Source of the DNA: Natrarchaeobius halalkaliphilus
Lineage (GTDB): Archaea; Halobacteriota; Halobacteria; Halobacteriales; Natrialbaceae
Direction of reading: 5' to 3'
DNA: 64,000 nt
Assembly: GCF_003841485.1 (NCBI RefSeq)
Contig: NZ_REFY01000001.1
Coordinates: 1 to 64,000, forward strand
The notes under the pieces were generated by a model. The model had not been told where the DNA came from. It worked only from the letters and a program-made list of their open reading frames with translations, and searched no databases. The position numbers and the translations under genes are program-made. Position 1 is the first letter of the stretch, and every line of letters begins with the position of its first letter. Below, piece after piece: positions 1-64,000 of this stretch.

Positions 1-488
1 ACGACGCGACCGACGAGCAGGCCCGCGCGAGCGGCCGAGTGGTGACGATGGTCGATGAGGCAACCGAGATCAGCGAGGAGACGAACGCGGAGACCGAAAC
101 CGTCGCTGCCGCGGCCGAAGAACAGACGGCGACGGTCTCGGAGGTCGCCACCGGCGCGCAGTCGCTGACCGAAATGGCCGACGACCTCCGAAACTCGCTC
201 GACGCGTTCGACGTGACCGAGGAGATGCACGCGTCCGACGACACCTGGAGTGCCGATCGCGAGGCGACCGACGATCTCGGAGTCAGCGAGTCGCTGAACG
301 AGTTCGAAGAGGCCGAGCCGACGGACTCGAGTGCCGGTGATCGTCCGTCCGAATCCGCGAAATCAGCGGACGACATCTCGAGCGAAGCGGAAGAAGACGC
401 CTCGAGCGACGAACGGGACACCGACGGACCCGATATCGTTCTCAAACACGACGAGACCGACCTCGAGACCAGCGATTCGGCGGAGTAA
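1..488 (+). CDS. Methyl-accepting chemotaxis transducer, C-terminal end (partial)
   Basis: The gene enters from the left edge and is open in frame 3 from the first bases, leaving 161 visible residues. The first 70 or so form a continuous helix rich in Glu, Ala and Thr (ISEETNAETETVAAAAEEQ, then QSLTEMADDLRNSLDAFDV). This is typical of the membrane-distal return strand of the MCP signalling hairpin that contacts CheA/CheW. A low-complexity Ser/Asp/Glu tail of about 90 residues follows; haloarchaeal transducers (Htr proteins) often end this way. Sensor, membrane and HAMP regions lie outside the window, so the stimulus and whether it is membrane-bound cannot be judged. Family assignment is fairly secure from the hairpin; the individual transducer is unknown. 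Confidence 0.8.
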   Translation, partial: DATDEQARASGRVVTMVDEATEISEETNAETETVAAAAEEQTATVSEVATGAQSLTEMADDLRNSLDAFDVTEEMHASDDTWSADREATDDLGVSESLNEFEEAEPTDSSAGDRPSESAKSADDISSEAEEDASSDERDTDGPDIVLKHDETDLETSDSAE

Positions 489-559
489 CCGGACCGCGGA
501 CGAATCGTCCGGCGGACGGACCACCATCCTTTTCTCGCTGTACTGGCATCGTTGCGACG

Positions 560-1954
560 ATGGAGCGACCGGTGACCGAGGCCGACCTCACGTTCGAACA
601 CGTTCCCGAGACGGATCAGTCGTTCGAGAACGCACTGGCGAAAGCGCGCGGCCGCGACCGACTGACGGTCGACGACGCCATCGAGTTGTTGACCACGGGA
701 ACCGACATCCCGGGCATCGACCGACGGCGAAAAGAACAGGTGCTCGAGGCCGCCGATCGCCGCCGCGCGGACGTCGTTGGCGAGGAGGTCACGTTCGTCG
801 CGAACCTGAACAACAACGTCACGACGGCCTGCAACGTCGGTTGTCTGTTCTGTAACTTCAAAGACGCAGCGCACACGTTCGAGACGGAGTACGCAGAGGA
901 GAGCGGCCCCGAGACGGCGGGGTTTACCAAGACGCCCGAAGAGTCCCGTGAGATCGTCGAAGACGCCGTCTCACGCGGTATCTACGAGGTCACTTCGGTC
1001 TCCGGTCTCCACCCCGCGTTCGCACTGGACGAGGAGCACCTCGAGATTCTCGAGACACATCCGGAGCGAAAAGCGGTCAACTACAAGCCACCGGAACGGT
1101 ACGTGACCGACCCCGGAACCTACGCCGAACAGCTGACCGCGATGAGCGTCGACGACGTTCACGTCCACTCGATGACGCCCGAGGAGGCCTACCACGCCCG
1201 ACGCGGAACCGAGTGGTCCTACGAGGAGGTCTATGCGCGTCTCAGCGAAGCCGGCCTCGACACCGTCCCCGGAACCGCCGCCGAAATTCTTGTCGACGAG
1301 GTTCGAGACGTCATCTGTCCCGGAAAGATCGACACGGCCGGATGGCTCGAGGCGATGGAGGCCGCCGCAACCGTCGGACTCGGGTTGACCGCGACGATCA
1401 TGTACGGTCACGTCGAGAACGAAGCCCACCGCGCGTTACACCTAAAGCGCGTCCGTGATCTCCAAGAGCGCGTCGGCGGAGCGATCACGGAGTTCGTTCC
1501 GCTCTCGTTCGTCCACCAGAACACGCCGCTTTACGAACACGACGTCGTCTCCGGCGGCGCGAGCACGGACGAAGACGAACTGCTGATCGCCGTCTCGAGG
1601 CTCTTTCTCGACAACGTCGACCACATCCAGTCGTCGTGGGTCAAATACGGCAACGAACAGGGACTGAAGATGCTGTCCTGTGGCGCGGACGACTTCATGG
1701 GAACGATCCTCTCGGAGGAGATCACCAAGCGTGCAGGCGGCGAGTACGGCGAGTTCCGTTCGGTAACGGACTACGTCGAGTTGATCTCTTCGATCGGACG
1801 CGTGCCGGTCGAACGCTCGACCGACTACGAGACGAGACGCGTCCTCGATCCGGAGGAGCCGCCGTTCGGTCCCGAACTCGGGCCACAGGCGAACGGAACA
1901 CCCCTCTTGACGCGGGCAGAGCGGTCGGAGCGGGACGTCCTCGCGGACGACTAA
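560..1954 (+). CDS. cofH: FO synthase subunit 2 (CofH), radical SAM
   Basis: CofH adds the tyrosine-derived 4-hydroxybenzyl unit to 5-amino-6-ribitylaminouracil, giving the intermediate that CofG closes to FO, the chromophore of coenzyme F420. The 464-residue protein has the radical-SAM cluster motif CNVGCLFCNF (Cys91, Cys95, Cys98) preceded by NLNNNVTTA, as in CofH/MqnC-type enzymes. CofG normally has an Arg-rich CRNRC-like spacing that is absent here. The C-terminal region (EEITKRAGGEYGEF and IGRVPVERSTDYE) also fits CofH. The ATG start lies 71 bp after the transducer stop, with a weak TATA-like CTTTTCTC about 27 bp upstream, so it is probably transcribed alone. No cofG is in the window. 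Confidence 0.9.
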   Translation: MERPVTEADLTFEHVPETDQSFENALAKARGRDRLTVDDAIELLTTGTDIPGIDRRRKEQVLEAADRRRADVVGEEVTFVANLNNNVTTACNVGCLFCNFKDAAHTFETEYAEESGPETAGFTKTPEESREIVEDAVSRGIYEVTSVSGLHPAFALDEEHLEILETHPERKAVNYKPPERYVTDPGTYAEQLTAMSVDDVHVHSMTPEEAYHARRGTEWSYEEVYARLSEAGLDTVPGTAAEILVDEVRDVICPGKIDTAGWLEAMEAAATVGLGLTATIMYGHVENEAHRALHLKRVRDLQERVGGAITEFVPLSFVHQNTPLYEHDVVSGGASTDEDELLIAVSRLFLDNVDHIQSSWVKYGNEQGLKMLSCGADDFMGTILSEEITKRAGGEYGEFRSVTDYVELISSIGRVPVERSTDYETRRVLDPEEPPFGPELGPQANGTPLLTRAERSERDVLADD

Positions 1955-2103
1955 CCGTTCCGGCACACCGACGTCGCCACCGTCGCGGTCAGATCCCATA
2001 CACCGTCGCGCTCAGGGCACATACACTGCCGCTACGAGGTGATTTCTTTCCGCGAATATAAATAATCGAGACCGTGTTCTCGACCAGAAAGTGCGGACCA
2101 ACT

Positions 2104-2112
2104 ACTTTTACC
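2104..2112 (+). promoter_or_regulatory. TATA box for the Tat-exported protein gene
   Basis: ACTTTTACC ends 22 bp before the ATG at 2135, the distance expected for a leaderless haloarchaeal transcript. A second, more AT-rich box (TATAAATAA, about 2057-2065) lies further upstream with no start codon at the matching distance. Confidence 0.5.
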
Positions 2113-2134
2113 AGGCGTTCGAACGTCCGAACAC

Positions 2135-4090
2135 ATGACGCAGTATCCCCGCAGAACCCTCCTCGGTGGTATCGGCATGACGATCGCGGCGTCGGTTACG
2201 GCCGGTGTCGCTACCGCCGACGAGACGACGGCAGCCTCCACCGGACCCGAGTTCGATTCGGTGCTGTCGTTCCTTCCGGGAACCGTTGCGAGCGAGTCGA
2301 TGATGCTTACGGTCACCGATCTCGAGCGACAGCTCGAGGCCAACGAACCCCACGATCCGGCTTCGCTCGGTGGCGGGTTCCAGATCCAACCGGATGACGT
2401 CTCGAAGACCGCGCTGGTCTACTCCCTCGGTGAAGACCTCTCTCGCCCGATCAAGGTCCTCACCGGCGATATCGACCTCGAGGGCGACGTCGAGGCGGAA
2501 GACAGTCACGCAGGTATCGACTACGAACGCTACGAAACCGACGAGGTAGTCGCCGCCGTTACCGACGACGTCGTCATCATCGCACCGGACACCCCAACCG
2601 TCGAGGACGCTCTCGAGGCGAACGCGGGCGAGACCGACCGACTTCTCGAGGCCGACTCCCGTCTCGAGGAAGGCCTCGAGACCTACGACGCTGCCGACGG
2701 TCTGACGGTCAGTCTCACGGACGAGTACTATCTTCCCGATAAGTACGACGACGTCGCCATCGAGTACGTCGTTCAGGCCATGACCGTCATCGATCCCGAC
2801 ACGATCGAGATGCGGTTTGGAATCCGATTCGAAGACGAAGACGACGTCACCGACGCGCTCATCGAATCGCTCACAGGCGAATACGCCTACGTCTCGACGA
2901 GAGAGGATCCCGAAGTCGAGGTCGACGGCTCGCTCGCGACGGTCACCGTCGAACGGGACCTCGAGGCCGAGCGAGCCATTCAGGAACACGACAGCCCGGG
3001 GTTCCTCCGCGTGGACCGCGATATCGACCTCGACGACGACTACCTCGAGATCGAGGTCGGTCGCGGCGATCCGACGCCGATCGAGGACCTCACGCTCGAG
3101 GTCGGTGACGAGGAGTACGACCGCGAAATCTGGGCCGACGGCCACGGAACGCTCGAGGAGGGCGATACGATCCGGATCGAGATGGACGACGTCGAGCCGA
3201 ATCTCTCGCTTCACCTCTCACACGACCACGAACTCGGCTCGAGCGGAAGCGGGACGACGATCCTCGGAAACCTCCGGTTCGCGTTCGAGTACGACCACGA
3301 CGAGGAGACGCTCTCGGTCGAGTACGAAGACGACTTCCCGCTCGACGGCGACGGCGTCTCGCTTGCGGTCTACGACCACGGCGACGCCGATTGGGTCAGG
3401 CCAGACGAGGACGAACCCGAACCCCGAACGACCGTCCAGCCGTGGGAGGACCAGACGGTGAGCCAGGGCGACGCACACACGCTCGAGGACGTCCATCCGG
3501 GCGACGAGATCGTCGTCGGCTGGAACGGCATCAGTCGTCGAGACGGGCTCCGTCAGTATCAGGTCAATCCCCCGGGTGTCGTCTCGTTCGAGTACGACTA
3601 CGCGGCGAAGACCCTCTCGGCGACGCTCGAGCCGTCCGCCGAAGACGAAGGCGACGACCTGCAACCGGCGGCCGCGTACGAACTCCGAATCGACGAGGAG
3701 CCGACCGCGAGCCAGTGGGCCGACGAGGCCGAGTCCGTTCCTGCGGAGGGGACGACCGTCACGGTCGACGACGTCGAGATTGGAGTGCGCGCCACTGCGG
3801 TGTGGGGCGACGACGAGCTTCGCGTCGGCTCGACCCGGACGATGCCGTCGGTTCTGCTCGAGGCCACCGACGGCACGATCGAACACGTCGGCGGAGACGT
3901 TCTCGCTGGCTCCGATCTCGAGGCCGAGGTCTGGACGGAGTCCGATCGCGAGACGATCGATCTCGAAGACGAGATCGACGGCGAGTTCACGGAGGGCGAC
4001 ACGCTCGAGGTCGACGACGACGTCCAGAACCTGACGCTGGTCTACGACGACGAACACCGAATCGGCTGGGTGGACACGACGCGGGAGTGA
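2135..4090 (+). CDS. Tat-exported, beta-rich protein of unknown function
   Basis: The 651-residue protein begins with a twin-arginine signal (RRTLLGGIGMTIAASVTAG, then an Ala-rich cleavage region around residues 25-29), so it is probably exported folded. No lipobox cysteine and no C-terminal anchor are visible, so it may be released or cell-wall associated. Residues about 30-270 form a mixed, very acidic domain. From about residue 300 on there are beta-rich blocks that look internally repetitive: FEYDHDEETLSVEYED near residue 388 and FEYDYAAKTLSATLEP near residue 487 occupy equivalent positions. No catalytic motif is recognisable. It is flanked by intergenic DNA and looks monocistronic. I do not recognise the family. 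Confidence 0.8.
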   Translation: MTQYPRRTLLGGIGMTIAASVTAGVATADETTAASTGPEFDSVLSFLPGTVASESMMLTVTDLERQLEANEPHDPASLGGGFQIQPDDVSKTALVYSLGEDLSRPIKVLTGDIDLEGDVEAEDSHAGIDYERYETDEVVAAVTDDVVIIAPDTPTVEDALEANAGETDRLLEADSRLEEGLETYDAADGLTVSLTDEYYLPDKYDDVAIEYVVQAMTVIDPDTIEMRFGIRFEDEDDVTDALIESLTGEYAYVSTREDPEVEVDGSLATVTVERDLEAERAIQEHDSPGFLRVDRDIDLDDDYLEIEVGRGDPTPIEDLTLEVGDEEYDREIWADGHGTLEEGDTIRIEMDDVEPNLSLHLSHDHELGSSGSGTTILGNLRFAFEYDHDEETLSVEYEDDFPLDGDGVSLAVYDHGDADWVRPDEDEPEPRTTVQPWEDQTVSQGDAHTLEDVHPGDEIVVGWNGISRRDGLRQYQVNPPGVVSFEYDYAAKTLSATLEPSAEDEGDDLQPAAAYELRIDEEPTASQWADEAESVPAEGTTVTVDDVEIGVRATAVWGDDELRVGSTRTMPSVLLEATDGTIEHVGGDVLAGSDLEAEVWTESDRETIDLEDEIDGEFTEGDTLEVDDDVQNLTLVYDDEHRIGWVDTTRE

Positions 4091-4389
4091 GACGGTAGTC
4101 GCCGAATCGATTGTAGTCGTTGAAACTCCTCTCACCTCCGCTCCGTCGCTCGCGCCCGGTCGGACCGTTCGCTCTTGTTATATATTTCGACGTGAATATG
4201 GATGGATATAAATAGTGATATCCGATACGTGAACTTCGCGTGTGAAAACCCGGACGGAGAACGTTCTCTCGATGGAAGAGTGAGCGAAAAGCAAAAGAAT
4301 ACCGGACTGGGACCTCGCGCCCTTTACTTCGAAAGTCGAAGTGACGTCGATTAGTGTCGATTCGATCAGAACTCGCCTAACGCCGGCGA
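4091..4389. other. Intergenic region with two TATA-like boxes and a hairpin, no confident gene
   Basis: This separates two convergent genes. It holds an AT-rich stretch with two strong plus-strand TATA-like sequences (TTATATATTTCG about 4177-4188 and GATATAAATAG about 4205-4215). No convincing ORF follows; the best is a 38-codon GTG frame at 4229-4345. A perfect 7-3-7 hairpin (ACTTCGA, AAG, TCGAAGT) lies at 4327-4343, 47 nt beyond the EF-2 stop, and may help end EF-2 transcription. A small RNA is possible but unsupported. Confidence 0.35.
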
Positions 4390-6576
4390 TCAGATGTAGT
4401 CGATCGACGGCGGCAGCTCGAGTTTCATGCCTTTTCGCTCGCGAATCTCCATGATCTCTTCGCGCTGGAGCGAGTCGGCCATGACCTCGAAGCCGGCGTT
4501 TTCGGTGTTCCAGGAGGCCCGACCCTCGGTTGCAGAGCGGATATCGCTTGCGAAGCCGATCATCTCGCCGACGGGTGCGATACCCTCGACGACCATGAGG
4601 TCACCCTCCTGGTACATGTCGTCGACGCGGCCACGGCGGCCCTGAACCTCGCCGGATGCGGCACCCATGTGATCGTTGGGAACGTCGATCCGGACGTCCT
4701 GCATCGGCTCGAGCAACTTGATCCGTCCGTCGATCAGCGCCTTGTGGAGGGCGTTGCGGGTTGCCGGAATCACCTGTGCGGGACCGCGGTGGATCGTGTC
4801 CTCGTGGAGCCTCGCGTCGTGCAGGCGGATGAGGGTCCCCTGGACGGGCTCGTTCGCGAGCGGGCCGTTGTCGAGGGCGTCCTCGAAGCCCTCGATCACG
4901 AGTTCCATCGTCTCGTTTAAGTGCTGAATCCCCTTCGTATCGTCGATGAGGATGTTCGTCCCGTGAATGTGCTCGACTTCCTGGGAGTCGTCTTTGTCCA
5001 TGCCGGCCTCCTGTAAGGCCTCACGACGTTCCTGCTCGGGCATGTCCATCGAGGCCTCGCCCATCTGGATCGTCTCGACGAGTTCGTTCGACATCGGCTC
5101 GATGGAGACGTAAAAGCGGTTGTGGCGGTTCGGCGAGATGCCCTCGATCTCGTCGCTCGGCCGCTGGGGCTGTTCGCGGAAGACGACGATCGGCTCGCCG
5201 GTGTTGACCGGAATGCCCTGGTTGGACTCGATACGCTGGGTGATGACCTCGAGGTGAAGCTCACCCTGTCCCGAGATGAGGTGCTCGCCGGTGTCCTCGT
5301 TGATCTCGATCTGGATCGTCGGATCCTCCTTTGAGACCTGTCGGAGCGTCTCGATGAGCTTCGGCAGATCGTCCATCGTCTGGGCTTCAACTGCCTTCGT
5401 GATGACCGGCTCGGAGATGTGTTCGATCGACTCGAACGGCGTCATCTCGACGCTCGAGACGGTCGAACCGGCGATGGCGTCGCGCAGACCGGTGACGGCC
5501 GCGATGTTCCCCGCGGGAACCTCGTCGACTTCCTCGCGCTCGCCGCCCATGTAGATCCCGACGGACTGGACGCGGTTCTTGCCCGCGGTCCCGGAGACGT
5601 ACAGCTCCTGCCCCTTCTCGAGGGAGCCCGAGAAGACGCGGCCGGAGGCGATTTCGCCGGCGTGGGGGTCCATCGAGATGTCGGTGACCATGAAGACGAC
5701 TTCGCCGTCCTCGTCGACGAGACGCATTCCTTTCGCGAGGTCGGACTCGGCGTCGCCGCGCCAGACCCGTGGAATACGTCGGGGCTGGGCGTCGACAGGG
5801 TTCGGGAAGTGCTCACAGACCATGTCGAGAACGACGTCCGAAAGCGGCGTCTTCTCGTGGAGCTCCTGGCGCTTGTCCGAACGCTCGAGCTCCATGATCT
5901 CTGCGAAGTCCATACCGGTGCGCTGCATCGACGGCATCGAGACGCCCCACTTGTACAGCGCGGAGCCGAAGCCGACGGTACCTTCCTCGACGGAGACGGT
6001 CCAGTCCTCGACGTCGTCCATGTCCTGGGTCATGCCACGAATGAGTTCGTTGACGTCGTGGATGACCGAGAGCAGCCGTTCCTGCATCTCCTCGGGACCC
6101 TCCTGAAGCTCGGAGATAAGGCGGTCGACCTTGTTGATGAACAGCGTCGGCTTGACGCCCTCTCGAAGCGCCTGTCGGAGCACCGTCTCCGTCTGGGGCA
6201 TCGCCCCTTCGACGGCGTCGACGACGACAAGTGCACCGTCGACTGCACGCATCGCACGCGTCACGTCGCCACCGAAGTCGACGTGGCCGGGCGTGTCGAT
6301 GAGGTTGATGAGGTGATTGGTGTCCTCGTACTCGTGAGTCATCGACACGTTCGCCGCGTCGATGGTGATTCCGCGTTCCTGTTCGTCCTCTTCCGTGTCC
6401 ATTGCGAGCTGTTCGCCGGCAGTCTCATCGGAGATCATGCCTGCACCAGCCAACAGATTGTCAGAAAGCGTCGTTTTTCCGTGATCGACGTGAGCGGCGA
6501 TGGCGATGTTCCGGATGTTCTCCGGTTCGTCCATCAGCCGTTCACACTCCTGGACGATCTTCTTGCGTCGGCCCAT
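4390..6576 (-). CDS. fusA: Translation elongation factor EF-2
   Basis: This GTPase drives ribosomal translocation. The ATG giving [18 protein letters not shown] is chosen as start because it gives the usual haloarchaeal length of 728 residues; upstream codons in frame lack family-like sequence. Visible motifs are the G1 loop [12 protein letters not shown] (residues about 26-37), the switch region [13 protein letters not shown]3 [12 protein letters not shown] and G4 NKVDR. Domain IV carries [12 protein letters not shown], containing the histidine converted to diphthamide in archaeal and eukaryal EF-2. It is the distal member of the rpo/str block, but a plus-strand gene separates it from rps7, so it must have its own promoter in the 210-bp divergent gap upstream. 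Confidence 0.98.
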
Positions 6577-6786
6577 ATACACCCAGTTACCGCCAGCGGG
6601 GTCAAAAGGGTAGTGTTTCGTCTTCGGCAGAATCCGACGCGTATCCCGGCCTGTGTGCGCGAATCTCAAGTTTACGTGAGTGAATACCACGCAACAAGTG
6701 GAAAAACGACCCCGTTACCGCCCCGATCTCTCGCACGGAAACCGGGCGTAAAAGACATACAGCAACAGCCCTTGGGACGTATACGC

Positions 6787-7542
6787 ATGGATATACGAGT
6801 ACAGGGCCCCGGTCCGACCGCCCCCTTCCTCAGCGCCCGAGACCTCTTCGAAACCGAACACGATCTCTCATTACCGGTCTACGTCCAGCTGCAAGACGAC
6901 CCCGACGAGCGTACCTGGGCCGCCCACGACGACGATCGTCACGTCCTGAACATCTCGAGGCAGGCCGCCTCGAGTGCGATGGCTCGCGAACTCGCCCTCC
7001 ACGAGTTCTCCCACATGGCCAGACACGAACAGGATCACCCGTCGCACACCCAGTCTCTCGAGGAAGTGCTCTACCTCGCGTTGGCTGGCAGGCGCGTCGA
7101 GCGGCGCAAGCTTTCACACTGTTACCAGATCGCAAATCACATGAAAGACATCTACGCCGACGATATCACGCTCTCGGTCGGCCCCGGCGAGAAACTCCTC
7201 GCGTTTCTCGAGTCGCGTCTCGCGATGGCGGTCGCAGACCGCCCCGAGACGCCGACTCGAGCGGGCCTCGAGCGACTCTCACCGAGCGCTGATCCCGAGA
7301 TCACGGTCGTCAACGCGGCGTTCGCGCTCGCACTCGCTGAACGTCACGATCTCGTCGGTGACGATCATCGACTCTACGATCTCGCGCACGCGGCCGCGAT
7401 GGATGCCCCCGACGTCGACTTCGAGGGGTTCAAACATCGATTCCGTGAACTCGGGCGCGAAACCGACTCGAGTACGTACCGACAGGTGCTCGTCGACGCG
7501 ACTCGCGCGTACGTCGGCGGTGAGGGACTGGCCGCGGAGTGA
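6787..7542 (+). CDS. HEFSH-motif protein (DUF5781-like), possible zinc metallopeptidase fold
   Basis: The 251-residue acidic protein carries LHEFSHMARHEQDHPSH (residues 71-87), a canonical HExxH zinc-binding motif followed by further histidines. Met-Asp-Ile at 6787 is taken as start because the frame upstream only shadows EF-2. Helical segments after the motif (HCYQIANHMKDIYADD) could give a third ligand, but it cannot be assigned by eye. It lies between the 3' end of rps7 (convergent) and the 5' end of EF-2 (divergent). From memory this is the haloarchaeal DUF5781 family, often seen beside EF-2. Peptidase activity is inferred only from the motif. No signal peptide or membrane segment is visible, so it is probably cytoplasmic. 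Confidence 0.75.
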   Translation: MDIRVQGPGPTAPFLSARDLFETEHDLSLPVYVQLQDDPDERTWAAHDDDRHVLNISRQAASSAMARELALHEFSHMARHEQDHPSHTQSLEEVLYLALAGRRVERRKLSHCYQIANHMKDIYADDITLSVGPGEKLLAFLESRLAMAVADRPETPTRAGLERLSPSADPEITVVNAAFALALAERHDLVGDDHRLYDLAHAAAMDAPDVDFEGFKHRFRELGRETDSSTYRQVLVDATRAYVGGEGLAAE

Positions 7543-7625
7543 CGCCGTCGTGGCGTCGACTGGTGCGTTTCCCGTCCGGAGACGAACCGATCTCGTCCGA
7601 ACGACGAGAGAAAAATCGACTCGAG

Positions 7626-8234
7626 CTAGCGTGCGGCCGCCGCAACGCGCTCTTTTTCTTCTTTCTGGCTGATCGCGTAGGTCTGGACGTCGTAGTTGGC
7701 CGCGCCCGTAAGCTGGGAGGCGATCGCCTCAGGAACGGAGGTCACGGACTTGAACGAGGCGTTCTGGACGCCTTCTGCGATGAATTTCAGCGACTGGTCG
7801 ACTCGTCGCTGTGGAGCAACGTCGACGGCCTTCGGGACGGAGATGCCACCGTACTTCAGGCGGACGGTCTCCTCGCGCGGGGCCGCGTTCTCGACGGCGG
7901 TCACGAGCACCTGCACGGGGTTCTCCTCGGTGCGCTCGTGGATGATCTCGAACGACTCGCGGACGTTGTTGAGCGTCATCTGCTTTTTGCCCGTGTTCTC
8001 TTCGGTCTGCATGAGCCGGTTGATGAGCCGCTCGACGATGGAGATCTGGGACTTCTGGAACTGCTTGCTCGCGTGACGCCCGGCCGTGTGAGCGACCGGC
8101 GTCACCGAGATGTAGCGCTCCGTCGAGGGATCGTCGTATGCGATCTCGTCGATCTCCCAGGTGCCAAAGAGCTTCGCGCCGACGTCCGCGCCACCTGCGG
8201 GCGCGTCCGGGTCGGGTTGATCTTCTGCCGCCAT
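7626..8234 (-). CDS. rps7: 30S ribosomal protein S7
   Basis: The 202-residue S7 primary-binds the 3' major domain of 16S rRNA and lines the exit site. The archaeal core is obvious (GRHASKQFQKSQISIVERL, NPVQVLVTAVENAAPREE, LKYGGISVPKAVDVAPQRR). It is preceded by an acidic extension of about 20 residues (MAAEDQPDPDAPAGG) typical of halophiles. It starts two bases after the rps12 stop, so the two are translationally linked. The ATG overlaps no upstream alternative. The 83-bp gap to the convergent HEFSH gene holds its terminator region. Confidence 0.98.
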   Translation of the reverse strand: MAAEDQPDPDAPAGGADVGAKLFGTWEIDEIAYDDPSTERYISVTPVAHTAGRHASKQFQKSQISIVERLINRLMQTEENTGKKQMTLNNVRESFEIIHERTEENPVQVLVTAVENAAPREETVRLKYGGISVPKAVDVAPQRRVDQSLKFIAEGVQNASFKSVTSVPEAIASQLTGAANYDVQTYAISQKEEKERVAAAAR

Positions 8235-8236
8235 GA

Positions 8237-8665
8237 TTATCGCACCGGTTTCTCTGCGTTTCCGCGGACCAGTTCGAGCAGTGCAACGCCGTTGACTTTG
8301 TCGACCTTGTAGTTGACTCCGGAGAGGTCACCCATCGCACGACCCTTCGCCCCACCGATACCGGCGATGGTGACTTCGTCGTGTTCGTCGATGAACGAAA
8401 TCGCGCCGTCGCCGGGACAGAACGCCGTCACCTGCTTGCCGTTTTTGATCAGCTGTACCCGAACACACTTTCGGATCGCTGAGTTGGGCTGTTTCGCCTC
8501 GATGCCGACCTTTTCCAGTACGATACCTCGAGCCTGTGGGGCTCCCTCGAGTGGATCGGACTTCTCGCGAAGACCCCGTGCGCGTCGCGCGTAGTCAGAG
8601 TCGGACCACCGCTGGTTCTGGCGGTCCTTCTTGAGCTTGCGCGCGGCGTATTTGCCGTTTGCCAT
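8237..8665 (-). CDS. rps12: 30S ribosomal protein S12
   Basis: The 142-residue decoding-centre protein contains the conserved loop [19 protein letters not shown] and the archaeal C-terminal part ([19 protein letters not shown]). The start is the ATG encoding [16 protein letters not shown]; the frame stays open for 59 codons upstream but that part is basic, unlike S12, and lies in the intergenic region. The CTTAAGTGG element 22-31 bp upstream supports this start and suggests a second promoter inside the rpo/str block, letting S12-S7 be transcribed separately from the polymerase genes. Confidence 0.97.
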
Positions 8666-8686
8666 GCAGGTCGCTATCCGGCGGAA

Positions 8687-8696
8687 CCACTTAAGC
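8687..8696 (-). promoter_or_regulatory. Internal promoter (TATA box) for rps12-rps7
   Basis: On the minus strand GCTTAAGTGG is centred about 27 bp before the S12 ATG, inside a 258-bp gap that otherwise has no gene. Its position matches a leaderless haloarchaeal promoter. Confidence 0.5.
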
Positions 8697-8910
8697 GACC
8701 CGTTTCGGATCGCAACGTTACGCCTCGAGAGGACTCGACGTACCCCGCTCGAGGTATCTGAGCGTGTTTCGCTGACTCGGGTTATCGCCAGAGCGCGGGT
8801 TAGCGTCCCTCGGCGGGCGAGAGGTTTCCGTACGCCGGCCAACGGCTGCGCTGAACTGATCGACCGTCGTCTTCCTGCTGCTTCGAAAGCGCGTCGCGTG
8901 TGTGCGAACG

Positions 8911-8917
8911 AAAAATA
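8911..8917 (-). terminator. T-tract after nusA
   Basis: The minus strand reads TATTTTT just six bases past the nusA stop codon. Oligo-T runs of this kind end transcription in archaea, so the polymerase transcript may partly terminate here before the S12 promoter. Confidence 0.5.
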
Positions 8918-8923
8918 GCCCCG

Positions 8924-9361
8924 TCAGATCAACTGCACGTCGTCGATCCCGAAGTGGCGCTCTGCGAGCGTGCGTGCAGCGTCGATCGTCCAGCCGTTGG
9001 AGCCGATCGCCACTCCTCGATCTTCCTCCGCCACCTCGACGTAGGCGACGATATCGTCGTTCTCGCTCAGGGTGACGTTGTAGACCGCCGCCGGTGCCAG
9101 CGCGTTCGCGACGAACTCCGACGCGTTGTCGGCGTCTTCGACCAGCCGGACCGGTGCATCGACTTGCTCTTCGTAGCGTTGAATCGTCCGTCCGCCGGGA
9201 CCGATCGCCTCGCCCATCTGTCCGCTCGAGACCACGACGATCAGCCGGTCGCCGCCGTCCTCACGGCGTTCCTCGAGCAGGCAGTCGACACCGTTCGCGC
9301 CGGTGACGTCCTCGAACAGCGCGAGGTGCCGGCGCGCGTCGTCGTCGAGGGTAACGCCCAT
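8924..9361 (-). CDS. nusA: NusA-like KH-domain transcription factor
   Basis: The 145-residue archaeal NusA consists only of two KH RNA-binding domains. Their loops are visible as AIGPGGRTIQ (residues about 52-61) and AIGSNGWTIDAA (about 118-129), each with the GxxG motif. It lacks the N-terminal polymerase-binding and S1 domains of bacterial NusA. It starts three bases after the rpoA'' stop, so it is cotranscribed with the polymerase genes and probably works with the elongating RNA polymerase. The role in termination or antitermination is inferred from the family. Confidence 0.95.
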   Translation of the reverse strand: MGVTLDDDARRHLALFEDVTGANGVDCLLEERREDGGDRLIVVVSSGQMGEAIGPGGRTIQRYEEQVDAPVRLVEDADNASEFVANALAPAAVYNVTLSENDDIVAYVEVAEEDRGVAIGSNGWTIDAARTLAERHFGIDDVQLI

Positions 9362-9364
9362 CGA

Positions 9365-10582
9365 TCAGTCTGCCTGTCGCCCGCCGGTCGTCGACCCCAT
9401 CCGGAGTTCGACATCGCCGGTGCCGAGCTTGATCGGCTTGCCGACGATGACGTTCTCGGTGACGCCGTGCAGTTCGTCGATTTCGCCGTGGATCGCGGCG
9501 TTGAGCAGGTGGTTGACCGTCACCTCGAACGCCGCACGCGCGAGGACGGACTCCTTCGAACCCGAAATGCCGTGGCGGCCGATCGATTCGATTTCGCCGC
9601 GGTTGGTCATGATGTCCGCGACCAGCATCAGGTGACGAACGTTGACGTCGTCGAGACCCTGCTCTGCGAGCGTGTTGTTCGTCTCCTCGATGATCGCCTC
9701 GCGGGCGGCCTCGATGCCGAGATTGCGGTGGATCTCGTGGATGTTGTTACACGTCGTTCGTGAGGCGTCGACGCCCTCGATCTCGAGGACGTCTCCAAAC
9801 GCCGATCCCTCGGTGTAGAGGACGAACTCCTCGCTTCCGTCGTCTCCGTCCGAAGGGGTACCCGCCTCGCGCTCCTCGCGGCGGATAACGACTCGAGAAA
9901 CCTCTTCGATCCCTTTGAACGTGATGTCGCGAAGCTCCTCGACTAACTGGAGCAGGTCGCGATAGGAGGGTTCTTCGGGGCCGAACTGAACTTCGGTTCC
10001 GTTCTGGACCGTACTGACGCCGAGGTTGTCCTCGATGATCTCAGCGACCTCCTCGGGCGTGATCATTCGCTCTTCGAGGGTGTCCTGGTTGAGCGAGATC
10101 TGGACGCGCATGTCCGCGACGTTCGTCGAGACGTCACCCAGCGCGAGGATTTTGGTCGCCTCGATGTTCCAGACGACCTCGTGTGCGTTCTCGCGTTCGG
10201 TCGCGTACTCGTCCTCGAGGTGGACGGTCATCATCGGCGTATCAGGGGTTTTCCGGGCGTCGACCAGCTCGATCAACCGGGGCAGCCCCTGGGTTACGTC
10301 GATCTCCGCGACTCCCGCGTAGTGGAACGTGTTCATCGTCAGCTGCGTCCCGGGCTCACCGATCGACTGTGCCGAGACCGTCCCGACGGGGTCGAGGGGT
10401 TCGACTCGGGTATCGACGTAGCGGTCTTCGACCGCATTCGCCAGGTTATCGGCGTCCTCGACGGTGGCTTCGGGACGGCTCTCGAGTTCCGCGTAGACCT
10501 CGTCTTTGAGGCGTCGAGGGAGGTCGGCGTTCTCGACGATAGCGATCGTGTCGTCGTCGACATCGAAGTCGACCTCAGTCAT
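9365..10582 (-). CDS. rpoA2: RNA polymerase subunit A'' (RpoA2)
   Basis: The 405-residue protein corresponds to the C-terminal third of bacterial beta-prime, including the jaw and part of the clamp. Key landmarks are the trigger-loop/bridge-proximal stretch [19 protein letters not shown] and [19 protein letters not shown] (residues about 67-105), and the C-terminal [18 protein letters not shown]. Its first codons overlap the end of rpoA' by eight bases, a translational-coupling arrangement typical of archaea. An acidic linker ([18 protein letters not shown]) in the jaw is a halophile feature. Confidence 0.98.
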
Positions 10583-13496
10583 CCGAGGTCACCTCCATTT
10601 CCTCGGTAAGGCGATTGTCGGCGTGCTCCGAGAGGTTCGTCACCTGCCGTTTTCTGCCGGTGAACTCGCGTTTCTCATCCTCGGAGTCGAACTCCGAATC
10701 GAGAACGCGGTCAGCGATCGTCGCGACGTCGATCGTGTTGTCGTCGCCCGACGAGACTTTGACCGGAGAGGTCCCGTCTTCACCGAACTCGAACTGAACG
10801 ATGGTATCGCTCGTGTCCCGAACGGTGCCGTCGTACTGGGCTTCGAGTTCGGACAGCGCGTTGATCAACCGTCGCTGGAGGTAACCCGACTTCGACGTTC
10901 GGACTGCCGTATCGACCAGCCCCTCACGGCCACCCATCGCGTGGAAGAAGAACTCCCGCGGAGTGAGACCGCTGGTGTAGGAGTTCTCGACGAAGCCGTG
11001 TGCTTCCGCCGAGAGATCGTTGGGCTGGTAGTGTGACAGCGTCCGGTCCTCGTAGCCGCGGTTGATGCGTTCGCCCCGCACTGCCTGCTGGCCGACACAG
11101 CCGGCCATCTGGGTCAGGTTTAGCATCGAGCCACGAGCACCTGAGGAGGCCATGACTACCGCCGGGTTGTCCTCGGTGAAGTGCTCGTCGGCGATGTTCC
11201 CCGCGTTATCACGCGCACGCGAGAGCGTTTGCATGATCTTCATCTCGAGCGTTTCGTCGACCGTTCGCCCGGGCAGGGATTCGAGTTCGCCCCGTTCGTA
11301 GGCCTCGATCAGCTCTTCGACGCGATCGTTTGCGTCCTCGATCGTCTCGTTGATCCGATCCTGGGCTTCCCCCGGAATCGTCTCGTCGTCGATTCCGATC
11401 GAGAATCCGAAGTGCATGATCGCCCGCATCGCGAGCGTCGAGATTTCGTTGATGAAGATCCGCGATCGCGTGTTACCGTATTGTTTGGTGATCCGGTCGA
11501 CGATCTCGCCGCCGAACTCACCGACTTCGTCCTCCGCGATAGTTCCCTCGAGGAGCTGTCCGTCCTCGATGACAACCTCGTCGCCAACGGTTCCGGTGAA
11601 CTCGAGATCGAGGTCGTCGGGTAGCAACTCGGAGAAGACGTCGTAGCCGGTCCAGAACGGTACATCCTCGTCGTCGATACCGCTCGGTTCGGGCAACTCG
11701 TCGATCCGGGTCGCACGCAAGAGGTCGAGCGCCTGCGTCTCGTTGAATCGCGGGTTGTCGTGGGTGAGCAGGTAGGTTCCGGAGATGTGGTCCTGAATCG
11801 CGCCGATAATATTCTCACCGAAACGCGGACTCAGGATCTGTTCTTGGACCCGCATGAGCACGCGTGCTTCGGCACGAGCCTCCTCGTTCTGGAGGGCGTG
11901 CATGTTCATCTCGTCGCCGTCGAAGTCGGCGTTGTACGGGGGACAGACGACGGTGTTCAGCCGGAACGTCTTGTACGGCATGACGACCACTTCGTGGGCC
12001 ATGATCGACATCCGGTGAAGCGACGGCTGCCGGTTGAAGATGACGATGTCACCGTCGACGAGGTGGCGATTAACCTCCCAGCCGGCTTCGACTTTCTCTG
12101 CGAGCTGTTCGCAGTTCTTTTCGGTCACCTTCAGTCGGCGGCCATCGGGTCTCCGGACGTAGTTCGCACCGGGATGTCCCTCCGGACCGTTCGAGACGTA
12201 GCGCTGGGCTTCTTCGACGTTTCGTTCGGTGACGTTCATCGTCTGCGTCATCTCCGTGGCGACGCGATCCGGGACGCCGACTTCGTTCAGCGAGAGCGTC
12301 GGGTCCGGCGAGATGACGGTCCGGGCCGAGAAGTTGACACGCTTTCCGGACAGCGAGCCTCGGAATCGACCCTCTTTGCCCTTGAGCCGCTGAGAGAGCG
12401 TCTTGAGGGGGCGGCCCGATCGGTGACGAGCCGGTGGGGTTCCCGAAATCTCGTTGTCCATGAACGTGGTGACGTGGTACTGGAGCAACTCCCAGAGGTC
12501 CTCGATGATCAGCTGGGGCGCACCAGCCTCACGGTTCTCCATGAACCGCTGGTTGATCCGGATGATGTCGACGAGTTTGTGGGTGAGATCGTCCTCGGAT
12601 CGCTGGCCGTTGTCGAGCGTGATCGACGGTCGCGCGGTGACCGGCGGAACCGGCAAGACGGTCAGGATCATCCACTCCGGTCGAGAGCGTTCGGGATTGA
12701 TACCAAGCACTTCGATGTCCTCGTCCGGAATCGCCTCGAACCAGTCCCGGATGTCCGAGGGCATCAGCTTGTTCGTGTCCTCTTCGGTGAGATCGATACC
12801 GAGCGCCTTCTCGATGGCCGACCGTTGGCTCTCGCGGGGCCGGAACGATCCCGAGAGGATCTCGTTGACCCGGGTGAGGTCGATATCGGTTTTCTCAGCG
12901 AGTTCGTCCGGTGAAGTTGGCTCGCCGTCCTCGCCGCCCTGCATCGCACCCGCGATTCGCTGGGAGTACTCGCTCGTCAGTACCTGCTGAACCTCGTAGT
13001 ACGTCGTTGGCTTCTCGTGATCGATGTCGTACTGAATCTCGCCACAGAACGGACAGCGATCTTTCTTTCGAGCCTGCCGGATCGCGGCCTTCGTCACGTC
13101 GTTCAGATCGCGACCGAGCTTTCGAGACTCGTCGATGTCGTGGCGGAACTCCTCGCGTTCGTCCTCGGTAAGCAGCAGTTTCGAACACTCGCGACAGGTC
13201 CCCCGAAGGAGCCGGCGAATCAGTTTCGTAAAGCCGACGTGGATGACCGGTGCGGCGAGTTCGATGTGACCGAAGTGGCCGTTACACGAACCCGAATGTT
13301 TCCCGCAGGTTTTGCACTCGAGACCGGGGTCGATGACCCCGAGACGGGGATCCATCAGTCCCATGTCGATGGGGAACCCGTCGTCGTCGTAGGTGTCTGC
13401 GGTGATGATCTTCGTCGCGCTCATCTCCCGGTACTCCTCGGGCTCCATGAGCCCGAAGTTGATCGATCCGATGTCTTTTGGTGTACTGTTTTGCAT
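10575..13496 (-). CDS. rpoA1: RNA polymerase subunit A' (RpoA1) with a halophile-type insertion
   Basis: The 973-residue protein is the N-terminal part of the largest subunit. Zinc sites are visible at C61KTC with [10 protein letters not shown], at C101REC and at C148PFC. The catalytic magnesium loop is [13 protein letters not shown]. Other landmarks are [15 protein letters not shown] (lid/rudder region) and [17 protein letters not shown]. Residues about 168-243, between EKPTTYYEV and [16 protein letters not shown], form an extra block absent, as I remember, from methanogen and crenarchaeal subunits. Residues about 195-235 of it resemble an XRE-type helix-turn-helix (see findings). It starts six bases after rpoB'. 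Confidence 0.98.
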
Positions 13497-13502
13497 GGTG
13501 GC

Positions 13503-15332
13503 TTAGACGGCGTCCTCCAGCTCCAGTCGCGGCGCGATACCGAGCGCTTTCATCTCGTCGAGCAAGAGTTTGAACGCGTAACTCATCTCGATTTCGTGAA
13601 TGTCGGTCTCCTCTTCACAGTTCGGACAGTAGACGCGCCGTTGTTCGACGTTCTCGACCGCGCTCATTCCACACTGGCCACAGACGTGGATGAACTCGCG
13701 GTCGGATTCATCGAGCAGTCGTTCTTTCAGCGTCATCGCGGCCCCGTGGCCGATGAACACGTCCCGTTCCATCTCCCCGATACGAAGGCCACCCTCGCGG
13801 GCGCGTCCTTCCGTCGGCTGTCGGGTGAGCACCTGCACCGGCCCGCGCGAACGGGCGTGCAGTTTGTTCGAGACCATGTGATAGAGCTTCTGATAGAAGA
13901 TGATCCCGACGAAGATCTCGGCCTCGATCTTCTCTCCCGTGACGCCCGAGTACATCGTCTCCTTGCCGGCCGAGTCGAACCCGTTGTCCTCGAGACCGTC
14001 GCGAAGTTCGTCTTCGTCCTCGCCCAAAAACGGCGTTCCGTCGACGCGGCGTCCCTCCATCGCGCCGAGTTTGCCGCCGATCATCTCGAGGATGTGCCCG
14101 ACGGTCATCCGCGAGGGAAGCGCGTGTGGGTTGAGCACGAGGTCCGGCACCACGCCCTCCTCGGTAAACGGCATGTCCTCCTGTGGCGCGAGGTGACCGA
14201 TGACCCCCTTCTGACCGTGTCGCGATGCGAACTTGTCCCCGAGTTCGGGGATCCGCTCGTCGCGCACCGAGACCTTCGAGAGCTTCGAGCCGTCCTCGCC
14301 TTCCATCAACGTGACGGTGTCGACGACGCCGGACTCGCCGGAGCGCATGGTGACGGAGGTCTCGCGTCGCTTCTGCGGTGAGAGACCGCCCATATCGTCG
14401 GGTTCCTCGAGGAACCGCGGCGGACTCGTCTTCCCGAGCAACACGGAGTTCTCGTCGACCGTCGTCTCCGGGTTGACGAGGCCGTCCTCGTCGAGGTGGC
14501 TGTACGCTTCCTCACCGCGTGCGCCGCGAACGTCCTGGGAGGGGATCTCGAAGCGATCTTCCTGTCCACCCGGATACCGGCGCTCTTCGCCTTCGTAGGT
14601 TCGGAAGAAGTGCGAACGAGCGAGCGCGCGCTCGACGGACGCCTTGTTCATGACGAGGGCGTCCTCGATGTTGAACCCTTCGTAGCTCATCACGGCGACG
14701 ACGAAGTTCTGTGCAGCGGGCCGGTCGTCGAAGCCGATCTGCTCGGTCGTCTGGGTCTTGACCATCGAAAGCTGCGGGTAGTGCAACAGGTGCTGGCGCG
14801 TATCCGGCCGAATGCGGTAGTTGGCCGAGGGAAGTCCAAGCGACTGTTTGACCATCCCCGCCCCCATCGTAATTCGGGGGCTCGCGTTGTGCTCGGGGTA
14901 CGGAATCATCCCCGCACCGATGCCGAAGATGAGCTGTGGATCGATCTCGAGGTGAGTGTGCTCGTCGGTGAGGTCGTCCTCGTCGACGGCCACGTAGATG
15001 TCCTCTTCTTCCTCGGCATCGATGAACTCGATGTACCCGTGAGAGACGAGGTCCTCGAACTCGAGGTCGTCGTTCCGGAGCGCTTCGATCTCGCCCTCGG
15101 TGATCCGTGGCTCCCCGTCCTCGACGACGAGCAGCGGCCGCCGTGCGCGGCCCGCATCGGCGTTGACGATCACTTCGCGAGTGCGGTCTTTCACGGAGAC
15201 GTTGACCATCTCGGAGATGTCCCCGATGCGTCGCGCTTCGCGGATCTGTTCTGCGAGTTCGTTCGGATCGGGATGGGTCCCCACCAGCGACCCGTTGACG
15301 TAGACTTTGGCTTCTCGTTGTTGGCTGCTCAT
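13503..15332 (-). CDS. rpoB1: RNA polymerase subunit B' (RpoB1)
   Basis: The 609-residue protein is the C-terminal half of the second-largest subunit. It contains hybrid-binding and wall elements ([70 protein letters not shown]) and the C-terminal zinc site [12 protein letters not shown] with VYCPNC. The split from B'' is the arrangement known in halophiles and many methanogens. It starts six bases after the rpoB'' stop region, within the same operon. Confidence 0.98.
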
Positions 15333-15338
15333 GGTTGA

Positions 15339-16919
15339 TTAGTCGTCCGCCGGCGACGTCGATCGCTCGATACCTTCGAGGCCAGGAATGCCCTGGACAC
15401 CCATCGACGCCAGTTCGCGTTTGAGTTGCTGTTCGTCCTCGACGTTCTGTGAGAGCTCCATCGCCTGGGCGAAATTCTTCACCAGCCCACAGTTCGGCCC
15501 CTCGGGCGTCTCCGACGGACAGATACGTCCCCACTGCGTCGCGTGAAGGTCCCGCGCCTCGAAGTGGGGCTGCGAGCGCGACAGCGGACTCCTGAGACGA
15601 CGGAGGTGTGAAAGCACCCCCATGAAGTCGGTTCGGTCGACCAGTTGGGAGACGCCCGAACGACCGCCGACCCAGTTCCCCGTCGCGATCGGATGCTCGA
15701 GGCGTTCGGTCAGGACGTCGGAACGAACGACCGTCGAGACCGACAGCGTTCGATTTCGCATGTTCGCTCGCTCGAGTTGATACTTCACGTCGCGTGCGAG
15801 CTTGTTCAGCGCCGTTCGGAAGAGGTCTTTCATCAGGTCGCCGGAGACCTTCAGGCGCTTGTTGGCGTAGTGGTCCTTGTCGTCGGACTCGCGACGCTCG
15901 AGTGCGAGTTCGAAACAGGCCTCCGCCATCCGACAGAGGTAGTGTGCCTTGTTGATTCGGACATCCTCCTCCTCGACGCCGTCCTCGTGAAGGTGCGGAA
16001 GGAGATAGCGGTCGATGACGTAGTTCGCCCGCTTGAGCTGGTAGTTTTTCCCCTGCCCGGAGGCGACGCGCTTGCCGAGCGTTTCGATCGCTTCCTCTTC
16101 GGTTTGAACCTCGGCCTCCTCGAGATTCTCGAGCATGTACTTGACGACCTCGGGATCGTTCGAGACCTTGTGGACGATCTCCTCGTCGGACTCGAGACCG
16201 AGCGCGCGCACGAGCGTCACGAAATTGATGCTTCCGGAGACGGAGGGGAACGAAACCTCGAGCAGGCCGTCGCGGGTTCGTTCACAGAGAACGAGTGCGC
16301 GATAGCCGCGACGCTGCGAGAAGGTCTTTGCGACCTGAATCTCGTCGCCGTATTTCGTGTCGTACTCCGCGAGGATCTTGTTCGGTGCGAGATCCTCGGA
16401 GGTCATCAATACTCGCTCGGAGCCGTTGACGATGAAGTAGCCCCCGGGATCGGCGGGATCCTCTCCGATTTCGATCAGTTCTTCGTCCGAAAAGCCGGCG
16501 ATGTTACACTTCTCCGAGCCGACCATGACCGGCATCCGGCCGATCTTCGTCTCCGTGGAGTCGACGACCCGCTGGTCGCCCTCTTCACCCTTGACGATGG
16601 ACATCTCCATGAACACGGGTGCGGAGTAGGTGATGTTTCGCAGTCGGGCTTCCTGTGGATACAACAGCTCTTCTGAGCCGTCCGCCTCTCGAACGCGCGG
16701 GGTGACGACGCGAACGTCGCCCAGTTCGACGTGGACCGGCTCCTCGCCCTCTTTGTCCCCGATGTCGGTATCGATCGTCTCCTTTTCGTCGACGACCTCT
16801 TGCATTCCTCGGTTGAGAAACGCGTTGAACGAGCGGTAGTGATGTTCTGCGAGCCGTTCCTTCGAGAAGTATTCGCGTGAAATGTCTCGTCGTTTGTCTC
16901 GGTCGAGTTCAATTGCCAT
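15339..16919 (-). CDS. rpoB2: RNA polymerase subunit B'' (RpoB2)
   Basis: The 526-residue N-terminal half of the second-largest subunit contains the lobe and protrusion. Visible are YFIVNGSERVLMTSEDLAPN, the fork-region sequence TGNWVGGRSGVSQLVDR, and near the end ATQWGRICPSETPEGPNCG, which precedes the split. Its ATG directly abuts the rpoH stop codon with no gap, so the two are almost certainly translated from one mRNA. The break point between B'' and B' is where other archaea have a continuous RpoB. Confidence 0.98.
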   Translation of the reverse strand: MAIELDRDKRRDISREYFSKERLAEHHYRSFNAFLNRGMQEVVDEKETIDTDIGDKEGEEPVHVELGDVRVVTPRVREADGSEELLYPQEARLRNITYSAPVFMEMSIVKGEEGDQRVVDSTETKIGRMPVMVGSEKCNIAGFSDEELIEIGEDPADPGGYFIVNGSERVLMTSEDLAPNKILAEYDTKYGDEIQVAKTFSQRRGYRALVLCERTRDGLLEVSFPSVSGSINFVTLVRALGLESDEEIVHKVSNDPEVVKYMLENLEEAEVQTEEEAIETLGKRVASGQGKNYQLKRANYVIDRYLLPHLHEDGVEEEDVRINKAHYLCRMAEACFELALERRESDDKDHYANKRLKVSGDLMKDLFRTALNKLARDVKYQLERANMRNRTLSVSTVVRSDVLTERLEHPIATGNWVGGRSGVSQLVDRTDFMGVLSHLRRLRSPLSRSQPHFEARDLHATQWGRICPSETPEGPNCGLVKNFAQAMELSQNVEDEQQLKRELASMGVQGIPGLEGIERSTSPADD

Positions 16920-17147
16920 TTATTCCACCACGAGTCGGTACACAATTGCCTGGTCGGTTGTCCGCGAGTTTCGAACGATTTTGATGACGTCACCGGCCTC
17001 CGCGTCGTCGGGCAGAGCGGAGTCGGTGCGCTTGATCTTCGGAAGGTCTGTACGGTCGATGTCGTACTCCGTGAGCACCCCCTCGAGGACGTCCTCCTCG
17101 AGAACGGTGTGCTCCGGAACGAGTTCGTGTTGGCTTACGTCTACCAT
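16920..17147 (-). CDS. rpoH: RNA polymerase subunit H (RpoH)
   Basis: The 75-residue archaeal homologue of eukaryotic Rpb5's C-terminal domain includes [31 protein letters not shown] and [18 protein letters not shown]. It lacks the eukaryotic N-terminal jaw, as in all archaea, and is the first gene of the polymerase operon. A TATA-like element about 90 bp upstream implies a short 5' leader. Confidence 0.97.
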
Positions 17148-17233
17148 GTGTTGGTGTGAGTGTCGATGTGCGTCCTGGCTACCGGGAGAGAAGTGGCTGT
17201 CACGAGATACTACAGAACGATAGCGGAGGCATG

Positions 17234-17243
17234 CATTTAACCG
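17234..17243 (-). promoter_or_regulatory. Probable promoter of the rpoH-rpoB operon
   Basis: The minus strand reads GGTTAAATGC in an otherwise gene-free region between rpoH and the first tRNA-Asp. The predicted start would give a leader of roughly 60 nt. A similar GGTTAAATCCC occurs on the plus strand at about 17331-17341, with no gene at the expected distance. Confidence 0.4.
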
Positions 17244-17432
17244 TTTCTAACTCGACTGAGAAGCGAGGCTAACCGACCGGGCGACCCTGACCGGAAGTTC
17301 CGATCACACGTCACACTACGCCGACTATCGGTTAAATCCCTTGTGGGTCATGTCAGTATTTGTCATAGATTCGGCTCGAGAGGGCGCTATCGTGGCTCGA
17401 TTCCCCGTACCACACGGGGACCGATTGGAAAG

Positions 17433-17440
17433 CCTTAATA
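17433..17440 (+). promoter_or_regulatory. TATA box of tRNA-Asp copy 1
   Basis: CCTTAATA lies 28-35 bp before the first base of the mature tRNA, the spacing expected for an archaeal tRNA promoter. Confidence 0.5.
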
Positions 17441-17467
17441 CTCCAACCGGGAAACGTCCGGTTGCAA

Positions 17468-17540
17468 GCCCGGATGGTGTAGTGGCCCATCATACAACCC
17501 TGTCACGGTTGTGACGCGGGTTCAAATCCCGCTCCGGGCG
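17468..17540 (+). tRNA. tRNA-Asp (GTC), copy 1
   Basis: The 73-nt cloverleaf has acceptor stem GCCCGGA/TCCGGGC with discriminator G, anticodon stem CAACC/GGTTG around the loop CTGTCAC (anticodon GTC), and T arm GCGGGTTCAAATCCCGC. There is no intron and no encoded CCA. It is identical over its full length to copy 2, which starts 262 bp downstream. Confidence 0.97.
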
Positions 17541-17548
17541 CTTTCTGT

Positions 17549-17565
17549 TGACGCCGATTCGTGAG
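17549..17565 (+). repeat. Duplicated tRNA flank, unit 1
   Basis: TGACGCCGATTCGTGAG lies 8 bp after the 3' end of tRNA copy 1 and recurs exactly at 17887-17903, downstream of copy 2. This shows that the duplicated segment extended past the tRNA. Confidence 0.7.
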
Positions 17566-17695
17566 CGAGAAGCGTTGCTTTCGCGAACGACCCGGCGAGC
17601 ACCGCCTCGCGGTGCACGCCGACCACGAGGGGGACACGGGAACGAGCGTGTTCGACCGATAACCCGGCCACCGCGTGACAGATCAGAGCAAAACC

Positions 17696-17703
17696 CTTAA
17701 GAG
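17696..17703 (+). promoter_or_regulatory. TATA box of tRNA-Asp copy 2
   Basis: CTTAAGAG lies 27-34 bp before copy 2, in the same relative position as the element of copy 1 but with different sequence. Confidence 0.45.
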
Positions 17704-17729
17704 TCAGACCCGGCAACCTCGAGTCGCGA

Positions 17730-17802
17730 GCCCGGATGGTGTAGTGGCCCATCATACAACCCTGTCACGGTTGTGACGCGGGTTCAAATCCCGCTCCGGG
17801 CG
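17730..17802 (+). tRNA. tRNA-Asp (GTC), copy 2
   Basis: This sequence is identical to copy 1, with the same acceptor stem, GTC anticodon and T arm. It has its own TATA box and is followed by CGTTTTACGGTTTTAATCC, whose T-runs are a likely terminator. Aspartate is unusually abundant in halophile proteins, which fits two gene copies. Confidence 0.97.
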
Positions 17803-17886
17803 TTTTACGGTTTTAATCCCACGAGCGACGGGCCTGTCTCGATGTGAGTACCTTCGAAATCGAAGAACGCCGGTCAGGGGTTTGAC

Positions 17887-17903
17887 TGACGCCGATTCGT
17901 GAG
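17887..17903 (+). repeat. Duplicated tRNA flank, unit 2
   Basis: This is the second exact copy of the 17-bp flank TGACGCCGATTCGTGAG. It lies 85 bp beyond tRNA copy 2 rather than 8 bp, so the duplication has since been altered by insertion or deletion. Confidence 0.7.
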
Positions 17904-18009
17904 TCGTGAGCGAAGAGCACCCCGACGAGCGAACGTACCGGCAAAACGCCGAGGGATGTGAATCAGAACAGAGCGTCGCGTGGGCGGATCGATCGGAACG
18001 GGCGCTCCT

Positions 18010-18095
18010 TCATACGGATTACTGTAACGATTTACCGGCGCACCCGCGACCCGGGCGGCGGGTGCGTCGGAAATGATTTACAGTAAACCGTATCA
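18010..18095 (-). repeat. Palindromic dispersed element, copy A (end of mgtE)
   Basis: The outer 18-bp arms match at 16 of 18 positions; the minus-strand arm reads TGATACGGTTTACTGTAA. The inner part holds a GC-rich stem (CGCACCCGC with GCGGGTGCG). The right end supplies the TGA stop codon of mgtE. Copies B and C are at 58022-58107 and 63844-63929. It probably acts as a strong terminator hairpin. Confidence 0.85.
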
Positions 18096-19139
18096 GAGCA
18101 GTTCCGCCAGCAGGACGGCTGCCAATCCGAAGTAGATCAGGAGGGCAGTAACGTCCTTGATCGTAGTGATCAGCGGGTCGGAGGCCGCCGCCGGATCGAA
18201 CCCGAGTTTGTTCATGACCCACGGAATAACGTAGCCCACGACCGATGCGACGACACAGACCGAGACGAGCCCGACGAAGACGACGGTCGCCAGTTCGAAG
18301 GCGTACGGCTCGTCGATCTGCCAGAAGTAGGCGGCACTGGCACCGATTCCGCCGATGATCAATCCGATAAGCAGACCGATCAGGCCCTCGCGGGCGAAGT
18401 ACTTCATCGCGTTACGGTCGTCGATCTGTCCGAGTGCGAGCCCGCGGACGAAGATCGTCGACGCTTGCGTTCCCACGTTCCCGCCCATATCCATGATTAC
18501 CGGAACGAAGAAGGCAAGCGCGACGACCGCTTCGAGCGTATCCTCGTAGGCTTCTATCACACCGCCAGCGAGTAACCCACCCGCGAGCGCGACGATCAGC
18601 CAGGGGAGTCGAAGCCGCAAGATGCGCGGGATCGATGACTCGAGGATCGCTGAACTTCGAGACTGCTCGATGTCCGCGAACGAAAACCCTGCGCTCTTTA
18701 AGATGTCTTCGGTGGCTTCTTCCTCGACGACCTCGAGCATGTCGTCAGTTCGGAGAACACCGACAAGAAAGCCGTCGGCGTCGACGACCGGCAGCGCGGG
18801 GAAGTCCCGCTCTGCCATGTCGTCGGCGGCGTGCTCCGGGTCGGCATCGGCGCTGATCGTGACGAGATCGGTCATCATGTGATCCTCGACGACGTCGTCT
18901 TCGGGAGCGTTGAGTAGTTCCCGAAGGGACATGACGCCGACGAGTCGACCCGCGTTGTCGGTCGCGTAGAGATAATAGACGGTCGTTTCTTCGGTGATGG
19001 GGTCGAAGTCACGGAACTCGTCGATTGCGTGCCCGATGAACGTTTCCTGGGTGACCGCAACGTATTCGTCGTCCGTGATTTCAGCGACGCGATCCGCGTG
19101 AAACTCGAGGTTCGAACTAGCAACCTCCATACGTTTCAC
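18093..19139 (-). CDS. mgtE: MgtE-family Mg2+ transporter with two CBS domains
   Basis: The 348-residue protein has a short N-terminal region, a CBS pair (residues about 45-142, with GRLVGVMSLRELL and GFLVGVLRTDDMLEV), a linker, and five membrane helices (about 180-347). The family signature FFVPVIMDMGGNVGTQAST is at about 210-228 and the pore-end motif ASDPLITTIKDVTALLIYF near the C terminus. In MgtE channels the CBS domains sense cytosolic magnesium. The large N-domain of bacterial MgtE is missing. The start is ambiguous: the first ATG (19139) or the fourth codon (MEVASS, 19130), which sits about 27 bp from GGTTATCCG. The stop codon lies in repeat copy A. Confidence 0.9.
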   Translation of the reverse strand: MKRMEVASSNLEFHADRVAEITDDEYVAVTQETFIGHAIDEFRDFDPITEETTVYYLYATDNAGRLVGVMSLRELLNAPEDDVVEDHMMTDLVTISADADPEHAADDMAERDFPALPVVDADGFLVGVLRTDDMLEVVEEEATEDILKSAGFSFADIEQSRSSAILESSIPRILRLRLPWLIVALAGGLLAGGVIEAYEDTLEAVVALAFFVPVIMDMGGNVGTQASTIFVRGLALGQIDDRNAMKYFAREGLIGLLIGLIIGGIGASAAYFWQIDEPYAFELATVVFVGLVSVCVVASVVGYVIPWVMNKLGFDPAAASDPLITTIKDVTALLIYFGLAAVLLAELL

Positions 19140-19538
19140 CCCGGCTGTGCGAGCGGATAACCGCTACAAACTCGGCTTCTCGTGGATCGGGATCAGCGCC
19201 CTCGAGGCACTGGCCGGGCCCGTGACTTCTCTCGTTGATCGGGGTATCGATACCGAATTGGCTGCTACGATTCGTATCTGGCATACACCAGTACGGTTTA
19301 GAGGGTACTAAAAGAGTTCTTTGTCTCGAATATTAATATGGTATTCAGAAACACGACACGCCAACGCATCCCACGTATCCGACCGGAACGGTCCTCATCG
19401 AGACGGTCTTCTTCCGGTCAGTTCTGTGCAATCGCATACTAGTAGCGCTTTCACCGGTGACCGGGCAGGATAATCCGTCTACTTGCCGCCGTCACGGGAC
19501 GGACGGAAAAAGCATTCACTCGTCGCCAGCCGGTCGGC
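19140..19538. other. Intergenic region, no gene seen
   Basis: About 400 bp lie between the mgtE start and the end of the next minus-strand gene. An AT-rich patch (CGAATATTAATATGG, about 19327-19341) looks promoter-like but no ORF follows it. Near 19504-19509 the minus strand has GCTTTTTCC, a T-run 30 bp past the stop of the DUF5518-type gene that probably terminates it. Confidence 0.5.
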
Positions 19539-19910
19539 TCACTCGTCGAGAACGCCACCGACCGCGCCGGCGATCGCGCTCTCTACGGCCATCACGAACG
19601 AGACGACGACGGCGACGACGAAGATGCCGAGGCCGGCGACACCGGTGAGGAGGCCGCCAGCGGGACCGCCGACCCAGCCGATGAGTCCGACGGCGACGGC
19701 GATGAGAAAGCCGCCGACGAGGCCGCCGAACGCGCCGGCGAGCAAGCCGTGCCAGAAGCCGCGTCCGAGTCCGCCGCCGGCGAGGTAGCCGGCGACGAAG
19801 CCGCCGACCAGTCCCGCCGCGAGTTGGCCGACGACGGGGAGCGTGAGTCCGACGATACCGAGGACGACTATGACGACGAATCCGATGATTACTGCGCGCC
19901 AGTCGGTCAT
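19539..19910 (-). CDS. DUF5518-type small membrane protein
   Basis: The 123-residue protein is almost entirely hydrophobic, with four predicted membrane helices separated by Gly-rich turns (GFVAGYLAGGGLGRGFWHG, AGAFGGLVGGF, GWVGGPAGGLLTG). The ATG giving MTDWRAVIIGF is preferred over the TTG seven codons upstream, because the minus-strand element CGTTTATGAC sits 22-32 bp before it. Gly-zipper repeats suggest tight helix packing. From memory this is the DUF5518 family common in haloarchaea, with no known function. It is divergent from the Nog1-family GTPase. Confidence 0.7.
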   Translation of the reverse strand: MTDWRAVIIGFVVIVVLGIVGLTLPVVGQLAAGLVGGFVAGYLAGGGLGRGFWHGLLAGAFGGLVGGFLIAVAVGLIGWVGGPAGGLLTGVAGLGIFVVAVVVSFVMAVESAIAGAVGGVLDE

Positions 19911-20014
19911 ACTCGAGGGAAGCCACGCCAAGTCATAAACGCTTGGCTAGCCGTCCGCGGATAGTCGGCGGGATATCGAACGACCTTTTACCACCGCGGC
20001 CCCTACAATCTGCT

Positions 20015-21109
20015 ATGATTTTCGAAGACCTTCCGACGACGCCCACGTCGGAAGAGCTGATCGACAAGGCGTTCTCACGGGCGGCACGGGCCGGTCGATC
20101 CAAAGGCGGCCTCGATGCCCAGCAGTCGATGCTCCAGACGGCGGCGAACATCATCTCGGACAACTTAGAGAACGTGGTGACGGCCTGGCCGGACTTCGAG
20201 TACGAAGACGACGTCCATCCGTTCTATTACGAACTCGCGGACGCGATTTTGGACGTCCCCGACCGACGCTCGGAGGGGGAAACAGACGCGGATGCGCCCG
20301 GCGGAGTCGACGAACTTCGCCAGAGCCTCTCGGAGGTGATGTGGGCCAGCCGCAAGGCTCGCGAGATCCACGACGAGTACCAGTCGAAGCTCAGAAAAAC
20401 CGACGTCGACACGGCACGAAAGCACCGAAAGCAGGCCTTCGCACGGCTGGCAGACATCGTCGAGCAGGTCGACGACGAGCTGTTGTACATCAACAAGGCT
20501 CGAAACGACCTGCGCGACCTGCCGGATATCGATCCCGACGAGCCGACGATCGTCGTCGCCGGCTATCCGAACGTCGGCAAGTCGTCGCTGGTCAACGACG
20601 TGACGAACGCCCGCGGCGAGACCGCGGCGTATCCGTTCACGACCAGGGGTATCGGCGTCGGTCACTTCGAAGGAGCGGACCTGTCCGCCGAATCGGAGCG
20701 GACCGAACGGTCCGCAATGGACGATCACATCCGCCACCAGATCGTCGACACGCCCGGGTTACTCGATCGCCCACCGAAGGAACGAAACGAGGTCGAGGCT
20801 CAGGCGGTCAGCGCTATCGAACACCTCGCTGATTGTATGCTCGTCATCCTCGATCCCAGCGCCGAGTGTGGCTACCCACTCGAGTCACAACTCGAGCTTC
20901 GGGACGCGATCCAGGCCCAGTTCGAAGAGGTTCCGGTTCTAACGGTGGCGAACAAGGTCGACCGGTCGGAGGTCTGGAACGACGAGCTGGTCGAGGAGAT
21001 GGACGCCGACTACCGAATGAGCGTCGAAACCGGCGAGAACGTCGACCGCGTGCTCGTGGCGGCCGTCGAGGCGATCGACCACGAACCGCAGTTACCGTTC
21101 GAGGAGTGA
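20015..21109 (+). CDS. Nog1-family GTPase (OBG/TRAFAC), ribosome-assembly type
   Basis: The 364-residue protein starts MIFEDLPTTPTSEELIDKAF, the N-terminal helical domain of Nog1-like GTPases. The G domain follows: G1 GYPNVGKSSLVN (residues about 186-197), the switch PFTTRGIGVGHFE, G3 DTPGLLDRP, G4 NKVDRSE and G5 SVETGENVD. In eukaryotes Nog1 acts in 60S maturation; a similar large-subunit role is inferred here. The ATG is preferred over an upstream codon because CCTTTTACC lies about 25-30 bp before it. It lacks the long C-terminal extension of eukaryotic Nog1. Confidence 0.9.
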   Translation: MIFEDLPTTPTSEELIDKAFSRAARAGRSKGGLDAQQSMLQTAANIISDNLENVVTAWPDFEYEDDVHPFYYELADAILDVPDRRSEGETDADAPGGVDELRQSLSEVMWASRKAREIHDEYQSKLRKTDVDTARKHRKQAFARLADIVEQVDDELLYINKARNDLRDLPDIDPDEPTIVVAGYPNVGKSSLVNDVTNARGETAAYPFTTRGIGVGHFEGADLSAESERTERSAMDDHIRHQIVDTPGLLDRPPKERNEVEAQAVSAIEHLADCMLVILDPSAECGYPLESQLELRDAIQAQFEEVPVLTVANKVDRSEVWNDELVEEMDADYRMSVETGENVDRVLVAAVEAIDHEPQLPFEE

Positions 21110-21182
21110 TGGTCGTGTCCCCACGTCGCCGTCTGGGAGGACCACAACCGAGACGGAACGCGAGCCTGGCGCGGCGCGAGCC

Positions 21183-21494
21183 ATGAACAGCCCCGGAATC
21201 CTCTGGATGGTCCAGACGGCGGCCGGTCTGTCGATGGCGGGGCCGATGTTCGTCGTCGGTTTCGAGTTTCTTCGAGGGGGTCGAACCGTCGCCGGTGTCG
21301 GGTTCTTCGCACTGGGCGTCGTGGCGCTTTACTTTCCGACCTACCTCCTCAACCGGATCGGAGGCCCGCGGGCCTGGATCCGTCGACGGCTCGGTCGATC
21401 CGGATCCGACGCGGACGATACCGACGAGGAGGGGGCGACTACCGAGGTCGATCGATCGGAATCGAGCCCGCTGGATCGGCTCCGGCGGCGGTGA
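21183..21494 (+). CDS. Small two-helix membrane protein, unknown
   Basis: The 103-residue protein has two hydrophobic segments (residues about 5-27 and 35-55) followed by a basic then acidic cytoplasmic tail (RRRLGRSGSDADDTDEEG). It starts 73 bp after the Nog1-family GTPase on the same strand and may be cotranscribed. No motif is recognised. Coding is supported by the typical halophile composition and good spacing. Confidence 0.65.
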   Translation: MNSPGILWMVQTAAGLSMAGPMFVVGFEFLRGGRTVAGVGFFALGVVALYFPTYLLNRIGGPRAWIRRRLGRSGSDADDTDEEGATTEVDRSESSPLDRLRRR

Positions 21495-21614
21495 AGAACG
21501 GAACCTGCGACTCGAGCGTTCGAGGCGTCGAGTGTGAATCTTCACCGCTGCTGAACGCCCTCGAAGACCCGGCTACGCGAGTCCGTCTCCCGGCTGTCGT
21601 TCGAGGGATCGACG

Positions 21615-22907
21615 CTATCGTTCGACCAGGCCGACGTACCGTATTTCGACGCCGACGGGATCGTCGGCGTGTTGATTGATCCGCTCGTGGAGCGTATCAG
21701 CGAGTTCCGGCGGTGATTCGCCCGGAGGTCCGCCGATCGTTACCACGACCCGTTCGGGCCCGATGAACGGGTAGTCCTGATCCATGACGACCTCGAACTC
21801 GAGCAGTTGGTACTGGGCGAACTCCTCCTCGTCGAGGACGAGTTCGACTTCGCCACGGGCGTTCTCCTCGAACGTCGACGTGACGAACGAGGAGTAGGTG
21901 ATCGCGCCGAGGAAGACGGCGAAGACGAGGACGATCACGACGAGGCCGACGACCCGACGCCGAACCCGTTCTTCGGTTTCTCCGTGCGTAAACAGGTTTT
22001 CGGGCCGATACCCGGCGTACCACAGCGTCAGCAACCCGGCGAGGTTGACCGAGAGGACGTTGACCAGCACGAGCGCCGTCGATCCGATCGCGGCTGACGG
22101 TTGACCCCAGGCGATAGCGATTCCGGCGGCGGCGGCGGGGGGAATCAACGCGGCCGCGATCATGACGCCGACGAGTGCCACGGACGTCCCAGTCGCGATA
22201 CTGATGATCCCCGCAACACCAGCACCGAGAGCAACCGCAAGCGAGAGTAAATCGGGTGCCAGACGCTCGGATATTTCGTCTACCTCTCCGATGGCGAGGC
22301 CAGGAGGGACGACGTTCGTTATCCGCACCATCCAGGCGAAGACCGCGGCGGCTGCGATCGCGAGAACGACGCCGAGGATCTGATAGAGGACGCTCTCGAC
22401 GAACAGATCCTCGTCGTTGATCACGGTTCCGACGCCGGCCCCGAGTGCCGGTCCGATCAACGGTGCGATTACCATCGATCCGACGACTACCGCCGGCGAA
22501 TCGAGGAGGAGCCCGGCGGTCGCGACGACCGCGCTGATGATCGTCATGATCGAATACACCGCAAACGTCGGCGTCAGCGATTCGGCTTCTGCCTGAAGCT
22601 CCTGTCTCGAGATCCGATCGGATTCGACGTCGCCGTTATCGTACTCTTCGCGTAACGCTTCGAACCGGCGGGAAACGACAGTTTCCGCGTCTACGACGAC
22701 CGTGTAGGCGTCTTCGTCGATACCCGCGTCTTGCAACTCGTCGAGAACCCCCTCGACCGCCTGCGAGGGGAGCGGGAAGTAGACGACCGCCGTGTACTCC
22801 CGATTGCTGTTCTCGTCAGTGACGACGTAATCGACCCCTCGTTCGTCGAGCGCCTCGAGGATGGTCTCGCGTTTCCCCGTCGGCACCGTCAGCTGTACGA
22901 GCCGCAC
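21615..22907 (-). CDS. DUF389/TIGR00341-type membrane protein
   Basis: The 430-residue protein has an N-terminal ferredoxin-like domain (RLVQLTVPTGKRETILEAL), followed by about eight membrane helices with Gly/Pro-rich motifs (SPAVVVGSMVIAPLIGPAL, AALIPPAAAAGIAIAWG). It ends in an extracytoplasmic domain of about 100 residues. The GTG start is chosen because VRLVQLTVPTG matches the usual family N terminus and AAGTTATGTT lies 25-33 bp upstream; the 48-codon upstream extension is not family-like. The family function is unknown. It is divergent from engB. Confidence 0.85.
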   Translation of the reverse strand: MRLVQLTVPTGKRETILEALDERGVDYVVTDENSNREYTAVVYFPLPSQAVEGVLDELQDAGIDEDAYTVVVDAETVVSRRFEALREEYDNGDVESDRISRQELQAEAESLTPTFAVYSIMTIISAVVATAGLLLDSPAVVVGSMVIAPLIGPALGAGVGTVINDEDLFVESVLYQILGVVLAIAAAAVFAWMVRITNVVPPGLAIGEVDEISERLAPDLLSLAVALGAGVAGIISIATGTSVALVGVMIAAALIPPAAAAGIAIAWGQPSAAIGSTALVLVNVLSVNLAGLLTLWYAGYRPENLFTHGETEERVRRRVVGLVVIVLVFAVFLGAITYSSFVTSTFEENARGEVELVLDEEEFAQYQLLEFEVVMDQDYPFIGPERVVVTIGGPPGESPPELADTLHERINQHADDPVGVEIRYVGLVER

Positions 22908-23115
22908 ATCGACCCCTGAGACGCCCGGGGAACATAACTTCCGACCATCTCCCGCCGCGCTCGGCCGGTTGCTGGGATCGCGGCGTTCACTTCGATCTCC
23001 GCTGGTCGATTCGTAGTCCCGAAGGCATTCCGAGGATTCTGCGAGCGTCACCGGTCGTCGTCGGTCTATCGCGTCGGGACGTCAGCTATATCCTCGAGAC
23101 GAACCAACGACGCCC

Positions 23116-23733
23116 ATGTTCGATACGCGTCCCGACCGCGAGGCCGAGGTCGTTCTCGTCGGTCGCTCGAACGTCGGCAAGTCGACGCTCATGCGCGAAG
23201 TGACCGGCCACAGCTTCGATACCGGTGGTAGTCCGGGCGTCACGCGCGAGCCGAACCACTACGACTGGGCTCCCGAGGACTTCGTCCTCACGGATCTGCC
23301 CGGATTCGGCTTCATGAGCGGTGTCCACGAGGACCGTCGCGAGGAGATCAAGACGAACATCGTGAGATATCTCGAGGAGTACGCAGAGAACGTTCTCGTC
23401 GCGATTCTCGTCGTCGACGGCAAGAGCGCCGTCGACATCATCGACCGCCACTCCGGGCCAGACGAAATCCCCTACGACGTCGAGATGTTCCACTTTTTGC
23501 GAGAACTCGGCGTCCCGACCGTCGTCGCGGTCAACAAGATGGATAAGGTCGACGATCGCGACGAGCGCCTCGACGAACTGTGCGATCGACTGGGCCTTTA
23601 CCCGCCGTGGAAGCAGTGGCAGGAGGTTATCGCACCCATCACGGCGAAGTCGGGGCGAATCGAGCCGCTGAACGAAGCCGTTCGCGAACACCTCCACGAG
23701 CACCAGCGAGACGACCTGTTCAAGTTCTTCTAG
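23116..23733 (+). CDS. engB: GTP-binding protein EngB (YihA family)
   Basis: The 205-residue TRAFAC GTPase has G1 [11 protein letters not shown] (residues about 16-26), switch [11 protein letters not shown]3 [11 protein letters not shown]4 NKMDKV and G5 [10 protein letters not shown]. In bacteria EngB/YsxC assists large-subunit assembly; the archaeal role is assumed similar. The TATA-like GCTATATCC about 23-30 bp before the ATG supports the start. Together with the Nog1-family GTPase 2 kb upstream this gives two ribosome-assembly GTPases in one neighbourhood. Confidence 0.93.
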
Positions 23734-24084
23734 ATTCGGCCGTACTCGGATGAGGCGAGGTGGTGAGGCTGGTAAGGGTGATGAGGCTGGCGAGGCTGGT
23801 AAGGGTGATGAGGCTGGCGAGGCTGGTGGAGGTGGAGATCCAGCCCTCCAGAGCAAAACGCGGTTCCGATCTCGAAAAGCGACGGCTGTGCGATCGGATA
23901 CTGTTTCGCCGTACGGATCGAAATCGACGGCGGCTCGGAGTGAAATCCTCGTCACAAGGGGCTCGGAGGGGGTAACTCTTCGTCACGGCCGCCGTCCTAC
24001 GGTATTCGTCGGGCCGGTTTCGGTCTGTCGTTTTCGTTCGCTGACGACCGTGGGCTTATGCGGTTCGATGCCGTTTCCGATCGT
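23734..24084. other. Intergenic region with a 27-bp tandem repeat
   Basis: No convincing gene lies between engB and the histidine kinase. The left half holds a tandem repeat (separate entry). The right half ends in GTGGGCTTATGCGG about 25 bp before the kinase ATG. Both strands stay open across the repeat because its unit is a multiple of three, so the open frames there are not evidence of coding. Confidence 0.5.
23765..23836. repeat. 27-bp tandem repeat, about 2.5 units
   Basis: Units begin at 23765, 23792 and 23819. Each starts GAGGCTGGTAAGGGTGATG and continues AGGCTGGC; the third diverges after GAGGCTGGT into GGAGGTGG. The unit itself contains two GAGGCTGG half-copies, so it arose from a shorter motif. 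It is purine-rich on the plus strand. Confidence 0.85.
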
Positions 24085-27000
24085 ATGAGTGAGCGAGCCA
24101 GGAATGTCGACGGGACATTCTGGGACGACGCGAACGACTCCGAGTCCCACCAGCGCTGTCGAACGCTGCTGAACGCGATCGACGACGGGATCGTCGTTGT
24201 CGACGCCGACGGCGGGCCGACGTTCGCGAACGAGCGTGCCACGGACATCCTCGACTGTTCTCGAGACGAACTGTCGAGACTCGGCGTCGGCACCTCCCAC
24301 TGGACCTTTTTCGACGAATCCGGCGAACCACTCGAGCAAGCGGAGATACCGTTCAACCGCGTCGTCGATCGTGAAAAACCGGTCTCCGAGCAGACCCTCG
24401 GCGTCCGAGGTTCCTCCGGCGAGCGCGTGTGGCTCTCGGTCAACGGCGCGCCACAGTGGGACCAAAACGACGAGTTCGACGGTGCCGTCTTCGTCTTCGA
24501 AGACGTTACCGATCAACGCGACGTCGAGAGCGAACTCGAGGAGATCCTCGGACGGGTGACCGACGCGTTCTACGCGCTCGACGAGGAGTTCCGGTTTACG
24601 CACGTCAACGAGCGCGCCGAGGAACTGATCGACTTCGAGGGCGAGGGCCTCGTCGGGAGGCATATCTGGGAGGCGTTCGAGTGGGCCGGCGACTCGGTGA
24701 TCCGCGAGGAGTACGAACGGGCGATGGAAACACAGAACCCGACCTCGTTCGAGGTCTACTATCCCGAACCGCTCGACACCTGGTTCGAGATCCACGTCTA
24801 TCCGTCGACGACCGGTCTATCCGTCTACTTCCGGGACGTAACCGACCGAAAGGAGCGCGAATCCGAACGCGCCGAACTACTGCGTGAGTTGCGTGAAAGC
24901 GAACAACGGCTACAGCTCGCACTCGAGGCGAGCGAGATGGGAACGTGGGAACTCGATTTGCAGACCAGAGAGTCGCCCGCCCGTTCGCCGCGACACGATC
25001 GAATTTTCGGCTACGAGGAGCCACTCGAGGGCTGGGATTTCGAGGCCTTTCTCGATCACGTTCACCCGGACGATCGCGAACGAGTGAAACGGCGCTTCGA
25101 GGAGGCCTTCGAGACGGGAACGTGGCAGTTCGAGTGCCGGATCCTCCGCGCCGACGGTGAGGAACGTGTAATCGCCGCACGGGGAGAGTTCACGGTCGAC
25201 AGCGAGGGGGAGCCAGTTCGTGCAGCCGGGACGGTTCAGGACGTCACCGAGCGAGCGGAGCGCGAACAGGCGCTCGAGGAATCCGAACGTCGCTACCGCA
25301 CCCTGGCGGAGTACTTCCCGAACGGACTCGTCACGCTGTTCGATCACGACCTCGAGTACACGCTGGCGGCCGGACTGGGGTTCGACCGGATTCCCGTCGA
25401 GCCCGACAGCCTCGAGGGGCGACAGTTCCACGACGTCTGGCCGGACGAAACCGCCGCCGAACTCGAACCCGCGTTTCAGGCGGCTCTCGAGGGCGAGGAA
25501 GCGTCGATCGAGCTCGAGTATGCAGGTCGGGAGTGGGTCCTTCACGCGGTGCCGATCACCGACGACGAGGGCGACGTCTTCGCCGGGATGACGATGGCCC
25601 AGGACATCACCGAACAGAAAGAGCGCGAGCAGTACCTGGAAAACGCAAAGGCGCAGCTCGAAGCCGCGACCGAAGCCGGCGCTGTCGGCACCTGGGAGTG
25701 GCACGTTCCGGAGGATAAGCTGATCGTCAGTGGCTCGCTTGCGAACGCGTTCGACGTCGATGCGGACGACGATCGCAGGGAAATGCCACTCGAACGATTC
25801 CTCTCGTCGATCCACGAGGAGGACAGAGACCGCGTCGCAGCACAGATCGAGGACGCCGTCGAACACTGCGGCGAGTACGAGGCCGAGTATCGCGTCCGGG
25901 ACGACGACGAACTTCGGTGGGTCGTCGCTCGGGGCCACGTCAAGTGTGACGAAACCGGCACTGCACAGCGATTTCCCGGCGTCATGACGGATATTACGGA
26001 GCGCAAACGAGCCGAACTCGAGGCCGAAAAGCAGTCGCGGGAACTCGAGACGCTCTTTCAGGTGCTACCGGTGGGTGCGGTGGTCGCGAACGAAGACGGG
26101 TCGCTGCTCAGAGCGAACGACACCGCAAGGGAGATCTGGGGTAGTGACGCCTTCGACGTAGCGTCGATCGAGGAGTACGACAAGTTCTCTGCGGTCTGGG
26201 CCGACTCCGGTGAGCCGGTCGAACGCGAAGACTGGACGATGTACCAGGTGCTCCAGGGTGAGGAGGTCCAGGAGCCGAACATCTACGAAATCAGCACGTT
26301 CGACGACCGACAACGGATCATCATGGAACACGGAAAGCCGGTCCGAGACGTACGCGGGGACGTTCACCGCGCCGTCGTGACGCTCACCGACATCACCGAA
26401 CGCCGAGCGTACCGGCGCAAACTCGAGGAGTCGAACGAACGCCTCGAGCAGTTCGCCTACGCCGCGTCCCACGATTTACAGGAGCCGCTCCGGATGGTTA
26501 CGAGTTACCTCCAGCTTATCGAGAACAGATACGCCGACGCACTCGACGACGACGGCGAGGAGTTCATCGAGTTCGCCGTCGACGGCGCAACGCGCATGCA
26601 GAAGATGATCGACGGGCTCCTCGAGTACGCTCGCGTTGACACGCGAGGAAATCCGTTCGAACCGGTCGAGCTGAACGCGATTCTCGAGGACGTTCTCGAG
26701 GATCTGCGGGTGCAGATCGACGAGGCCGACGCCGAGATCAGGGCCGACGATCTTCCTCGCGTCGACGGCGACGCCAGTCAGCTTCGCCAGGTGTTCCAGA
26801 ACCTCCTACAGAACGCGATCGAGTACAGCGGTGACGAACCGCCACGGGTCGAGATCGCCGCCGAGCGCACCGGTGATCGCTGGACGGTTTCGATCCGTGA
26901 TGAGGGAATCGGGATCGATCCGGACGAGACGGAGCGCATCTTCGAGGTGTTTCAGCGGCTACAGTCGACCGAGGAGAGCGAGGGTACCGGAATCGGTCTC

Positions 27001-27105
27001 GCGCTCTGTCAGCGAATCGTCGAACGACACGGCGGCGATATCTGGGTCGACTCAGAACCCGGAGAGGGTGCGACGGTTTCGTTTACGCTGTCGGCCGACG
27101 CGTGA
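24085..27105 (+). CDS. Cytosolic sensor histidine kinase with six PAS domains
   Basis: The 1006-residue kinase has no membrane segment. Successive PAS/PAC modules start near residues 25, 155, 275, 402, 525 and 652, several ending in the DIT/VTERKxRE linker. The HisKA box AYAASHDLQEPLRM follows (phospho-accepting His796). The ATPase domain has N-box LLQNAIEYS (Asn910), G1 DEGIGIDPDE (Asp939), F-box FEVFQRLQ and G2 EGTGIGLALCQRIV. The ATG at 24085 is preferred to one nine codons earlier, because the earlier codon lies within the TATA-like GCTTATGC. Ligands are unknown; haem, flavin or redox sensing cannot be read from the PAS sequences. No response regulator is adjacent. Confidence 0.93.
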   Translation: MSERARNVDGTFWDDANDSESHQRCRTLLNAIDDGIVVVDADGGPTFANERATDILDCSRDELSRLGVGTSHWTFFDESGEPLEQAEIPFNRVVDREKPVSEQTLGVRGSSGERVWLSVNGAPQWDQNDEFDGAVFVFEDVTDQRDVESELEEILGRVTDAFYALDEEFRFTHVNERAEELIDFEGEGLVGRHIWEAFEWAGDSVIREEYERAMETQNPTSFEVYYPEPLDTWFEIHVYPSTTGLSVYFRDVTDRKERESERAELLRELRESEQRLQLALEASEMGTWELDLQTRESPARSPRHDRIFGYEEPLEGWDFEAFLDHVHPDDRERVKRRFEEAFETGTWQFECRILRADGEERVIAARGEFTVDSEGEPVRAAGTVQDVTERAEREQALEESERRYRTLAEYFPNGLVTLFDHDLEYTLAAGLGFDRIPVEPDSLEGRQFHDVWPDETAAELEPAFQAALEGEEASIELEYAGREWVLHAVPITDDEGDVFAGMTMAQDITEQKEREQYLENAKAQLEAATEAGAVGTWEWHVPEDKLIVSGSLANAFDVDADDDRREMPLERFLSSIHEEDRDRVAAQIEDAVEHCGEYEAEYRVRDDDELRWVVARGHVKCDETGTAQRFPGVMTDITERKRAELEAEKQSRELETLFQVLPVGAVVANEDGSLLRANDTAREIWGSDAFDVASIEEYDKFSAVWADSGEPVEREDWTMYQVLQGEEVQEPNIYEISTFDDRQRIIMEHGKPVRDVRGDVHRAVVTLTDITERRAYRRKLEESNERLEQFAYAASHDLQEPLRMVTSYLQLIENRYADALDDDGEEFIEFAVDGATRMQKMIDGLLEYARVDTRGNPFEPVELNAILEDVLEDLRVQIDEADAEIRADDLPRVDGDASQLRQVFQNLLQNAIEYSGDEPPRVEIAAERTGDRWTVSIRDEGIGIDPDETERIFEVFQRLQSTEESEGTGIGLALCQRIVERHGGDIWVDSEPGEGATVSFTLSADA

Positions 27106-27241
27106 GACGGATCGCTGTACCGGTTTGCCGGCGGGACCGCAGACGGCTCGCGGTTGTGCCGGTGCCGATGTACAACGGGTCGACTGGTGGGGACTATACC
27201 GGTCACACGCGAGATGCTATCGGTATCGAGAGCCCAGCCTG

Positions 27242-27877
27242 TCAGGTCCGGTGCAGCTGTCGTTCATCGTCCACGTATAAGGAGTCGAGGATGAACTCGT
27301 CGATGGCGCTGCGCGCCTCTTCGGGGGCGTCCCCGTGGCCGAGGGATATCTTCCGAGCGCGGGCAGCGTGGATGACGTCAGTGATGAGTTGTCCCATCCG
27401 TTCGGCATCGACCGTGCGGAAAGTTCCCTCTTCCATCCCTGCCTCGACAACCGTGACGATGCTGTCGCGCATCCCCTCATAGTGGCTGTTAAAGATCGCA
27501 CGGTGCTGCTCGTCGTTCTGGGCGTGGGAGTACAGTTCGTGGAAAACTTTCATGCGGTCCCAGTGACCGAACTCGTCGAACTCCGGTCCGAACAGACACT
27601 GGTCGATGCGGGCCGCGAGTTCCGACCGTGGGTCGGCGTCGTCGTCCACGTCGACGCTACCCTCGTACTGGCCGATAATGTGCTCCAGAAATGACGAAAG
27701 GAGGTCGTACTTGCCGTCGAAGTGGTAATGAATTACCTGCCGAGTCATCTCCATTTCTTCACCGATGTCTCGCATTCTGAGGTCCGCGTACCCGTGCTTG
27801 CTAATGGCACGGAACGTCGCCTCCATGATTACCTCCTCGGTATCTTTGGAGGTTACCTTCTCCTCGGCGTCGCTCAT
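27242..27877 (-). CDS. TetR-family transcriptional repressor
   Basis: The 211-residue regulator has the N-terminal helix-turn-helix IMEATFRAISKHGYADLRM with GEEMEMTRQVIHYHFDGKY (recognition helix and conserved Tyr-His-Phe). A ligand-binding C-terminal domain with conserved WDRMKVFHELYSHAQND follows. The ATG giving MSDAEEK is chosen because the minus-strand TATA GAATTTATAT lies 24-32 bp upstream. It is divergent from the amidohydrolase gene. The palindrome at 27940-27957 in the shared region is a likely binding site. Its inducer is probably a substrate of the adjacent hydrolases. Confidence 0.9.
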   Translation of the reverse strand: MSDAEEKVTSKDTEEVIMEATFRAISKHGYADLRMRDIGEEMEMTRQVIHYHFDGKYDLLSSFLEHIIGQYEGSVDVDDDADPRSELAARIDQCLFGPEFDEFGHWDRMKVFHELYSHAQNDEQHRAIFNSHYEGMRDSIVTVVEAGMEEGTFRTVDAERMGQLITDVIHAARARKISLGHGDAPEEARSAIDEFILDSLYVDDERQLHRT

Positions 27878-27900
27878 GTGTTCACCTCGTCGCGTGGACC

Positions 27901-27909
27901 ATATAAATT
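27901..27909 (-). promoter_or_regulatory. TATA box of the tetR gene
   Basis: The minus strand reads AATTTATAT, centred about 28 bp before the tetR ATG. The operator palindrome begins 31 bp further from the gene, so repression of tetR itself would need a dimer upstream of its own TATA box. Confidence 0.6.
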
Positions 27910-27939
27910 CGCGGCCGAATCGACCGGCAGCCACCGATC

Positions 27940-27957
27940 CTTTACCGAGCGGTAAAC
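27940..27957 (+). promoter_or_regulatory. Operator candidate 1 (TTTAC-N6-GTAAA)
   Basis: CTTTACCGAGCGGTAAAC contains a perfect inverted repeat (TTTACCG/CGGTAAA). It runs straight into the TATA box CTTTTAATC (27957-27965), itself 26-34 bp before the amidohydrolase ATG. Binding here would cover the TFB recognition element. The same half-site spacing recurs at 31495-31514. Confidence 0.65.
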
Positions 27958-27990
27958 TTTTAATCTTCTGGTCAGATTCTATACTTGCGC

Positions 27991-29346
27991 ATGACACAGC
28001 GACTCATACGGAACGGGACCGTCGTCTCGCTCGACCCAGACATCGGGCAGCTCGAAGAGGCAGACGTTCTCATCGACGACGGGGAGATCGTCGAGATTGG
28101 CCACGGTCTGACGGCGTCGAACGCAAGAGAGATCGACGCGTCCGGGCAGATCGTCCTGCCGGGATTCGTTGACTCGCACATTCATCTCGCACAGACACAG
28201 GTCAGAGGCATCGCCGGTGACTGGTCGCTCATGGGTGAATACTTCGAGCACATGCTCGGCAACATCACCGGACTCTACCAGCCCGAAGACATGTACCTCG
28301 GCGGGCTCTTCGGCGCGCTGGAGAAGCTCCACACCGGGACGACCACGGCTCTGGACTGGTCGTACCCTAACTCGCTCGAACACGCCGAACGGGCCGTCGA
28401 TGCGCTTCAGGATAGTGGACTACGAGCGGTATACACCTACGGGCCACCGGGTGATGACGCGGCGAAATGGTGGTTCGAAAGCGACGTCGGTCTCCCCGAC
28501 CAGCACATCCGCGAGCTCTACGCTGAGAAGATCAGCGACGACGACCTGCTCAGCCTGGCGCTTGGACTTCGAGGGCCGGATTTCTGTACCGACGAGACCG
28601 CCCGAACCGATCTGGAACTGGCGCGAGATCTAGGGGCGCTCTCGACGATCCACATGGGCGCCGCGCTGTGGCCCTCCTCAGTCTACAGCGAGGATTACCA
28701 GGGTTTCGGCTGCATCCAGGACATGCTCGGTCCCGACGTGAACGTCGCCCACGGGAACCACTTCACCCAGGAGGACATCGACTACGCCGTCGAGCAAGGC
28801 GTTTCGTTCTCCTCCAGTCCGGAAGTCGAGATGCAGATGGGGCACGGCATTCCCGTCACCGAAAAGGTGATAAACGCCGGCGGGCGGCCCGCGTGGGGCG
28901 TCGACGTCTGCTCGAATATCAGCGGCGACATGGGCAGTCAGATGCGGATCGGCATGCAGGTCCAGCGAATGTTCGACAACCAGAAGATTCTGGAGGGCAA
29001 CGAGGAGGTCACCGAGGTGAGCGTCTCCTGCCGTGATACGCTGGAGATGGCGACCATCGAGGGCGCTCGAGCCCTCGGTCTCGAAGACGAGATTGGAACC
29101 TTGACGCCGGGCAAACGCGCGGACATCATCACCGTCGAGCAGAACGACTTCCTGACGGCCCCCTCGCACTCACCGATCCAGACGGCGGTGTTCCAGTCGT
29201 ACCCCTCGAACATCAACACGGTGCTGGTCGACGGCGAGGTCGTCAAACGAGACGGCGAACTGACCAGTTCCCTCGTCGAAGAGGAGTTCGACCGCTTCGT
29301 CGAGTCCGGCCGCCAGCTCGTCGACGAAGCGGGGCTGGAGCTGTAA
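27991..29346 (+). CDS. Amidohydrolase (ATZ/TRZ, deaminase-like)
   Basis: The 451-residue metal-dependent hydrolase of the cytosine deaminase/SAH deaminase/chlorohydrolase group has the N-terminal small beta domain IRNGTVVSLDPD and the first metal motif FVDSHIHLAQTQ. Further landmarks are STIHMGAAL, NVAHGNHFTQED and WGVDVCSNISGD (catalytic Asp region). The C-terminal GTLTPGKRADIITVEQ closes the beta sandwich. It would hydrolyse an amidine, imine or halide on a ring; the exact substrate is unknown. The ATG is preferred to a TTG two codons upstream. It is followed after 40 bp by an FAH-family gene. Confidence 0.85.
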   Translation: MTQRLIRNGTVVSLDPDIGQLEEADVLIDDGEIVEIGHGLTASNAREIDASGQIVLPGFVDSHIHLAQTQVRGIAGDWSLMGEYFEHMLGNITGLYQPEDMYLGGLFGALEKLHTGTTTALDWSYPNSLEHAERAVDALQDSGLRAVYTYGPPGDDAAKWWFESDVGLPDQHIRELYAEKISDDDLLSLALGLRGPDFCTDETARTDLELARDLGALSTIHMGAALWPSSVYSEDYQGFGCIQDMLGPDVNVAHGNHFTQEDIDYAVEQGVSFSSSPEVEMQMGHGIPVTEKVINAGGRPAWGVDVCSNISGDMGSQMRIGMQVQRMFDNQKILEGNEEVTEVSVSCRDTLEMATIEGARALGLEDEIGTLTPGKRADIITVEQNDFLTAPSHSPIQTAVFQSYPSNINTVLVDGEVVKRDGELTSSLVEEEFDRFVESGRQLVDEAGLEL

Positions 29347-29386
29347 CCGGAACCGACTATTTCACAGCGTTTCATCACACTCACAG

Positions 29387-30274
29387 ATGCGACTCGGACA
29401 GTACACCACGACGGACGACGCACAGCCCTGGGTTGGCGTAACAACGGCCGACGGCGAGATCGTCAACCTCTCCGAGACCGGTGCCGAGACCGGCATCGCC
29501 ATCCCACGAGCAACCAGCGATCTGCTCGGGCAGTGGAACTGGCAGCGTAAAGTGGAGCTGGTCGTCGAGTACGCCGAGGAGACCGGAATCGGATGCTACG
29601 ACGCTCCCGAGCTCGACCAGTACGCTCCCGTTCACGACCCCGAGAAGGTGGTCTGCGTCGGGCTCAACTACCGCGACCACGCTGAGGAGGGGGGCAACCC
29701 CATCCCGGACGAGCCCGTTCTGTTCTCGAAGTTCCCGACGAGTGTCACAGGTCCCGAGAGCACCATCACCTGGGACCCCGACCTCACTCAGAAGGTCGAC
29801 TACGAGGCCGAACTGGTCGTCGTCATCGGAGAGGAGACCCGCCGGGTCGACGAGGACGAGGCGCTGGACCACGTCGCCGGCTACACGATCGGCAACGACG
29901 TCTCGGCGCGGGACCTCCAGCACGGCGACGGTCAGTGGGTCCGCGGCAAGAGCCTCGATTCGTTTGCCCCTACGGGACCGGAACTGGTGACCGCCGACGC
30001 GGTCGACGCTCCTCACGATCTCGATATCTACGCGGAGGTCAACGGCCAGCGTCTGCAGGACTCCTCGACGTCGAACTTCATCTTCGGCGTCGACGAACTC
30101 GTCTCGTTCTGCAGCCAGGCGTTCACGCTCGAGCCGGGGGATCTCATCTTCACAGGGACGCCACCGGGCGTCGGCGTTTACCGCGAGCCGCCGGTCCTCC
30201 TGGAGGAGCGCGACGAGGTTACGGTCGGGATCGGGGAACTGGGCGAGCTGACCAACGGCTGTGCGTATCTGTAG
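29387..30274 (+). CDS. Fumarylacetoacetate hydrolase (FAH) family protein
   Basis: The 295-residue protein has the FAH fold: VCVGLNYRDHAEEG (residues about 88-101), PVLFSKFPTSVTGP, DYEAELVVVIG with metal-binding acidic residues, GYTIGNDVSARD, and the C-terminal GDLIFTGTPPGVGVYREPP. Members cleave or decarboxylate diketo acids or hydrate 2-oxopent-4-enoates. Its position directly after an amidohydrolase suggests that it acts on the ring-opened product. The exact reaction is not determinable from sequence. Confidence 0.9.
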   Translation: MRLGQYTTTDDAQPWVGVTTADGEIVNLSETGAETGIAIPRATSDLLGQWNWQRKVELVVEYAEETGIGCYDAPELDQYAPVHDPEKVVCVGLNYRDHAEEGGNPIPDEPVLFSKFPTSVTGPESTITWDPDLTQKVDYEAELVVVIGEETRRVDEDEALDHVAGYTIGNDVSARDLQHGDGQWVRGKSLDSFAPTGPELVTADAVDAPHDLDIYAEVNGQRLQDSSTSNFIFGVDELVSFCSQAFTLEPGDLIFTGTPPGVGVYREPPVLLEERDEVTVGIGELGELTNGCAYL

Positions 30275-30414
30275 GAACTGTCGAGGAGTTCACCCGGCGA
30301 TTCCGTTCTTAGACTTTCGACGTCCTTACGAAACCCGGACCCAATGAGAGTGGGGCTCGAGAACGCTCCCGTCAGATTTCGAACCGCACAGACACCGAAG
30401 GAGGATCGGCAGTA

Positions 30415-31416
30415 TCAGGTTCCGAGCCCGAACACTTCACGGGGGTTCTCGTAGACGACCCGACGGATGTCGTCGACGTCGATACCGTAGCGGTAGAGCT
30501 CGAAGATGGCCCGCTTTAGCGCGAAGGGGTCGGTCCGGAGGACGTTCGCGCAGTCGGTGTCGACCATGATGCGGTCGGGGCCGTACTCGTCGATGACGTT
30601 AGCGACGTCAGCGGCGTCGACGCCGACGAGCCAGGAGTGGCCGATGGTGTAGCTTAGATAGCACTCCGTCTCCGCCATCAGATACTCGGTGTTGTTGCCG
30701 TCGGCGTGGGAGGCGACGACCCGCTCGTCGGCCAGGCCGGCGTCACGCGCCGCCTGGACGTCCAGCGTGACCGCTTCCAGCTGCGGATTCTCGACGTCGA
30801 GCACCGGCTCCGCGCCGAGGTCGGCGTTCTTCTCGTAGCCGGGGGCGCCCAGCCCCGGACGGTAGGACCGCTTGGAGTCGGTGGTGGTGTTTGGGGTGTG
30901 CAGGATGACCGGGATGTCGTGTTCGTTTGCCAGTTCCATCTGCGCCTGGGTGATGGCCCGCTGTTCGTCGACGTCCCACGCCTCGACGTGCTGGGATGGC
31001 GTAACGCCAGTCTCGCCGACGGCGACGACATCGTCCAGTTCGCAGTAGGCGTCCATGGCGTCGATCAGTTCGTCGGGGTCTTCGATGCGGACGCCGGTAT
31101 GGATGCCCAGGCCCAGGGCGGCCTCGAAGAAGTGGTTGCGCTCGATGGCCGCGCGTCGATTGACGGCGTCGTCCCACAGGTAGCGGACGTCCTCGGCCTG
31201 GACCGGCTTGTAGGGGGTCCAGTGGTAGCCCGAGGAGACCATCACCATCCCCTCACAGCCCGCCAGCGCGTACCGCTCGCGGTCCTCCCAGGAGAGGGTG
31301 TGCGCGTGGTTGTGGATGTCGATCCAGGGAAGGTTCAGCAACTCCCGCGGCAGGTCGGGTTCGTCCTCGAGGTGCGCTGCGTCGGTCGGTCGTTTCGTCG
31401 GATAGTTGGACGTCAT
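30415..31416 (-). CDS. TatD-family metal-dependent hydrolase
   Basis: The 333-residue TIM-barrel hydrolase has the first metal motif WIDIHNHAHTL (residues about 31-41), VVAVGETGVTPSQ with the catalytic Glu, IPVILHTPNT, VVASHADGNN and RIMVDTDCAN (catalytic Asp). These are the five metal-ligand positions of the TatD/amidohydrolase superfamily, though it diverges from DNase-type TatD. It is convergent with the FAH gene and divergent from the truncated propeller gene. It is likely part of the same catabolic set; substrate unknown. Confidence 0.85.
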   Translation of the reverse strand: MTSNYPTKRPTDAAHLEDEPDLPRELLNLPWIDIHNHAHTLSWEDRERYALAGCEGMVMVSSGYHWTPYKPVQAEDVRYLWDDAVNRRAAIERNHFFEAALGLGIHTGVRIEDPDELIDAMDAYCELDDVVAVGETGVTPSQHVEAWDVDEQRAITQAQMELANEHDIPVILHTPNTTTDSKRSYRPGLGAPGYEKNADLGAEPVLDVENPQLEAVTLDVQAARDAGLADERVVASHADGNNTEYLMAETECYLSYTIGHSWLVGVDAADVANVIDEYGPDRIMVDTDCANVLRTDPFALKRAIFELYRYGIDVDDIRRVVYENPREVFGLGT

Positions 31417-31494
31417 GGTTGTGGGCTGGAAGCTTTTGGATCGGCACGCGACGACACGTGCGGCGCAGTGCCGCCGACCCTGAGTGAACCATGG

Positions 31495-31514
31495 GTTTTA
31501 CAGGTTGGTAAAAC
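31495..31514 (+). promoter_or_regulatory. Operator candidate 2 (TTTAC-N6-GTAAA)
   Basis: GTTTTACAGGTTGGTAAAAC is a 7-6-7 inverted repeat with the same half-sites and spacer length as candidate 1. It likewise abuts a TATA box (CTTTATTATG, 31514-31523) that lies 23-32 bp before the ATG at 31546. It is also about 80 bp upstream of the divergent TatD gene. Confidence 0.65.
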
Positions 31515-31545
31515 TTTATTATGCGTCCGATTCTCATACGGGCGT

Positions 31546-31749
31546 ATGACGCTACTCGTCGGCACGGACGAGGGTCTGTACCGGGCCGAAGGCGTTCCGT
31601 TCGACCGGAGCGAACTCGAGAAGATACTGGACCGTGTGATGGTCACAGCAGTCGAGACGTGGGAGCACACCGGGGGCGTGTTCGCCGCCAACGTCAACCG
31701 CATCGAAGCAATCCGAACAGCGATCGACATCATCCACCACAATCACTAA
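31546..31749 (+). pseudogene. Truncated beta-propeller/BNR-repeat protein (N-terminal remnant)
   Basis: The 67-codon ORF starts MTLLVGTDEGLYRAEGVPF and continues to TWEHTGGVFAAN. This resembles the first blade of haloarchaeal glycosyl-hydrolase-like propeller proteins, which are several times longer. The remaining 18 residues (VNRIEAIRTAIDIIHHNH) do not look like a blade. A strong TATA box and the operator precede it, so it is still transcribed, and its stop lies one base before the DoxX ATG. An intact small protein that merely resembles a blade cannot be excluded. Confidence 0.6.
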
Positions 31750-31750
31750 C

Positions 31751-32155
31751 ATGACTGATAGGGCAGCATCGAACTCGGACTCACCGTCAATGCCCGGCCG
31801 ACTCCTGTATAGCGGTATCCTCGCCATCATGGCCATCGATGGTTTTCGGAACAACGACAAGCGCGTCGAGGTCGCACGCGAGAGCGGCGTTCCAACGCCG
31901 GAAATAATGGTCCCGTTCGTGACGGGGTTGCTCCTCGTGGCCAACCTCGGTATCTTGCTCTGGAAGTATCCCCGTGCCTCCGCCGCCGCGATCGTCGTGT
32001 TCTTCCTGAGCACGACGCCGGTCATCCACGACTTCTGGACGATGGAGGGAAAAGAGCGGCAGGCGAACAAGATCAACTTCCAGAAGAACGTCGCTCTGCT
32101 CGGTTGCGCGCTATTGCTTTTCAACGAAGCCGGCACGGACACCGACCAGCCGTGA
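31751..32155 (+). CDS. DoxX-like membrane protein
   Basis: The 134-residue protein has four membrane helices after a short polar N terminus. Family-like features are LLYSGILAIMAIDGFRNND, VPTPEIMVPFVTGLLLV and STTPVIHDFWTMEG. DoxX proteins are associated with quinone- or thiol-linked redox processes in some organisms, but most are uncharacterised. It begins one base after the remnant propeller ORF and must depend on that promoter, placing it under operator candidate 2. Confidence 0.8.
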   Translation: MTDRAASNSDSPSMPGRLLYSGILAIMAIDGFRNNDKRVEVARESGVPTPEIMVPFVTGLLLVANLGILLWKYPRASAAAIVVFFLSTTPVIHDFWTMEGKERQANKINFQKNVALLGCALLLFNEAGTDTDQP

Positions 32156-32280
32156 CCGACTGGTCGTTCCGCGGTCACAAGAGAGTGTGAAGGTGGTGAT
32201 GATTCCCACGCCTGGCGATCGATTCGGACAACGAACCCAAACGCGATGAGAAACCGACGTTCGAGCGAGAGGGGGGCCTG

Positions 32281-32475
32281 CTACTCCTCTTCGTCCTCGC
32301 GGATCCAGAACTCCATGACGAGGGGAATGAGCGAACCGAGGAGCAACAGCATCAACCCGAATCCCCAGACGAGTTCGTTCTCGGCCATCGTACCGTAACT
32401 GACGACGGGGAGGACGAGGAGGATCAGGACGAACGCGATCCCGTCGATGGTAATCGGTTCGGCGGGAAGGTTCAT
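32281..32475 (-). CDS. Small two-helix membrane protein linked to LctP
   Basis: The 64-residue protein has two hydrophobic segments (IAFVLILLVLPVVSYG and LVWGFGLMLLLLGSLIPLV) and an acidic end (IREDEEE). Its ATG overlaps the lctP stop by four bases (ATGA), implying translational coupling and probably a physical partnership with the permease. No known family is recognised. Confidence 0.75.
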   Translation of the reverse strand: MNLPAEPITIDGIAFVLILLVLPVVSYGTMAENELVWGFGLMLLLLGSLIPLVMEFWIREDEEE

Positions 32476-34166
32476 CCGCCACCTCCCAGGAAGACGAACC
32501 CGCTCACCAGCACGGTGAGTGCCCCGACCATGAGGGTCACGATCACGACCCAGGGGAGAGTGATCCGCAGGATGTCACCCTCTTTCCCCGGAATGCCGAC
32601 GGTTCCCGTACCGAGTACGACGTTCGACGGCGAAATGGCGTTCCCGACCGCACCGCCCGTCATCTGGCTGGCGAGTACCGACCACTGGGGCAGATCCAGC
32701 TCGTCGGCGGTCCCGTCCTGTAGCGGTGAGAACATGATGTTCGACGCGGTGTTGCTGCCGGTGATGAACGCCCCAAGGACGCCGATGCTGCTCGAGGCGA
32801 ACAGGTATGCGGTGGGCGGAAGAACCGCCGCGATACCGAGTGCCAGGACGGCTATCTGGCCGGTTTCGACCATGACGATCGCCATGATGATCAACAGGAT
32901 GATCGATAGCGAGGCCGGGATCGCGTTCTCTTTCACGCCGTCGAAAATCGTGCCTTCCTCCTCGACGTGTGGGGACGTCTCCATGACGCTCCGCCACTCG
33001 TCGTAGTATCCACGGCTCCTGAACAGGGCGTAACCGAAGAGGACGCCCACCAGGATAATCGATCCGGGATGCGTGAGGATCGCGAACGGTTCGTAGGGAT
33101 CCTCGGCGTCCTGCTCGAGGTAGCCGGTTTCGATCGCCGGGAACGAGAATCCGACTTCGAACTGGGCGAGCGACTCTTCGACCGGCGGGAACGCGACCAC
33201 GAGCGCGATCACGAGGAGGACGCCGTACGGGAGAAACGCCTCGACGAGGCCCATGACGGGGTCCGGTTCCTCCTCCTCATGTTCGTCCGCTGTCGGCTCG
33301 CCCCCATCCGTCGCCACGTCTCGAGACATCGACTCCTCCATCGCCGGTCGCTCGAACGGATCGTGTTGTTGATCGTACCGCTTCCACCGCGAGAGGGGGT
33401 ACAAGACGACGAGTGCGGCTGAAGCGGCGAGAAAGCCCGAGAGAAATGGACTGTAGATCGCCACTGCCATCAATCCGACCCACTGTACCGCACCGACGAC
33501 GAGGATCATCGGGAGCCCGTGTCGAACGCCGTTCCACCGCCCGTACAGCCAGGCGATGGCGATCCCGCCGGCGAGGATCGGGACGACGTGAATAATCGCC
33601 GTCTGGAGCGCAGTCTCGACCGGAGCCTCGAACGGTGCGACGGAATCGGCGGCGAACCATCCGACGGCCAGCGTTCCGAAGTTGTTGTTCCACGCGTGTC
33701 CGATCAGCGGGATCGCGACGGCGTAGATCGGCCGAACGCCGAGTGCGAGCAACAGCGGCGCGACGATGGCGATCGGAGCACCGAATCCCACGACCCCCTG
33801 GAGAAACGAGGCGAACAGCCAGCCGAATGCGAGAACGAGGAAGAGATCGTTACTACTGAACCGTTGTATTCTGACCCTGAGGGTGTAGAGGGCACCGGCA
33901 CGCTCCGTTACGAGGTACATCAGGACCGCCGGCCAGACGACGTACAAGACGAAAACGGCGTCCCAGACACCCTTTCCGACCGCGACGGCGTATGCGAACG
34001 GCGGTGCCTGAAAGACTGTAAGAGCGATGGCGGATGCGCCGAACATGCCCATAACAGCGGCCGTGTGAGCCGACCAGCGGTACCGAACCAGCAAAACGAG
34101 CAGGATCAGGATCGGGACGCTGGCGACGACCCAGTGGAAGAGATCGACGGGAAGAGCGTCGACCAC
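32472..34166 (-). CDS. lctP: L-lactate permease family transporter
   Basis: The 564-residue membrane protein has about 13 helices. LctP features include FLQGVVGFGAPIAIVAPLL, IPLIGHAWNNNFGTLAVGW, GVLGAFITGSNTASNIMFS and GGAVGNAISPSNVVLGTGT. An acidic cytoplasmic loop (about residues 275-305) is inserted mid-protein. The family imports L-lactate, D-lactate or glycolate with protons. The start is GTG. It follows ggt by 41 bp on the same strand and overlaps the small membrane protein, forming a three-gene operon. The pairing with a glutamyltransferase rather than lactate dehydrogenase makes the true substrate uncertain. Confidence 0.9.
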   Translation of the reverse strand: MVDALPVDLFHWVVASVPILILLVLLVRYRWSAHTAAVMGMFGASAIALTVFQAPPFAYAVAVGKGVWDAVFVLYVVWPAVLMYLVTERAGALYTLRVRIQRFSSNDLFLVLAFGWLFASFLQGVVGFGAPIAIVAPLLLALGVRPIYAVAIPLIGHAWNNNFGTLAVGWFAADSVAPFEAPVETALQTAIIHVVPILAGGIAIAWLYGRWNGVRHGLPMILVVGAVQWVGLMAVAIYSPFLSGFLAASAALVVLYPLSRWKRYDQQHDPFERPAMEESMSRDVATDGGEPTADEHEEEEPDPVMGLVEAFLPYGVLLVIALVVAFPPVEESLAQFEVGFSFPAIETGYLEQDAEDPYEPFAILTHPGSIILVGVLFGYALFRSRGYYDEWRSVMETSPHVEEEGTIFDGVKENAIPASLSIILLIIMAIVMVETGQIAVLALGIAAVLPPTAYLFASSSIGVLGAFITGSNTASNIMFSPLQDGTADELDLPQWSVLASQMTGGAVGNAISPSNVVLGTGTVGIPGKEGDILRITLPWVVIVTLMVGALTVLVSGFVFLGGGG

Positions 34167-34207
34167 GTCTACGTCACCTCGGAGAGTGAGTTCGTGACCA
34201 TTGTGGA

Positions 34208-35869
34208 TTAGTATCCGAGTGCCGAGCCGTCGCCTCGCGGATCAGCACCGCCCTCGAGCCACCCTCGCTCGCGATCGATGCGGATCGCCTGGGCGTGGCC
34301 CATGTTGTCGTCCCAGTCCGTGAGGACCCTCGTCGGTTGTCCGCGCAGACGCAGCCCGCGAACGACCTCGTCGGAGATACGCCCCTCGAGTGAGAGGTCG
34401 CGACTTTCGGTCCCCCACGTACGGCCCATGAGCCACCTCGGGGCCTCGATGGCCTGCTGGACGTCGTATCCGAAATCGACGAGGCGCGTCACCATCGCCG
34501 CGTGCGTCTGCGGTTGGCCTTCGCCGCCCATCGTCCCATAGAGCAGGTACGGGTCGTCGTCCCGGGTCAGCATCGCGGGAATGAGGGTGTGAAACGTCCG
34601 CTTTTCGGGCTCGAGGCGGTTCGGGTGGCTCTCGTCCAGCGAGAAGAACGAGCCCCTGTTTTGCATGATGATACCCGTATCGCCGCCGACGACGCCGCTC
34701 CCGAAGTCGTGATAGATCGACTGGATCACCGAGACGGCGAGCCCGTCCTCGTCGACGGCACAGAAATAGACCGTATCGCCGCCCGGATCGCTCGCGCGGT
34801 CGGCGTCCCCGTCGAACGTGATTCCGGGATCGACCGCCCCCATCTCGAGAGCGCTGTCGGCCTCGATTAGGTCCCGTCGGTCGTCCGCGTACCCCTTCGA
34901 GGTCAACTCGTCGACGGGGACGTCGACGAAGTCCGGATCGGTCAGCCACTCGTCGCGGTCGGCGAAGGCCACCTTGACGGCCTCCGCGAGGTGGTGATAG
35001 TACTCGACCGTCCCGTCACCCCAGCTTTCGACGTCGTAGTCTTCGAGGAGGTTGAGAACCTGGAGAGCCGCGAACCCCTGCGTGTTCGGCGGGAACTCGT
35101 AGGCGGTGTATCCGCGGTACGTGGTCGTAATGGGCTCTACCCACTCCGCTTCGAACTCCGCGAAGTCGTCGGCGAGGAGCGGAGAGCCACGGTCGTTCAG
35201 GTCCGCACAGATTCGCTCGGCGATCTCCCCGTCGTAGAACCCGTCTCTCGCCCCCCGTTCGGAGATGGTCTCGAGCGAATCAGCGAGATCGGGTTGTTCG
35301 ATTCGATCGCCGACCCCCGGGACGGAGCCGTCGGGGAGAAAAATGTCGCCGGACGAGGGATACTCCTCGAAGACCGGAACGTCCTCGACGATCCAGTCCG
35401 CCACCGAACGGCTGACTGGCATCCCCTCCTCGGCGTACTCGATCGCCGGTTCGAAGAGCCGTGACCAGGCAAGCGAGCCGAAAGAGTCGTGAGCCTCGCG
35501 CCACCCGTCGACCGCGCCCGGAACGGTCAGCGCGCTCTCCAGACCGCGTTCCGGGATCGTGTCCCGCCCCCGGTCACGGTAAAACGCTCGAGTGGCTTCG
35601 CGTCCGGTCGGCCCGCTCGCGTTCAGCGCGCGGACCTCGTCGTCGTCGGGAGCGTGGATCAGCCAGAAGCCATCACCGCCGAGTCCCGCCATGTGTGGGT
35701 AGACGACACAGAGCACGGCGTTCGCCGCGATCGCCGCATCGACCGCGCTTCCGCCCTCCTCGAGCGTCGTGATGCCAGCCTGACTCGCCAGGTGATGAGA
35801 CGTCGCGATCATTCCGTTCTCCGCCCGCGTCGGCGGTCGGCCGGTACGCGGCCCGCTGTATTCGGACAT
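34208..35869 (-). CDS. ggt: Gamma-glutamyltransferase
   Basis: The 553-residue enzyme matures by autocleavage before the nucleophilic Thr, here Thr366 in GGDTVYFCAVDEDG. Upstream are GLGGDGFWLIH, ALTVPGAVDGWREAH and FPPNTQGFAALQVLN; the small-subunit part has GSGVVGGDTGIIMQNRG and YGTMGGEGQPQTH (oxyanion and substrate loop). It transfers or hydrolyses gamma-glutamyl groups of thiols or peptides. No signal peptide is visible, whereas many bacterial homologues are exported. The ATG giving MSEYSG is supported by GTTTATTAA 23-31 bp upstream; an earlier ATG would lie within the promoter. It is first gene of the ggt-lctP operon. Confidence 0.92.
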   Translation of the reverse strand: MSEYSGPRTGRPPTRAENGMIATSHHLASQAGITTLEEGGSAVDAAIAANAVLCVVYPHMAGLGGDGFWLIHAPDDDEVRALNASGPTGREATRAFYRDRGRDTIPERGLESALTVPGAVDGWREAHDSFGSLAWSRLFEPAIEYAEEGMPVSRSVADWIVEDVPVFEEYPSSGDIFLPDGSVPGVGDRIEQPDLADSLETISERGARDGFYDGEIAERICADLNDRGSPLLADDFAEFEAEWVEPITTTYRGYTAYEFPPNTQGFAALQVLNLLEDYDVESWGDGTVEYYHHLAEAVKVAFADRDEWLTDPDFVDVPVDELTSKGYADDRRDLIEADSALEMGAVDPGITFDGDADRASDPGGDTVYFCAVDEDGLAVSVIQSIYHDFGSGVVGGDTGIIMQNRGSFFSLDESHPNRLEPEKRTFHTLIPAMLTRDDDPYLLYGTMGGEGQPQTHAAMVTRLVDFGYDVQQAIEAPRWLMGRTWGTESRDLSLEGRISDEVVRGLRLRGQPTRVLTDWDDNMGHAQAIRIDRERGWLEGGADPRGDGSALGY

Positions 35870-35891
35870 GTCGCTAGCGCCAGTACACGGG

Positions 35892-35900
35892 TTAATAAAC
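35892..35900 (-). promoter_or_regulatory. TATA box of the ggt-lctP operon
   Basis: The minus strand reads GTTTATTAA, centred about 27 bp from the chosen ggt ATG. This is one of the clearest promoters in the window. Confidence 0.65.
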
Positions 35901-36201
35901 AATATACATCGAATAATAGAAACTCTCTACACGATAGGGGTTCGTACGAGGTCGGTACGACGGCGATTATTCACTTCGTGCCTGCCACTCCCATCACTGT
36001 CCATCTCAGAAGCGGCGTACGGGTGAAAGTCCGTAACTGTCCGTCCAGAGCGCGGTATACGTACTGGTGTCGGTGACTATCGTAGTCTCTGAACATCACT
36101 ACACGTCTCGTCGCGCGACTGCTGTGCGGTCAGTGTGTCGAGAGTTGCAGTTGCGTCAGAACTGGTTTGAACGATGCTCGAGGGGGGAGGGCGACGCGTC
36201 G
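35901..36201. other. Intergenic region, nothing recognised
   Basis: About 300 bp lie between the ggt promoter and the end of the Nudix-IF2B gene. I see no ORF with halophile composition, no tRNA and no repeat. A weak stem (TACGG/CCGTA near 36017-36034) is probably chance. Confidence 0.5.
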
Positions 36202-37581
36202 TCATCGATCACGCCACGTTTCGAGTTCGCGCAACTCCTCGACGATATCCTCGAGTTCGTCGACCTCGAGCGATCCGGTTTCGGTGACGAGTTCGGTGAC
36301 GCACTCTGCGGGCGTCACGTCGAAAGTCGGGTTCGCGACGTCGACCGACGGATTGCCGTCGTAAACCGCGGCTCGGTCGCCGGACTCGAGGTTCACGGTG
36401 GTCCGCGTCGAGAGTTTGTCGGCTGCGGCGACGACCGTCACGGGGACGTTCTCGCGAGCGGCAGCGATCGAAACCGCTCGCGTTCCGGTCTTGTTCACTA
36501 CGGCACCGTCGGGTCGGACGGTGTCGGCCCCGACGACGACGCGATCGACGGCCTCGGTCGCGAGGACGTGGGCCGCGGCCGCGTCGGTGTGAACCGTCAC
36601 TGAACAGTCGAGGACCGAATCGCTCGCCAGCGTTTCCGCGACGCCAACACCCTCACGTCCCGGCCGGGATTCGGAGACGAAGACGCGGGACGGCGACCCC
36701 TCGCGGAGCGCATCGAGAACGGTTCCCGATCGCGAAAGCGTCAGCACGGTCCCGTCGATGCGTTCGCCGCCGTTGACCGCGGCGTCCTCGTCGGCCGCGG
36801 CGGCGCGCTCGATCCCCGAGATTGCGGACTCGAGAACGGCCGCTCCACCGGGAGGGTGGTCATCCGTTCGATCCGCATCTGCCATCGCCCGATTCACTCG
36901 ATTCCGGAGGACGGCCATCGAGGGCCGGGTCTCGAGCACTCGGCCGGCGAGTTCAGCGAGTTCGTTCCATTCGGCGTCGGAGCGCGTTTCGGCTCCGTCC
37001 GATTCGTGTGTGTTCCGTTCGGATCCGTCCGGTTCGCCCTCGGCCCGTTCTGCGACGAGTACGCCCGCTCGATCCCGCACGACCTCGAGCGCCCGGAGCG
37101 AGAGAAACGCCGCGCCGTGTTCGTCGTCGGCCGCGACGGAGCGGGCGGTCGGCGCGACGCGTTCGTAGGCCGTCCACAGTTTCGGCACGGTTTCGCGGCC
37201 GTCGGACGGATCGACGGTCGCCGTCGGGGAACGCCACTCGAAGGCGTCGTGTTCGTCGCTCAGTTTGACCTCGCGCGTGTCGCAGTCGAACAGGAAGGGA
37301 CGAACGATCCGCTCGCGGTCGAGATCCGGGTCTTCGAACTCGACTGGACGTCCCGATCGCACCAGCGAAACGCCGTCCTCGAGGCCGGTTTTCTCGCGAA
37401 TTTCGGTTCGAACCCGTTCGTCCGGCCGTCCCTCCGCGAAGCCGGAGACGCCGTCCCACCGGCCGACGTGACTACCGACAGCGTCGCTCCGACGTACCAA
37501 CAGGATCTCTCCACGGTTTCTTACGAACGCAGTGACGACGTGGCTCGGTTCCGATCCGTCGTCTCTCGTCGAGTCGGTCAT
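36202..37581 (-). CDS. Nudix domain fused to an eIF2B/ribose-1,5-bisphosphate isomerase-like domain
   Basis: The 459-residue protein has a Nudix-type N terminus (SHVVTAFVRNRGEILLVRRS, then GVSGFAEGRPDERVRTEIRE). After a low-complexity acidic linker (residues about 180-225) comes an IF-2B family domain (VLTLSRSGTVLDALREG, SRPGREGVGVAETL, VVVGADTVRPDGAVVNKTGT, NPTFDVTPAECVTELVTE). The Nudix box is imperfect (TEIREKTGL where REUxEExGU is expected). The IF-2B position usually held by Cys in isomerases is Thr (VTVHTDAAA), while the Asp of GAD is kept. It may sense or process nucleotides, or be regulatory. The ATG giving MTDSTRDDG is supported by a TATA-like AAATTATTCA 24-33 bp upstream. Confidence 0.75.
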   Translation of the reverse strand: MTDSTRDDGSEPSHVVTAFVRNRGEILLVRRSDAVGSHVGRWDGVSGFAEGRPDERVRTEIREKTGLEDGVSLVRSGRPVEFEDPDLDRERIVRPFLFDCDTREVKLSDEHDAFEWRSPTATVDPSDGRETVPKLWTAYERVAPTARSVAADDEHGAAFLSLRALEVVRDRAGVLVAERAEGEPDGSERNTHESDGAETRSDAEWNELAELAGRVLETRPSMAVLRNRVNRAMADADRTDDHPPGGAAVLESAISGIERAAAADEDAAVNGGERIDGTVLTLSRSGTVLDALREGSPSRVFVSESRPGREGVGVAETLASDSVLDCSVTVHTDAAAAHVLATEAVDRVVVGADTVRPDGAVVNKTGTRAVSIAAARENVPVTVVAAADKLSTRTTVNLESGDRAAVYDGNPSVDVANPTFDVTPAECVTELVTETGSLEVDELEDIVEELRELETWRDR

Positions 37582-37604
37582 ACCGGATGGACGGTGTCGT
37601 GCGG

Positions 37605-37640
37605 TGAATAATTTCCGTCGGAGACCTGAACGGTTTAACC
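37605..37640. promoter_or_regulatory. Divergent promoters for Nudix-IF2B and hyuA
   Basis: On the minus strand AAATTATTCA (37605-37614) lies 24-33 bp before the Nudix-IF2B start. On the plus strand TTTAACC (37634-37640) lies 27-33 bp before the hyuA ATG. No operator-like palindrome is seen between them. Confidence 0.5.
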
Positions 37641-37666
37641 CGACCGGCCCGAAACCCGACGTATCG

Positions 37667-39754
37667 ATGGGACGCGAGGAACTGACAGCAGACGCGAACG
37701 AAACGCCGGTTCGTCCGGATTCGAACGGTGCCCGGATCGGCGTCGACGTCGGTGGCACGTTCACCGACGTGGCACTCTCCGTCGAAGACCGGCTCGTGAC
37801 GGCGAAGGTCCCGACGACTGCCGACCAGCACGTCGGCGTCCTCGAGGGTATCGCCAAGGCCTGTGCGAAGGCGGACATCGAGCCGGGGGAGATCGACGAG
37901 TTCGCCCACGCGATGACCGTCTCGGTCAACGCGCTGCTCGAGCGGAGGGGTGCGACGACCGCCCTCGTCACGACCGCGGGGTTCCGTGACGTCCTCGAGA
38001 TCGGCCGACAGGATCGACCGAGTCTGTACGATCTCGAGGCGGAGAAGCCGACGCCGCTCGTACCCCGGACGCGTCGATTCGAGATCGACGAGCGGACGAC
38101 GCCGGACGGCATCGAACGAGCGGTCGATCCCGAGGAAGTACGCCAGCTTGCGGATACTCTGTGCGAGCGTGACGTCGAGGCGGTCGCGGTCTGTCTGCTT
38201 CACTCCTACAGCGATCCCGAAAACGAGACGACCGTCGCGAAGACGCTCCGTTCGGAGCTCGAGGTTCCGGTCTCGGTCTCACACGAGGTTCTCGCGGAGT
38301 TTCGCGAGTTCGAGCGGACGTCGACGACGGCGGTCGATGCCTACGTTCGACCGGCGATCGACAGCTACGTTGGACGGCTGGTCGAGGAGGCCGAGAACGA
38401 GGGAATTCCGGCCCCGCGAATCATGCAGGCCAACGGCGGCATCGCCAGCCCCCAGACGGTTCGCGATCGGGCGGTTACGACGACGCTGTCGGGACCGGCT
38501 GCGGGCGTCGTCGGCGCGACGGCGGCCGCGGACGATTCGACGGCCGCGGGTCTCGTCACGTTCGACATGGGCGGAACCTCGAGCGACGTGAGTCTCGTCC
38601 GGGACGGCCGAGTCGAGCGGACGACCGACGCCGACATCGACGGACTGCCGATCCGCACGCCGATGGTCGACGTAAACACCGTCGGTGCGGGCGGCGGCTC
38701 GATCGCCTGGGTCGACGCCGGCGGCGCGCTTCGAGTCGGACCGCGGTCGGCGGGTGCGGATCCCGGCCCGGCCTGTTACGGTCGCGGCGGGACCGAACCA
38801 ACAGTGACCGACGCCAACGTCGTTCTGGGTTACATCGGCTCCGAGACCGCCCTCGGCGGCGAACTGTCCCTCGACGTCGAGGCGGCCCACGAGGCGCTCG
38901 AGGGACTGGCCGAGGAGGCGGACCTCGACGGCGCACTCGAGGCGGCTCACGGCGTCTACCGCGTCGCGAACGCGACGATGACACGAACGATTCGGTCGAT
39001 CACGGTCGAACGAGGCCACGATCCGCGTGGATTCGCGCTCGTGGCATTCGGCGGAGCGGGACCGATGCACGCCGGGGCTCTCGCCGCTGCGCTCGATATC
39101 GATCAGGTCGTCGTTCCACGTCCCGGCGGCGTGCTTTCGGCGTTCGGTCTGCTCGCCGCCGACGAGAGCACGGACGCGGCCAGAACCGTCGGCATCGATC
39201 TCGAAACGGAGCCCGAAGCCGGGGCGACGCTCGAGGCGGACGCGCTCGAAGAGATCGGAGGGGTCTACGACGACCTCGTCGCGGACGCCCTCGGTGACGT
39301 CTCGGAGTCCGATCGCGTCCGCCTCGAGCGTGGCGCTGACTGTCGGTACACCGGCCAGAGCTTCGAGTTGACCGTTCCCGTCGACGATAGCTTCGACGCC
39401 GAGGTCGTCGCCGAACGCTTCCACGACGCCCACGAGCGGACGTACGGCTACACGATGGACGAGCCGATCGAGATCGTCACGCTCCGGGCGACGGCGACTG
39501 TTCCGCGGACGGATCCGAGCATCCGACACGACGGGCGAGGCGATGCGCTCGTCGGCTCTCGTGAGGTACACTTCTCCGAGACGGGCGCGTGGGAGACGAC
39601 GGTCTACGATCGGGACGCCCTCGAGTCGGGTGCGACGTTATCCGGACCGGCGATCCTCGAACAGGACGAGTGCACGACGGTCGTTCCGCCACAGTGGGAC
39701 GGCGAGGTCGGAACGGACGGGACGCTCCGGCTGACCCGGACGGGGGATGACTGA
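37667..39754 (+). CDS. hyuA: Hydantoinase A/5-oxoprolinase-type subunit
   Basis: The 695-residue protein of the ASKHA-fold HyuA family has GVDVGGTFTDVALSVEDRL at residues about 17-35, HAMTVSVNALLERRG, LSGPAAGVVGA, VTFDMGGTSSDVSLV, VNTVGAGGGSIAW, and AFGGAGPMHAGALAAAL. With HyuB it forms an ATP-dependent enzyme that opens N-methylhydantoin, 5-oxoproline or, in acetone-carboxylase relatives, carboxylates ketones. The ATG is chosen because the frame upstream is the Nudix promoter region and TTTAACC is at the right distance. hyuB follows after three bases. Confidence 0.92.
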   Translation: MGREELTADANETPVRPDSNGARIGVDVGGTFTDVALSVEDRLVTAKVPTTADQHVGVLEGIAKACAKADIEPGEIDEFAHAMTVSVNALLERRGATTALVTTAGFRDVLEIGRQDRPSLYDLEAEKPTPLVPRTRRFEIDERTTPDGIERAVDPEEVRQLADTLCERDVEAVAVCLLHSYSDPENETTVAKTLRSELEVPVSVSHEVLAEFREFERTSTTAVDAYVRPAIDSYVGRLVEEAENEGIPAPRIMQANGGIASPQTVRDRAVTTTLSGPAAGVVGATAAADDSTAAGLVTFDMGGTSSDVSLVRDGRVERTTDADIDGLPIRTPMVDVNTVGAGGGSIAWVDAGGALRVGPRSAGADPGPACYGRGGTEPTVTDANVVLGYIGSETALGGELSLDVEAAHEALEGLAEEADLDGALEAAHGVYRVANATMTRTIRSITVERGHDPRGFALVAFGGAGPMHAGALAAALDIDQVVVPRPGGVLSAFGLLAADESTDAARTVGIDLETEPEAGATLEADALEEIGGVYDDLVADALGDVSESDRVRLERGADCRYTGQSFELTVPVDDSFDAEVVAERFHDAHERTYGYTMDEPIEIVTLRATATVPRTDPSIRHDGRGDALVGSREVHFSETGAWETTVYDRDALESGATLSGPAILEQDECTTVVPPQWDGEVGTDGTLRLTRTGDD

Positions 39755-39757
39755 ACC

Positions 39758-41521
39758 ATGACACACAATTCGAACGACGACGCGAACGACGACGGTGAAA
39801 CCTGCCGGTCGAGCGATTCAGAGACGGACGATCCGGACATCGATCCGGTGACGCTCGAGGTGCTTCGCAACCAGCTGGAGGGGGTCGCAGAGGAGATGGG
39901 ACAGACGCTGATCCGCGGTGCGTACTCACCGAACATCAAAGAGCGTCGGGACTGTTCGACGGCGCTGTTCGACGCCGAGGGACGGACGATCGCACAGGCC
40001 GAGCACATCCCGGTCCACCTGGGAGCGATGCCCGCGGCGGTCGAGGCCGTTCGCGAGCGAAACCCCAATCCCGGCGACGTCTTCGTGCTCAATGACCCCT
40101 TTACCGGGGGAACGCACCTTCCCGACGTGACTCTGGTTTCGCCCCTCGCACCCGGGTCAGGCCGCGGGAGCGAGGATAAGCCCGATGAGGACGGTCACCG
40201 ATCCGAACCCGACAGCGGCGAGAACGGTCGGGTCGGGAGTGACGACGAGAACGACGACTGTCGAACCGAAAGTGACGACGACATCGTGGGATATGCCGTC
40301 TCTCGAGCCCACCACGCGGACGTCGGCGGGTCGTCACCCGGCAGTATGCCTGCGGACTCGAGGGAGATCTATCAGGAGGGACTTCGCATCCCGCCGACCC
40401 GCCTCGTCGCGGCGGGCGACGTCAGAGAGGACGTCCGATCGCTCGTGCTCGCGAACGTGCGGAATCCGGGCGAGCGTCGCGCCGATCTCAGAGCCCAGCT
40501 CGCCGCGAACGAGCGCGCCGAGACCAGGCTCGGGGCGCTGTTCGACGAACACGGACGCGAGACCGTACTGGCTGGCTTCGACGACGTGATCGAGTACTCC
40601 CGCGCGCGCCTGGAAACCGAGATCGAGACGCTTCCGGACGGCACGTTCGAGGCGACGGACGTCCTCGAGGGCGACGGCGTCGTCGACGAAGACATCGAGA
40701 TCAGCGTGGCGGTGACCATCGACGGACCGACGATCGACGTCGATTTCGCCGGCACGGCAGAACAGCTCGCGGGCAACCTCAACGCACCGATGGCAGTCGC
40801 TCGGAGTGCGGTCTACTTCGTCGTCCGCTGTGTTACCGATCCGGAAATCCCGCCGAACCACGGCTGTTACGTGCCCGTCAGCGTCCACGCACCCGACGGG
40901 TCGCTCCTGAACCCGAACTCCCCGGCAGCGGTCGTCGGGGGGAACGTCGAGACCAGCCAGCGGGTGACGGACGTGGTTTTCACCGCCCTCGCGTCGGCGG
41001 TTCCGGATCGCGTCCCCGCACAGGGCCAGGGAACGATGAACAACCTGACGATCGGCGGACGGGGCAGTTCCTTTACCTACTACGAGACCATCGGCGGCGG
41101 ATTCGGTGCCCGCTCGGACCGCGAGGGCATGGACGGCGTTCAGGTCGGGATGACGAACACGCTCAACACCCCGATCGAGTCGCTCGAGACCGAGTACCCG
41201 CTTCGGGTCGACCGGTACGCGCTCCGACCGGACAGCGGTGGCCGTGGCACGCATCGGGGTGGTCTCGGCCTCGAGCGGACGCTCACCGTCGAAGCCGACG
41301 CGACGGTGTCCGTCCTCACCGAGCGGCGACGCCACGGGCCGAAAGGAGTCGCCGGCGGGGAGGACGGCGCACCCGGCGAGAACCTGATCGATGGCGAGGT
41401 CGTCCCCGCGAAGACGACCGTCGACGTCGAGACGGGAACGACGGTGACGATCCGGACACCCGGTGGCGGCGGCCACGGCGATCCCGACGATTCACGCGCG
41501 ACAGACGATCGCTCCGAGTGA
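39758..41521 (+). CDS. hyuB: Hydantoinase B/5-oxoprolinase-type subunit with an acidic insertion
   Basis: The 587-residue partner of HyuA shows PVTLEVLRNQLEGVAEEMG, GAYSPNIKERRDCSTALFD, FVLNDPFTGGTHLPDVTLV, SRAHHADVGGSSPGSMP, VVGGNVETSQRVTDVVF and GGGFGARSDREGMDGVQVG, all HyuB landmarks. Between DVTLVSPLA and IVGYAVSR an insertion of about 45 residues, almost wholly Asp/Glu/Ser/Gly, replaces what is normally a short turn (about 40147-40287). It is probably a disordered surface loop. The substrate cannot be fixed by sequence; nearby ggt makes 5-oxoproline plausible. Confidence 0.92.
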   Translation: MTHNSNDDANDDGETCRSSDSETDDPDIDPVTLEVLRNQLEGVAEEMGQTLIRGAYSPNIKERRDCSTALFDAEGRTIAQAEHIPVHLGAMPAAVEAVRERNPNPGDVFVLNDPFTGGTHLPDVTLVSPLAPGSGRGSEDKPDEDGHRSEPDSGENGRVGSDDENDDCRTESDDDIVGYAVSRAHHADVGGSSPGSMPADSREIYQEGLRIPPTRLVAAGDVREDVRSLVLANVRNPGERRADLRAQLAANERAETRLGALFDEHGRETVLAGFDDVIEYSRARLETEIETLPDGTFEATDVLEGDGVVDEDIEISVAVTIDGPTIDVDFAGTAEQLAGNLNAPMAVARSAVYFVVRCVTDPEIPPNHGCYVPVSVHAPDGSLLNPNSPAAVVGGNVETSQRVTDVVFTALASAVPDRVPAQGQGTMNNLTIGGRGSSFTYYETIGGGFGARSDREGMDGVQVGMTNTLNTPIESLETEYPLRVDRYALRPDSGGRGTHRGGLGLERTLTVEADATVSVLTERRRHGPKGVAGGEDGAPGENLIDGEVVPAKTTVDVETGTTVTIRTPGGGGHGDPDDSRATDDRSE

Positions 41522-41679
41522 GCGGGTCGTCGATCCGAGTAAGATCGCCGTGCGCTCCGCGTCACTCTCGAGTGAAATCAACCGGTCGGCGGACGTCAGT
41601 TTCGCCACACTCGCGGGACGGACGAGTACGGCGGTACATCGTGCGTAGCCGGGTACTCGGTACAACAGCCCGCGTACGC

Positions 41680-43029
41680 TCACGCGAACACCCGTACGCT
41701 GACCTCGTCCGCATCGTCTTCGGTGACGACTCGAGCGGGAAACCGTTCGTCTTTCTCGGTGGGATAGGTCTCGAAACCGAGTCTCACTCGAGCGGTTTCG
41801 TTCGGATCGACGACTACCGTTCGCGCGTCGACCACGGTCGGATCGTGTCCCACGACGAGTTCGAGTTCCCGCGTTTCGGCCGTCGATCCGGTGTTCACGA
41901 CGGCTGCAGCTACCTCGAGTACGTCCCCGGCGGCGACCGGGTCGTTCGTGTCGTGGATCGTAACCTCGACTGTTCCGCGACGGTCGACCCGCTCGAACTG
42001 CCAGCTCGGATCGGGTTCCGTGACGGTTCCGTCCCGGCAGACGACCCACGGGACGAGAGTACAGGTGTGACACCCGACGGTCGAAAGACGTGCCGTATCC
42101 CGTCGATCCTCGAGATCCGAAACGCCGAGTATGCTGTCCGACTGGGTGAGCCACCAGATGACGCGATCGAGCGCCCCGTCGGGAACGGTCGCCTCGAGCT
42201 CGAACTCGACGTCTGCCGGATCGTCGCGAGCGACTTCGATGACTTGGTCGGTTGGGCGACTGGTTTCGATCGCGGGAGCGCGCGTTCCGTCGGCGGTCAC
42301 ATCGATCGTCCACCGCGCTCCGTAGGTTCCCGCTTCGGCGTCCGGGAGAACCGCCGCCGTCACCTCGTGTGTGCCCGGCGAGTCGAACGCGTATCGAAAG
42401 AAGTGAGCGCCACGCTCGTCGTAGTACGCCGGCTGCCAGGTATCGACGGCCGTATCTCCGATCTGTTCGCCGTCGAGCCACCAGATCGTCCGCTGTCCGT
42501 CCCCAGGGTCGACGGCTCCCGCTTCGAAGAGGACGGACGTTCCCGGTTCGACGGAGAGGTCCGCCCCGGGACGTGCGTTCGCGAGCGTCGACGCACCCTC
42601 GACGCGAACGGTACGTTCGTCCGTCGCACCGTCGGCGTCGACGCGGACCGGAAACTCGTCGCTTTCCGGGACCGGATAGGTGTTGAACCCCATCCTCATC
42701 GGTTCCCTCGTTTCCCCCGCGTCGATCGTCGTCTCGACGGTACTGACGCGTTCGCGGTCGTGACCGACGATCAGCTCGACGGTCGTCCGAACGGCCGTCG
42801 AACCGGTGTTTTCGACTACGGGAGTCACCTCGAGGTACTCGCCGGCGGCGACCGGGGCGTTGGTCTCGCTGATCCGAACCTCGAGAGTCGACTCGGCCGA
42901 CGCGGACGCACTCGAGCCGTCGTCCGAATCGGTCGAGTGCCCACCGTCCGCCCGCCATCGTTTCGTCGAAAGCAGTACGCTCCCCGCCGAGACACCCGTA
43001 AGGAGCCGACGTCGAGTCGGTCGTTCCAT
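41680..43029 (-). CDS. Tat-exported protein with duplicated CARDB-like domains
   Basis: The 449-residue protein starts MERPTRRRLLTGVSAGSVL, a twin-arginine signal; an upstream ATG would bury it. Two domains of about 100 residues at either end align by eye: NAPVAAGEYLEVTPVVENTG with GFNTYPVPESDEFPVRV, and NDPVAAGDVLEVAAAVVNTG with GFETYPTEKDERFPARV. They flank a middle part with Trp-rich IWWLDGEQIGD and IWWLTQSD repeats of PKD/Ig type. This is probably an adhesive or substrate-binding surface protein without catalytic residues. A CHTC pair in the middle part is the only cysteine motif. It is convergent with hyuB. Confidence 0.8.
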   Translation of the reverse strand: MERPTRRRLLTGVSAGSVLLSTKRWRADGGHSTDSDDGSSASASAESTLEVRISETNAPVAAGEYLEVTPVVENTGSTAVRTTVELIVGHDRERVSTVETTIDAGETREPMRMGFNTYPVPESDEFPVRVDADGATDERTVRVEGASTLANARPGADLSVEPGTSVLFEAGAVDPGDGQRTIWWLDGEQIGDTAVDTWQPAYYDERGAHFFRYAFDSPGTHEVTAAVLPDAEAGTYGARWTIDVTADGTRAPAIETSRPTDQVIEVARDDPADVEFELEATVPDGALDRVIWWLTQSDSILGVSDLEDRRDTARLSTVGCHTCTLVPWVVCRDGTVTEPDPSWQFERVDRRGTVEVTIHDTNDPVAAGDVLEVAAAVVNTGSTAETRELELVVGHDPTVVDARTVVVDPNETARVRLGFETYPTEKDERFPARVVTEDDADEVSVRVFA

Positions 43030-43251
43030 ACCCGAAAAATCCGTAGTCGCGCTAAAAACGGCCAGCACCGTTTCGGTCGAAATCAGCCGTTTCGATCGCG
43101 GTCGGTCTCGGGTATCCGTCGGGATCGGCGCGTATTCCGACACTACCCTCGCGCTGCCGTCTCGAGCGCACCCTCAGATACTCCCGTCGAGCTGTCGTCC
43201 CGAACACTGCTCTCTAGCTGTCGCGTCGAGTCGGCCGCAGAACGACGAATG

Positions 43252-43587
43252 CTAGGGCGCGTCGTCATCGTCCGGATTCATCGCCGCCCCGAGGCCGCCG
43301 TCGTAGGCCTCCCGGTTTTCGATCTCCCGGATGCGCTGTTCGAGTCGGGTCTCGAGAGCCGCTCGGCGTTCCTCGTCGACGTCGGGATCGCTTTCTCGGT
43401 CGCGCAGATCCGCACGAGCGGTCCGTAACAGGGAAACGGCCTCTTGCGCTTCGAGGTCGCGGGCGCGGCTGAGGCGACGTTCGATCTCCTCGAGCATGGA
43501 TTCGGTCACGTCGGTCAGTTCGGTCGCCAGGGTGTTCAACGGGATGCCGGAAGGTGCGACGATCGGTTCGCTGTGATGGCGACCCAT
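43252..43587 (-). CDS. Small coiled-coil protein, unknown
   Basis: The 111-residue protein has a conserved-looking N terminus (GRHHSEPIVAPSGIPLNTL) followed by about 70 residues of charged heptads (ITESMLEEIERR-type helix, RAALETRLEQRIREIENRE) and an acidic end (MNPDDDDAP). The ATG at 43587 is chosen because the frame further upstream reads through the antisense of the phosphodiesterase gene. It is divergent from that gene. Function unknown. Confidence 0.65.
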   Translation of the reverse strand: MGRHHSEPIVAPSGIPLNTLATELTDVTESMLEEIERRLSRARDLEAQEAVSLLRTARADLRDRESDPDVDEERRAALETRLEQRIREIENREAYDGGLGAAMNPDDDDAP

Positions 43588-43746
43588 CGCTGTGCTCGGA
43601 TCGATCTCACCTATCCCTGCGGTGTAGCGTTCCTTGCCGATCGATGCGTCCCTGGCAGTCGATGTACTCCAGACGAGCGGTGCATCGCTTCGTCGATGGA
43701 ATCTCTCGAGCGCAGCAGCCATGAGGGGCGCGGTCGTCGTGACAGT

Positions 43747-44589
43747 ATGGACACCCCTGCCGTCATCGCTCATCGCGGCTACGCCGGCGTGGCACCGGAG
43801 AACACGATCGGTGCTGCCGTCCGTGCGGCCGAGCGGTCCGAGACGTCGATGATCGAGATCGACGTCCAGCCGGCCGAGTGCGGGACGCCGGTCGTCATCC
43901 ACGACGAGCGCCTCGAGGGGGCGCGGGACGGGCGGCCGTTGACGGACGCGACAGGGCTCGTTCGGGACGCGTCGCGTTCGAAACTCGCGGAGACGCGAGT
44001 ACTCGGAACGCGAGAGTCGGTGCCGACGCTCGCGTCGCTTCTCGAGGCGGTTCCGGCGACGGTCGGCCTCAACGTCGAACTGAAGAACCCGGGAACGGCT
44101 TCGCTTCGCTTTTCCGAGTCGCTCCCTCAGGACGAGCGAGACGGGAGACGCGAGTGCTGGCGACCGTTCGTCGAGCGGGTCGTCTCCGACTGCCACGGCT
44201 TCGGCGGCGAGGTTCTCTTCTCGTCGTTCTGTGAAGGTGCGATCGCGGCCGTTCGAGACGTCGATCCAAAGTACGCCGTTGCGCCGCTCATCTGGGACGA
44301 TCTCGAGGCCGGTCTCGAGATCGCTCGACGCTACGACTGCGAGGCGATTCATCCGCCCCGAAACGCGATCACTGGATCGGCCCTGGCGACCACGAAGTAC
44401 GCCGGTTTTCCGCCGGACGAGCCGGCAATCGACGTTCTCGAGATCGCCCACGACGAAGGGCGGGCGGTCAACGTCTGGACGATCGAAACCTGGCACGGGT
44501 TCGCCGACCTCGCGGCCGCCGGCGTCGACGGCATCATCGCGGACTATCCCGGTCTCGGGACGTTCTCGCGGGATGATCGTGATTCCTGA
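43747..44589 (+). CDS. Glycerophosphodiester phosphodiesterase family protein
   Basis: The 280-residue TIM barrel has the GDPD signature VIAHRGYAGVAPENT (catalytic His, Arg), IEIDVQPAECGTPVVIHDE (metal Glu/Asp and catalytic His), VGLNVELKNPG, and near the C terminus VNVWTIETWHGFADL with GVDGIIADYP. It hydrolyses glycerophosphodiesters to sn-glycerol 3-phosphate; in archaea the physiological substrate could be sn-glycerol-1-phosphate esters. No signal peptide is visible, so it is intracellular. Confidence 0.9.
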   Translation: MDTPAVIAHRGYAGVAPENTIGAAVRAAERSETSMIEIDVQPAECGTPVVIHDERLEGARDGRPLTDATGLVRDASRSKLAETRVLGTRESVPTLASLLEAVPATVGLNVELKNPGTASLRFSESLPQDERDGRRECWRPFVERVVSDCHGFGGEVLFSSFCEGAIAAVRDVDPKYAVAPLIWDDLEAGLEIARRYDCEAIHPPRNAITGSALATTKYAGFPPDEPAIDVLEIAHDEGRAVNVWTIETWHGFADLAAAGVDGIIADYPGLGTFSRDDRDS

Positions 44590-44637
44590 GAAGTCGTCGG
44601 TATCCATGAGAAGTCGCGATCAGACGGCGGTGGTCGG

Positions 44638-45405
44638 CTACTCCACCGCGTTCGAATCCACGTCATTCTCGGAGTGCGATTCACACTCGACGTCAGACGT
44701 ACTCGAGGCGGTGAACCCGAGCTTCGATCTGAGTGCCGGGCTCACCTTCCCCTGTAGATCGAGTTTCGAGTTCGGTCGAGACACCCTCGCACCGACGACC
44801 AGCGCGCACGCCTGGCCCACGAGCGAAGCCGTTGCGAGTGCCGGATCGCTTCGGTGTGGATCCAACGACTCGAGGAGCCCACCGAGGACGTTCAGCGACC
44901 CGCCGACGAAGAGTAGGCCCACCATTCCGAAGACGACGAGCGACGTCCAGCCGAGTTGCCCCCTCTCGACTCCGAGCCACTCGAGACCGCCGTAGAACGC
45001 GAGCCAGACGGCGGTGACGCCACACCCGAGCAGGTACAGGGAGGCAGCGAACGATGGGAGTTCGACGATCAGAGCGAGTGCGTACGCGGTCGGAAGGAAT
45101 CCGACCGGGAGATAACACACCGACAGCCAAGCGAAGTCACTACCACCCGTCGGATCGGCACGGATCCGTCGGTAGCCGTCGCGCTCGAGCCAAATCGTTC
45201 CGACCGTCGCCGCGGCGAGGACGCAGAGCCAGAGTCCCTCCTCGGGGATGCCAACGTCGGAAACCGGCGTCCAGTCCGTTGCCCTCCCGAGGGCGACCGC
45301 GTTCGCGCTGAACCAGGTGAGTCCGACGAAGACACCGACCGCTGTCCCGACTTCGGCGAGCATCGATGCTACCGTCGTTCGAAGCGTTCGAAGCGTCTTC
45401 GTCAC
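44638..45405 (-). CDS. Membrane protein of unknown function
   Basis: The 255-residue protein has about six hydrophobic helices (for example GTAVGVFVGLTWFSANAVAL, LVVFGMVGLLFVGGSLNVL, ASLVGQACALVVGA) and a Ser/Glu-rich cytoplasmic tail of about 45 residues. The start is GTG with TAGTAATACG about 15-25 bp upstream. It is convergent with the phosphodiesterase gene. No family is recognised. Confidence 0.75.
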   Translation of the reverse strand: MTKTLRTLRTTVASMLAEVGTAVGVFVGLTWFSANAVALGRATDWTPVSDVGIPEEGLWLCVLAAATVGTIWLERDGYRRIRADPTGGSDFAWLSVCYLPVGFLPTAYALALIVELPSFAASLYLLGCGVTAVWLAFYGGLEWLGVERGQLGWTSLVVFGMVGLLFVGGSLNVLGGLLESLDPHRSDPALATASLVGQACALVVGARVSRPNSKLDLQGKVSPALRSKLGFTASSTSDVECESHSENDVDSNAVE

Positions 45406-45513
45406 GGCCAGAACTCTCGTATTACTATCACACAGCAGTCATGGAAACAAATAGGTGTCGGATGCGCCGATCTCCCGTCTCGTGTTTCCTGTCCCGTGTT
45501 CCTCGTCCAGCGA

Positions 45514-47118
45514 TCACACGTCTGGCGGCTCTCGAGGCGAAAGATTCTCGGTCGCCGGTCCCTCGAGAAGTTCGCCATCCGGGTCGAACCGCGAGCCGTG
45601 ACAGGGACAGTCCCAGCTACACTCGGCGTCGTTCCACTCGACCAGACAGTACATGTGCGGACAGACGGCGGACGTCGCGTAGAGCGTTCCGTCATCGTCC
45701 CGCGCGCAGGCGACCGGCGTTCCACGGTGTCGGAACACGCGGCCCTCGCCCGTCTCGAGCGTCGAGAGATCCGGAGAGAGCATCGTCCGAAGCCACTCGG
45801 TCGCGAACTCGCTCGCGGCGTCGGCGTTTTCCGTGACCGTCGAGGCGAGCGACGCCGTCGGCGTCAGTCGTAGCGGATCGAACAGACCGGCCGCAGCCGG
45901 CCGTTCTCCATCGATCAACTCGGCAAGCAGACGGCCGGCGGCGACGCCGTTGGTCATTCCCCAGCCGCGAAAGCCGGTCGCGACGAACACGTTCTCGGTT
46001 CCCGGCCCGGCCCGACCGATGAGCGGAACCCTGTCCGCCGTCTGGTAGTCCTGCGTCGACCATCGGTAGTCGACCGACGTGATCGGAAACCGCTCGCGCG
46101 CCCAGCGAAGCAGCCGCCGGTAGCGCTCTTCGGTCGATCCCCCCTGTCCCGTCTTGTGGTTCTCTCCGCCGACGAGCAACAGTTCACCGTCGTCATCGCG
46201 GTGCGTGCGCACCGATCGGTAGTTGTCTCCCGGGCGGTAATACATCCCATCGGGAGGTCGCCCGTCCATCCGGAGGCCGAGGACGTACGAGCGCCTGGGA
46301 TGCATCCGCGCGAAGTAGCCCGCCCGATCGAGGATCGGAAAGCCGGTCGCGAGAACGACCCGCCGCGCCGTGAGGGCCGCTCGGTCGAGGCGAACGCGAC
46401 AGGGCGAGCCGGGCTCGAGATCCGTAACGCGGGTGTTCTCGAGGACTGCTGCACCCTCGTCGGCGCGAAGCTCGGCCGTGATTCCGAGGAGGTATTTCCG
46501 CGGGTGGAACCAGGCCTGCTCGTCGAACCGGACGCCCGCCTGGGCGCGCTCGAACGGCGGCACCGAGGTAACCGACGTCGCGGACAGCCCCGCCCCTGTC
46601 GCAGCGTCGGCCTCGCGTTCCATCTCGTCGCGTTCGTTACCGTAGAGATACGAGGGCTGTCGTTCGAATCCACAATCGATCTCCAGCGCCTCGATCCGTT
46701 CCTCGACGGTGTCGATCGCCGCCTCCTGGACGGCCGCGTACCGGCTTGCTGTACGTCTCCCGAACTCCCGGCGGAGGTGATCGTAGATGAGCCCGTGCTG
46801 ACTGGTGAGTTTCGCCGTCGACTTCCCGGTGACGCCAGTCGCGACGCGATCGCGCTCGAGAACCGCGACCGTCAGTCCGCGCTCGCGTAACTCGATCGCC
46901 GTCGAGAGCCCGGCGATTCCCGCGCCGACGATCGCGACATCGACTGACCGATCTCCCTCGAGCGGACCGCGAGACGGCGGCCCGTCACAGTTGTCCTCCG
47001 ATCGACCGTCACCGTCTCCACAGGGACCGTCTCTCGTCTCGCCGGTCTCGCGCGTGCTCGCCAGCCAGGGTGAAGTCGACTCACCGGGGAGATCATCGGG
47101 GCAACGAAATTCGGACAT
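45514..47118 (-). CDS. FAD-dependent oxidoreductase with C-terminal Rieske [2Fe-2S] domain
   Basis: The 534-residue fusion has an acidic leader of about 55 residues, then the DAO-type FAD site VDVAIVGAGIAGLSTAIEL, VTGKSTAKLTSQHGLIY, and the C-terminal FAD contact NVFVATGFRGWGMTNGVAAG. The last 100 residues form a Rieske domain with Cys486-Pro-His488 and Cys504-Pro-Cys-His507 (CPCHGSRFD). A clustered pair Cys491/Cys500 might stabilise it. Electrons probably flow between flavin and cluster, but the amine or other substrate is unknown. Similar fusions occur in bacteria and haloarchaea. Confidence 0.9.
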   Translation of the reverse strand: MSEFRCPDDLPGESTSPWLASTRETGETRDGPCGDGDGRSEDNCDGPPSRGPLEGDRSVDVAIVGAGIAGLSTAIELRERGLTVAVLERDRVATGVTGKSTAKLTSQHGLIYDHLRREFGRRTASRYAAVQEAAIDTVEERIEALEIDCGFERQPSYLYGNERDEMEREADAATGAGLSATSVTSVPPFERAQAGVRFDEQAWFHPRKYLLGITAELRADEGAAVLENTRVTDLEPGSPCRVRLDRAALTARRVVLATGFPILDRAGYFARMHPRRSYVLGLRMDGRPPDGMYYRPGDNYRSVRTHRDDDGELLLVGGENHKTGQGGSTEERYRRLLRWARERFPITSVDYRWSTQDYQTADRVPLIGRAGPGTENVFVATGFRGWGMTNGVAAGRLLAELIDGERPAAAGLFDPLRLTPTASLASTVTENADAASEFATEWLRTMLSPDLSTLETGEGRVFRHRGTPVACARDDDGTLYATSAVCPHMYCLVEWNDAECSWDCPCHGSRFDPDGELLEGPATENLSPREPPDV

Positions 47119-47189
47119 CGAACGTCCGGTCGTACGTCAGCGCCGGGCAAAAAACGGATGGGCGACGATGCAGGCTCGCAGGTCGACGC

Positions 47190-48062
47190 TCACTCGAGGA
47201 CGCCGGGTAGCTCGTTGATCGACTCGAGAACCATCGACGCGCCGTCCTCGTCGAACGTTCGTCGGCCGTCGACACCGGTAAGCCCGCCGGTCAGGACGCC
47301 GACGCCGTGATACGTTCGGTCCGGATCCGCTTCGTCCGCATTGGCCGCCGTCCGCACGTCGTCCAGGGTGTCCCCGACGAAGACGACGGTGTGGGCGTCG
47401 AAGCGTTCTGCGAGCGTCGTCAACGCCTTCGGGTGTGGCTTTCCTTCCTCCCAGTCGTCCATCGTAAACCGGTGGTCGAGCGGAAGGGTCGCCTCGAGAC
47501 CCACCTGTTCGAGGGCGATCCCTGCCTCGTTCTCGGGACGGCCGGTCAGAATTCCGACGTCGTAGCGTTCTGTGAGACGTTCCCGGGTCGATTCTTCGAG
47601 CAAGACCGGCTCGTCGTGGATAAATCCGCGCGTCTGGAGTTCGGGCTCGCCGCCTTCGATGGTGCGGTACAGATCGGTCCCGAGATACAGCTGTTGGAAG
47701 ACGTCTCGAAGGTGCTCGCGATCCCATCGATCGTGGACGCGCTGGTTCGCGCGGGCACCGATCGCGTCGCGAACGACGGCCTCGGCCGCGGCGACTCCCC
47801 CGCCTTCCGCGGCGATTCGATCGGTGTACTCGTCGATCGACTCGTCGTAGCCTTCGCTGGTCGCGATAACGTAGAGCGCGGCCGCGTCGGTCAGCAGCCA
47901 GTCGTTGTTGAACCCGCCCGCGTTCTTGAACTGTTGGATGTCTTCTTTGCGGATCGTTCGGTCGTAGACGCGCTCGATCGACTCGAGGATCGCCCGCCGG
48001 TAGGAGTCCGCGACGTCGACGAGTACGCCGTCCACGTCGAGCACAACGGCATCAGCGTTCAT
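47190..48062 (-). CDS. HAD-superfamily phosphatase (TIGR01548-like)
   Basis: The 290-residue HAD hydrolase has motif [20 protein letters not shown] (nucleophile Asp9), motif [14 protein letters not shown], motif III KPHPKAL and motif [17 protein letters not shown] large helical cap (residues about 20-165) includes [19 protein letters not shown], which matches the TIGR01548 group seen in archaea and cyanobacteria. Substrate unknown; imidazoleglycerol-phosphate dehydratase-linked histidinol phosphatase activity has been speculated for relatives but is not shown here. Confidence 0.88.
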
Positions 48063-48193
48063 ACGTCACTGCAGGACCTGGACGTGATAAAGGCGGTCGG
48101 TTTCGGTTTTCCGGGGCACGGTCGCTGTATCGATTTCCCTGCACAACCTCGATGACCTACGGTTGCACCGATAAATCGTTCCAACAGGCCGTA

Positions 48194-48967
48194 TCAATCG
48201 TCGAGAACGGCCTGTGAGTCGTCTCTCGGACGGTAGTCTAGTTCGAGCATCGTTTCTGCGAGCGAGAGAAACCTCTCTGCGTTATCGGAGATGGCGTGGG
48301 CGGTCAGGGGTGATCTCTCGAGGGTGTGGGTCGCCGCGGCTTCGATAACCCGCCGGCAGTCCTCGGGACTGAGCCACATCGCCCGGGCGTACCGTTCGCC
48401 GGCACCGTCGCGTTCTGTACACTCGGATCTCAGCTCTTTTCGGCTGAGTAACCAGCCGATCCGCAGGTTGACCACGTCCAGTCCGTGTCGCTTCGCGTAG
48501 TACGACCCCATCGCTTCCCCGAAGACCTTGGTAACGCCGTAGTAGGTGTCCGGATCCGGCGGATCGGCCGGTCGGACGACCGCCGGCGTCCCCACCGTCG
48601 ACTCCGGTCGGACCGGCGAGGAAGTGTTCCCCATGTTGACCGCGTGGTTCGAACTCGCAAAGACCACCCGCTCGAGGTCGTTTTCCAGGGCGCTCGCGTA
48701 GACGTTGTAGAGACCTTCGACGTTCGGTCCTGACACCGCGTCCCACTTCGCGCGGGGATCGGGGTTGGCAGCCAGATGTATGACGACATCCTGACCCTCG
48801 AGTGCCTCGAGAACGGCGTCGCGCTCTGCGATCTCGATCGGCGTCGTCTCGAGGTCGTCCGTCTCGCTGTGAGAAAAGAGCGTCAGATCGTGATCGTCCG
48901 ATGATAGCGCCTCGATGGCTTCCCGTCCGACGGATCCGGATGCACCGGTGATCGCGATGTCGGTCAT
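48194..48967 (-). CDS. NAD-dependent epimerase/dehydrogenase (extended SDR; Azf/uronate dehydrogenase-like)
   Basis: The 257-residue Rossmann enzyme has ITGASGSVGREAIEAL at the N terminus, VVIHLAANPDPRAKWD, VVFASSNHAVNMGN with the catalytic Ser, and the catalytic YYGVTKVFGEAMG (YxxxK). The SSNHAV and NLRIGWLL stretches fit the group that includes uronate dehydrogenase and haloarchaeal NAD-dependent glucose-6-phosphate dehydrogenase (Azf). Which sugar acid or phosphate it oxidises is not decidable by eye. It is monocistronic. Confidence 0.82.
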   Translation of the reverse strand: MTDIAITGASGSVGREAIEALSSDDHDLTLFSHSETDDLETTPIEIAERDAVLEALEGQDVVIHLAANPDPRAKWDAVSGPNVEGLYNVYASALENDLERVVFASSNHAVNMGNTSSPVRPESTVGTPAVVRPADPPDPDTYYGVTKVFGEAMGSYYAKRHGLDVVNLRIGWLLSRKELRSECTERDGAGERYARAMWLSPEDCRRVIEAAATHTLERSPLTAHAISDNAERFLSLAETMLELDYRPRDDSQAVLDD

Positions 48968-49094
48968 ACGGTTGATGACAGCGACCGGATGGAAATAGGT
49001 CGGGCCGGCGCGTTCCGGCCGTAATCGCCGGATTCGCGGACGGCGTCGTTACGGAGAATCAGAAAAAAGCCTCGCGTTCACTTCGGAGAGGACG

Positions 49095-49748
49095 TCAAAG
49101 CAGTTCCGGAAGCGCGGTCAGGGAGTCGATGTCGTGTTGTGGTTCCGTCGGCGGATCGGCTGCGAGGCGGTGGTCGCGTCGGACGAACGCGACGTCGACC
49201 CCGGCCGCCTCGGATGCCACCACGTCGACGGGGCTATCACCGACGTAGAGGGGGTCCGTCGCGCCCAGGTCGTCGATCGCTCGCTCGAGGTAGTACGGAG
49301 CCGGCTTCTTTCGTTCGATTCCTTCGAGGGTTGGCTCCCGGCCGTACCAGACTTCGAACCCGTCGAGTTCACAGTGTTCGAGGATATTAGCGATCGTCCG
49401 GTGTTGGTTGTTGCTCACGATCGCCGTCGGGACGTCGATGGAGTCGACGGCTTCGACGTCGTCGTATCGCCGTTTTCGTCCGGTGAGGATCTCCTCGAGC
49501 TGGGCCTCGACCGCCGCTCGTTCGCGTGCCGTCCAGAGGGTCGCCGGATCGACCTCGTGGCCGGCGGCGATCCGCCGGAGTTCGGAGAGGGTCGGTCCCA
49601 GAAGTGTTTCGACGTGCTCCCGTGGTGGATCCGCCACGCCGACGTCATCGAAGGCGCTCGCGATCGCTGCGAGCAGCACGTCCCGGTCGGTCGGCGTCGT
49701 CAACACGCCGTCGTTGTCGAAGACGACCGCGTCGTAGTTCGTTCCCAT
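49095..49748 (-). CDS. HAD-superfamily phosphatase (phosphoglycolate phosphatase-like)
   Basis: The 217-residue protein has motif I AVVFDNDGVLTTPTDRD, motif II TAIVSNNQHRTI, motif III ERKKPAPYYLERA and motif IV PLYVGDSPVDVVASEAAG. The small helical cap fits HAD subfamily IA (Gph/beta-phosphoglucomutase type). The second nucleophile-loop residue is Asn (DNDG) rather than the commoner Leu or Met. Substrate unknown. Confidence 0.88.
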   Translation of the reverse strand: MGTNYDAVVFDNDGVLTTPTDRDVLLAAIASAFDDVGVADPPREHVETLLGPTLSELRRIAAGHEVDPATLWTARERAAVEAQLEEILTGRKRRYDDVEAVDSIDVPTAIVSNNQHRTIANILEHCELDGFEVWYGREPTLEGIERKKPAPYYLERAIDDLGATDPLYVGDSPVDVVASEAAGVDVAFVRRDHRLAADPPTEPQHDIDSLTALPELL

Positions 49749-49888
49749 TGATCTCGAGACCGTCTACGCACCCGGGGGTTTTCGACGTTGCGTCATTCGT
49801 TTCTACCGACGGCGCTCCGACCGCCGCCGACCGTCCGGCGCTTGGCCCACCCTGAAGTTCAAATACTGACGCGCGGCCAGAGTCGACG

Positions 49889-49972
49889 ATGTACGACGAC
49901 ACCAGTCCCGGCAATCCGTCGAGAGCCGGCGGACCCGACCGCATGCGAGGAGGTGCCTCCGGTGGGGCATAG
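49889..49972 (+). CDS. Leaderless 27-codon ORF overlapping the next gene (possible leader peptide)
   Basis: TTCAAATAC (49858-49866) lies 23-31 bp before this ATG, so transcription should begin at or next to it. The peptide is Gly/Asp-rich (MYDDTSPGNPSRAGGPD at its start) and ends in TAG at 49970-49972, eight codons' worth of RNA after a GGAGGTG element. It overlaps the GTG start of the DUF6735-type gene in another frame. Translation would deliver ribosomes to the internal start. Alternatively this is simply the 5' leader. Confidence 0.35.
   Translation: MYDDTSPGNPSRAGGPDRMRGGASGGA
49949..49955 (+). promoter_or_regulatory. Shine-Dalgarno element deciding the start of the DUF6735-type gene
   Basis: GGAGGTG ends six bases before the GTG at 49962, ideal spacing for ribosome binding. 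It lies within the palindrome GGAGGTGCCTCC, so it could be hidden in a stem until ribosomes cross the leader ORF. Most genes in the window lack such an element. Confidence 0.5.
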
Positions 49973-50534
49973 AGCGCTCGTGGCCTACCGCCGCGCCGAC
50001 CGACTCTTCGATCTTCGGTACAGCCACTGGGGCGGTCAGAATCTATCGCTTGCCGCGGAGATCAGTGCCGAATCACCGCTCGCGAACGGTGCGATCGGAG
50101 CCGACGTCCTGGGCGATTCGATCGCTCGCGAACGGATCCTCCCGGATTTTCTCGACCCGTGCGTCCACGAAATGCTTTATTTCGTCGTTCCGGACCGCGA
50201 GTACGCCGTGACCGCCTACCGGGTCTGCTGGCTCGAGTGGGGCGACGGTCGCGACCAGGGCCGCGGTGCGATCGTCGAGACTGCCGTCGATGACGACCGC
50301 GACGTCAGGACCTGGTTTCTAGCGACCAAGACGACGCTCGCTGACGTCGTCGAAATGGGGGCGCTTTCCCGTCGGGCCGCTCAGGCGTACCTCGAGTCCC
50401 GGATCTGTGAGAACGACGGGATCGTATACACCTACGGCGACCCCCTCGAGACCGATTCGGAGTACACGCCGAGGCCGGACTCATGGCTCGAGGACGATAG
50501 TCAGCGGTGCGGGAGAAACGACGAGAACCGGTGA
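49962..50534 (+). CDS. DUF6735-like protein of unknown function
   Basis: The 190-residue acidic protein begins VGHRALVAYRRADRLFDLRYSHWGG when read from the GTG. This fits the haloarchaeal DUF6735 family as I recall it (GHRALVAYRRxD...YSHWG). The frame is open upstream but that part (Arg/Pro-rich) is unlike halophile proteins, and a strong Shine-Dalgarno precedes the GTG. Conserved-looking parts are FLDPCVHEMLYFVVPDREY, YRVCWLEWGDGRDQGRGA and the acidic C terminus. No catalytic motif is recognised. It is probably cytoplasmic. Confidence 0.75.
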   Translation: MGHRALVAYRRADRLFDLRYSHWGGQNLSLAAEISAESPLANGAIGADVLGDSIARERILPDFLDPCVHEMLYFVVPDREYAVTAYRVCWLEWGDGRDQGRGAIVETAVDDDRDVRTWFLATKTTLADVVEMGALSRRAAQAYLESRICENDGIVYTYGDPLETDSEYTPRPDSWLEDDSQRCGRNDENR

Positions 50535-50549
50535 GCGATCTCGAGTTGG

Positions 50550-52331
50550 TCACTCGTTCCAGCGGGCGTCCGCGAGCGTTCGCTGGACGACCTCGTGTCC
50601 GACGGCCGAAGCGAGCGTCTCGAAGCCGACGCGCTCGCTTCGGTCGGAGGCGTTCGCGACCAGCCGCGAGACGATGAACTCCGGTGTCGATCGGCCGACG
50701 GTATCGAATCGCGGCTGATAGTCGACCAGCAACTCGAGGTCCGGACTCAGCCCCTCTGCGAAAATACCGTCGACGCGCGCCTGCGGCGGCAGCGGCTCTA
50801 GATCGTCCGCGAGATGGGTGACGAACACGCCGAGTGCGTCCCGGTCGACCGAGAGGGTGACCAGTCCGTGCAACAGGTCGGCCGCGCTCCCCGGTTCGGT
50901 GATCGCCTCGAACTCGTCGACGAGCATGAGCGTTCGTCCGCCCGACGACAGCGGCGGGACGATCGAGCGCAACGTCGACTCGAGGACGCCGGCGTTGAAA
51001 CTCGCGTGGCGACGGTGGAAGACCAGCGAGTCGACGGGCGTCACCTCGGCTCGCTCGGCGGGTACCGGAAGTCCCATCGACGCGAGCAAGACGACCTGAC
51101 AGAGCGTCTCGAGGAGCGTCGTCTTTCCGCCGCTGTTCGCACCGGTCAGGACGGCGATCCGTTCGTCGCCGGGCTCGTGGTCCTCGAGTCCGGAACCTTC
51201 GAGCCCGCGATCACCGAGCGCGTACGTTACCGGCTGAACGTTCGCTTCGTCTCGAGCGACGAGCGAGAGGTTTCGAGCACCGACGACGGAGACGGTGGCA
51301 CGCTCGTCACCGTCCCCGCCGACGAACGTTGGCCGCGTACAGTCGTACTCGAGTGCAAACCGCGCGAGTGAGAGCTGAAGGGCGATCTCGTCGACCGCAT
51401 CGACCGCTCGGTCGACGTCGGTGCGTGACTCCTCGAGTCTTCCTCGAACGTCCTCGGCAACGGCCGTCTCGCGCTCGTCGATCGACTCCGCGAGCTCACT
51501 TCGGAGCGATCGCAACGTTCCGCCGACGAAATCGGTAGCGTCGGCCGCGTCGGTCACCATCGCTGCCCGGACTGCCTCGGCCGTGGCCCCGGTTTCGGAC
51601 AGCAGGCGATCCTCGAAGGACTCACGGAACTGAGTCACGTCGCGAACGCCGTCCGAACGGAGGTCGTCGATCAGTTCGAGAGCGTTCGCGTCCATGTCCT
51701 CGACGGCACCGAGTGCGTCCCGGAGACGATCGAGCTCGTCGTCGGTACCGTCGCGAATCCGTTTCCGATCCCCGTCGAGTGCTGCGAGAGCCTCCGCGGC
51801 ATCCTCGAGCCGATCTCGATCGAGGTCCGCGATCGCCGCGAACGGCCCCGGATCGACGTCGGCCTCGAGCAGCGCCAGGGCGGCTTCGACCGCCGCGCGT
51901 TCGCTCCCGTCGCGTTCGTCGTAGCGCTCGTAGGCCTCGAGAACCGCCGTTCGATCGTCTTCGGGAAGCTCGCTCCAGGCGTCGCGGGCGGCGAGAACGT
52001 TCTCGAGGCGCTCGATCATCGCGTCGCGGCTGGTCAACGGCGTGAGGACGCGGATCCGATCGGCCGCGCGCCGTGTCACGGCGTGGTCGACCGCCAGGTC
52101 GAGGAGTTCCTTGTACGCAGCGCGCGCGTCGCTCGTCGCGAGCGTTTCCATTCCGTCGCCGCCGATTGCTCGCCTGAGGATACGGGTCGCCCGTCCCCGC
52201 GGGAGCCCGGCGTCGGAGAGCGCGCGGACGTCGCCGTTCTCGATCGCCTGAACCGCGCGCTCTCGTCCCAGCTCGTCGATCAGCGCCTCCCGCGTCTTCG
52301 GGCCGACCCCCCAGTACTCCTCGAGTCGCAT
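50550..52331 (-). CDS. MutS-family ATPase with N-terminal helix-hairpin-helix
   Basis: The 593-residue protein starts MRLEEYWGVGPKTREALIDEL, with two helix-hairpin-helix motifs (WGVGPKT and DAGLPRGRATRIL). Helical core domains rich in Asp/Arg follow, then a MutS-like ATPase: Walker A LTGANSGGKTTLLETL, FHRRHASFNAGVLESTLRS (signature), Walker B LMLVDEFEAITEPG and GVFVTHLADDL. It lacks the mismatch-recognition domain of MutS1 and the Smr nuclease of MutS2, so it is a MutS2/MutS5-like halophile group. The second ATG is preferred because homologues begin at it, as I recall. Branched DNA or recombination intermediates are likely targets. Confidence 0.85.
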   Translation of the reverse strand: MRLEEYWGVGPKTREALIDELGRERAVQAIENGDVRALSDAGLPRGRATRILRRAIGGDGMETLATSDARAAYKELLDLAVDHAVTRRAADRIRVLTPLTSRDAMIERLENVLAARDAWSELPEDDRTAVLEAYERYDERDGSERAAVEAALALLEADVDPGPFAAIADLDRDRLEDAAEALAALDGDRKRIRDGTDDELDRLRDALGAVEDMDANALELIDDLRSDGVRDVTQFRESFEDRLLSETGATAEAVRAAMVTDAADATDFVGGTLRSLRSELAESIDERETAVAEDVRGRLEESRTDVDRAVDAVDEIALQLSLARFALEYDCTRPTFVGGDGDERATVSVVGARNLSLVARDEANVQPVTYALGDRGLEGSGLEDHEPGDERIAVLTGANSGGKTTLLETLCQVVLLASMGLPVPAERAEVTPVDSLVFHRRHASFNAGVLESTLRSIVPPLSSGGRTLMLVDEFEAITEPGSAADLLHGLVTLSVDRDALGVFVTHLADDLEPLPPQARVDGIFAEGLSPDLELLVDYQPRFDTVGRSTPEFIVSRLVANASDRSERVGFETLASAVGHEVVQRTLADARWNE

Positions 52332-52540
52332 GTACGTGGGATTCGGGTCAAAACTCTTGAACACTGTCATCGATCGGCACGAGCCGTCGATCTCACAGCC
52401 GTGAGCGAACAGACGGTCCCGCTGGGCCGGTCTCTCGTCCGTCGACAGAGGGGGACCGTTCTCGAGTCGAATCGGTTATGTATTCACGATCGTGGATAGG
52501 AGTGGCGAACGCGGGCGGGATTGAGAGCACAAACACGGGG

Positions 52541-52550
52541 ATTTTTATCG
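52541..52550 (+). promoter_or_regulatory. TATA box of purF
   Basis: ATTTTTATCG lies 23-32 bp before the first purF ATG, consistent with a leaderless transcript starting at that codon. Confidence 0.6.
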
Positions 52551-52572
52551 TCTCGAAGCCCTATCCATCTCC

Positions 52573-54084
52573 ATGACTGATGGGCGGGGCGAGACTCCCC
52601 GGCGAACAGGAATGACCGAAAAGTGTGGCGTCGTCGGCGTCTCACTGGACGGTCGGGACGCGGCACGACCGTTGTACTACGCACTCTATGCGCTCCAGCA
52701 TCGCGGCCAGGAATCCGCCGGTATCATCACGCACGACGGGTTCCAACAGCACAGCCACGTGGAGATGGGGCTCGTGGGAGAGGTGTTCGACGAGTCCGAC
52801 CTCGACGTGCTCAACGGGACGGCTGGAATCGGTCACGTCCGGTACCCGACCGCGGGGTCGGTCGATTCCTCCTGTGCACAGCCGTTTTCCGTTTCGTTCA
52901 AAAGCGGCTCGCTCGGACTGAGTCACAACGGAAATCTCGTCAACGCAGACGAGATCAGAGACGAACTCGCCGGCGTCGGCCACGCCTTTACCAGCGACGG
53001 CGACACCGAAGTGATCGCCCACGATCTCGCGCGCAACTTACTCGAGGAGGACCTCGTCCGCGCGGTCAAGCACACGATGGGGCGGATTCACGGCTCCTAC
53101 GCGCTGACGATCAGCCACGACGACACCGTTCTCGGCGTGCGCGATCCGCAGGGGAATCGGCCGCTCTGTCTCGGTAAACTCGAAGACGGCTACATCCTCG
53201 CGTCCGAATCGGCGGCGATCGACACGCTGGACGGCGATCTCGTCCGCGACGTCAGACCAGGGGAACTCATCGTCCTCGAGAAGGACGGGCAGGGGTACGA
53301 TTCGTATCAACTTGTCGAGAACGACAATACGGCCCACTGCTTCTTCGAACACGTCTACTTCGCGCGACCGGACAGCGTGATCGACGAGACGCTGGTCTAC
53401 GAGGCCCGTCGGAATCTGGGACGACGGCTCTGGGAGGAAAGCGGCGTCGAGACGGACGTCGTCATGCCAGTTCCCGACTCCGGGCGCGCGTTCGCGTCGG
53501 GCTATGCCGATGCGGCGAGCGAGACGACCGCAGACGGCGAGATGCGAGAGGAGGACGACGACGGCGTCGAGTTCGCTGAGGGGTTGATGAAAAACCGGTA
53601 CGTCGGCCGAACGTTCATCATGCCGACTCAGGACGAACGCGAGCGGGCGGTGCGGCTAAAACTGAACCCGATCAAATCGACCGTCGAGGGAAAAACCGTT
53701 ACGCTCATCGACGACTCGATCGTCCGCGGAACGACCTCGACGCAGCTCGTCCAGTTGCTCAAAGACTGCGGTGCGGCCGAAGTTCACATGCGGATCGGTG
53801 CCCCGGAGATCGTGGCCCCGTGTTACATGGGGATCGACATGGCCACTCGCGAGGAGTTGATCGCTTCGGACAAGACCGTCGATCAGATCCGAACCGCAAT
53901 CGACGCGGAGAGCCTCGCGTACCTCTCGACGGACTCCGTTGCGGACGTGCTGGGGAAGGATCGGATCGACCTCTGTCTCGGGTGCGTGACCGGTAACTAC
54001 CCGTACGAGATCGACGGCGAAGAGACCGACCGCGACGTGACGCGACCGGAGCTCGGAGATCAGCCGATGTACGCCGACGATTGA
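52573..54084 (+). CDS. purF: Amidophosphoribosyltransferase
   Basis: The 503-residue enzyme catalyses the first committed step of purine synthesis, PRPP plus glutamine to 5-phosphoribosylamine. The catalytic Cys18 of the Ntn-type glutaminase is in [10 protein letters not shown], preceded by an N-terminal peptide that must be removed. [32 protein letters not shown] and SDGDTEV follow. The PRPP loop is [16 protein letters not shown]. Cysteines in [29 protein letters not shown] and [14 protein letters not shown] match the four [4Fe-4S] ligands of the Bacillus-type enzyme. An acidic insertion ([15 protein letters not shown]) lies in the transferase domain. Confidence 0.97.
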
Positions 54085-54127
54085 ACGCGGCAAAAGACCT
54101 ATCGCCCCGACGGACATCCTCTCGGAT

Positions 54128-54505
54128 ATGGACGACGGCATTGCCATCGACTTCGGTGAGGACGGGCTCGTGCCCGCCGTCGCACAGGACGCCGAGACGG
54201 GCGACGTGTTGATGCTCGCGTACGTCTCCCCCGAGGCGTTCGAGCGAACCCGCGAGACCGGCCGAGCGCACTACTACTCCCGGAGCCGCGACGAACTCTG
54301 GGAGAAAGGAACGACTAGCGGTCATATTCAGAACGTCGAGGAGGTTCGGGTCGACTGCGACGCCGATACGCTGCTCTATCTGGTCGACCAGGAAGGAGGC
54401 GCGTGTCACACCGGTTACCGATCGTGTTTCTACCGGACGGTCGAGGGCGAAACCGTCGGTGAACGGGTGTTCGACCCCGAGGCAGTCTACGAATCCGGTG
54501 ATTAG
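54128..54505 (+). CDS. hisI: Phosphoribosyl-AMP cyclohydrolase
   Basis: The 125-residue enzyme opens the adenine ring of phosphoribosyl-AMP in histidine synthesis. Motifs are [34 protein letters not shown] and SGHIQNV. The metal site [14 protein letters not shown] (Asp-x-Asp-x-Asp with Cys) is followed by [12 protein letters not shown] (zinc cysteines). It is not fused to the pyrophosphohydrolase HisE, as usual for archaea. AAAAGACC about 30 bp upstream may be its promoter. The coiled-coil gene follows six bases later. Confidence 0.97.
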
Positions 54506-54511
54506 CCCAGG

Positions 54512-55657
54512 ATGAGTGAACACGCCCTCCGAGCCGACGAGCGATCGCCGCTCGAGCGCCTCGAAGCTGCCCGCGAGTGCTTCGAAGAGGCCGATCGCCG
54601 GATCGACGAACACGGCGGCGACGCGGTTGCCGACGCGTCCGAGGCCTACCGAAACGCGACGGATCTGCTCGATTCGTACGTCGACCGCGCAACCGGAACC
54701 GGCCGGGAGAACTTCACGGCCTACATCCAACTCGAGGGACAGTTCGCCTCGCTGGTCGACGGATTGCCCGACGATCTTCGGGGGCGCGACGCGTTCGAGG
54801 ACGCCCTCGACGCGATCGACAAACGTCGACTGAGCGAATCGGACTTCGAGACGGCCCACGCTGCACTCGAGCCCGCGTCACGGTACGTCGAACTCATCGA
54901 CGAGCGCGAATCGGCACGCGAGGCCCTCGCCGAGGCCAGAAAGGTCGCGAGCAAACGCCGACGAACGATCGACGACGAGATCGACGAGCGCGAGCGTCTG
55001 CTCGAGCTGGCGACGGCCGATCTGGATGCTCCGGTCGAACGGCTTCGGAAACCGATCGATCGCTACAACGAGCGCGTTCTCGAGGCGTTTACCGAGTACC
55101 GTCTCGAGACGTCCGCTCGCGAGGTCTTCTCCGTGCTCGAACGGAGCGCGTGGTACCCTTTCGTCGACTTCGAGCGGCCGCCCGACGATCTGCGGGCGTA
55201 CGTCGAGGAGAGTTCCGACGGCGAGTATACGATCCCCGAACTCCTCGAGTACGCCGGCTACTCCCGATCGAAACTCTCACACTACGTCGAGGACGCGGAC
55301 GTTCTCAAGCGACGAGTCGCGACCCAACAGACGTATCTGGATGACATCGACGGCGAGCCGCTGACGATCGCGTGGCCGCCAGCGCCGACCGGTGTCCTCC
55401 GACGACGGACGCGGGAGCGACGCCCGTTCGTCGAACGCGTGGCAGACGAAGAGACGGTCGCGTTGCTCCGGGAAATCCGATTGCTCACCGCAGATCCCGA
55501 CTACGACCGCCTTCAGACGGCGGCAAAAGCGGTGGCCAAACTGACGCCCGACGAACGCGACCGGCTGGCATCCGGCCGCGTCGAAGACGAGCTCAAGGCC
55601 CTGCGGACCGAACGCGACGACCTCGCGACGGCCCTCGAGATCGACGATCCCGTGTAG
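54512..55657 (+). CDS. Coiled-coil protein (DUF7118-like), unknown
   Basis: The 381-residue acidic protein is almost all helix, with charged heptads (ALAEARKVASKRRRTIDDEI, DERERLLELATADL). A central patch is less repetitive (VLERSAWYPFVDFERPPDDL) and is followed by IPELLEYAGYSRSKLSHYV, which looks like a helix-turn-helix. The end returns to heptads. It starts six bases after hisI and is presumably cotranscribed, but nothing suggests a histidine-pathway role. From memory it fits the haloarchaeal DUF7118 group. Confidence 0.8.
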   Translation: MSEHALRADERSPLERLEAARECFEEADRRIDEHGGDAVADASEAYRNATDLLDSYVDRATGTGRENFTAYIQLEGQFASLVDGLPDDLRGRDAFEDALDAIDKRRLSESDFETAHAALEPASRYVELIDERESAREALAEARKVASKRRRTIDDEIDERERLLELATADLDAPVERLRKPIDRYNERVLEAFTEYRLETSAREVFSVLERSAWYPFVDFERPPDDLRAYVEESSDGEYTIPELLEYAGYSRSKLSHYVEDADVLKRRVATQQTYLDDIDGEPLTIAWPPAPTGVLRRRTRERRPFVERVADEETVALLREIRLLTADPDYDRLQTAAKAVAKLTPDERDRLASGRVEDELKALRTERDDLATALEIDDPV

Positions 55658-55669
55658 TACAGTTTCGTT

Positions 55670-55753
55670 CGCACCAACGGTACCGTCCCATTCGTACCAC
55701 CAGTGGTACCGTCCGTACTCGCACCAGTGGTACCGCCCCGCTCGAACCAACGG
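55670..55753. repeat. Degenerate 23-27-bp tandem repeat with a palindrome
   Basis: Four imperfect units begin CGCACCAAC, CGTACCACC, CGCACCAGT and CGAACCAAC (at about 55670, 55693, 55720, 55743), with GGTACCGTCC or GGTACCGCCC inside the first three. GTACCAC-CA-GTGGTAC (55694-55709) is a perfect 7-2-7 inverted repeat. It lies in the gap between the coiled-coil gene and usp, possibly a regulatory or terminator array. Confidence 0.7.
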
Positions 55754-55863
55754 GAGGCTGCGAGCCGAGCCGATCTACCCCACCGAACGTCGCTCGAGCG
55801 CTGGACGCTGTCGTTCGTGCGAACGCCACAGGACTTTCGTCGCTTGCACCCCTTCGTTCGTTC

Positions 55864-56271
55864 GTGACTCGCCACCTTCTCGTTCCGATGGACGATTCCG
55901 ATCCCGCACGGGCGGCACTCCGACACGCGCTGACGACGTTTCCGGGAGCCGAGGTGACGGTCGTCCACGCCGTCGACGATCTCGAGGCGGGCTACGGCGG
56001 CGATCCGGGGATGGGGGATGTTTCTTCCTCCTCCGATCCCGAGTTTTTCGACGACGTTCGAGCGGCCGCGGCGGAACACGATGCGTCGGTCGAGCCGACG
56101 GTTCTGCGCGGAACGGCCGCAACGGCGATCCTCGAGTACGCCGACGAGGCCGACGTCGACCAGATCGTCATCGGCAGCGACGGACGGGCCGGCGTCTCAC
56201 GAGTGCTCCTCGGAAGCGTCGCGGAGGCGGTCACGCGCCGGTCGTCCGTCCCGGTAACGATCGTCCCCTGA
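55864..56271 (+). CDS. Universal stress protein (UspA family)
   Basis: The 135-residue protein starts at GTG, giving VTRHLLVPMDDSDPARAAL, the standard first strand and helix of the Usp fold. The nucleotide-binding part is IVIGSDGRAGVSRVLLGSVAEAVTRRSSVPV, matching the G-2x-G-9x-G(S/T) ATP-binding motif. An ATG nine codons later would remove the first strand, so GTG is preferred; the longer upstream frame shadows the preceding gene. A short acidic insertion (GMGDVSSSSDPEF) is in the loop. Confidence 0.88.
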   Translation: MTRHLLVPMDDSDPARAALRHALTTFPGAEVTVVHAVDDLEAGYGGDPGMGDVSSSSDPEFFDDVRAAAAEHDASVEPTVLRGTAATAILEYADEADVDQIVIGSDGRAGVSRVLLGSVAEAVTRRSSVPVTIVP

Positions 56272-56317
56272 CGGACGAATCACGGGGATTATTTACCGGT
56301 CGGACGAACCGCCGGTT

Positions 56318-56827
56318 ATGGACGACCGGGCCGGAACGACGCTGCACACCGGTCTGTTGATCTCGACGACTGCCGTGATCGCGTGGCTCTTCGGTCTCCC
56401 GATGCTGTTCCCGAGTCTCGGCCCGTCGGCGTTCGTCCTCGCGCTGTTTCAGGACAGCGAGGCAACGTCGACCCGACGGGTCGTCGGCGGCCACGCGATC
56501 GGCGTCGTCGCCGGCCTGCTCGCGTACCACCTGCTCGCGGCCGGCATTTCGATGACGGCGACGACGGCACCCGGCTCGCTCGAGGGACTTCGTCTCGCCG
56601 CCAGCGGCGTCCTCGCGACGACGCTGACGGCGGGTGGGATGCTCGCGACCGACACTCGTCATCCACCCGCCTGTGCGACTACCCTCATCGTCTCGCTTGG
56701 ATTACTCACGACGGTACTCGAGGGAGTGATGATCGTTCTCGCTGTCGTCGTGTTGGTCTCCACTCACCGGGTGCTGCTGGCGAGCGAGCGAATCGGTCCG
56801 CGCTACGGGAAGCGCCTCCGGTCGTGA
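56318..56827 (+). CDS. HPP-family membrane protein
   Basis: The 169-residue protein has four membrane helices. HPP-family features are LPMLFPSLGPSAFVLAL near residue 30 and the name-giving motif DTRHPPACATTLIVSLGLL. Cyanobacterial HPP proteins have been linked to nitrite transport; the function here is unproven. TATA-like ATTATTTACC is about 25-34 bp before the ATG. It is convergent with the next gene, with only 14 bp between their stops. Confidence 0.85.
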   Translation: MDDRAGTTLHTGLLISTTAVIAWLFGLPMLFPSLGPSAFVLALFQDSEATSTRRVVGGHAIGVVAGLLAYHLLAAGISMTATTAPGSLEGLRLAASGVLATTLTAGGMLATDTRHPPACATTLIVSLGLLTTVLEGVMIVLAVVVLVSTHRVLLASERIGPRYGKRLRS

Positions 56828-56841
56828 TCGACTCGGTCGGT

Positions 56842-57915
56842 TCACTCCGACCGACGATATCCGGTTTCGTCGGCGGTTTCGATCTCCTCTCCGGGAATCT
56901 GTTGCTGGAGCACGAACGGTCCGAAGTCCGCTGCCGTGCGGCGAGCGATGGTGGCGATTCGCAGAACGTACGCGAGCAGGACCGCGAACGGGCTGAACAG
57001 GGCGGTAATCGTCGTACTCACCACGATCGCGTAGACGATCGGGTTCAGCTCCAGCGCCAGAAGGTTTCCGTACGCGACGATGACGAACGCACCCCCGAGT
57101 AGCGTCGGAAATCCGACGTACAACAGGATCTTCGAAAGATCCGCGAGTTCCTGTTGCATGTGGACCGTCTTGAAGTACTGACGGGCGACGTGGATGTCGC
57201 GCAGGAGTTCCTCGAGACGATCCAGCTGGTTTTCGGCGGCGTCAGAGAGGTCGTGTCGGTGGCGAGATCGGATGCGTCGAACACTCTGGAGCTGCCAGGG
57301 GTCGTTGTAGTGGACGATGACCGCGATCACGGTGAACGTCCCGAAGCTCGCCCCCTCGAGCCTTTCGATCGCGTCGACGTCACGTGGTGTCGTCGTCGAC
57401 ACGTAGTCGTCGATCGCTTCCCGTAGCGCAACGGGTGCGTCCCGACAGACGTTCCACAATCCCAGCGCCGTCCGTCGCTTGGATTCGATCAGGACGCGGA
57501 GGAAAGCCGAGGGTTCGACCGGACTCGGCCGATATCCGGTGTGATCCTCGATACCATACCGGTATTCGCGGGTCTCTTCGAGTCGCTCTATGAACACGCC
57601 CGTGGTTCCGAACTCCTCGGAGAGGATGAGTTGATTGATCGCGAGGACGACGGTGATGAACGGGAGCATGCCGCCGACCAGCGCCGCGGCGATGGCCGTG
57701 ATATCGCCGGCCTCGGCGGGCGTGATGAGATCGACGCGGATCAACAGGAGGCACGCACCGAAGACGAAAAGCAGGAGCCAGCCGGTCAGGAGTCGGCGGT
57801 CACCGTCGAGGTAAAGCCAGTGTAACAGATCGTCGATGTGCGATTCCGATCCGACCAGCGGATCGGGTTGTGAGGCGGGTGGTTCCTCGCCGTCGTCACT
57901 GTCGCGCTCGATCAT
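56842..57915 (-). CDS. Membrane protein of unknown function with large cytoplasmic domain
   Basis: The 357-residue protein has an acidic N terminus and two helices (LLTGWLLLFVFGACLLLIRV and an ITAIAAALVGGMLPFITVVL-like segment). A helical cytoplasmic domain of about 160 residues (HDLSDAAENQLDRLEELLRD) and two more helices follow (VGFPTLLGGAFVIVAYGNLL and ALFSPFAVLLAYVLRI). No known family is recognised. Helix topology resembles bestrophin-like or DUF-type channels only in general shape. Repeat copy B lies just upstream of its start. Confidence 0.75.
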   Translation of the reverse strand: MIERDSDDGEEPPASQPDPLVGSESHIDDLLHWLYLDGDRRLLTGWLLLFVFGACLLLIRVDLITPAEAGDITAIAAALVGGMLPFITVVLAINQLILSEEFGTTGVFIERLEETREYRYGIEDHTGYRPSPVEPSAFLRVLIESKRRTALGLWNVCRDAPVALREAIDDYVSTTTPRDVDAIERLEGASFGTFTVIAVIVHYNDPWQLQSVRRIRSRHRHDLSDAAENQLDRLEELLRDIHVARQYFKTVHMQQELADLSKILLYVGFPTLLGGAFVIVAYGNLLALELNPIVYAIVVSTTITALFSPFAVLLAYVLRIATIARRTAADFGPFVLQQQIPGEEIETADETGYRRSE

Positions 57916-58021
57916 CGTCTACAGTACGGTCCGTTCGCTGGTTATCGACACGGTACGCTCGATTCTACGGAGAACAATCACGGATCGACGGAAAGAACTA
58001 TTGCCGGCAGAACAGCGCCAC

Positions 58022-58107
58022 TCATACGGTCTGCTGTAAGTCAGTACCGGCGTATCCGGAGACCGGGTGCCGGGTGAGCCGGTAAACGGTTACAGCAGAC
58101 CGTATCA
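58022..58107 (-). repeat. Palindromic dispersed element, copy B (end of glmM)
   Basis: The 18-bp outer arms match at 17 of 18 positions; the minus-strand arm is TGATACGGTCTGCTGTAA. An inner stem TACCGGC/GCCGGTA lies between. The terminal TGA is the glmM stop codon, exactly as in copies A and C. Confidence 0.85.
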
Positions 58108-59469
58108 AGCGTTCGCCTTCGCATCCGCGAGCGTCTCGTACAGCTCGTCGGCCAACTCCTGGGCGCGACCGGCGTCTCGAGCTTCGGCGTAGACCCGAAC
58201 GAGGGGTTCCGTTCCGGACGGACGGGCGAGCACCCACGCGTCGCCGTAGTCGAGGCGGTAGCCGTCTCGCGTGTTGAGTTCGGCGTCCGCGGATTGGGCG
58301 TGGTTCGCCGCCGCATCGAGCATGGCGTCGCGTTCGGCCGTCGATTCGTACTCGAGGTTGTGTCGAACGTTCGCGTAGCCGTCGAAGGGTGAGACGATCT
58401 CGCTCACCGATCGCTCTGCCACGAGTTCGAGGAATCGTGCCGCGGTGAACGCGCCGTCGCGCGCGAGCCGGAAAGCGGGGAAGAAGATTCCGCCGTTGCC
58501 CTCGCCCGCGATCGGAACGCGCGCGCCGCTCGCTTCGAGCTCTCTGATCCGCGTGATGATGTTCGTCGAGCCGATCGGGGTCAACTCGAGTTCGGCACCG
58601 AGGTCGGTGACGACGTCGACGAGTCGCTGGGAGACGTTGACCGCCGAGACGACGGTGTCTCCCGCCTCGAGTTCGGCAGCGGCGAGGGCGGCGAGCGTGG
58701 CGTCGCCCGGAACGTACTCGCCGTCCTCATCGAAGAAGATCGCACGATCGGCGTCGCCGTCGTGAGCGATTCCGACGTCAGCGTCGCTGGCCCGAACGAG
58801 TTCTCCCAGGTCTCCCAGGTTCTCCGGGACGGGTTCTGGATCGCGACCGGGGAAGCGACCGTCGGCCTGGCCGTTGACCGTGACGACGCGACAGCCGAGT
58901 TCCCGAAAGAACCTCGGGCTGGTCAGTGCGCCAGCGCCGTGACCGGGATCGAGTGCGACCGTCAGATCGGCACCGGCGATCGTCTCCCGCTCGGCAGCCG
59001 CGAGCAGTTCATCCACGTACTGGTCCGTCGTCCCCGTTATCTCTCGGACCCGTCCGGTCTCGTCCCAGGGAGCAACGGCGAACCGTTCGGACAGCAGCGT
59101 TTCCTCGATCGTCTCGAGGTCCGAGACGGCCAGTTCGACGCCGTCGGTTCCGACGAGTTTGATTCCGTTGTACTGTGGCGGGTTGTGTGAGGCGGTGATC
59201 ACCACGACGGGAACACCCGCTCGCTCGGCGTGGAACTGTGCTCCTGGTGTGGGGAGGATACCGAGGCGGTCGACGTCGGTCCCCGTGCTCGCGAGCCCGC
59301 TTGTGGCCGCGTCGGCCAGCATTCGGCCGGTATAGCGCGTGTCGCGCGCGATGGCGACCCGATCGACCCCCCACGCCGTCCCCGTAGCCTTCCCAACGCG
59401 CAGGACGAATTCGGGCGTCAGCTCTTCGTTGGCGACGCCGCGCGTCCCGCTCGAGCCGAATACTTCCAT
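58105..59469 (-). CDS. glmM: Phosphoglucosamine mutase/phosphohexomutase
   Basis: The 454-residue alpha-D-phosphohexomutase has the phosphoserine loop ITASHNPPQYNGIK (Ser94), metal loop HDGDADRAIFF (Asp237, 239, 241), sugar-binding GEGNGGIFF (322-330) and phosphate-binding ARPSGTEPLVR (residues about 415-425). The N terminus MEVFGSSGTRG is typical. GlmM converts glucosamine 6-phosphate to the 1-phosphate; archaeal members often also accept glucose or mannose phosphates, so specificity is not certain. It is divergent from the beta-propeller gene. Its stop is inside repeat copy B. Confidence 0.92.
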   Translation of the reverse strand: MEVFGSSGTRGVANEELTPEFVLRVGKATGTAWGVDRVAIARDTRYTGRMLADAATSGLASTGTDVDRLGILPTPGAQFHAERAGVPVVVITASHNPPQYNGIKLVGTDGVELAVSDLETIEETLLSERFAVAPWDETGRVREITGTTDQYVDELLAAAERETIAGADLTVALDPGHGAGALTSPRFFRELGCRVVTVNGQADGRFPGRDPEPVPENLGDLGELVRASDADVGIAHDGDADRAIFFDEDGEYVPGDATLAALAAAELEAGDTVVSAVNVSQRLVDVVTDLGAELELTPIGSTNIITRIRELEASGARVPIAGEGNGGIFFPAFRLARDGAFTAARFLELVAERSVSEIVSPFDGYANVRHNLEYESTAERDAMLDAAANHAQSADAELNTRDGYRLDYGDAWVLARPSGTEPLVRVYAEARDAGRAQELADELYETLADAKANA

Positions 59470-59563
59470 CGATCGGTAGTGTGACGGGCGTCCCCAAAGG
59501 GGTTCCGAAGCCGACGATCAGGCGGAACGCTTTCGGCTGGTGCTCTCGTTCGTCCATCCAGAG

Positions 59564-60466
59564 ATGGATTCGATCGAGGAGAAACGAGTCTACGGCGACC
59601 GCGACGGCGCACTCGAGGCGTACGTCACGAGTTCGATCGGCGTCGTTCGCGTTCGGGTTGCCGGCGACACCGTCGGTGAGTTCGGTCTCTGTGAGCGCTG
59701 CGACGCCAGGGACGTGACGGCGACCGACGACGTCGTCGCGATCGCGACGGAGGAGGATGTTCGCGTGTACGACCTCGAGAGTGGAGTGGGCTCAGCCGAG
59801 GGTACCGACGACGAGCCGACGTTCGCGGAAACCGGGTTCGGCTCCGCGGTCGCCGTCGGTGCGGACGGCCCAGATCTGATCGCGGCCGGCGATGACGGTC
59901 GCGTCGCCCGGCGTCGCGCCGGCACCGATCGTTGGGAACCGCTCGCCGCAGACGCGGTGGGTGGAGCGGACTCGGAGCGACCGGGAATCGGTACGGTCCG
60001 AGCGATCGACGGCGATCTCGTCGGAACCGAGACGGGGGTCTATCGCATTCACGACGGCGGGCTCGATCACGCCGGACTGACGGCTGTCAACGACGTCTCG
60101 ACGCCAGGCGTTCCGCTCGCGGCCACGGACGACGGCCTGTACAAGCTCGGAAACGGCTGGATGGAGATCCTCGAGGAATCGTTCGAATCGGTAACTGCGG
60201 ACCCGCGTTCGGAGCCCGGCCGTCTGGTTCGGGCTCACGCAACTGCGGGCGACACGATCTACGCGCTAGAGGGTGGCGAGTGGCACGCGACCGGCAGCGC
60301 CGGCGCTCCGATCGTCGCCATCCGTTACGGCGAGACGGTCTACGCCGTAACGGAGGACGGCGGCTTTTGCGCTACGGGCGAGGGTGGATGGCGCACGCAT
60401 CCACTCGGTATCGACGGCGTCACGGGGCTCGCGATCGCAGCCGCCCGAAGCGATAGTAGCCACTGA
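59564..60466 (+). CDS. Beta-propeller protein (HVO_0234-like) next to prs
   Basis: The 300-residue acidic protein has repeating short strands of a propeller: FGLCERCDARDVTATDDVVAI, VAVGADGPDLIAAGDDGRVAR, LVGTETGVYRIHDGG, LAATDDGLYKLGNGW, TIYALEGGEWHATGS and VYAVTEDGGFCATGEGG. The ATG giving MDSIEEKRVYGDRDG is preferred because that N terminus matches the haloarchaeal HVO_0234-type proteins as I recall them. It lacks a signal peptide. It lies 172 bp upstream of prs on the same strand. Function unknown. Confidence 0.8.
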   Translation: MDSIEEKRVYGDRDGALEAYVTSSIGVVRVRVAGDTVGEFGLCERCDARDVTATDDVVAIATEEDVRVYDLESGVGSAEGTDDEPTFAETGFGSAVAVGADGPDLIAAGDDGRVARRRAGTDRWEPLAADAVGGADSERPGIGTVRAIDGDLVGTETGVYRIHDGGLDHAGLTAVNDVSTPGVPLAATDDGLYKLGNGWMEILEESFESVTADPRSEPGRLVRAHATAGDTIYALEGGEWHATGSAGAPIVAIRYGETVYAVTEDGGFCATGEGGWRTHPLGIDGVTGLAIAAARSDSSH

Positions 60467-60482
60467 AAGTCGATGTACACCT

Positions 60483-60505
60483 GATCGCACGACAGCGATG
60501 CGATC
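60483..60505 (+). terminator. Stem-loop after the beta-propeller gene
   Basis: GATCGCA and TGCGATC form a perfect 7-bp stem with a 9-nt loop, 16 nt past the stop codon. No T-run follows directly, so termination here is tentative. Confidence 0.35.
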
Positions 60506-60638
60506 GGTGTGTGAATTGTTGCAGTTGGTACTATAAGGCGAACGCTCCACCGAGCGCGTGTTCGAACGCCTTTGACCGTCGAGGCGACCCGAGCGCGAGA
60601 ACGAAAACCCGTTTACCCCCCGCGCTGTGGGCTCGAGT

Positions 60639-61493
60639 ATGATCATCAGTGGATCCGCGTCCCAGTCACTCGCCGCGAGGCTCGCGACCGAACTCGAGGA
60701 ATCGCTCGCGACCGCCGAGTACGACCGCTTTCCCGATGGGGAGCTCCTCGCGTCAGTCCCCGATATCGACGCCAATGCGGAGCGTGCCGTCATCGTCGCC
60801 TCGACGGTCTCGAGCGACGCTCACCTCGAAGTACTCCAGCTTCAAGACGCCGCACGGCAGGCCGGCATCGACGAGACCGTCACGGTTCTCCCGTACATGG
60901 GCTACGGACGCCAGGACAGGTCCTTCGATGCCGGACAGCCGATTTCGGCGCGCGCGGTCGCTCGCGCGATCTCGACGGGGACGGATCGCGTCCTCACGGT
61001 CTCTCCGCACGAACAGGTCGTCTGCGAGTTCTTCGAACCGACGGCCACGGCAGTCGAGGCGGCGGATCGGCTGGCCGATCCTCTCCCCGCCGATCTCGTC
61101 GATCCAGTGTTCCTCTCGCCGGACGCCGGCGCGATCTCGCTCGCTGAGACGGTCCGGGACGCCTTCGGTGCGGGCGAGACGGACTACTTCGAGAAGGTCC
61201 GTCACTCGGGAACCGCGGTCGAAGTCTCTCTGAGTGGCGTCGATGTCGTCGGTCGCGACGTCGTCATCACGGACGACATCATCGCGACCGGGTCGACGAT
61301 GAGCGAGGCGGTCGCTGTACTGCGCGAGCGGGACGTCGGCCGCGTCTTCGTCACCTGCGTCCATCCGCTGCTGGTCCGAAACGCGTACACGAAGCTCGCC
61401 CGCGCCGGCGTCGAGGCGATCTACGCCACGGATACGATCGAGCGCGAAAGCAGCGTCGTTTCGGTCGCACCCGAACTCGCAGCCCACCTCTGA
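60639..61493 (+). CDS. prs: Ribose-phosphate pyrophosphokinase (PRPP synthase)
   Basis: The 284-residue enzyme makes PRPP from ribose 5-phosphate and ATP, feeding purF and the histidine and pyrimidine pathways. Motifs are MIISGSASQSLAARLA, YDRFPDGELLASVPD, LPYMGYGRQDRSFDAGQP (catalytic flexible region), SPHEQVVCEFF and the PRPP loop VVITDDIIATGSTMSEA. Length matches class III archaeal enzymes. TATA-like GTTTACC lies about 22-28 bp before the ATG. Confidence 0.96.
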   Translation: MIISGSASQSLAARLATELEESLATAEYDRFPDGELLASVPDIDANAERAVIVASTVSSDAHLEVLQLQDAARQAGIDETVTVLPYMGYGRQDRSFDAGQPISARAVARAISTGTDRVLTVSPHEQVVCEFFEPTATAVEAADRLADPLPADLVDPVFLSPDAGAISLAETVRDAFGAGETDYFEKVRHSGTAVEVSLSGVDVVGRDVVITDDIIATGSTMSEAVAVLRERDVGRVFVTCVHPLLVRNAYTKLARAGVEAIYATDTIERESSVVSVAPELAAHL

Positions 61494-61521
61494 CTCTCCT
61501 CGAGTTCGAGCGACGAATCCA

Positions 61522-63705
61522 TCACCGTCGTGACGGTCTCGTCCACCGCTTTCCGACGAGAATCACCGTTATGGCGGCCAGGAGCGAACCGATCGCGGTT
61601 CCGACGCCGAAACCGGGTACCTCCTCGAGGTCCGCGGGTGGGACGGCCTCGATCGTCACCGTCGTTTCCCGATCCCCGACGACGAGTTCGTAGGTCCCCT
61701 CCTCGTCGAATTGCACCGACGCGTTGATCGTTTTCCGCTCGTCCGACGCGACGACGACGGTTCGCTCCGCGACGACGCCGTCTTCCGTTCGGAACTCGAT
61801 AACTGCCGTTCCGGGACCGTCGCCGGCAGCCTCGACCGTCGCCGTGACGTCTACGGGTTCGCCCGGACGTGCCGGTTCGGGATCGATCGAGAGGTCGGTG
61901 ACGGTGACGCTCGATGCCGTCCGGACGAAGACCGCCAACTCGTCCGAGCCGACCCGAAGTGCGTAGTCGCCGGGTTCGGGCGGCGTCCAGGCGAGCCGTT
62001 CGGTTGCGTGTCTCCCCACGGGGAGGGCCGACTGGTTGTAGTCGACGATGTCACCGTCGATAACGAGGCTCGCGTCGTACGTCCCGTCTCGATCTCCGAC
62101 GTTCTCGACCGTGGCCGGGACCGTCACTGACGTATCCATCGGAACCACCACGGCGTCCCTCTCGGCGGTTACGTAGCCGTCCTCCCACGGTTCGTCCGCC
62201 ACCTCGAGTGGCTCTGGACCCAAACGGTACGCGAATGCGGCTCCCTCCAGATCGAACGCGGCTGCGTGTTCGCTCCGTGACCACATCCCCGGCGTCGCGT
62301 CGGTCAGCGTGTACCGCTCCGCGGTCGCCCGGACCGCCTCTCCGCCGGCGTCCTCGAGGAGCTCGAGGAACCCGTCTCCAGTAAGTCCCTCCTCGTTCGC
62401 GTTCATCACCCGGAAGACGTCTTCGAGCGTGCGGTCTCCCTCCGTCTCGAGTCGCAACACTCGATCGATCTCGGCGTAGACGAGTCGCCCTTTGACGTAG
62501 TCGGTTCGATCGTCCTCCCAGCTCGGTGGATCGGCAAGGATTCCGTCCGCGTACGGCGCTCGCTCGCCGCGTTCTAGGTGTCGCTTCAGTTCGTCGAACT
62601 CGATCAGCCCCTTCTCGAAGGCGATCGTCGCCGCGTAGTACTCGGCCTGGGCCTCGACGAGCCACTCCGCTTCTGGTCCGAGTCGAGCGTCCGACGCGGA
62701 ACCCGAGAAGTCCTGACGAACGTGGACGTACTCGTGAACCCAGATGTTCGCCGGGTTCTCGAGGGGAGCGTCGGCACGAACCCACGCGTCTCCGTCGCCG
62801 TACTGGACGCCCTCTGGCCCCCAATTGACGTCGGTCGGAACGGCGACGATGAATGCTTCGTCGGGTCTGGCCCCGACGTCGAGTTCCCGGCTCGCGTACG
62901 TCAGCGTCTCGAGGACGGCGGACGGCTCCTCGGCCATCTCTGCCGATTCGGAGACGACGAGGCGAATCGTCTCTCCGTCGACGGTTCGCTGGTGTTCTTC
63001 GACCTCACCGAAGAAGGCGATGTCTCCGCCGGTCGCACCGGGGCCGTCGACGCGGACCGTCTCGTCGTGGCCGACCGACTCGGTCTGTCGCAGCGAGATA
63101 TCGATACCGGGTACCTGAACCACTCCCCACTCGCCGGTGTCGACGAACGTGTACCGCTCGTCGGCGGTCGTCGCTGTCCTCGCGTGTTCTGTTCGCTCGT
63201 CGATGGTCGCCGTTACCATCGCGCGTTTCGTCGGCTCGTTCGGGACCTCACCGCTCGTTTCCGGTGATCCGCCCGATTCGAGCGCGTGAGCGCCGACGTC
63301 ACCCGTCCGGTTGGCCGGCATGGTAAACCTCACCGACGGTCGATCCGTCTCCTCGGTCCACTCGAGCGTTCCGTCGCCGGTCTCCTCGAACCCCTCGGTC
63401 GACTCGACTTCCGCACGGGAGTGGAGACCGATCTCGAGGTCGACGACGGGATCGGGGACGCGAAACTCCTTTTCGGTCTCGAACGTCCCGGATCGATCGG
63501 GCAAGTGGCGGAGCGTCGTCGTCCGATAAAGCGTGCTTTCAGTGGCGGTCGTGGCCGTGATGGACCCGGCGTCGATCGGCTCGAGCGAAGCGGGCTCCGC
63601 TGCCGGTGAGGCGGTCGGTTCGGCAGACTCGAACGCGCCGACGCCGGCCGGGAGGCTGGCGATCATCAAGACGACGAATACGATCGCGATCAGTCGGGAA
63701 GTCAC
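61522..63705 (-). CDS. Exported gluzincin-like metalloprotease with PGF-CTERM-like anchor (Hvo_1808-like)
   Basis: The 727-residue protein has a Sec signal (RLIAIVFVVLMIASLPAGVGA), a beta-rich N-terminal half, and the zinc motif WVHEYVHVRQ (His324, His328). EWLVEAQAEYY follows with Glu351 as the probable third ligand, the gluzincin HExxH-Glu pattern. Two CARDB-like domains follow (TVPATVENVGDRDGTYDAS; DVTATVEAAGDGPGTAVIE). The end is PGFG (residues 697-700), a membrane helix and a basic tail, resembling the PGF-CTERM signal processed by archaeosortase A. It is probably a cell-surface peptidase. It is convergent with prs. Confidence 0.88.
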   Translation of the reverse strand: MTSRLIAIVFVVLMIASLPAGVGAFESAEPTASPAAEPASLEPIDAGSITATTATESTLYRTTTLRHLPDRSGTFETEKEFRVPDPVVDLEIGLHSRAEVESTEGFEETGDGTLEWTEETDRPSVRFTMPANRTGDVGAHALESGGSPETSGEVPNEPTKRAMVTATIDERTEHARTATTADERYTFVDTGEWGVVQVPGIDISLRQTESVGHDETVRVDGPGATGGDIAFFGEVEEHQRTVDGETIRLVVSESAEMAEEPSAVLETLTYASRELDVGARPDEAFIVAVPTDVNWGPEGVQYGDGDAWVRADAPLENPANIWVHEYVHVRQDFSGSASDARLGPEAEWLVEAQAEYYAATIAFEKGLIEFDELKRHLERGERAPYADGILADPPSWEDDRTDYVKGRLVYAEIDRVLRLETEGDRTLEDVFRVMNANEEGLTGDGFLELLEDAGGEAVRATAERYTLTDATPGMWSRSEHAAAFDLEGAAFAYRLGPEPLEVADEPWEDGYVTAERDAVVVPMDTSVTVPATVENVGDRDGTYDASLVIDGDIVDYNQSALPVGRHATERLAWTPPEPGDYALRVGSDELAVFVRTASSVTVTDLSIDPEPARPGEPVDVTATVEAAGDGPGTAVIEFRTEDGVVAERTVVVASDERKTINASVQFDEEGTYELVVGDRETTVTIEAVPPADLEEVPGFGVGTAIGSLLAAITVILVGKRWTRPSRR

Positions 63706-63843
63706 TACAGACCCGTGGAAAGTCGACGATCAAGACTGTTGCGGTGACGGGACCGTCACGTTCGTCGACAACACGGAGAAAACGAGCTTGCGATCATCGA
63801 CTGCCGCGCAGACGAGTTCGGGATCGCGTGGACGAAGACAGGC

Positions 63844-63929
63844 TCATACGGTCTACTGTAAGTCGTTACCGGAGCGACCGCGAGCAGTCCTGCGGTCGCT
63901 CCGGTAAAAAGTCACAGCAAACCGTATCA
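63844..63929 (-). repeat. Palindromic dispersed element, copy C
   Basis: The outer arms match at 14 of 18 positions. Inside is a perfect 16-bp stem (TTACCGGAGCGACCGC at 63866-63881 pairing with 63892-63907) with a 10-nt loop. The terminal TGATACGG provides the stop codon of the partial minus-strand gene at the right edge. Confidence 0.85.
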
Positions 63930-64000
63930 GACCGTCCGCTCAGACAGCGGCGAGATCGCAATTTCCATCGTTACGCCCTCGACGTCCCACTCCTTGCGGT
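63927..64000 (-). CDS. C-terminal end of an unidentified gene (partial)
   Basis: The minus strand is open from the right edge to a TGA in repeat copy C, giving about 24 residues including KEWDVEGVTMEIAISPLSER. Typical halophile composition and the stop-in-repeat arrangement seen twice elsewhere support coding. The protein cannot be identified from this fragment. Confidence 0.6.
   Translation of the reverse strand, partial: RKEWDVEGVTMEIAISPLSERTV

Follow-up and report, generated by a model that had tools for sequence, protein, structure and literature searches.

A MITE-like palindromic repeat family of Natrialbaceae with a 3-bp target duplication that often coincides with TGA stop codons

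In the 64,000-bp stretch of Natrarchaeobius halalkaliphilus DNA analysed here (the window), three minus-strand genes, encoding an MgtE protein with a CBS domain, a GlmM-like phosphohexomutase and the C-terminal end of an isoleucyl-tRNA-synthetase-like protein, are each followed directly by a copy of a palindromic repeat (Table 1). A first-pass annotation had described the three copies as 86 bp long, with each gene ending exactly at the TGA beside an arm, and both points held on re-examination; the third gene, rightly called partial but left unidentified there, could be assigned from its Pfam matches. The 86 bp count the 3-bp flanks, the element proper being an 80-bp near-palindrome of the form TACGG...CCGTA, and TCA on the plus strand (TGA on the gene strand) brackets all three copies as a direct repeat. 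Pairing of the arms is near-perfect, with a single arm mismatch in copy 1 (TACGGATTACTGTAA). Of the six 18-bp arms noted previously, five matched exactly and one had a single mismatch, far more than chance would give (2.8 window matches with up to three mismatches would be expected). These arms are not fully palindromic: a G faces a G in TGATACGG, because the TGA is a direct rather than an inverted repeat. It follows from the direct TGA repeat and the inverted TACGG...CCGTA arms that the element comprises 80 bp and that the TGA is the host's. Folded as RNA, the window copies form very stable hairpins (z = -6.0 to -11.4), and a search of the window against Rfam yielded two tRNAs only above the gathering score and none of the elements.

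Table 1. Repeat copies, their 3-bp flanks and the adjoining genes in the window.
Feature	Position	Strand	Remarks
Copy 1	18013..18092	-	80-bp element, subfamily B; arms TTTACTGTAA / ATTACTGTAA
Copy 1 target-site duplication, distal side	18010..18012	.	TCA (TGA on minus strand)
Copy 1 target-site duplication, TGA stop of mgtE	18093..18095	-	Element-free G038 ortholog has a TGA stop
MgtE with CBS domain (host gene)	18093..19130	-	Pfam PF01769, PF00571; called start 19130
Copy 2	58025..58104	-	80-bp element, subfamily C; arms TCTGCTGTAA
Copy 2 target-site duplication, distal side	58022..58024	.	TCA, plus strand
Copy 2 target-site duplication, TGA stop of glmM	58105..58107	-	In G040 and most other relatives the TGA stop is empty
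GlmM-like phosphohexomutase (host gene)	58105..59469	-	Pfam PGM_PMM I-IV
Copy 3	63847..63926	-	80-bp element, subfamily A; TTTGCTGTGACTTTTTACCGG end first from gene
Copy 3 target-site duplication, distal side	63844..63846	.	TCA, plus strand
Copy 3 target-site duplication, TGA stop of IleRS-like gene	63927..63929	-	TGA on minus strand
Isoleucyl-tRNA-synthetase-like C-terminal end (host gene)	63927..64000	-	Runs past window; Pfam Anticodon_1, DUF5915, tRNA-synt_1 on L004

A search of the whole genome and of related genomes, as the first-pass annotation had proposed, revealed a large dispersed family. The 3.5-Mb genome of N. halalkaliphilus contains 232 arm matches (112 + 120) compared to five (1 + 4) in a reversed control, and pairing of arms across the ~80 stretches that were read gave at least 101 copies, a lower bound since ~40 further arm matches lie outside these stretches. 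Among the 101 copies, 78 are exactly 80 bp and 16 are 79 bp long, there is no transposase gene, and terminal inverted repeats (TACGGTYTRCTGTRA) are conserved at both ends, as in miniature inverted-repeat elements (MITEs). Three main subfamilies could be distinguished, A (TTTGCTGTGACTTTTTACCGG), B (ATTACTGTAACGATTTACCGG) and C (TCTGCTGTAACTGTTTACCGG), and the inner stems of the window copies differ because each copy belongs to a different one. The exact two-arm pattern occurs, with a patchy distribution, in 57 of 125 Natrialbaceae genomes and 17 of 29 genera; nearly all named matches are from Natrialbaceae, and family members also lie on plasmids of Natrinema, Natribaculum, Natronorubrum and Haloterrigena. 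Viral spread was considered and rejected, with no match to the element in IMG/VR or among INPHARED phages, whereas haloarchaeal plasmids do carry it. Our literature search found no account of such a haloarchaeal repeat, so that this MITE-like palindromic family of Natrialbaceae, with up to ~100 copies per genome, is apparently new to the literature.

Identical 3-bp flanks bracket 84 of the 101 copies (48 TCA, 34 TGA, 1 TAA and 1 TCG) and 130 of 162 copies in relatives, and identity is limited to these 3 bp, no flank pair having four or more matching bases. Because TGA and TCA flanks were mixed in only three copies, against 82 concordant ones (Fisher p ~3e-20), the TGA represents a duplicated target site of the host rather than part of the element. 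Orthologous loci were also compared, as the first-pass annotation had suggested, and those that lack the element (glmM, mgtE) keep a single TGA at the same place. Thus, in G040 and many other genomes the TGA of glmM is followed directly by native downstream DNA, with a degraded copy or the remains of an arm at this stop in G039 and G038, and mgtE of the sister genome G038 ends in CTC TGA with the element absent. Single-TCA empty sites were recognized in two further comparisons (L168 with L047, L098 with L160), and at four places (L161, L182, L212 and L221) tandem pairs of elements have one TGA or TCA in common. The element is mobile, as had been surmised from the window copies and as the copy number, the identical flanks and the empty sites all indicate, and the gene's own TGA served as the target that was duplicated on insertion.

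The earlier view that the element supplies the stop codon of the gene it follows is therefore incorrect; element-free orthologs end in TGA at that position. Nor does the element capture gene ends, a suggestion whereby an element bringing its own TGA would be joined to genes by recombination. Such capture would explain why TGA adjoins TACGG in three of three window copies, but it is contradicted by the data and extremely improbable: copies are flanked by TGA/TGA or TCA/TCA with no dependence on element orientation, one copy at a TAA stop is flanked by TAA/TAA (L157), and the empty glmM and mgtE orthologs already end in TGA. Scarcely more probable, and contradicted by the duplications, is that these gene-less, high-copy, extragenic palindromic hairpins belong to the REP palindromes that Y1 (HUH, RAYT) transposases mobilize or to the PATEs derived from IS200/IS605. 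PATEs have neither terminal inverted repeats nor target duplication (PMC3119063), whereas the present family has both, the 3-bp duplication being found in 84 of 101 copies. REPs (or BIMEs) are likewise multicopy extragenic palindromes, often behind genes, but they span 20-40 bp and have a GTAG or CGTC terminus on one side (PMC3733652), unlike the present 80-bp elements with their TACGG and CCGTA ends and target duplications.

Genes were taken from a home-made codon-usage caller, so that some intergenic copies may actually lie at stops of small genes that it missed, and vice versa. By these calls, 47 of the 101 copies are located exactly at the TGA stop of a gene that reads towards the element, a further copy is at a TAA stop, and no copy falls within a called gene. 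Clean TSA duplications are at a TGA stop in 39 of 82 cases in this genome and 63 of 126 in relatives, and a pooled count of clean insertions from both gave 99 of 204 (49%), compared to an expected 6.8% if TGA stops and intergenic TSA sites were hit in proportion to their numbers. Insertion at stop codons, one of the possibilities raised by the first-pass annotation, is therefore borne out. A scatter of copies without relation to stops, which it had also contemplated, describes only the intergenic half of the family, and the three-of-three coincidence in the window was a favourable draw. Annotators and transcript mappers of Natrialbaceae will encounter the element behind many genes.

The target of stop and intergenic insertions alike is a palindrome, ~CGAC-TSA-GTCG, to which haloarchaeal gene ends frequently match, and weighting by the intergenic motif raised the expected stop share to 20-32%, still below the 49% observed. 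Most of the stop bias can thus be ascribed to the target motif being common at gene ends, together with the loss of insertions from coding and promoter DNA. Per 1000 target-weighted sites, there were 36.7 insertions at stops, 18.8 in the 3' region (up to 100 nt), 8.0 elsewhere in intergenic DNA and none in coding DNA, a gradient that fits target preference followed by selection. Nonetheless, the ~2-fold excess at stops over nearby 3' sites (p = 1.3e-4) is not fully explained by a simple filter. Stops closely upstream of a same-strand gene were hit less often (2 of 120 versus 84 of 583); once overlapping genes were removed, a same-strand gene followed 3-60 bp on at 4 of 116 stop insertions versus 47 of 514 empty stops (p = 0.04), a weak avoidance of operon-internal stops.

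Both the motif-weighted shortfall and the 2-fold excess, as well as the scarcity of close same-strand genes, would be accounted for if stop codons or transcription-unit ends were actively targeted beyond the local motif, for example via termination or DNA structure. We regard such targeting as unlikely, given that intergenic insertions use the identical palindromic motif and that selection against intergenic and operon-internal insertions would produce the same pattern. Moreover, coincident insertions at orthologous stops are about as frequent as random choice among stops would make them: elements occupy the stop in both genomes in four pairs (L152/L103, L177/L083, L186/L046 and L049/L121), where a rough estimate predicts ~4. 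In these pairs the two elements are unlike in sequence and their downstream flanks cannot be aligned, so the insertions were independent, and inheritance of element position across genera was rejected in favour of recurrent insertion.

The hairpins themselves (z of about -6 to -11) and their location directly behind stops could alternatively mean that copies are kept as functional 3' elements, that is, as mobile transcription terminators or mRNA stabilizers selected at gene ends, for which pneumococcal SPRITE and terminator-like MITEs offer precedents (PMC10969869). We think this improbable, and slightly less likely than active targeting. Copies in N. halalkaliphilus do have the T-rich end first slightly more often (26 versus 15), but this difference is not significant and a terminator role argued from it was rejected; moreover, half of the copies lie away from stops and the element is absent from orthologs in most relatives. 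Changes at paired positions were one-sided far more often than compensatory (43:2 in subfamily A, 67:0 in B and 46:12 in C). Individual copies therefore decay largely regardless of pairing and are under no constraint to keep it; the pairing is a feature of the source elements. Selection on the structure of single copies, proposed earlier from inner stems that differ yet still pair, is thus not supported; the differences are real, but they reflect the subfamilies and inversions of the central loop. With respect to the arms this loop is found either way round (~21 versus ~11 in A, ~10 versus ~10 in B), and the flip could arise if the inverted arms recombine or if transposition passes through a hairpin intermediate. 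A bolder combination, in which the machinery targets stops or transcription-unit ends as a safe harbour and the two loop orientations reflect a hairpin fold-back intermediate like parvovirus flip/flop, strikes us as rather improbable.

The explanation that we favour, with a probability of roughly 0.88, is a MITE-like family that undergoes staggered insertion at a palindromic target, with a duplicated TSA that spares stop codons, followed by selection. A transposase acting in trans on the element ends would make a staggered cut at the palindrome ~CGAC-T(G/C)A-GTCG, and the middle 3 bp would be duplicated. With a TGA stop as target, one TGA would stay as the stop of the gene and the second would go to the downstream region, making the insertion harmless to the protein. 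Coding insertions would be lost and near-promoter ones reduced, leaving about half of the surviving copies at stop codons. What we infer in this account are a transposase, the chemistry of its staggered cut and a filter by purifying selection. The stop-codon coincidence thereby has an ordinary explanation in a duplicated T(G/C)A, a target that is palindromic, and selection, and the family provides a clean natural example of mobile DNA that restores a stop codon by duplicating its target.

A 108-bp relative (L053/L282) has the same ends and a TCA duplication but an unrelated interior, as expected if a protein acting in trans recognizes the ends only. A 3-bp T-N-A duplication fits IS5-type or PIF/Harbinger-type transposases, and by this analogy the mover may be an IS5-like or related DDE enzyme, which we offer as a lead only. 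No transposase with the present ends was found at the 30 DDE_Tnp_1 loci examined, of ~90 Pfam matches in five genomes, and scanning ~1.5 Mb of loci for lone arms and long-range end pairs revealed no parent transposon. Arms with unusual interiors were sought twice across the whole family, again without a transposase; these scans yielded copies that were truncated or had been split by other MITEs and, in two genomes, orthologous half-copies (L379/L380). A transposase at L305 was rejected as the mover, the single arm that adjoins it lying outside the IS.

Prokaryotic MITEs (PMC10969869), including those of Haloquadratum (PMC3119063), are similarly short and gene-less, with terminal inverted repeats, a short target duplication, many mostly intergenic copies and nested insertions. 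The present element differs from them in being nearly wholly palindromic, in having about half of its copies at stops and in that no same-ended parent transposon was found among the loci scanned. The SMR of Haloquadratum walsbyi, also haloarchaeal, is comparable in its ~110-bp size, prominent inverted ends, high copy number and a parent transposase that is not known, but it has no target duplications and prefers other mobile elements (PMC3119063), whereas the present family duplicates 3 bp and prefers gene ends. Coxiella QMITE2 and pneumococcal SPRITE, RUP and BOX belong to other hosts and, in the text consulted (PMC10969869), are not reported to be sited exactly at stop codons. QMITE2 resembles the present family in its 3'-untranslated location and SPRITE in its terminator-like hairpins, and all of these elements, like those described here, form clusters of copies inserted side by side.

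Insertion at stop codons is not peculiar to the 80-bp near-palindromic element, since at locus L318 a copy of a second MITE-like family, flanked by TAA on both sides, lies precisely at the stop codon (TAA) that ends the mgtE ortholog. This family, distinct from the 80-bp element, is ~108 bp long with ends TACTGTCGGACAG, and its flanks are often T-N-A.

Genome-wide, copies of subfamilies A and B carry the central loop of the 80-bp hairpin either way round between the arms, and in subfamily B the two orientations are close to 50:50. One 108-bp element has the ends and TCA duplication of the 80-bp element around an unrelated, non-palindromic interior. In a longer variant TACGGGTTGCTGTACCG forms one of the ends and the stem carries an additional insert, and mini-copies keep the TGA flanks with the palindrome centre deleted. 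Some 80-bp copies are interrupted by the nested insertion of a third element, whose ends resemble CTATAGTAACAACTGAAA. Just downstream of copy 1 (the copy at the mgtE stop in the window) lie two tRNA genes ~260 bp apart with identical Rfam scores.

Coordinates of the features (L, locus examined; G, genome of a relative; C, contig)
Feature	Locus	Position	Source
Second family, ends TACTGTCGGACAG	L318	2524-2637	
Second family, ends TACTGTCGGACAG	L278	1522-1629	
Second family, ends TACTGTCGGACAG	L033, L100, L127, L129, L136, L044		
108-bp element, first-family ends, unrelated interior	L053	3632-3739	
108-bp element, first-family ends, unrelated interior	L282		
~137-bp variant	L052	6112 onward	
~137-bp variant	L070	5428-5564	
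Mini-copy, ~21 bp	L273	G118:C11:72306	
Mini-copy, ~33 bp	L264	G098:C9:30472	
80-bp copy split by third element	L386	near 3823	
80-bp copy split by third element	L387	near 4077	
tRNA gene	window	17468-17540	Rfam
tRNA gene	window	17730-17802	Rfam

Follow-up and report, generated by a model that had tools for sequence, protein, structure and literature searches.

Serine replaces the catalytic cysteine of ribose-1,5-bisphosphate isomerase in a clade-wide haloarchaeal Nudix–IF-2B fusion family

The background question to the locus described here is by what route the regulatory core of eIF2B arose from a sugar-phosphate isomerase. The closest described proteins are the ribose-1,5-bisphosphate (R15P) isomerases (PH0208, TK0185; TIGR00511), human eIF2B-alpha and a haloarchaeal protein of unusual domain make-up. 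According to the portions of PMC5789824 consulted, the C135S variant of PH0208 is catalytically dead and still binds R15P (Kd 13.8 µM), and human eIF2B-alpha has Ala at the Cys position; the accessible text of PMC8187479 describes binding of fructose 6-phosphate (F6P) by human eIF2B-alpha through residues including E198, N208 and K234. In H. volcanii, HVO_1934 is annotated as a NUDIX family hydrolase/eIF-2B domain protein ('aIF2Bsu', 43.2 kDa) in Table 1 of PMC8576121, the consulted part of which also states that archaea lack the catalytic eIF2B subunits.

The window, i.e. the whole 64,000-nucleotide stretch of Natrarchaeobius halalkaliphilus DNA analysed, encodes a protein of this two-domain type (Table 1). 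The first-pass annotation had described it as a fusion of a Nudix and an IF-2B domain, and both halves were recovered: PF01008 matched residues 205–438 with 151.3 bits (gathering cut-off 22.4), and the N-terminal ~130 residues matched the MutT-related PDB chain 3grn (E value 1.5e-6; phmmer 3grn_A, residues 16–135), further profile matches of this half in the PDB being NudI and MutT-related or MutT-like proteins. The Pfam NUDIX model gave no match to the window's protein at E<=1 and matched 16 of 28 aligned relatives. An AlphaFold2 model built on 28 aligned sequences (mean pLDDT 92.9, pTM 0.91) resembled a Nudix fold in its N-terminal part (3grn_B, Z 16.2, rmsd 2.3, 133 aligned, model residues 8–147) and the R15P isomerase fold in its C-terminal part (3vm6_A, Z 32.6, rmsd 2.8, 294 aligned).

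Table 1. Features of the fusion gene and its product (positions in the window; 'listed' refers to the 113 family members among the matches listed)
Feature	Position	Strand	Basis or comment
Nudix–IF-2B fusion gene, 459 aa	36202..37581	-	ATG start; model pLDDT 92.9, pTM 0.91
Nudix domain, ~residues 13–143	37153..37545	-	3grn_B structure match and phmmer 3grn_A
IF-2B domain, ~residues 144–459	36205..37152	-	PF01008; 3vm6_A structure match
Nudix box region G47–L67 (GFAEGRPDERVRTEIREKTGL)	37381..37443	-	2 residues under canonical length; no Arg before E60; K64 for Glu
K64 codon AAA, private change	37390..37392	-	family counts
H155 for R22 (PH0208 1-phosphate Arg)	37117..37119	-	H 107/113 listed; R15P isomerases R 31/31
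R219 = PH0208 R65 (1-phosphate), kept	36925..36927	-	R 109/113 listed
TLSRSGTV, counterpart of THCHSKAA; actual site of the catalytic Cys	36718..36741	-	alignments
S283 for catalytic C135	36733..36735	-	S 113/113 listed; R15P isomerases C 31/31
S285 = S137 (5-phosphate), kept	36727..36729	-	113/113 listed
E310 for Q166 (1-phosphate)	36652..36654	-	E 113/113 listed; R15P isomerases Q 31/31
D353 = D204 (catalytic/sugar Asp), kept	36523..36525	-	113/113 listed
N363-K364 = N214-K215 (sugar), kept	36490..36495	-	each 113/113 listed
K389 = K240 (5-phosphate), kept	36415..36417	-	113/113 listed

The fusion is widespread within one order. Among 294 genomes sampled across the phylum (53 of the order Halobacteriales, 241 outside it), full-length matches (E < 1e-120) were found in 36/53 Halobacteriales genomes and 0/241 others, where the best matches were 1.9e-45 or weaker and covered the IF-2B part only. 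Within the window's taxonomic family, 120/125 genomes returned a match at 1e-50 or better, the other five giving paralog-level matches (three of these genomes are 66–70 % complete). Named carriers of the fusion include Natronorubrum, Natrinema, Haladaptatus, Halorussus, Halococcus and Natronomonas. In the tree, its members make up a single clade (100/99) that is distinct from those of R15P isomerase, MtnA and an aIF2B-delta-like haloarchaeal paralog. Scores against curated models fell well below the cut-offs for R15P isomerase (TIGR00511, 105.3 vs 314.1 bits), MtnA (TIGR00512, 77.8 vs 279 bits; the two clades are separate, each with 100 % bootstrap) and the NCBIfam aIF2B alpha and delta families (66 and 52.8 vs 339 and 249 bits). 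The aIF2B-delta-like paralog, represented in this genome by L002 (1459–2313), which we take to be of the HVO_2706 type, is with its orthologs nearly universal in haloarchaea (139/145 genomes); it keeps the catalytic Asp, the Asn and the 5-phosphate Ser and Lys, and is thus a second natural Cys-less pocket.

A Thr in VTVHTDAAA had been named as the replacement for the catalytic Cys of the isomerases. The Cys is indeed absent, but the residue was misplaced: in two alignments, VTVHTDAAA pairs with VDSAARHYM/VDNAARRYL of R15P isomerase and not with the THC motif, which rules it out as the Cys position. Cys135 of PH0208 lies in MTHCHSKAA, and its counterpart in the fusion is S283 of TLSRSGTV. A different Cys in the active site was considered and rejected, as the aligned position is Ser in 113/113 of the listed members and, by eye, the protein's other Cys residues lie outside the pocket motifs. 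The Asp of VGADTV, correctly noted as retained, is D353 (113/113 among the matches listed) and corresponds to the catalytic D204 of R15P isomerase.

To compare the rest of the pocket, the PH0208 contact residues given in the consulted text of PMC5789824 were mapped onto the fusion by way of L001, this genome's R15P isomerase. The comparison covers 113 members (the window's protein, P0001, plus 92 and 20 others), taken from the matches listed in whole-protein searches and not picked by TLSRSGTV, with sampling weighted towards the taxonomic family of the window and some loci perhaps representing one genome reached twice. S283, S285, T287, E310, D353, N363, K364 and K389 are each present in 113/113 of these listed members. 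Ser283 was also found in 145/145 of a wider non-redundant set, a circular count, since search patterns including TLSRSGTV supplied as many as 80 of the loci; in this partly motif-selected set, the K389 position is Ser in 1/145. By contrast, 31 haloarchaeal R15P isomerases have Cys, Gln and Arg22 in 31 cases each, and 20/20 aIF2B-delta-like paralogs have Asp at the Cys site. Judged from these alignments, the invariance of Ser283 and Glu310 (each 113/113 listed, vs Cys and Gln in 31/31 isomerases) exceeds chance. Among the 1-phosphate residues of PH0208, R65 and K215 are kept, while R22 has become His and Q166 Glu, so that the 1-phosphate site has lost positive charge. The literature searches, outside which most subscription papers lay, returned no mention of the Ser and Glu substitutions or of the Nudix losses described below in the passages covered.

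Because the Cys is gone while the 5-phosphate and sugar contacts and the Asp are kept, and given the precedents of PH0208 C135S and eIF2B-alpha, we read the IF-2B half as a pocket that would bind a sugar phosphate without isomerising it. The fusion as a whole would then be a non-isomerising sugar-monophosphate binder derived from the IF-2B/R15P-isomerase superfamily, a reading to which we assign a probability of about 0.5, its ligand and purpose being our inference. The loss of positive charge at the 1-phosphate site would make a sugar 5- or 6-monophosphate a likelier ligand than R15P; candidates include ribose 5-phosphate, F6P (cf. human eIF2B-alpha) and a nucleoside 5'-monophosphate. Ligand binding may open or close the two-domain cleft or alter the oligomer state, and the fusion may act as a metabolite-responsive partner or buffer. 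The expected effect of the Cys-to-Ser change is extrapolated from one distant relative, PH0208 (28 % identity over 290 aligned residues, C135S structure 5yfs_A), and E310 could pair with R219 or K364 instead of changing specificity. The passages of the literature consulted for this analysis held no report of a ligand or activity for any member of the fusion family.

The total invariance of S283, E310, D353 and K364 would also fit an enzyme of altered chemistry. In such a retooled enzyme, the pocket would catalyse a different sugar-phosphate reaction, with the invariant Glu310 at the C1 end as the base of an enediol (aldose–ketose) isomerisation of a monophosphate and Ser283, Asp353 and Lys364 as its partners. 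Eight pocket positions invariant in 113 low-identity members among the matches listed are the pattern of an active site, and a structure match to ribose-5-phosphate isomerase A (Z 13–14), a Glu/Asp enzyme, was also obtained for the C-terminal fold of a relative. Glu310 occupies the position at which, in the consulted text of PMC5789824, R15P isomerase contacts the 1-phosphate close to C1. However, no IF-2B member with such chemistry appeared in the literature passages covered, the C135S variant of the relative is dead and deletion of HVO_1934 in H. volcanii is silent in the published account consulted, though redundancy could mask an effect; we consider this explanation, the main rival, unlikely, if credible enough to be kept in view.

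An R15P or AMP sensor serving the pentose bisphosphate pathway, which has been shown in halophiles (PMC9700705), would agree with R15P binding by PH0208 C135S as described in the source text consulted, and a link to the archaeal AMP pathway had been suggested for this protein. A separate, intact R15P isomerase gene, which the first-pass annotation had proposed to look for, exists in the genome (L001, 1405–2412; 455.6 bits, cut-off 314.1), and the distribution of the two genes could be compared. Across 145 genomes of the order, the fusion is found in 121 and R15P isomerase in 89 (88 above the curated cut-off), with both genes in 72, the fusion only in 49, the isomerase only in 17 and neither in 7. 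R15P isomerase thus accompanies the fusion in 72/121 carriers and occurs in 17/24 non-carriers (Fisher p 0.36), four of the non-carriers being identified as genomes in the isomerase or delta-paralog results that are absent among the listed fusion carriers. As their presence is uncorrelated, the two genes are independent, and 49/121 carriers without the isomerase and 17/24 non-carriers with it argue against a sensor for its pathway. The AMP-binding R124, R190 and D290 are present in 31/31, 28/31 and 31/31 haloarchaeal R15P isomerases; at these positions, the fusion family has R in 46/93, A in 75/93 and D in 29/93, so the AMP site is not kept, and the 1-phosphate residues R22 and Q166 are replaced. 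The proposed AMP link therefore finds no support, and a sensor of R15P or AMP is the least probable of the explanations considered here.

The Nudix half tells a different story from the IF-2B half. As had been reported for the segment TEIREKTGL, no Arg stands ahead of the first Glu and the last Glu is lacking, and the window's protein departs from the canonical box GX5EX7REUXEEXGU in these two residues and in being two residues short. The absence of a canonical box does not prove inactivity, since 38/78 Nudix structures surveyed lack it according to the consulted text of PMC5389931. Among the matches listed, Lys at position 64 occurs only in the window's protein, where a single base separates the AAA codon from GAA, and E60, E63 and E64 are found in 92, 100 and 92 of 113 aligned members, with the complete triad in 90/113; Arg precedes E60 in 18/93 family members. 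Nudix inactivity as a family trait is rejected, K64 being private and loss of the Arg being frequent in relatives whose Glu triad is intact. The earlier statement that the motifs of both halves are altered is overstated for the Nudix half, whose triad is mostly intact. The suggestion of a binder rather than an isomerase is supported for the IF-2B half, through S283 rather than the residue originally named. In most species, where the triad is retained, the Nudix domain probably hydrolyses a nucleotide or NDP-sugar, and K64 may weaken this activity in the window's species. An attractive link would be a Nudix ADP-ribose hydrolase yielding ribose 5-phosphate, which would suit the IF-2B pocket.

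These data bear on a further alternative, in which the work is done by the Nudix half while the IF-2B half serves only as an oligomerisation scaffold, i.e. a Nudix hydrolase mounted on an IF-2B hexamer. The triad in 90/113 listed members, the fold (Z 16) and the NudI/MutT-related profile matches all agree with it, yet by a simple rule the Nudix box has been lost in 20/113 of the listed members, and two proteins (L274 and L275, 280 and 288 aa) consist of the IF-2B domain alone, while the IF-2B pocket is invariant. On a tree of 55 members plus outgroup, in which the 'partial' label of L085 rests on a doubtful alignment, box loss needs 10 changes, five of them forced by well-supported branches. 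For the box-less member L091 (model pLDDT 89.9), no Nudix chain was found among the best 50 structure matches, although a Nudix fold may persist there. One genome (G273) carries two fusion copies (L086 and L087), both with the box lost. Compared across the family, the Nudix half is dispensable over evolution and the IF-2B pocket is not, and a mere scaffold would not retain D353, N363, K364, K389 and S285; we therefore regard the scaffold explanation as improbable.

A role in translation control had also been suggested, and the current annotation implies a haloarchaeal aIF2B subunit that senses metabolites and tunes initiation. Homology to the eIF2B regulatory subunits and the sugar-phosphate precedent of eIF2B-alpha speak for it, as does the recovery of HVO_1934 together with one RNA polymerase subunit used as bait (PMC8576121, in the part consulted). 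In the same text, however, few interactions are reported for HVO_1934, only one or two of them with aIFs, and no complex of three subunits, and the archaea lack the catalytic eIF2B subunits; the fusion also scores far under the NCBIfam aIF2B cut-offs. According to the accessible text of PMC3828320, the HVO_1934 deletion strain showed no phenotype under the 12 conditions tried, and the HVO_1934/HVO_2706 double deletion was viable and readily made. For the double mutant, that source is divided, the text describing it as indistinguishable and the legend of Figure 6 giving differences on complex, sucrose and xylose media. Since deletion of HVO_1934 lacks a clear phenotype, the protein is unlikely to be a central regulator under laboratory conditions. 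A translation role is disfavoured, finding no support in the H. volcanii deletions as published in the text consulted, and a metabolite-sensing initiation factor subunit seems to us highly improbable.

The gene neighbourhood did not indicate a shared pathway among the neighbours at 120 loci. In counts that are rough owing to a home-made ORF caller that mis-called some genes, the downstream neighbour is a co-directional D-2-hydroxyacid dehydrogenase in 38/120 loci (gaps mostly 80–240 bases), and recurrent divergent genes upstream encode a metallophosphoesterase (24), an F420 ligase (CofE, 15) and an LLM oxidoreductase (13). The flanks in the window differ, comprising a gamma-glutamyltranspeptidase (34208–35902, -) and divergent 5-oxoprolinase/hydantoinase A and B genes (37667–39754, +; 39758–41521, +), in what looks like a gamma-glutamyl/5-oxoproline salvage locus; an L-lactate permease family transporter (PF02652) lies at 32472–34166 (-).

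Taken together, the fusion is a real, previously annotated and clade-wide protein that stands out for two invariant pocket substitutions, Cys to Ser and Gln to Glu, rather than for the single-species K64, and the evidence speaks against annotating such proteins as initiation factors or isomerases. A substitution found clade-wide (no exception among the members examined), which in a relative leaves a dead but binding protein, would represent a second route from isomerase to binder. Extending the non-isomerising binder reading, we tentatively propose, as a possibility we would not yet lean on, a dedicated haloarchaeal sugar-phosphate receptor that arose from a disabled R15P-isomerase-like enzyme, acts outside any eIF2B complex and is wired to a ligand-making Nudix hydrolase. 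Such a receptor would have an origin parallel to that of eukaryotic eIF2B-alpha, with ribose 5-phosphate from ADP-ribose as an example ligand. If this is true, one polypeptide could serve for the study of the enzyme-to-receptor step in the eIF2B lineage, natural Nudix-less variants being at hand.

Among known systems, HVO_1934 shares the two-domain make-up and haloarchaeal origin of the fusion, a likeness drawn from its annotation. The Nudix half has the fold and a partial box in common with the Nudix NTP pyrophosphohydrolases of the NudI/MutT-related 3grn type, and differs in a box two residues shorter, in the Arg mostly lost and, in the window's species, in K64. Like the fusion, the aIF2B-delta-like paralog is a haloarchaeal IF-2B protein without the Cys and with His at position 22, but its Cys site is occupied by Asp, the Q166 position by Ile/Leu and the K215 position by Arg, and it lacks a Nudix domain and belongs to a separate clade. 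With R15P isomerase (PH0208, TK0185), the fusion shares the fold (Z 32), the catalytic Asp, the sugar Asn and Lys and the 5-phosphate Ser and Lys; it differs in having Ser for the catalytic Cys, Glu for the 1-phosphate Gln and His for Arg22, and in the added Nudix domain, an AMP site that is not kept and a score of 105 rather than 314 bits. Human eIF2B-alpha, an F6P-binding and non-catalytic member of the same superfamily, likewise lacks the catalytic Cys and keeps the sugar Asn and the phosphate Lys; the fusion differs in Ser rather than Ala at the Cys site, in Asp where eIF2B-alpha has Glu198 and in coming from archaea, which have no catalytic eIF2B subunits according to the consulted text of PMC8576121.
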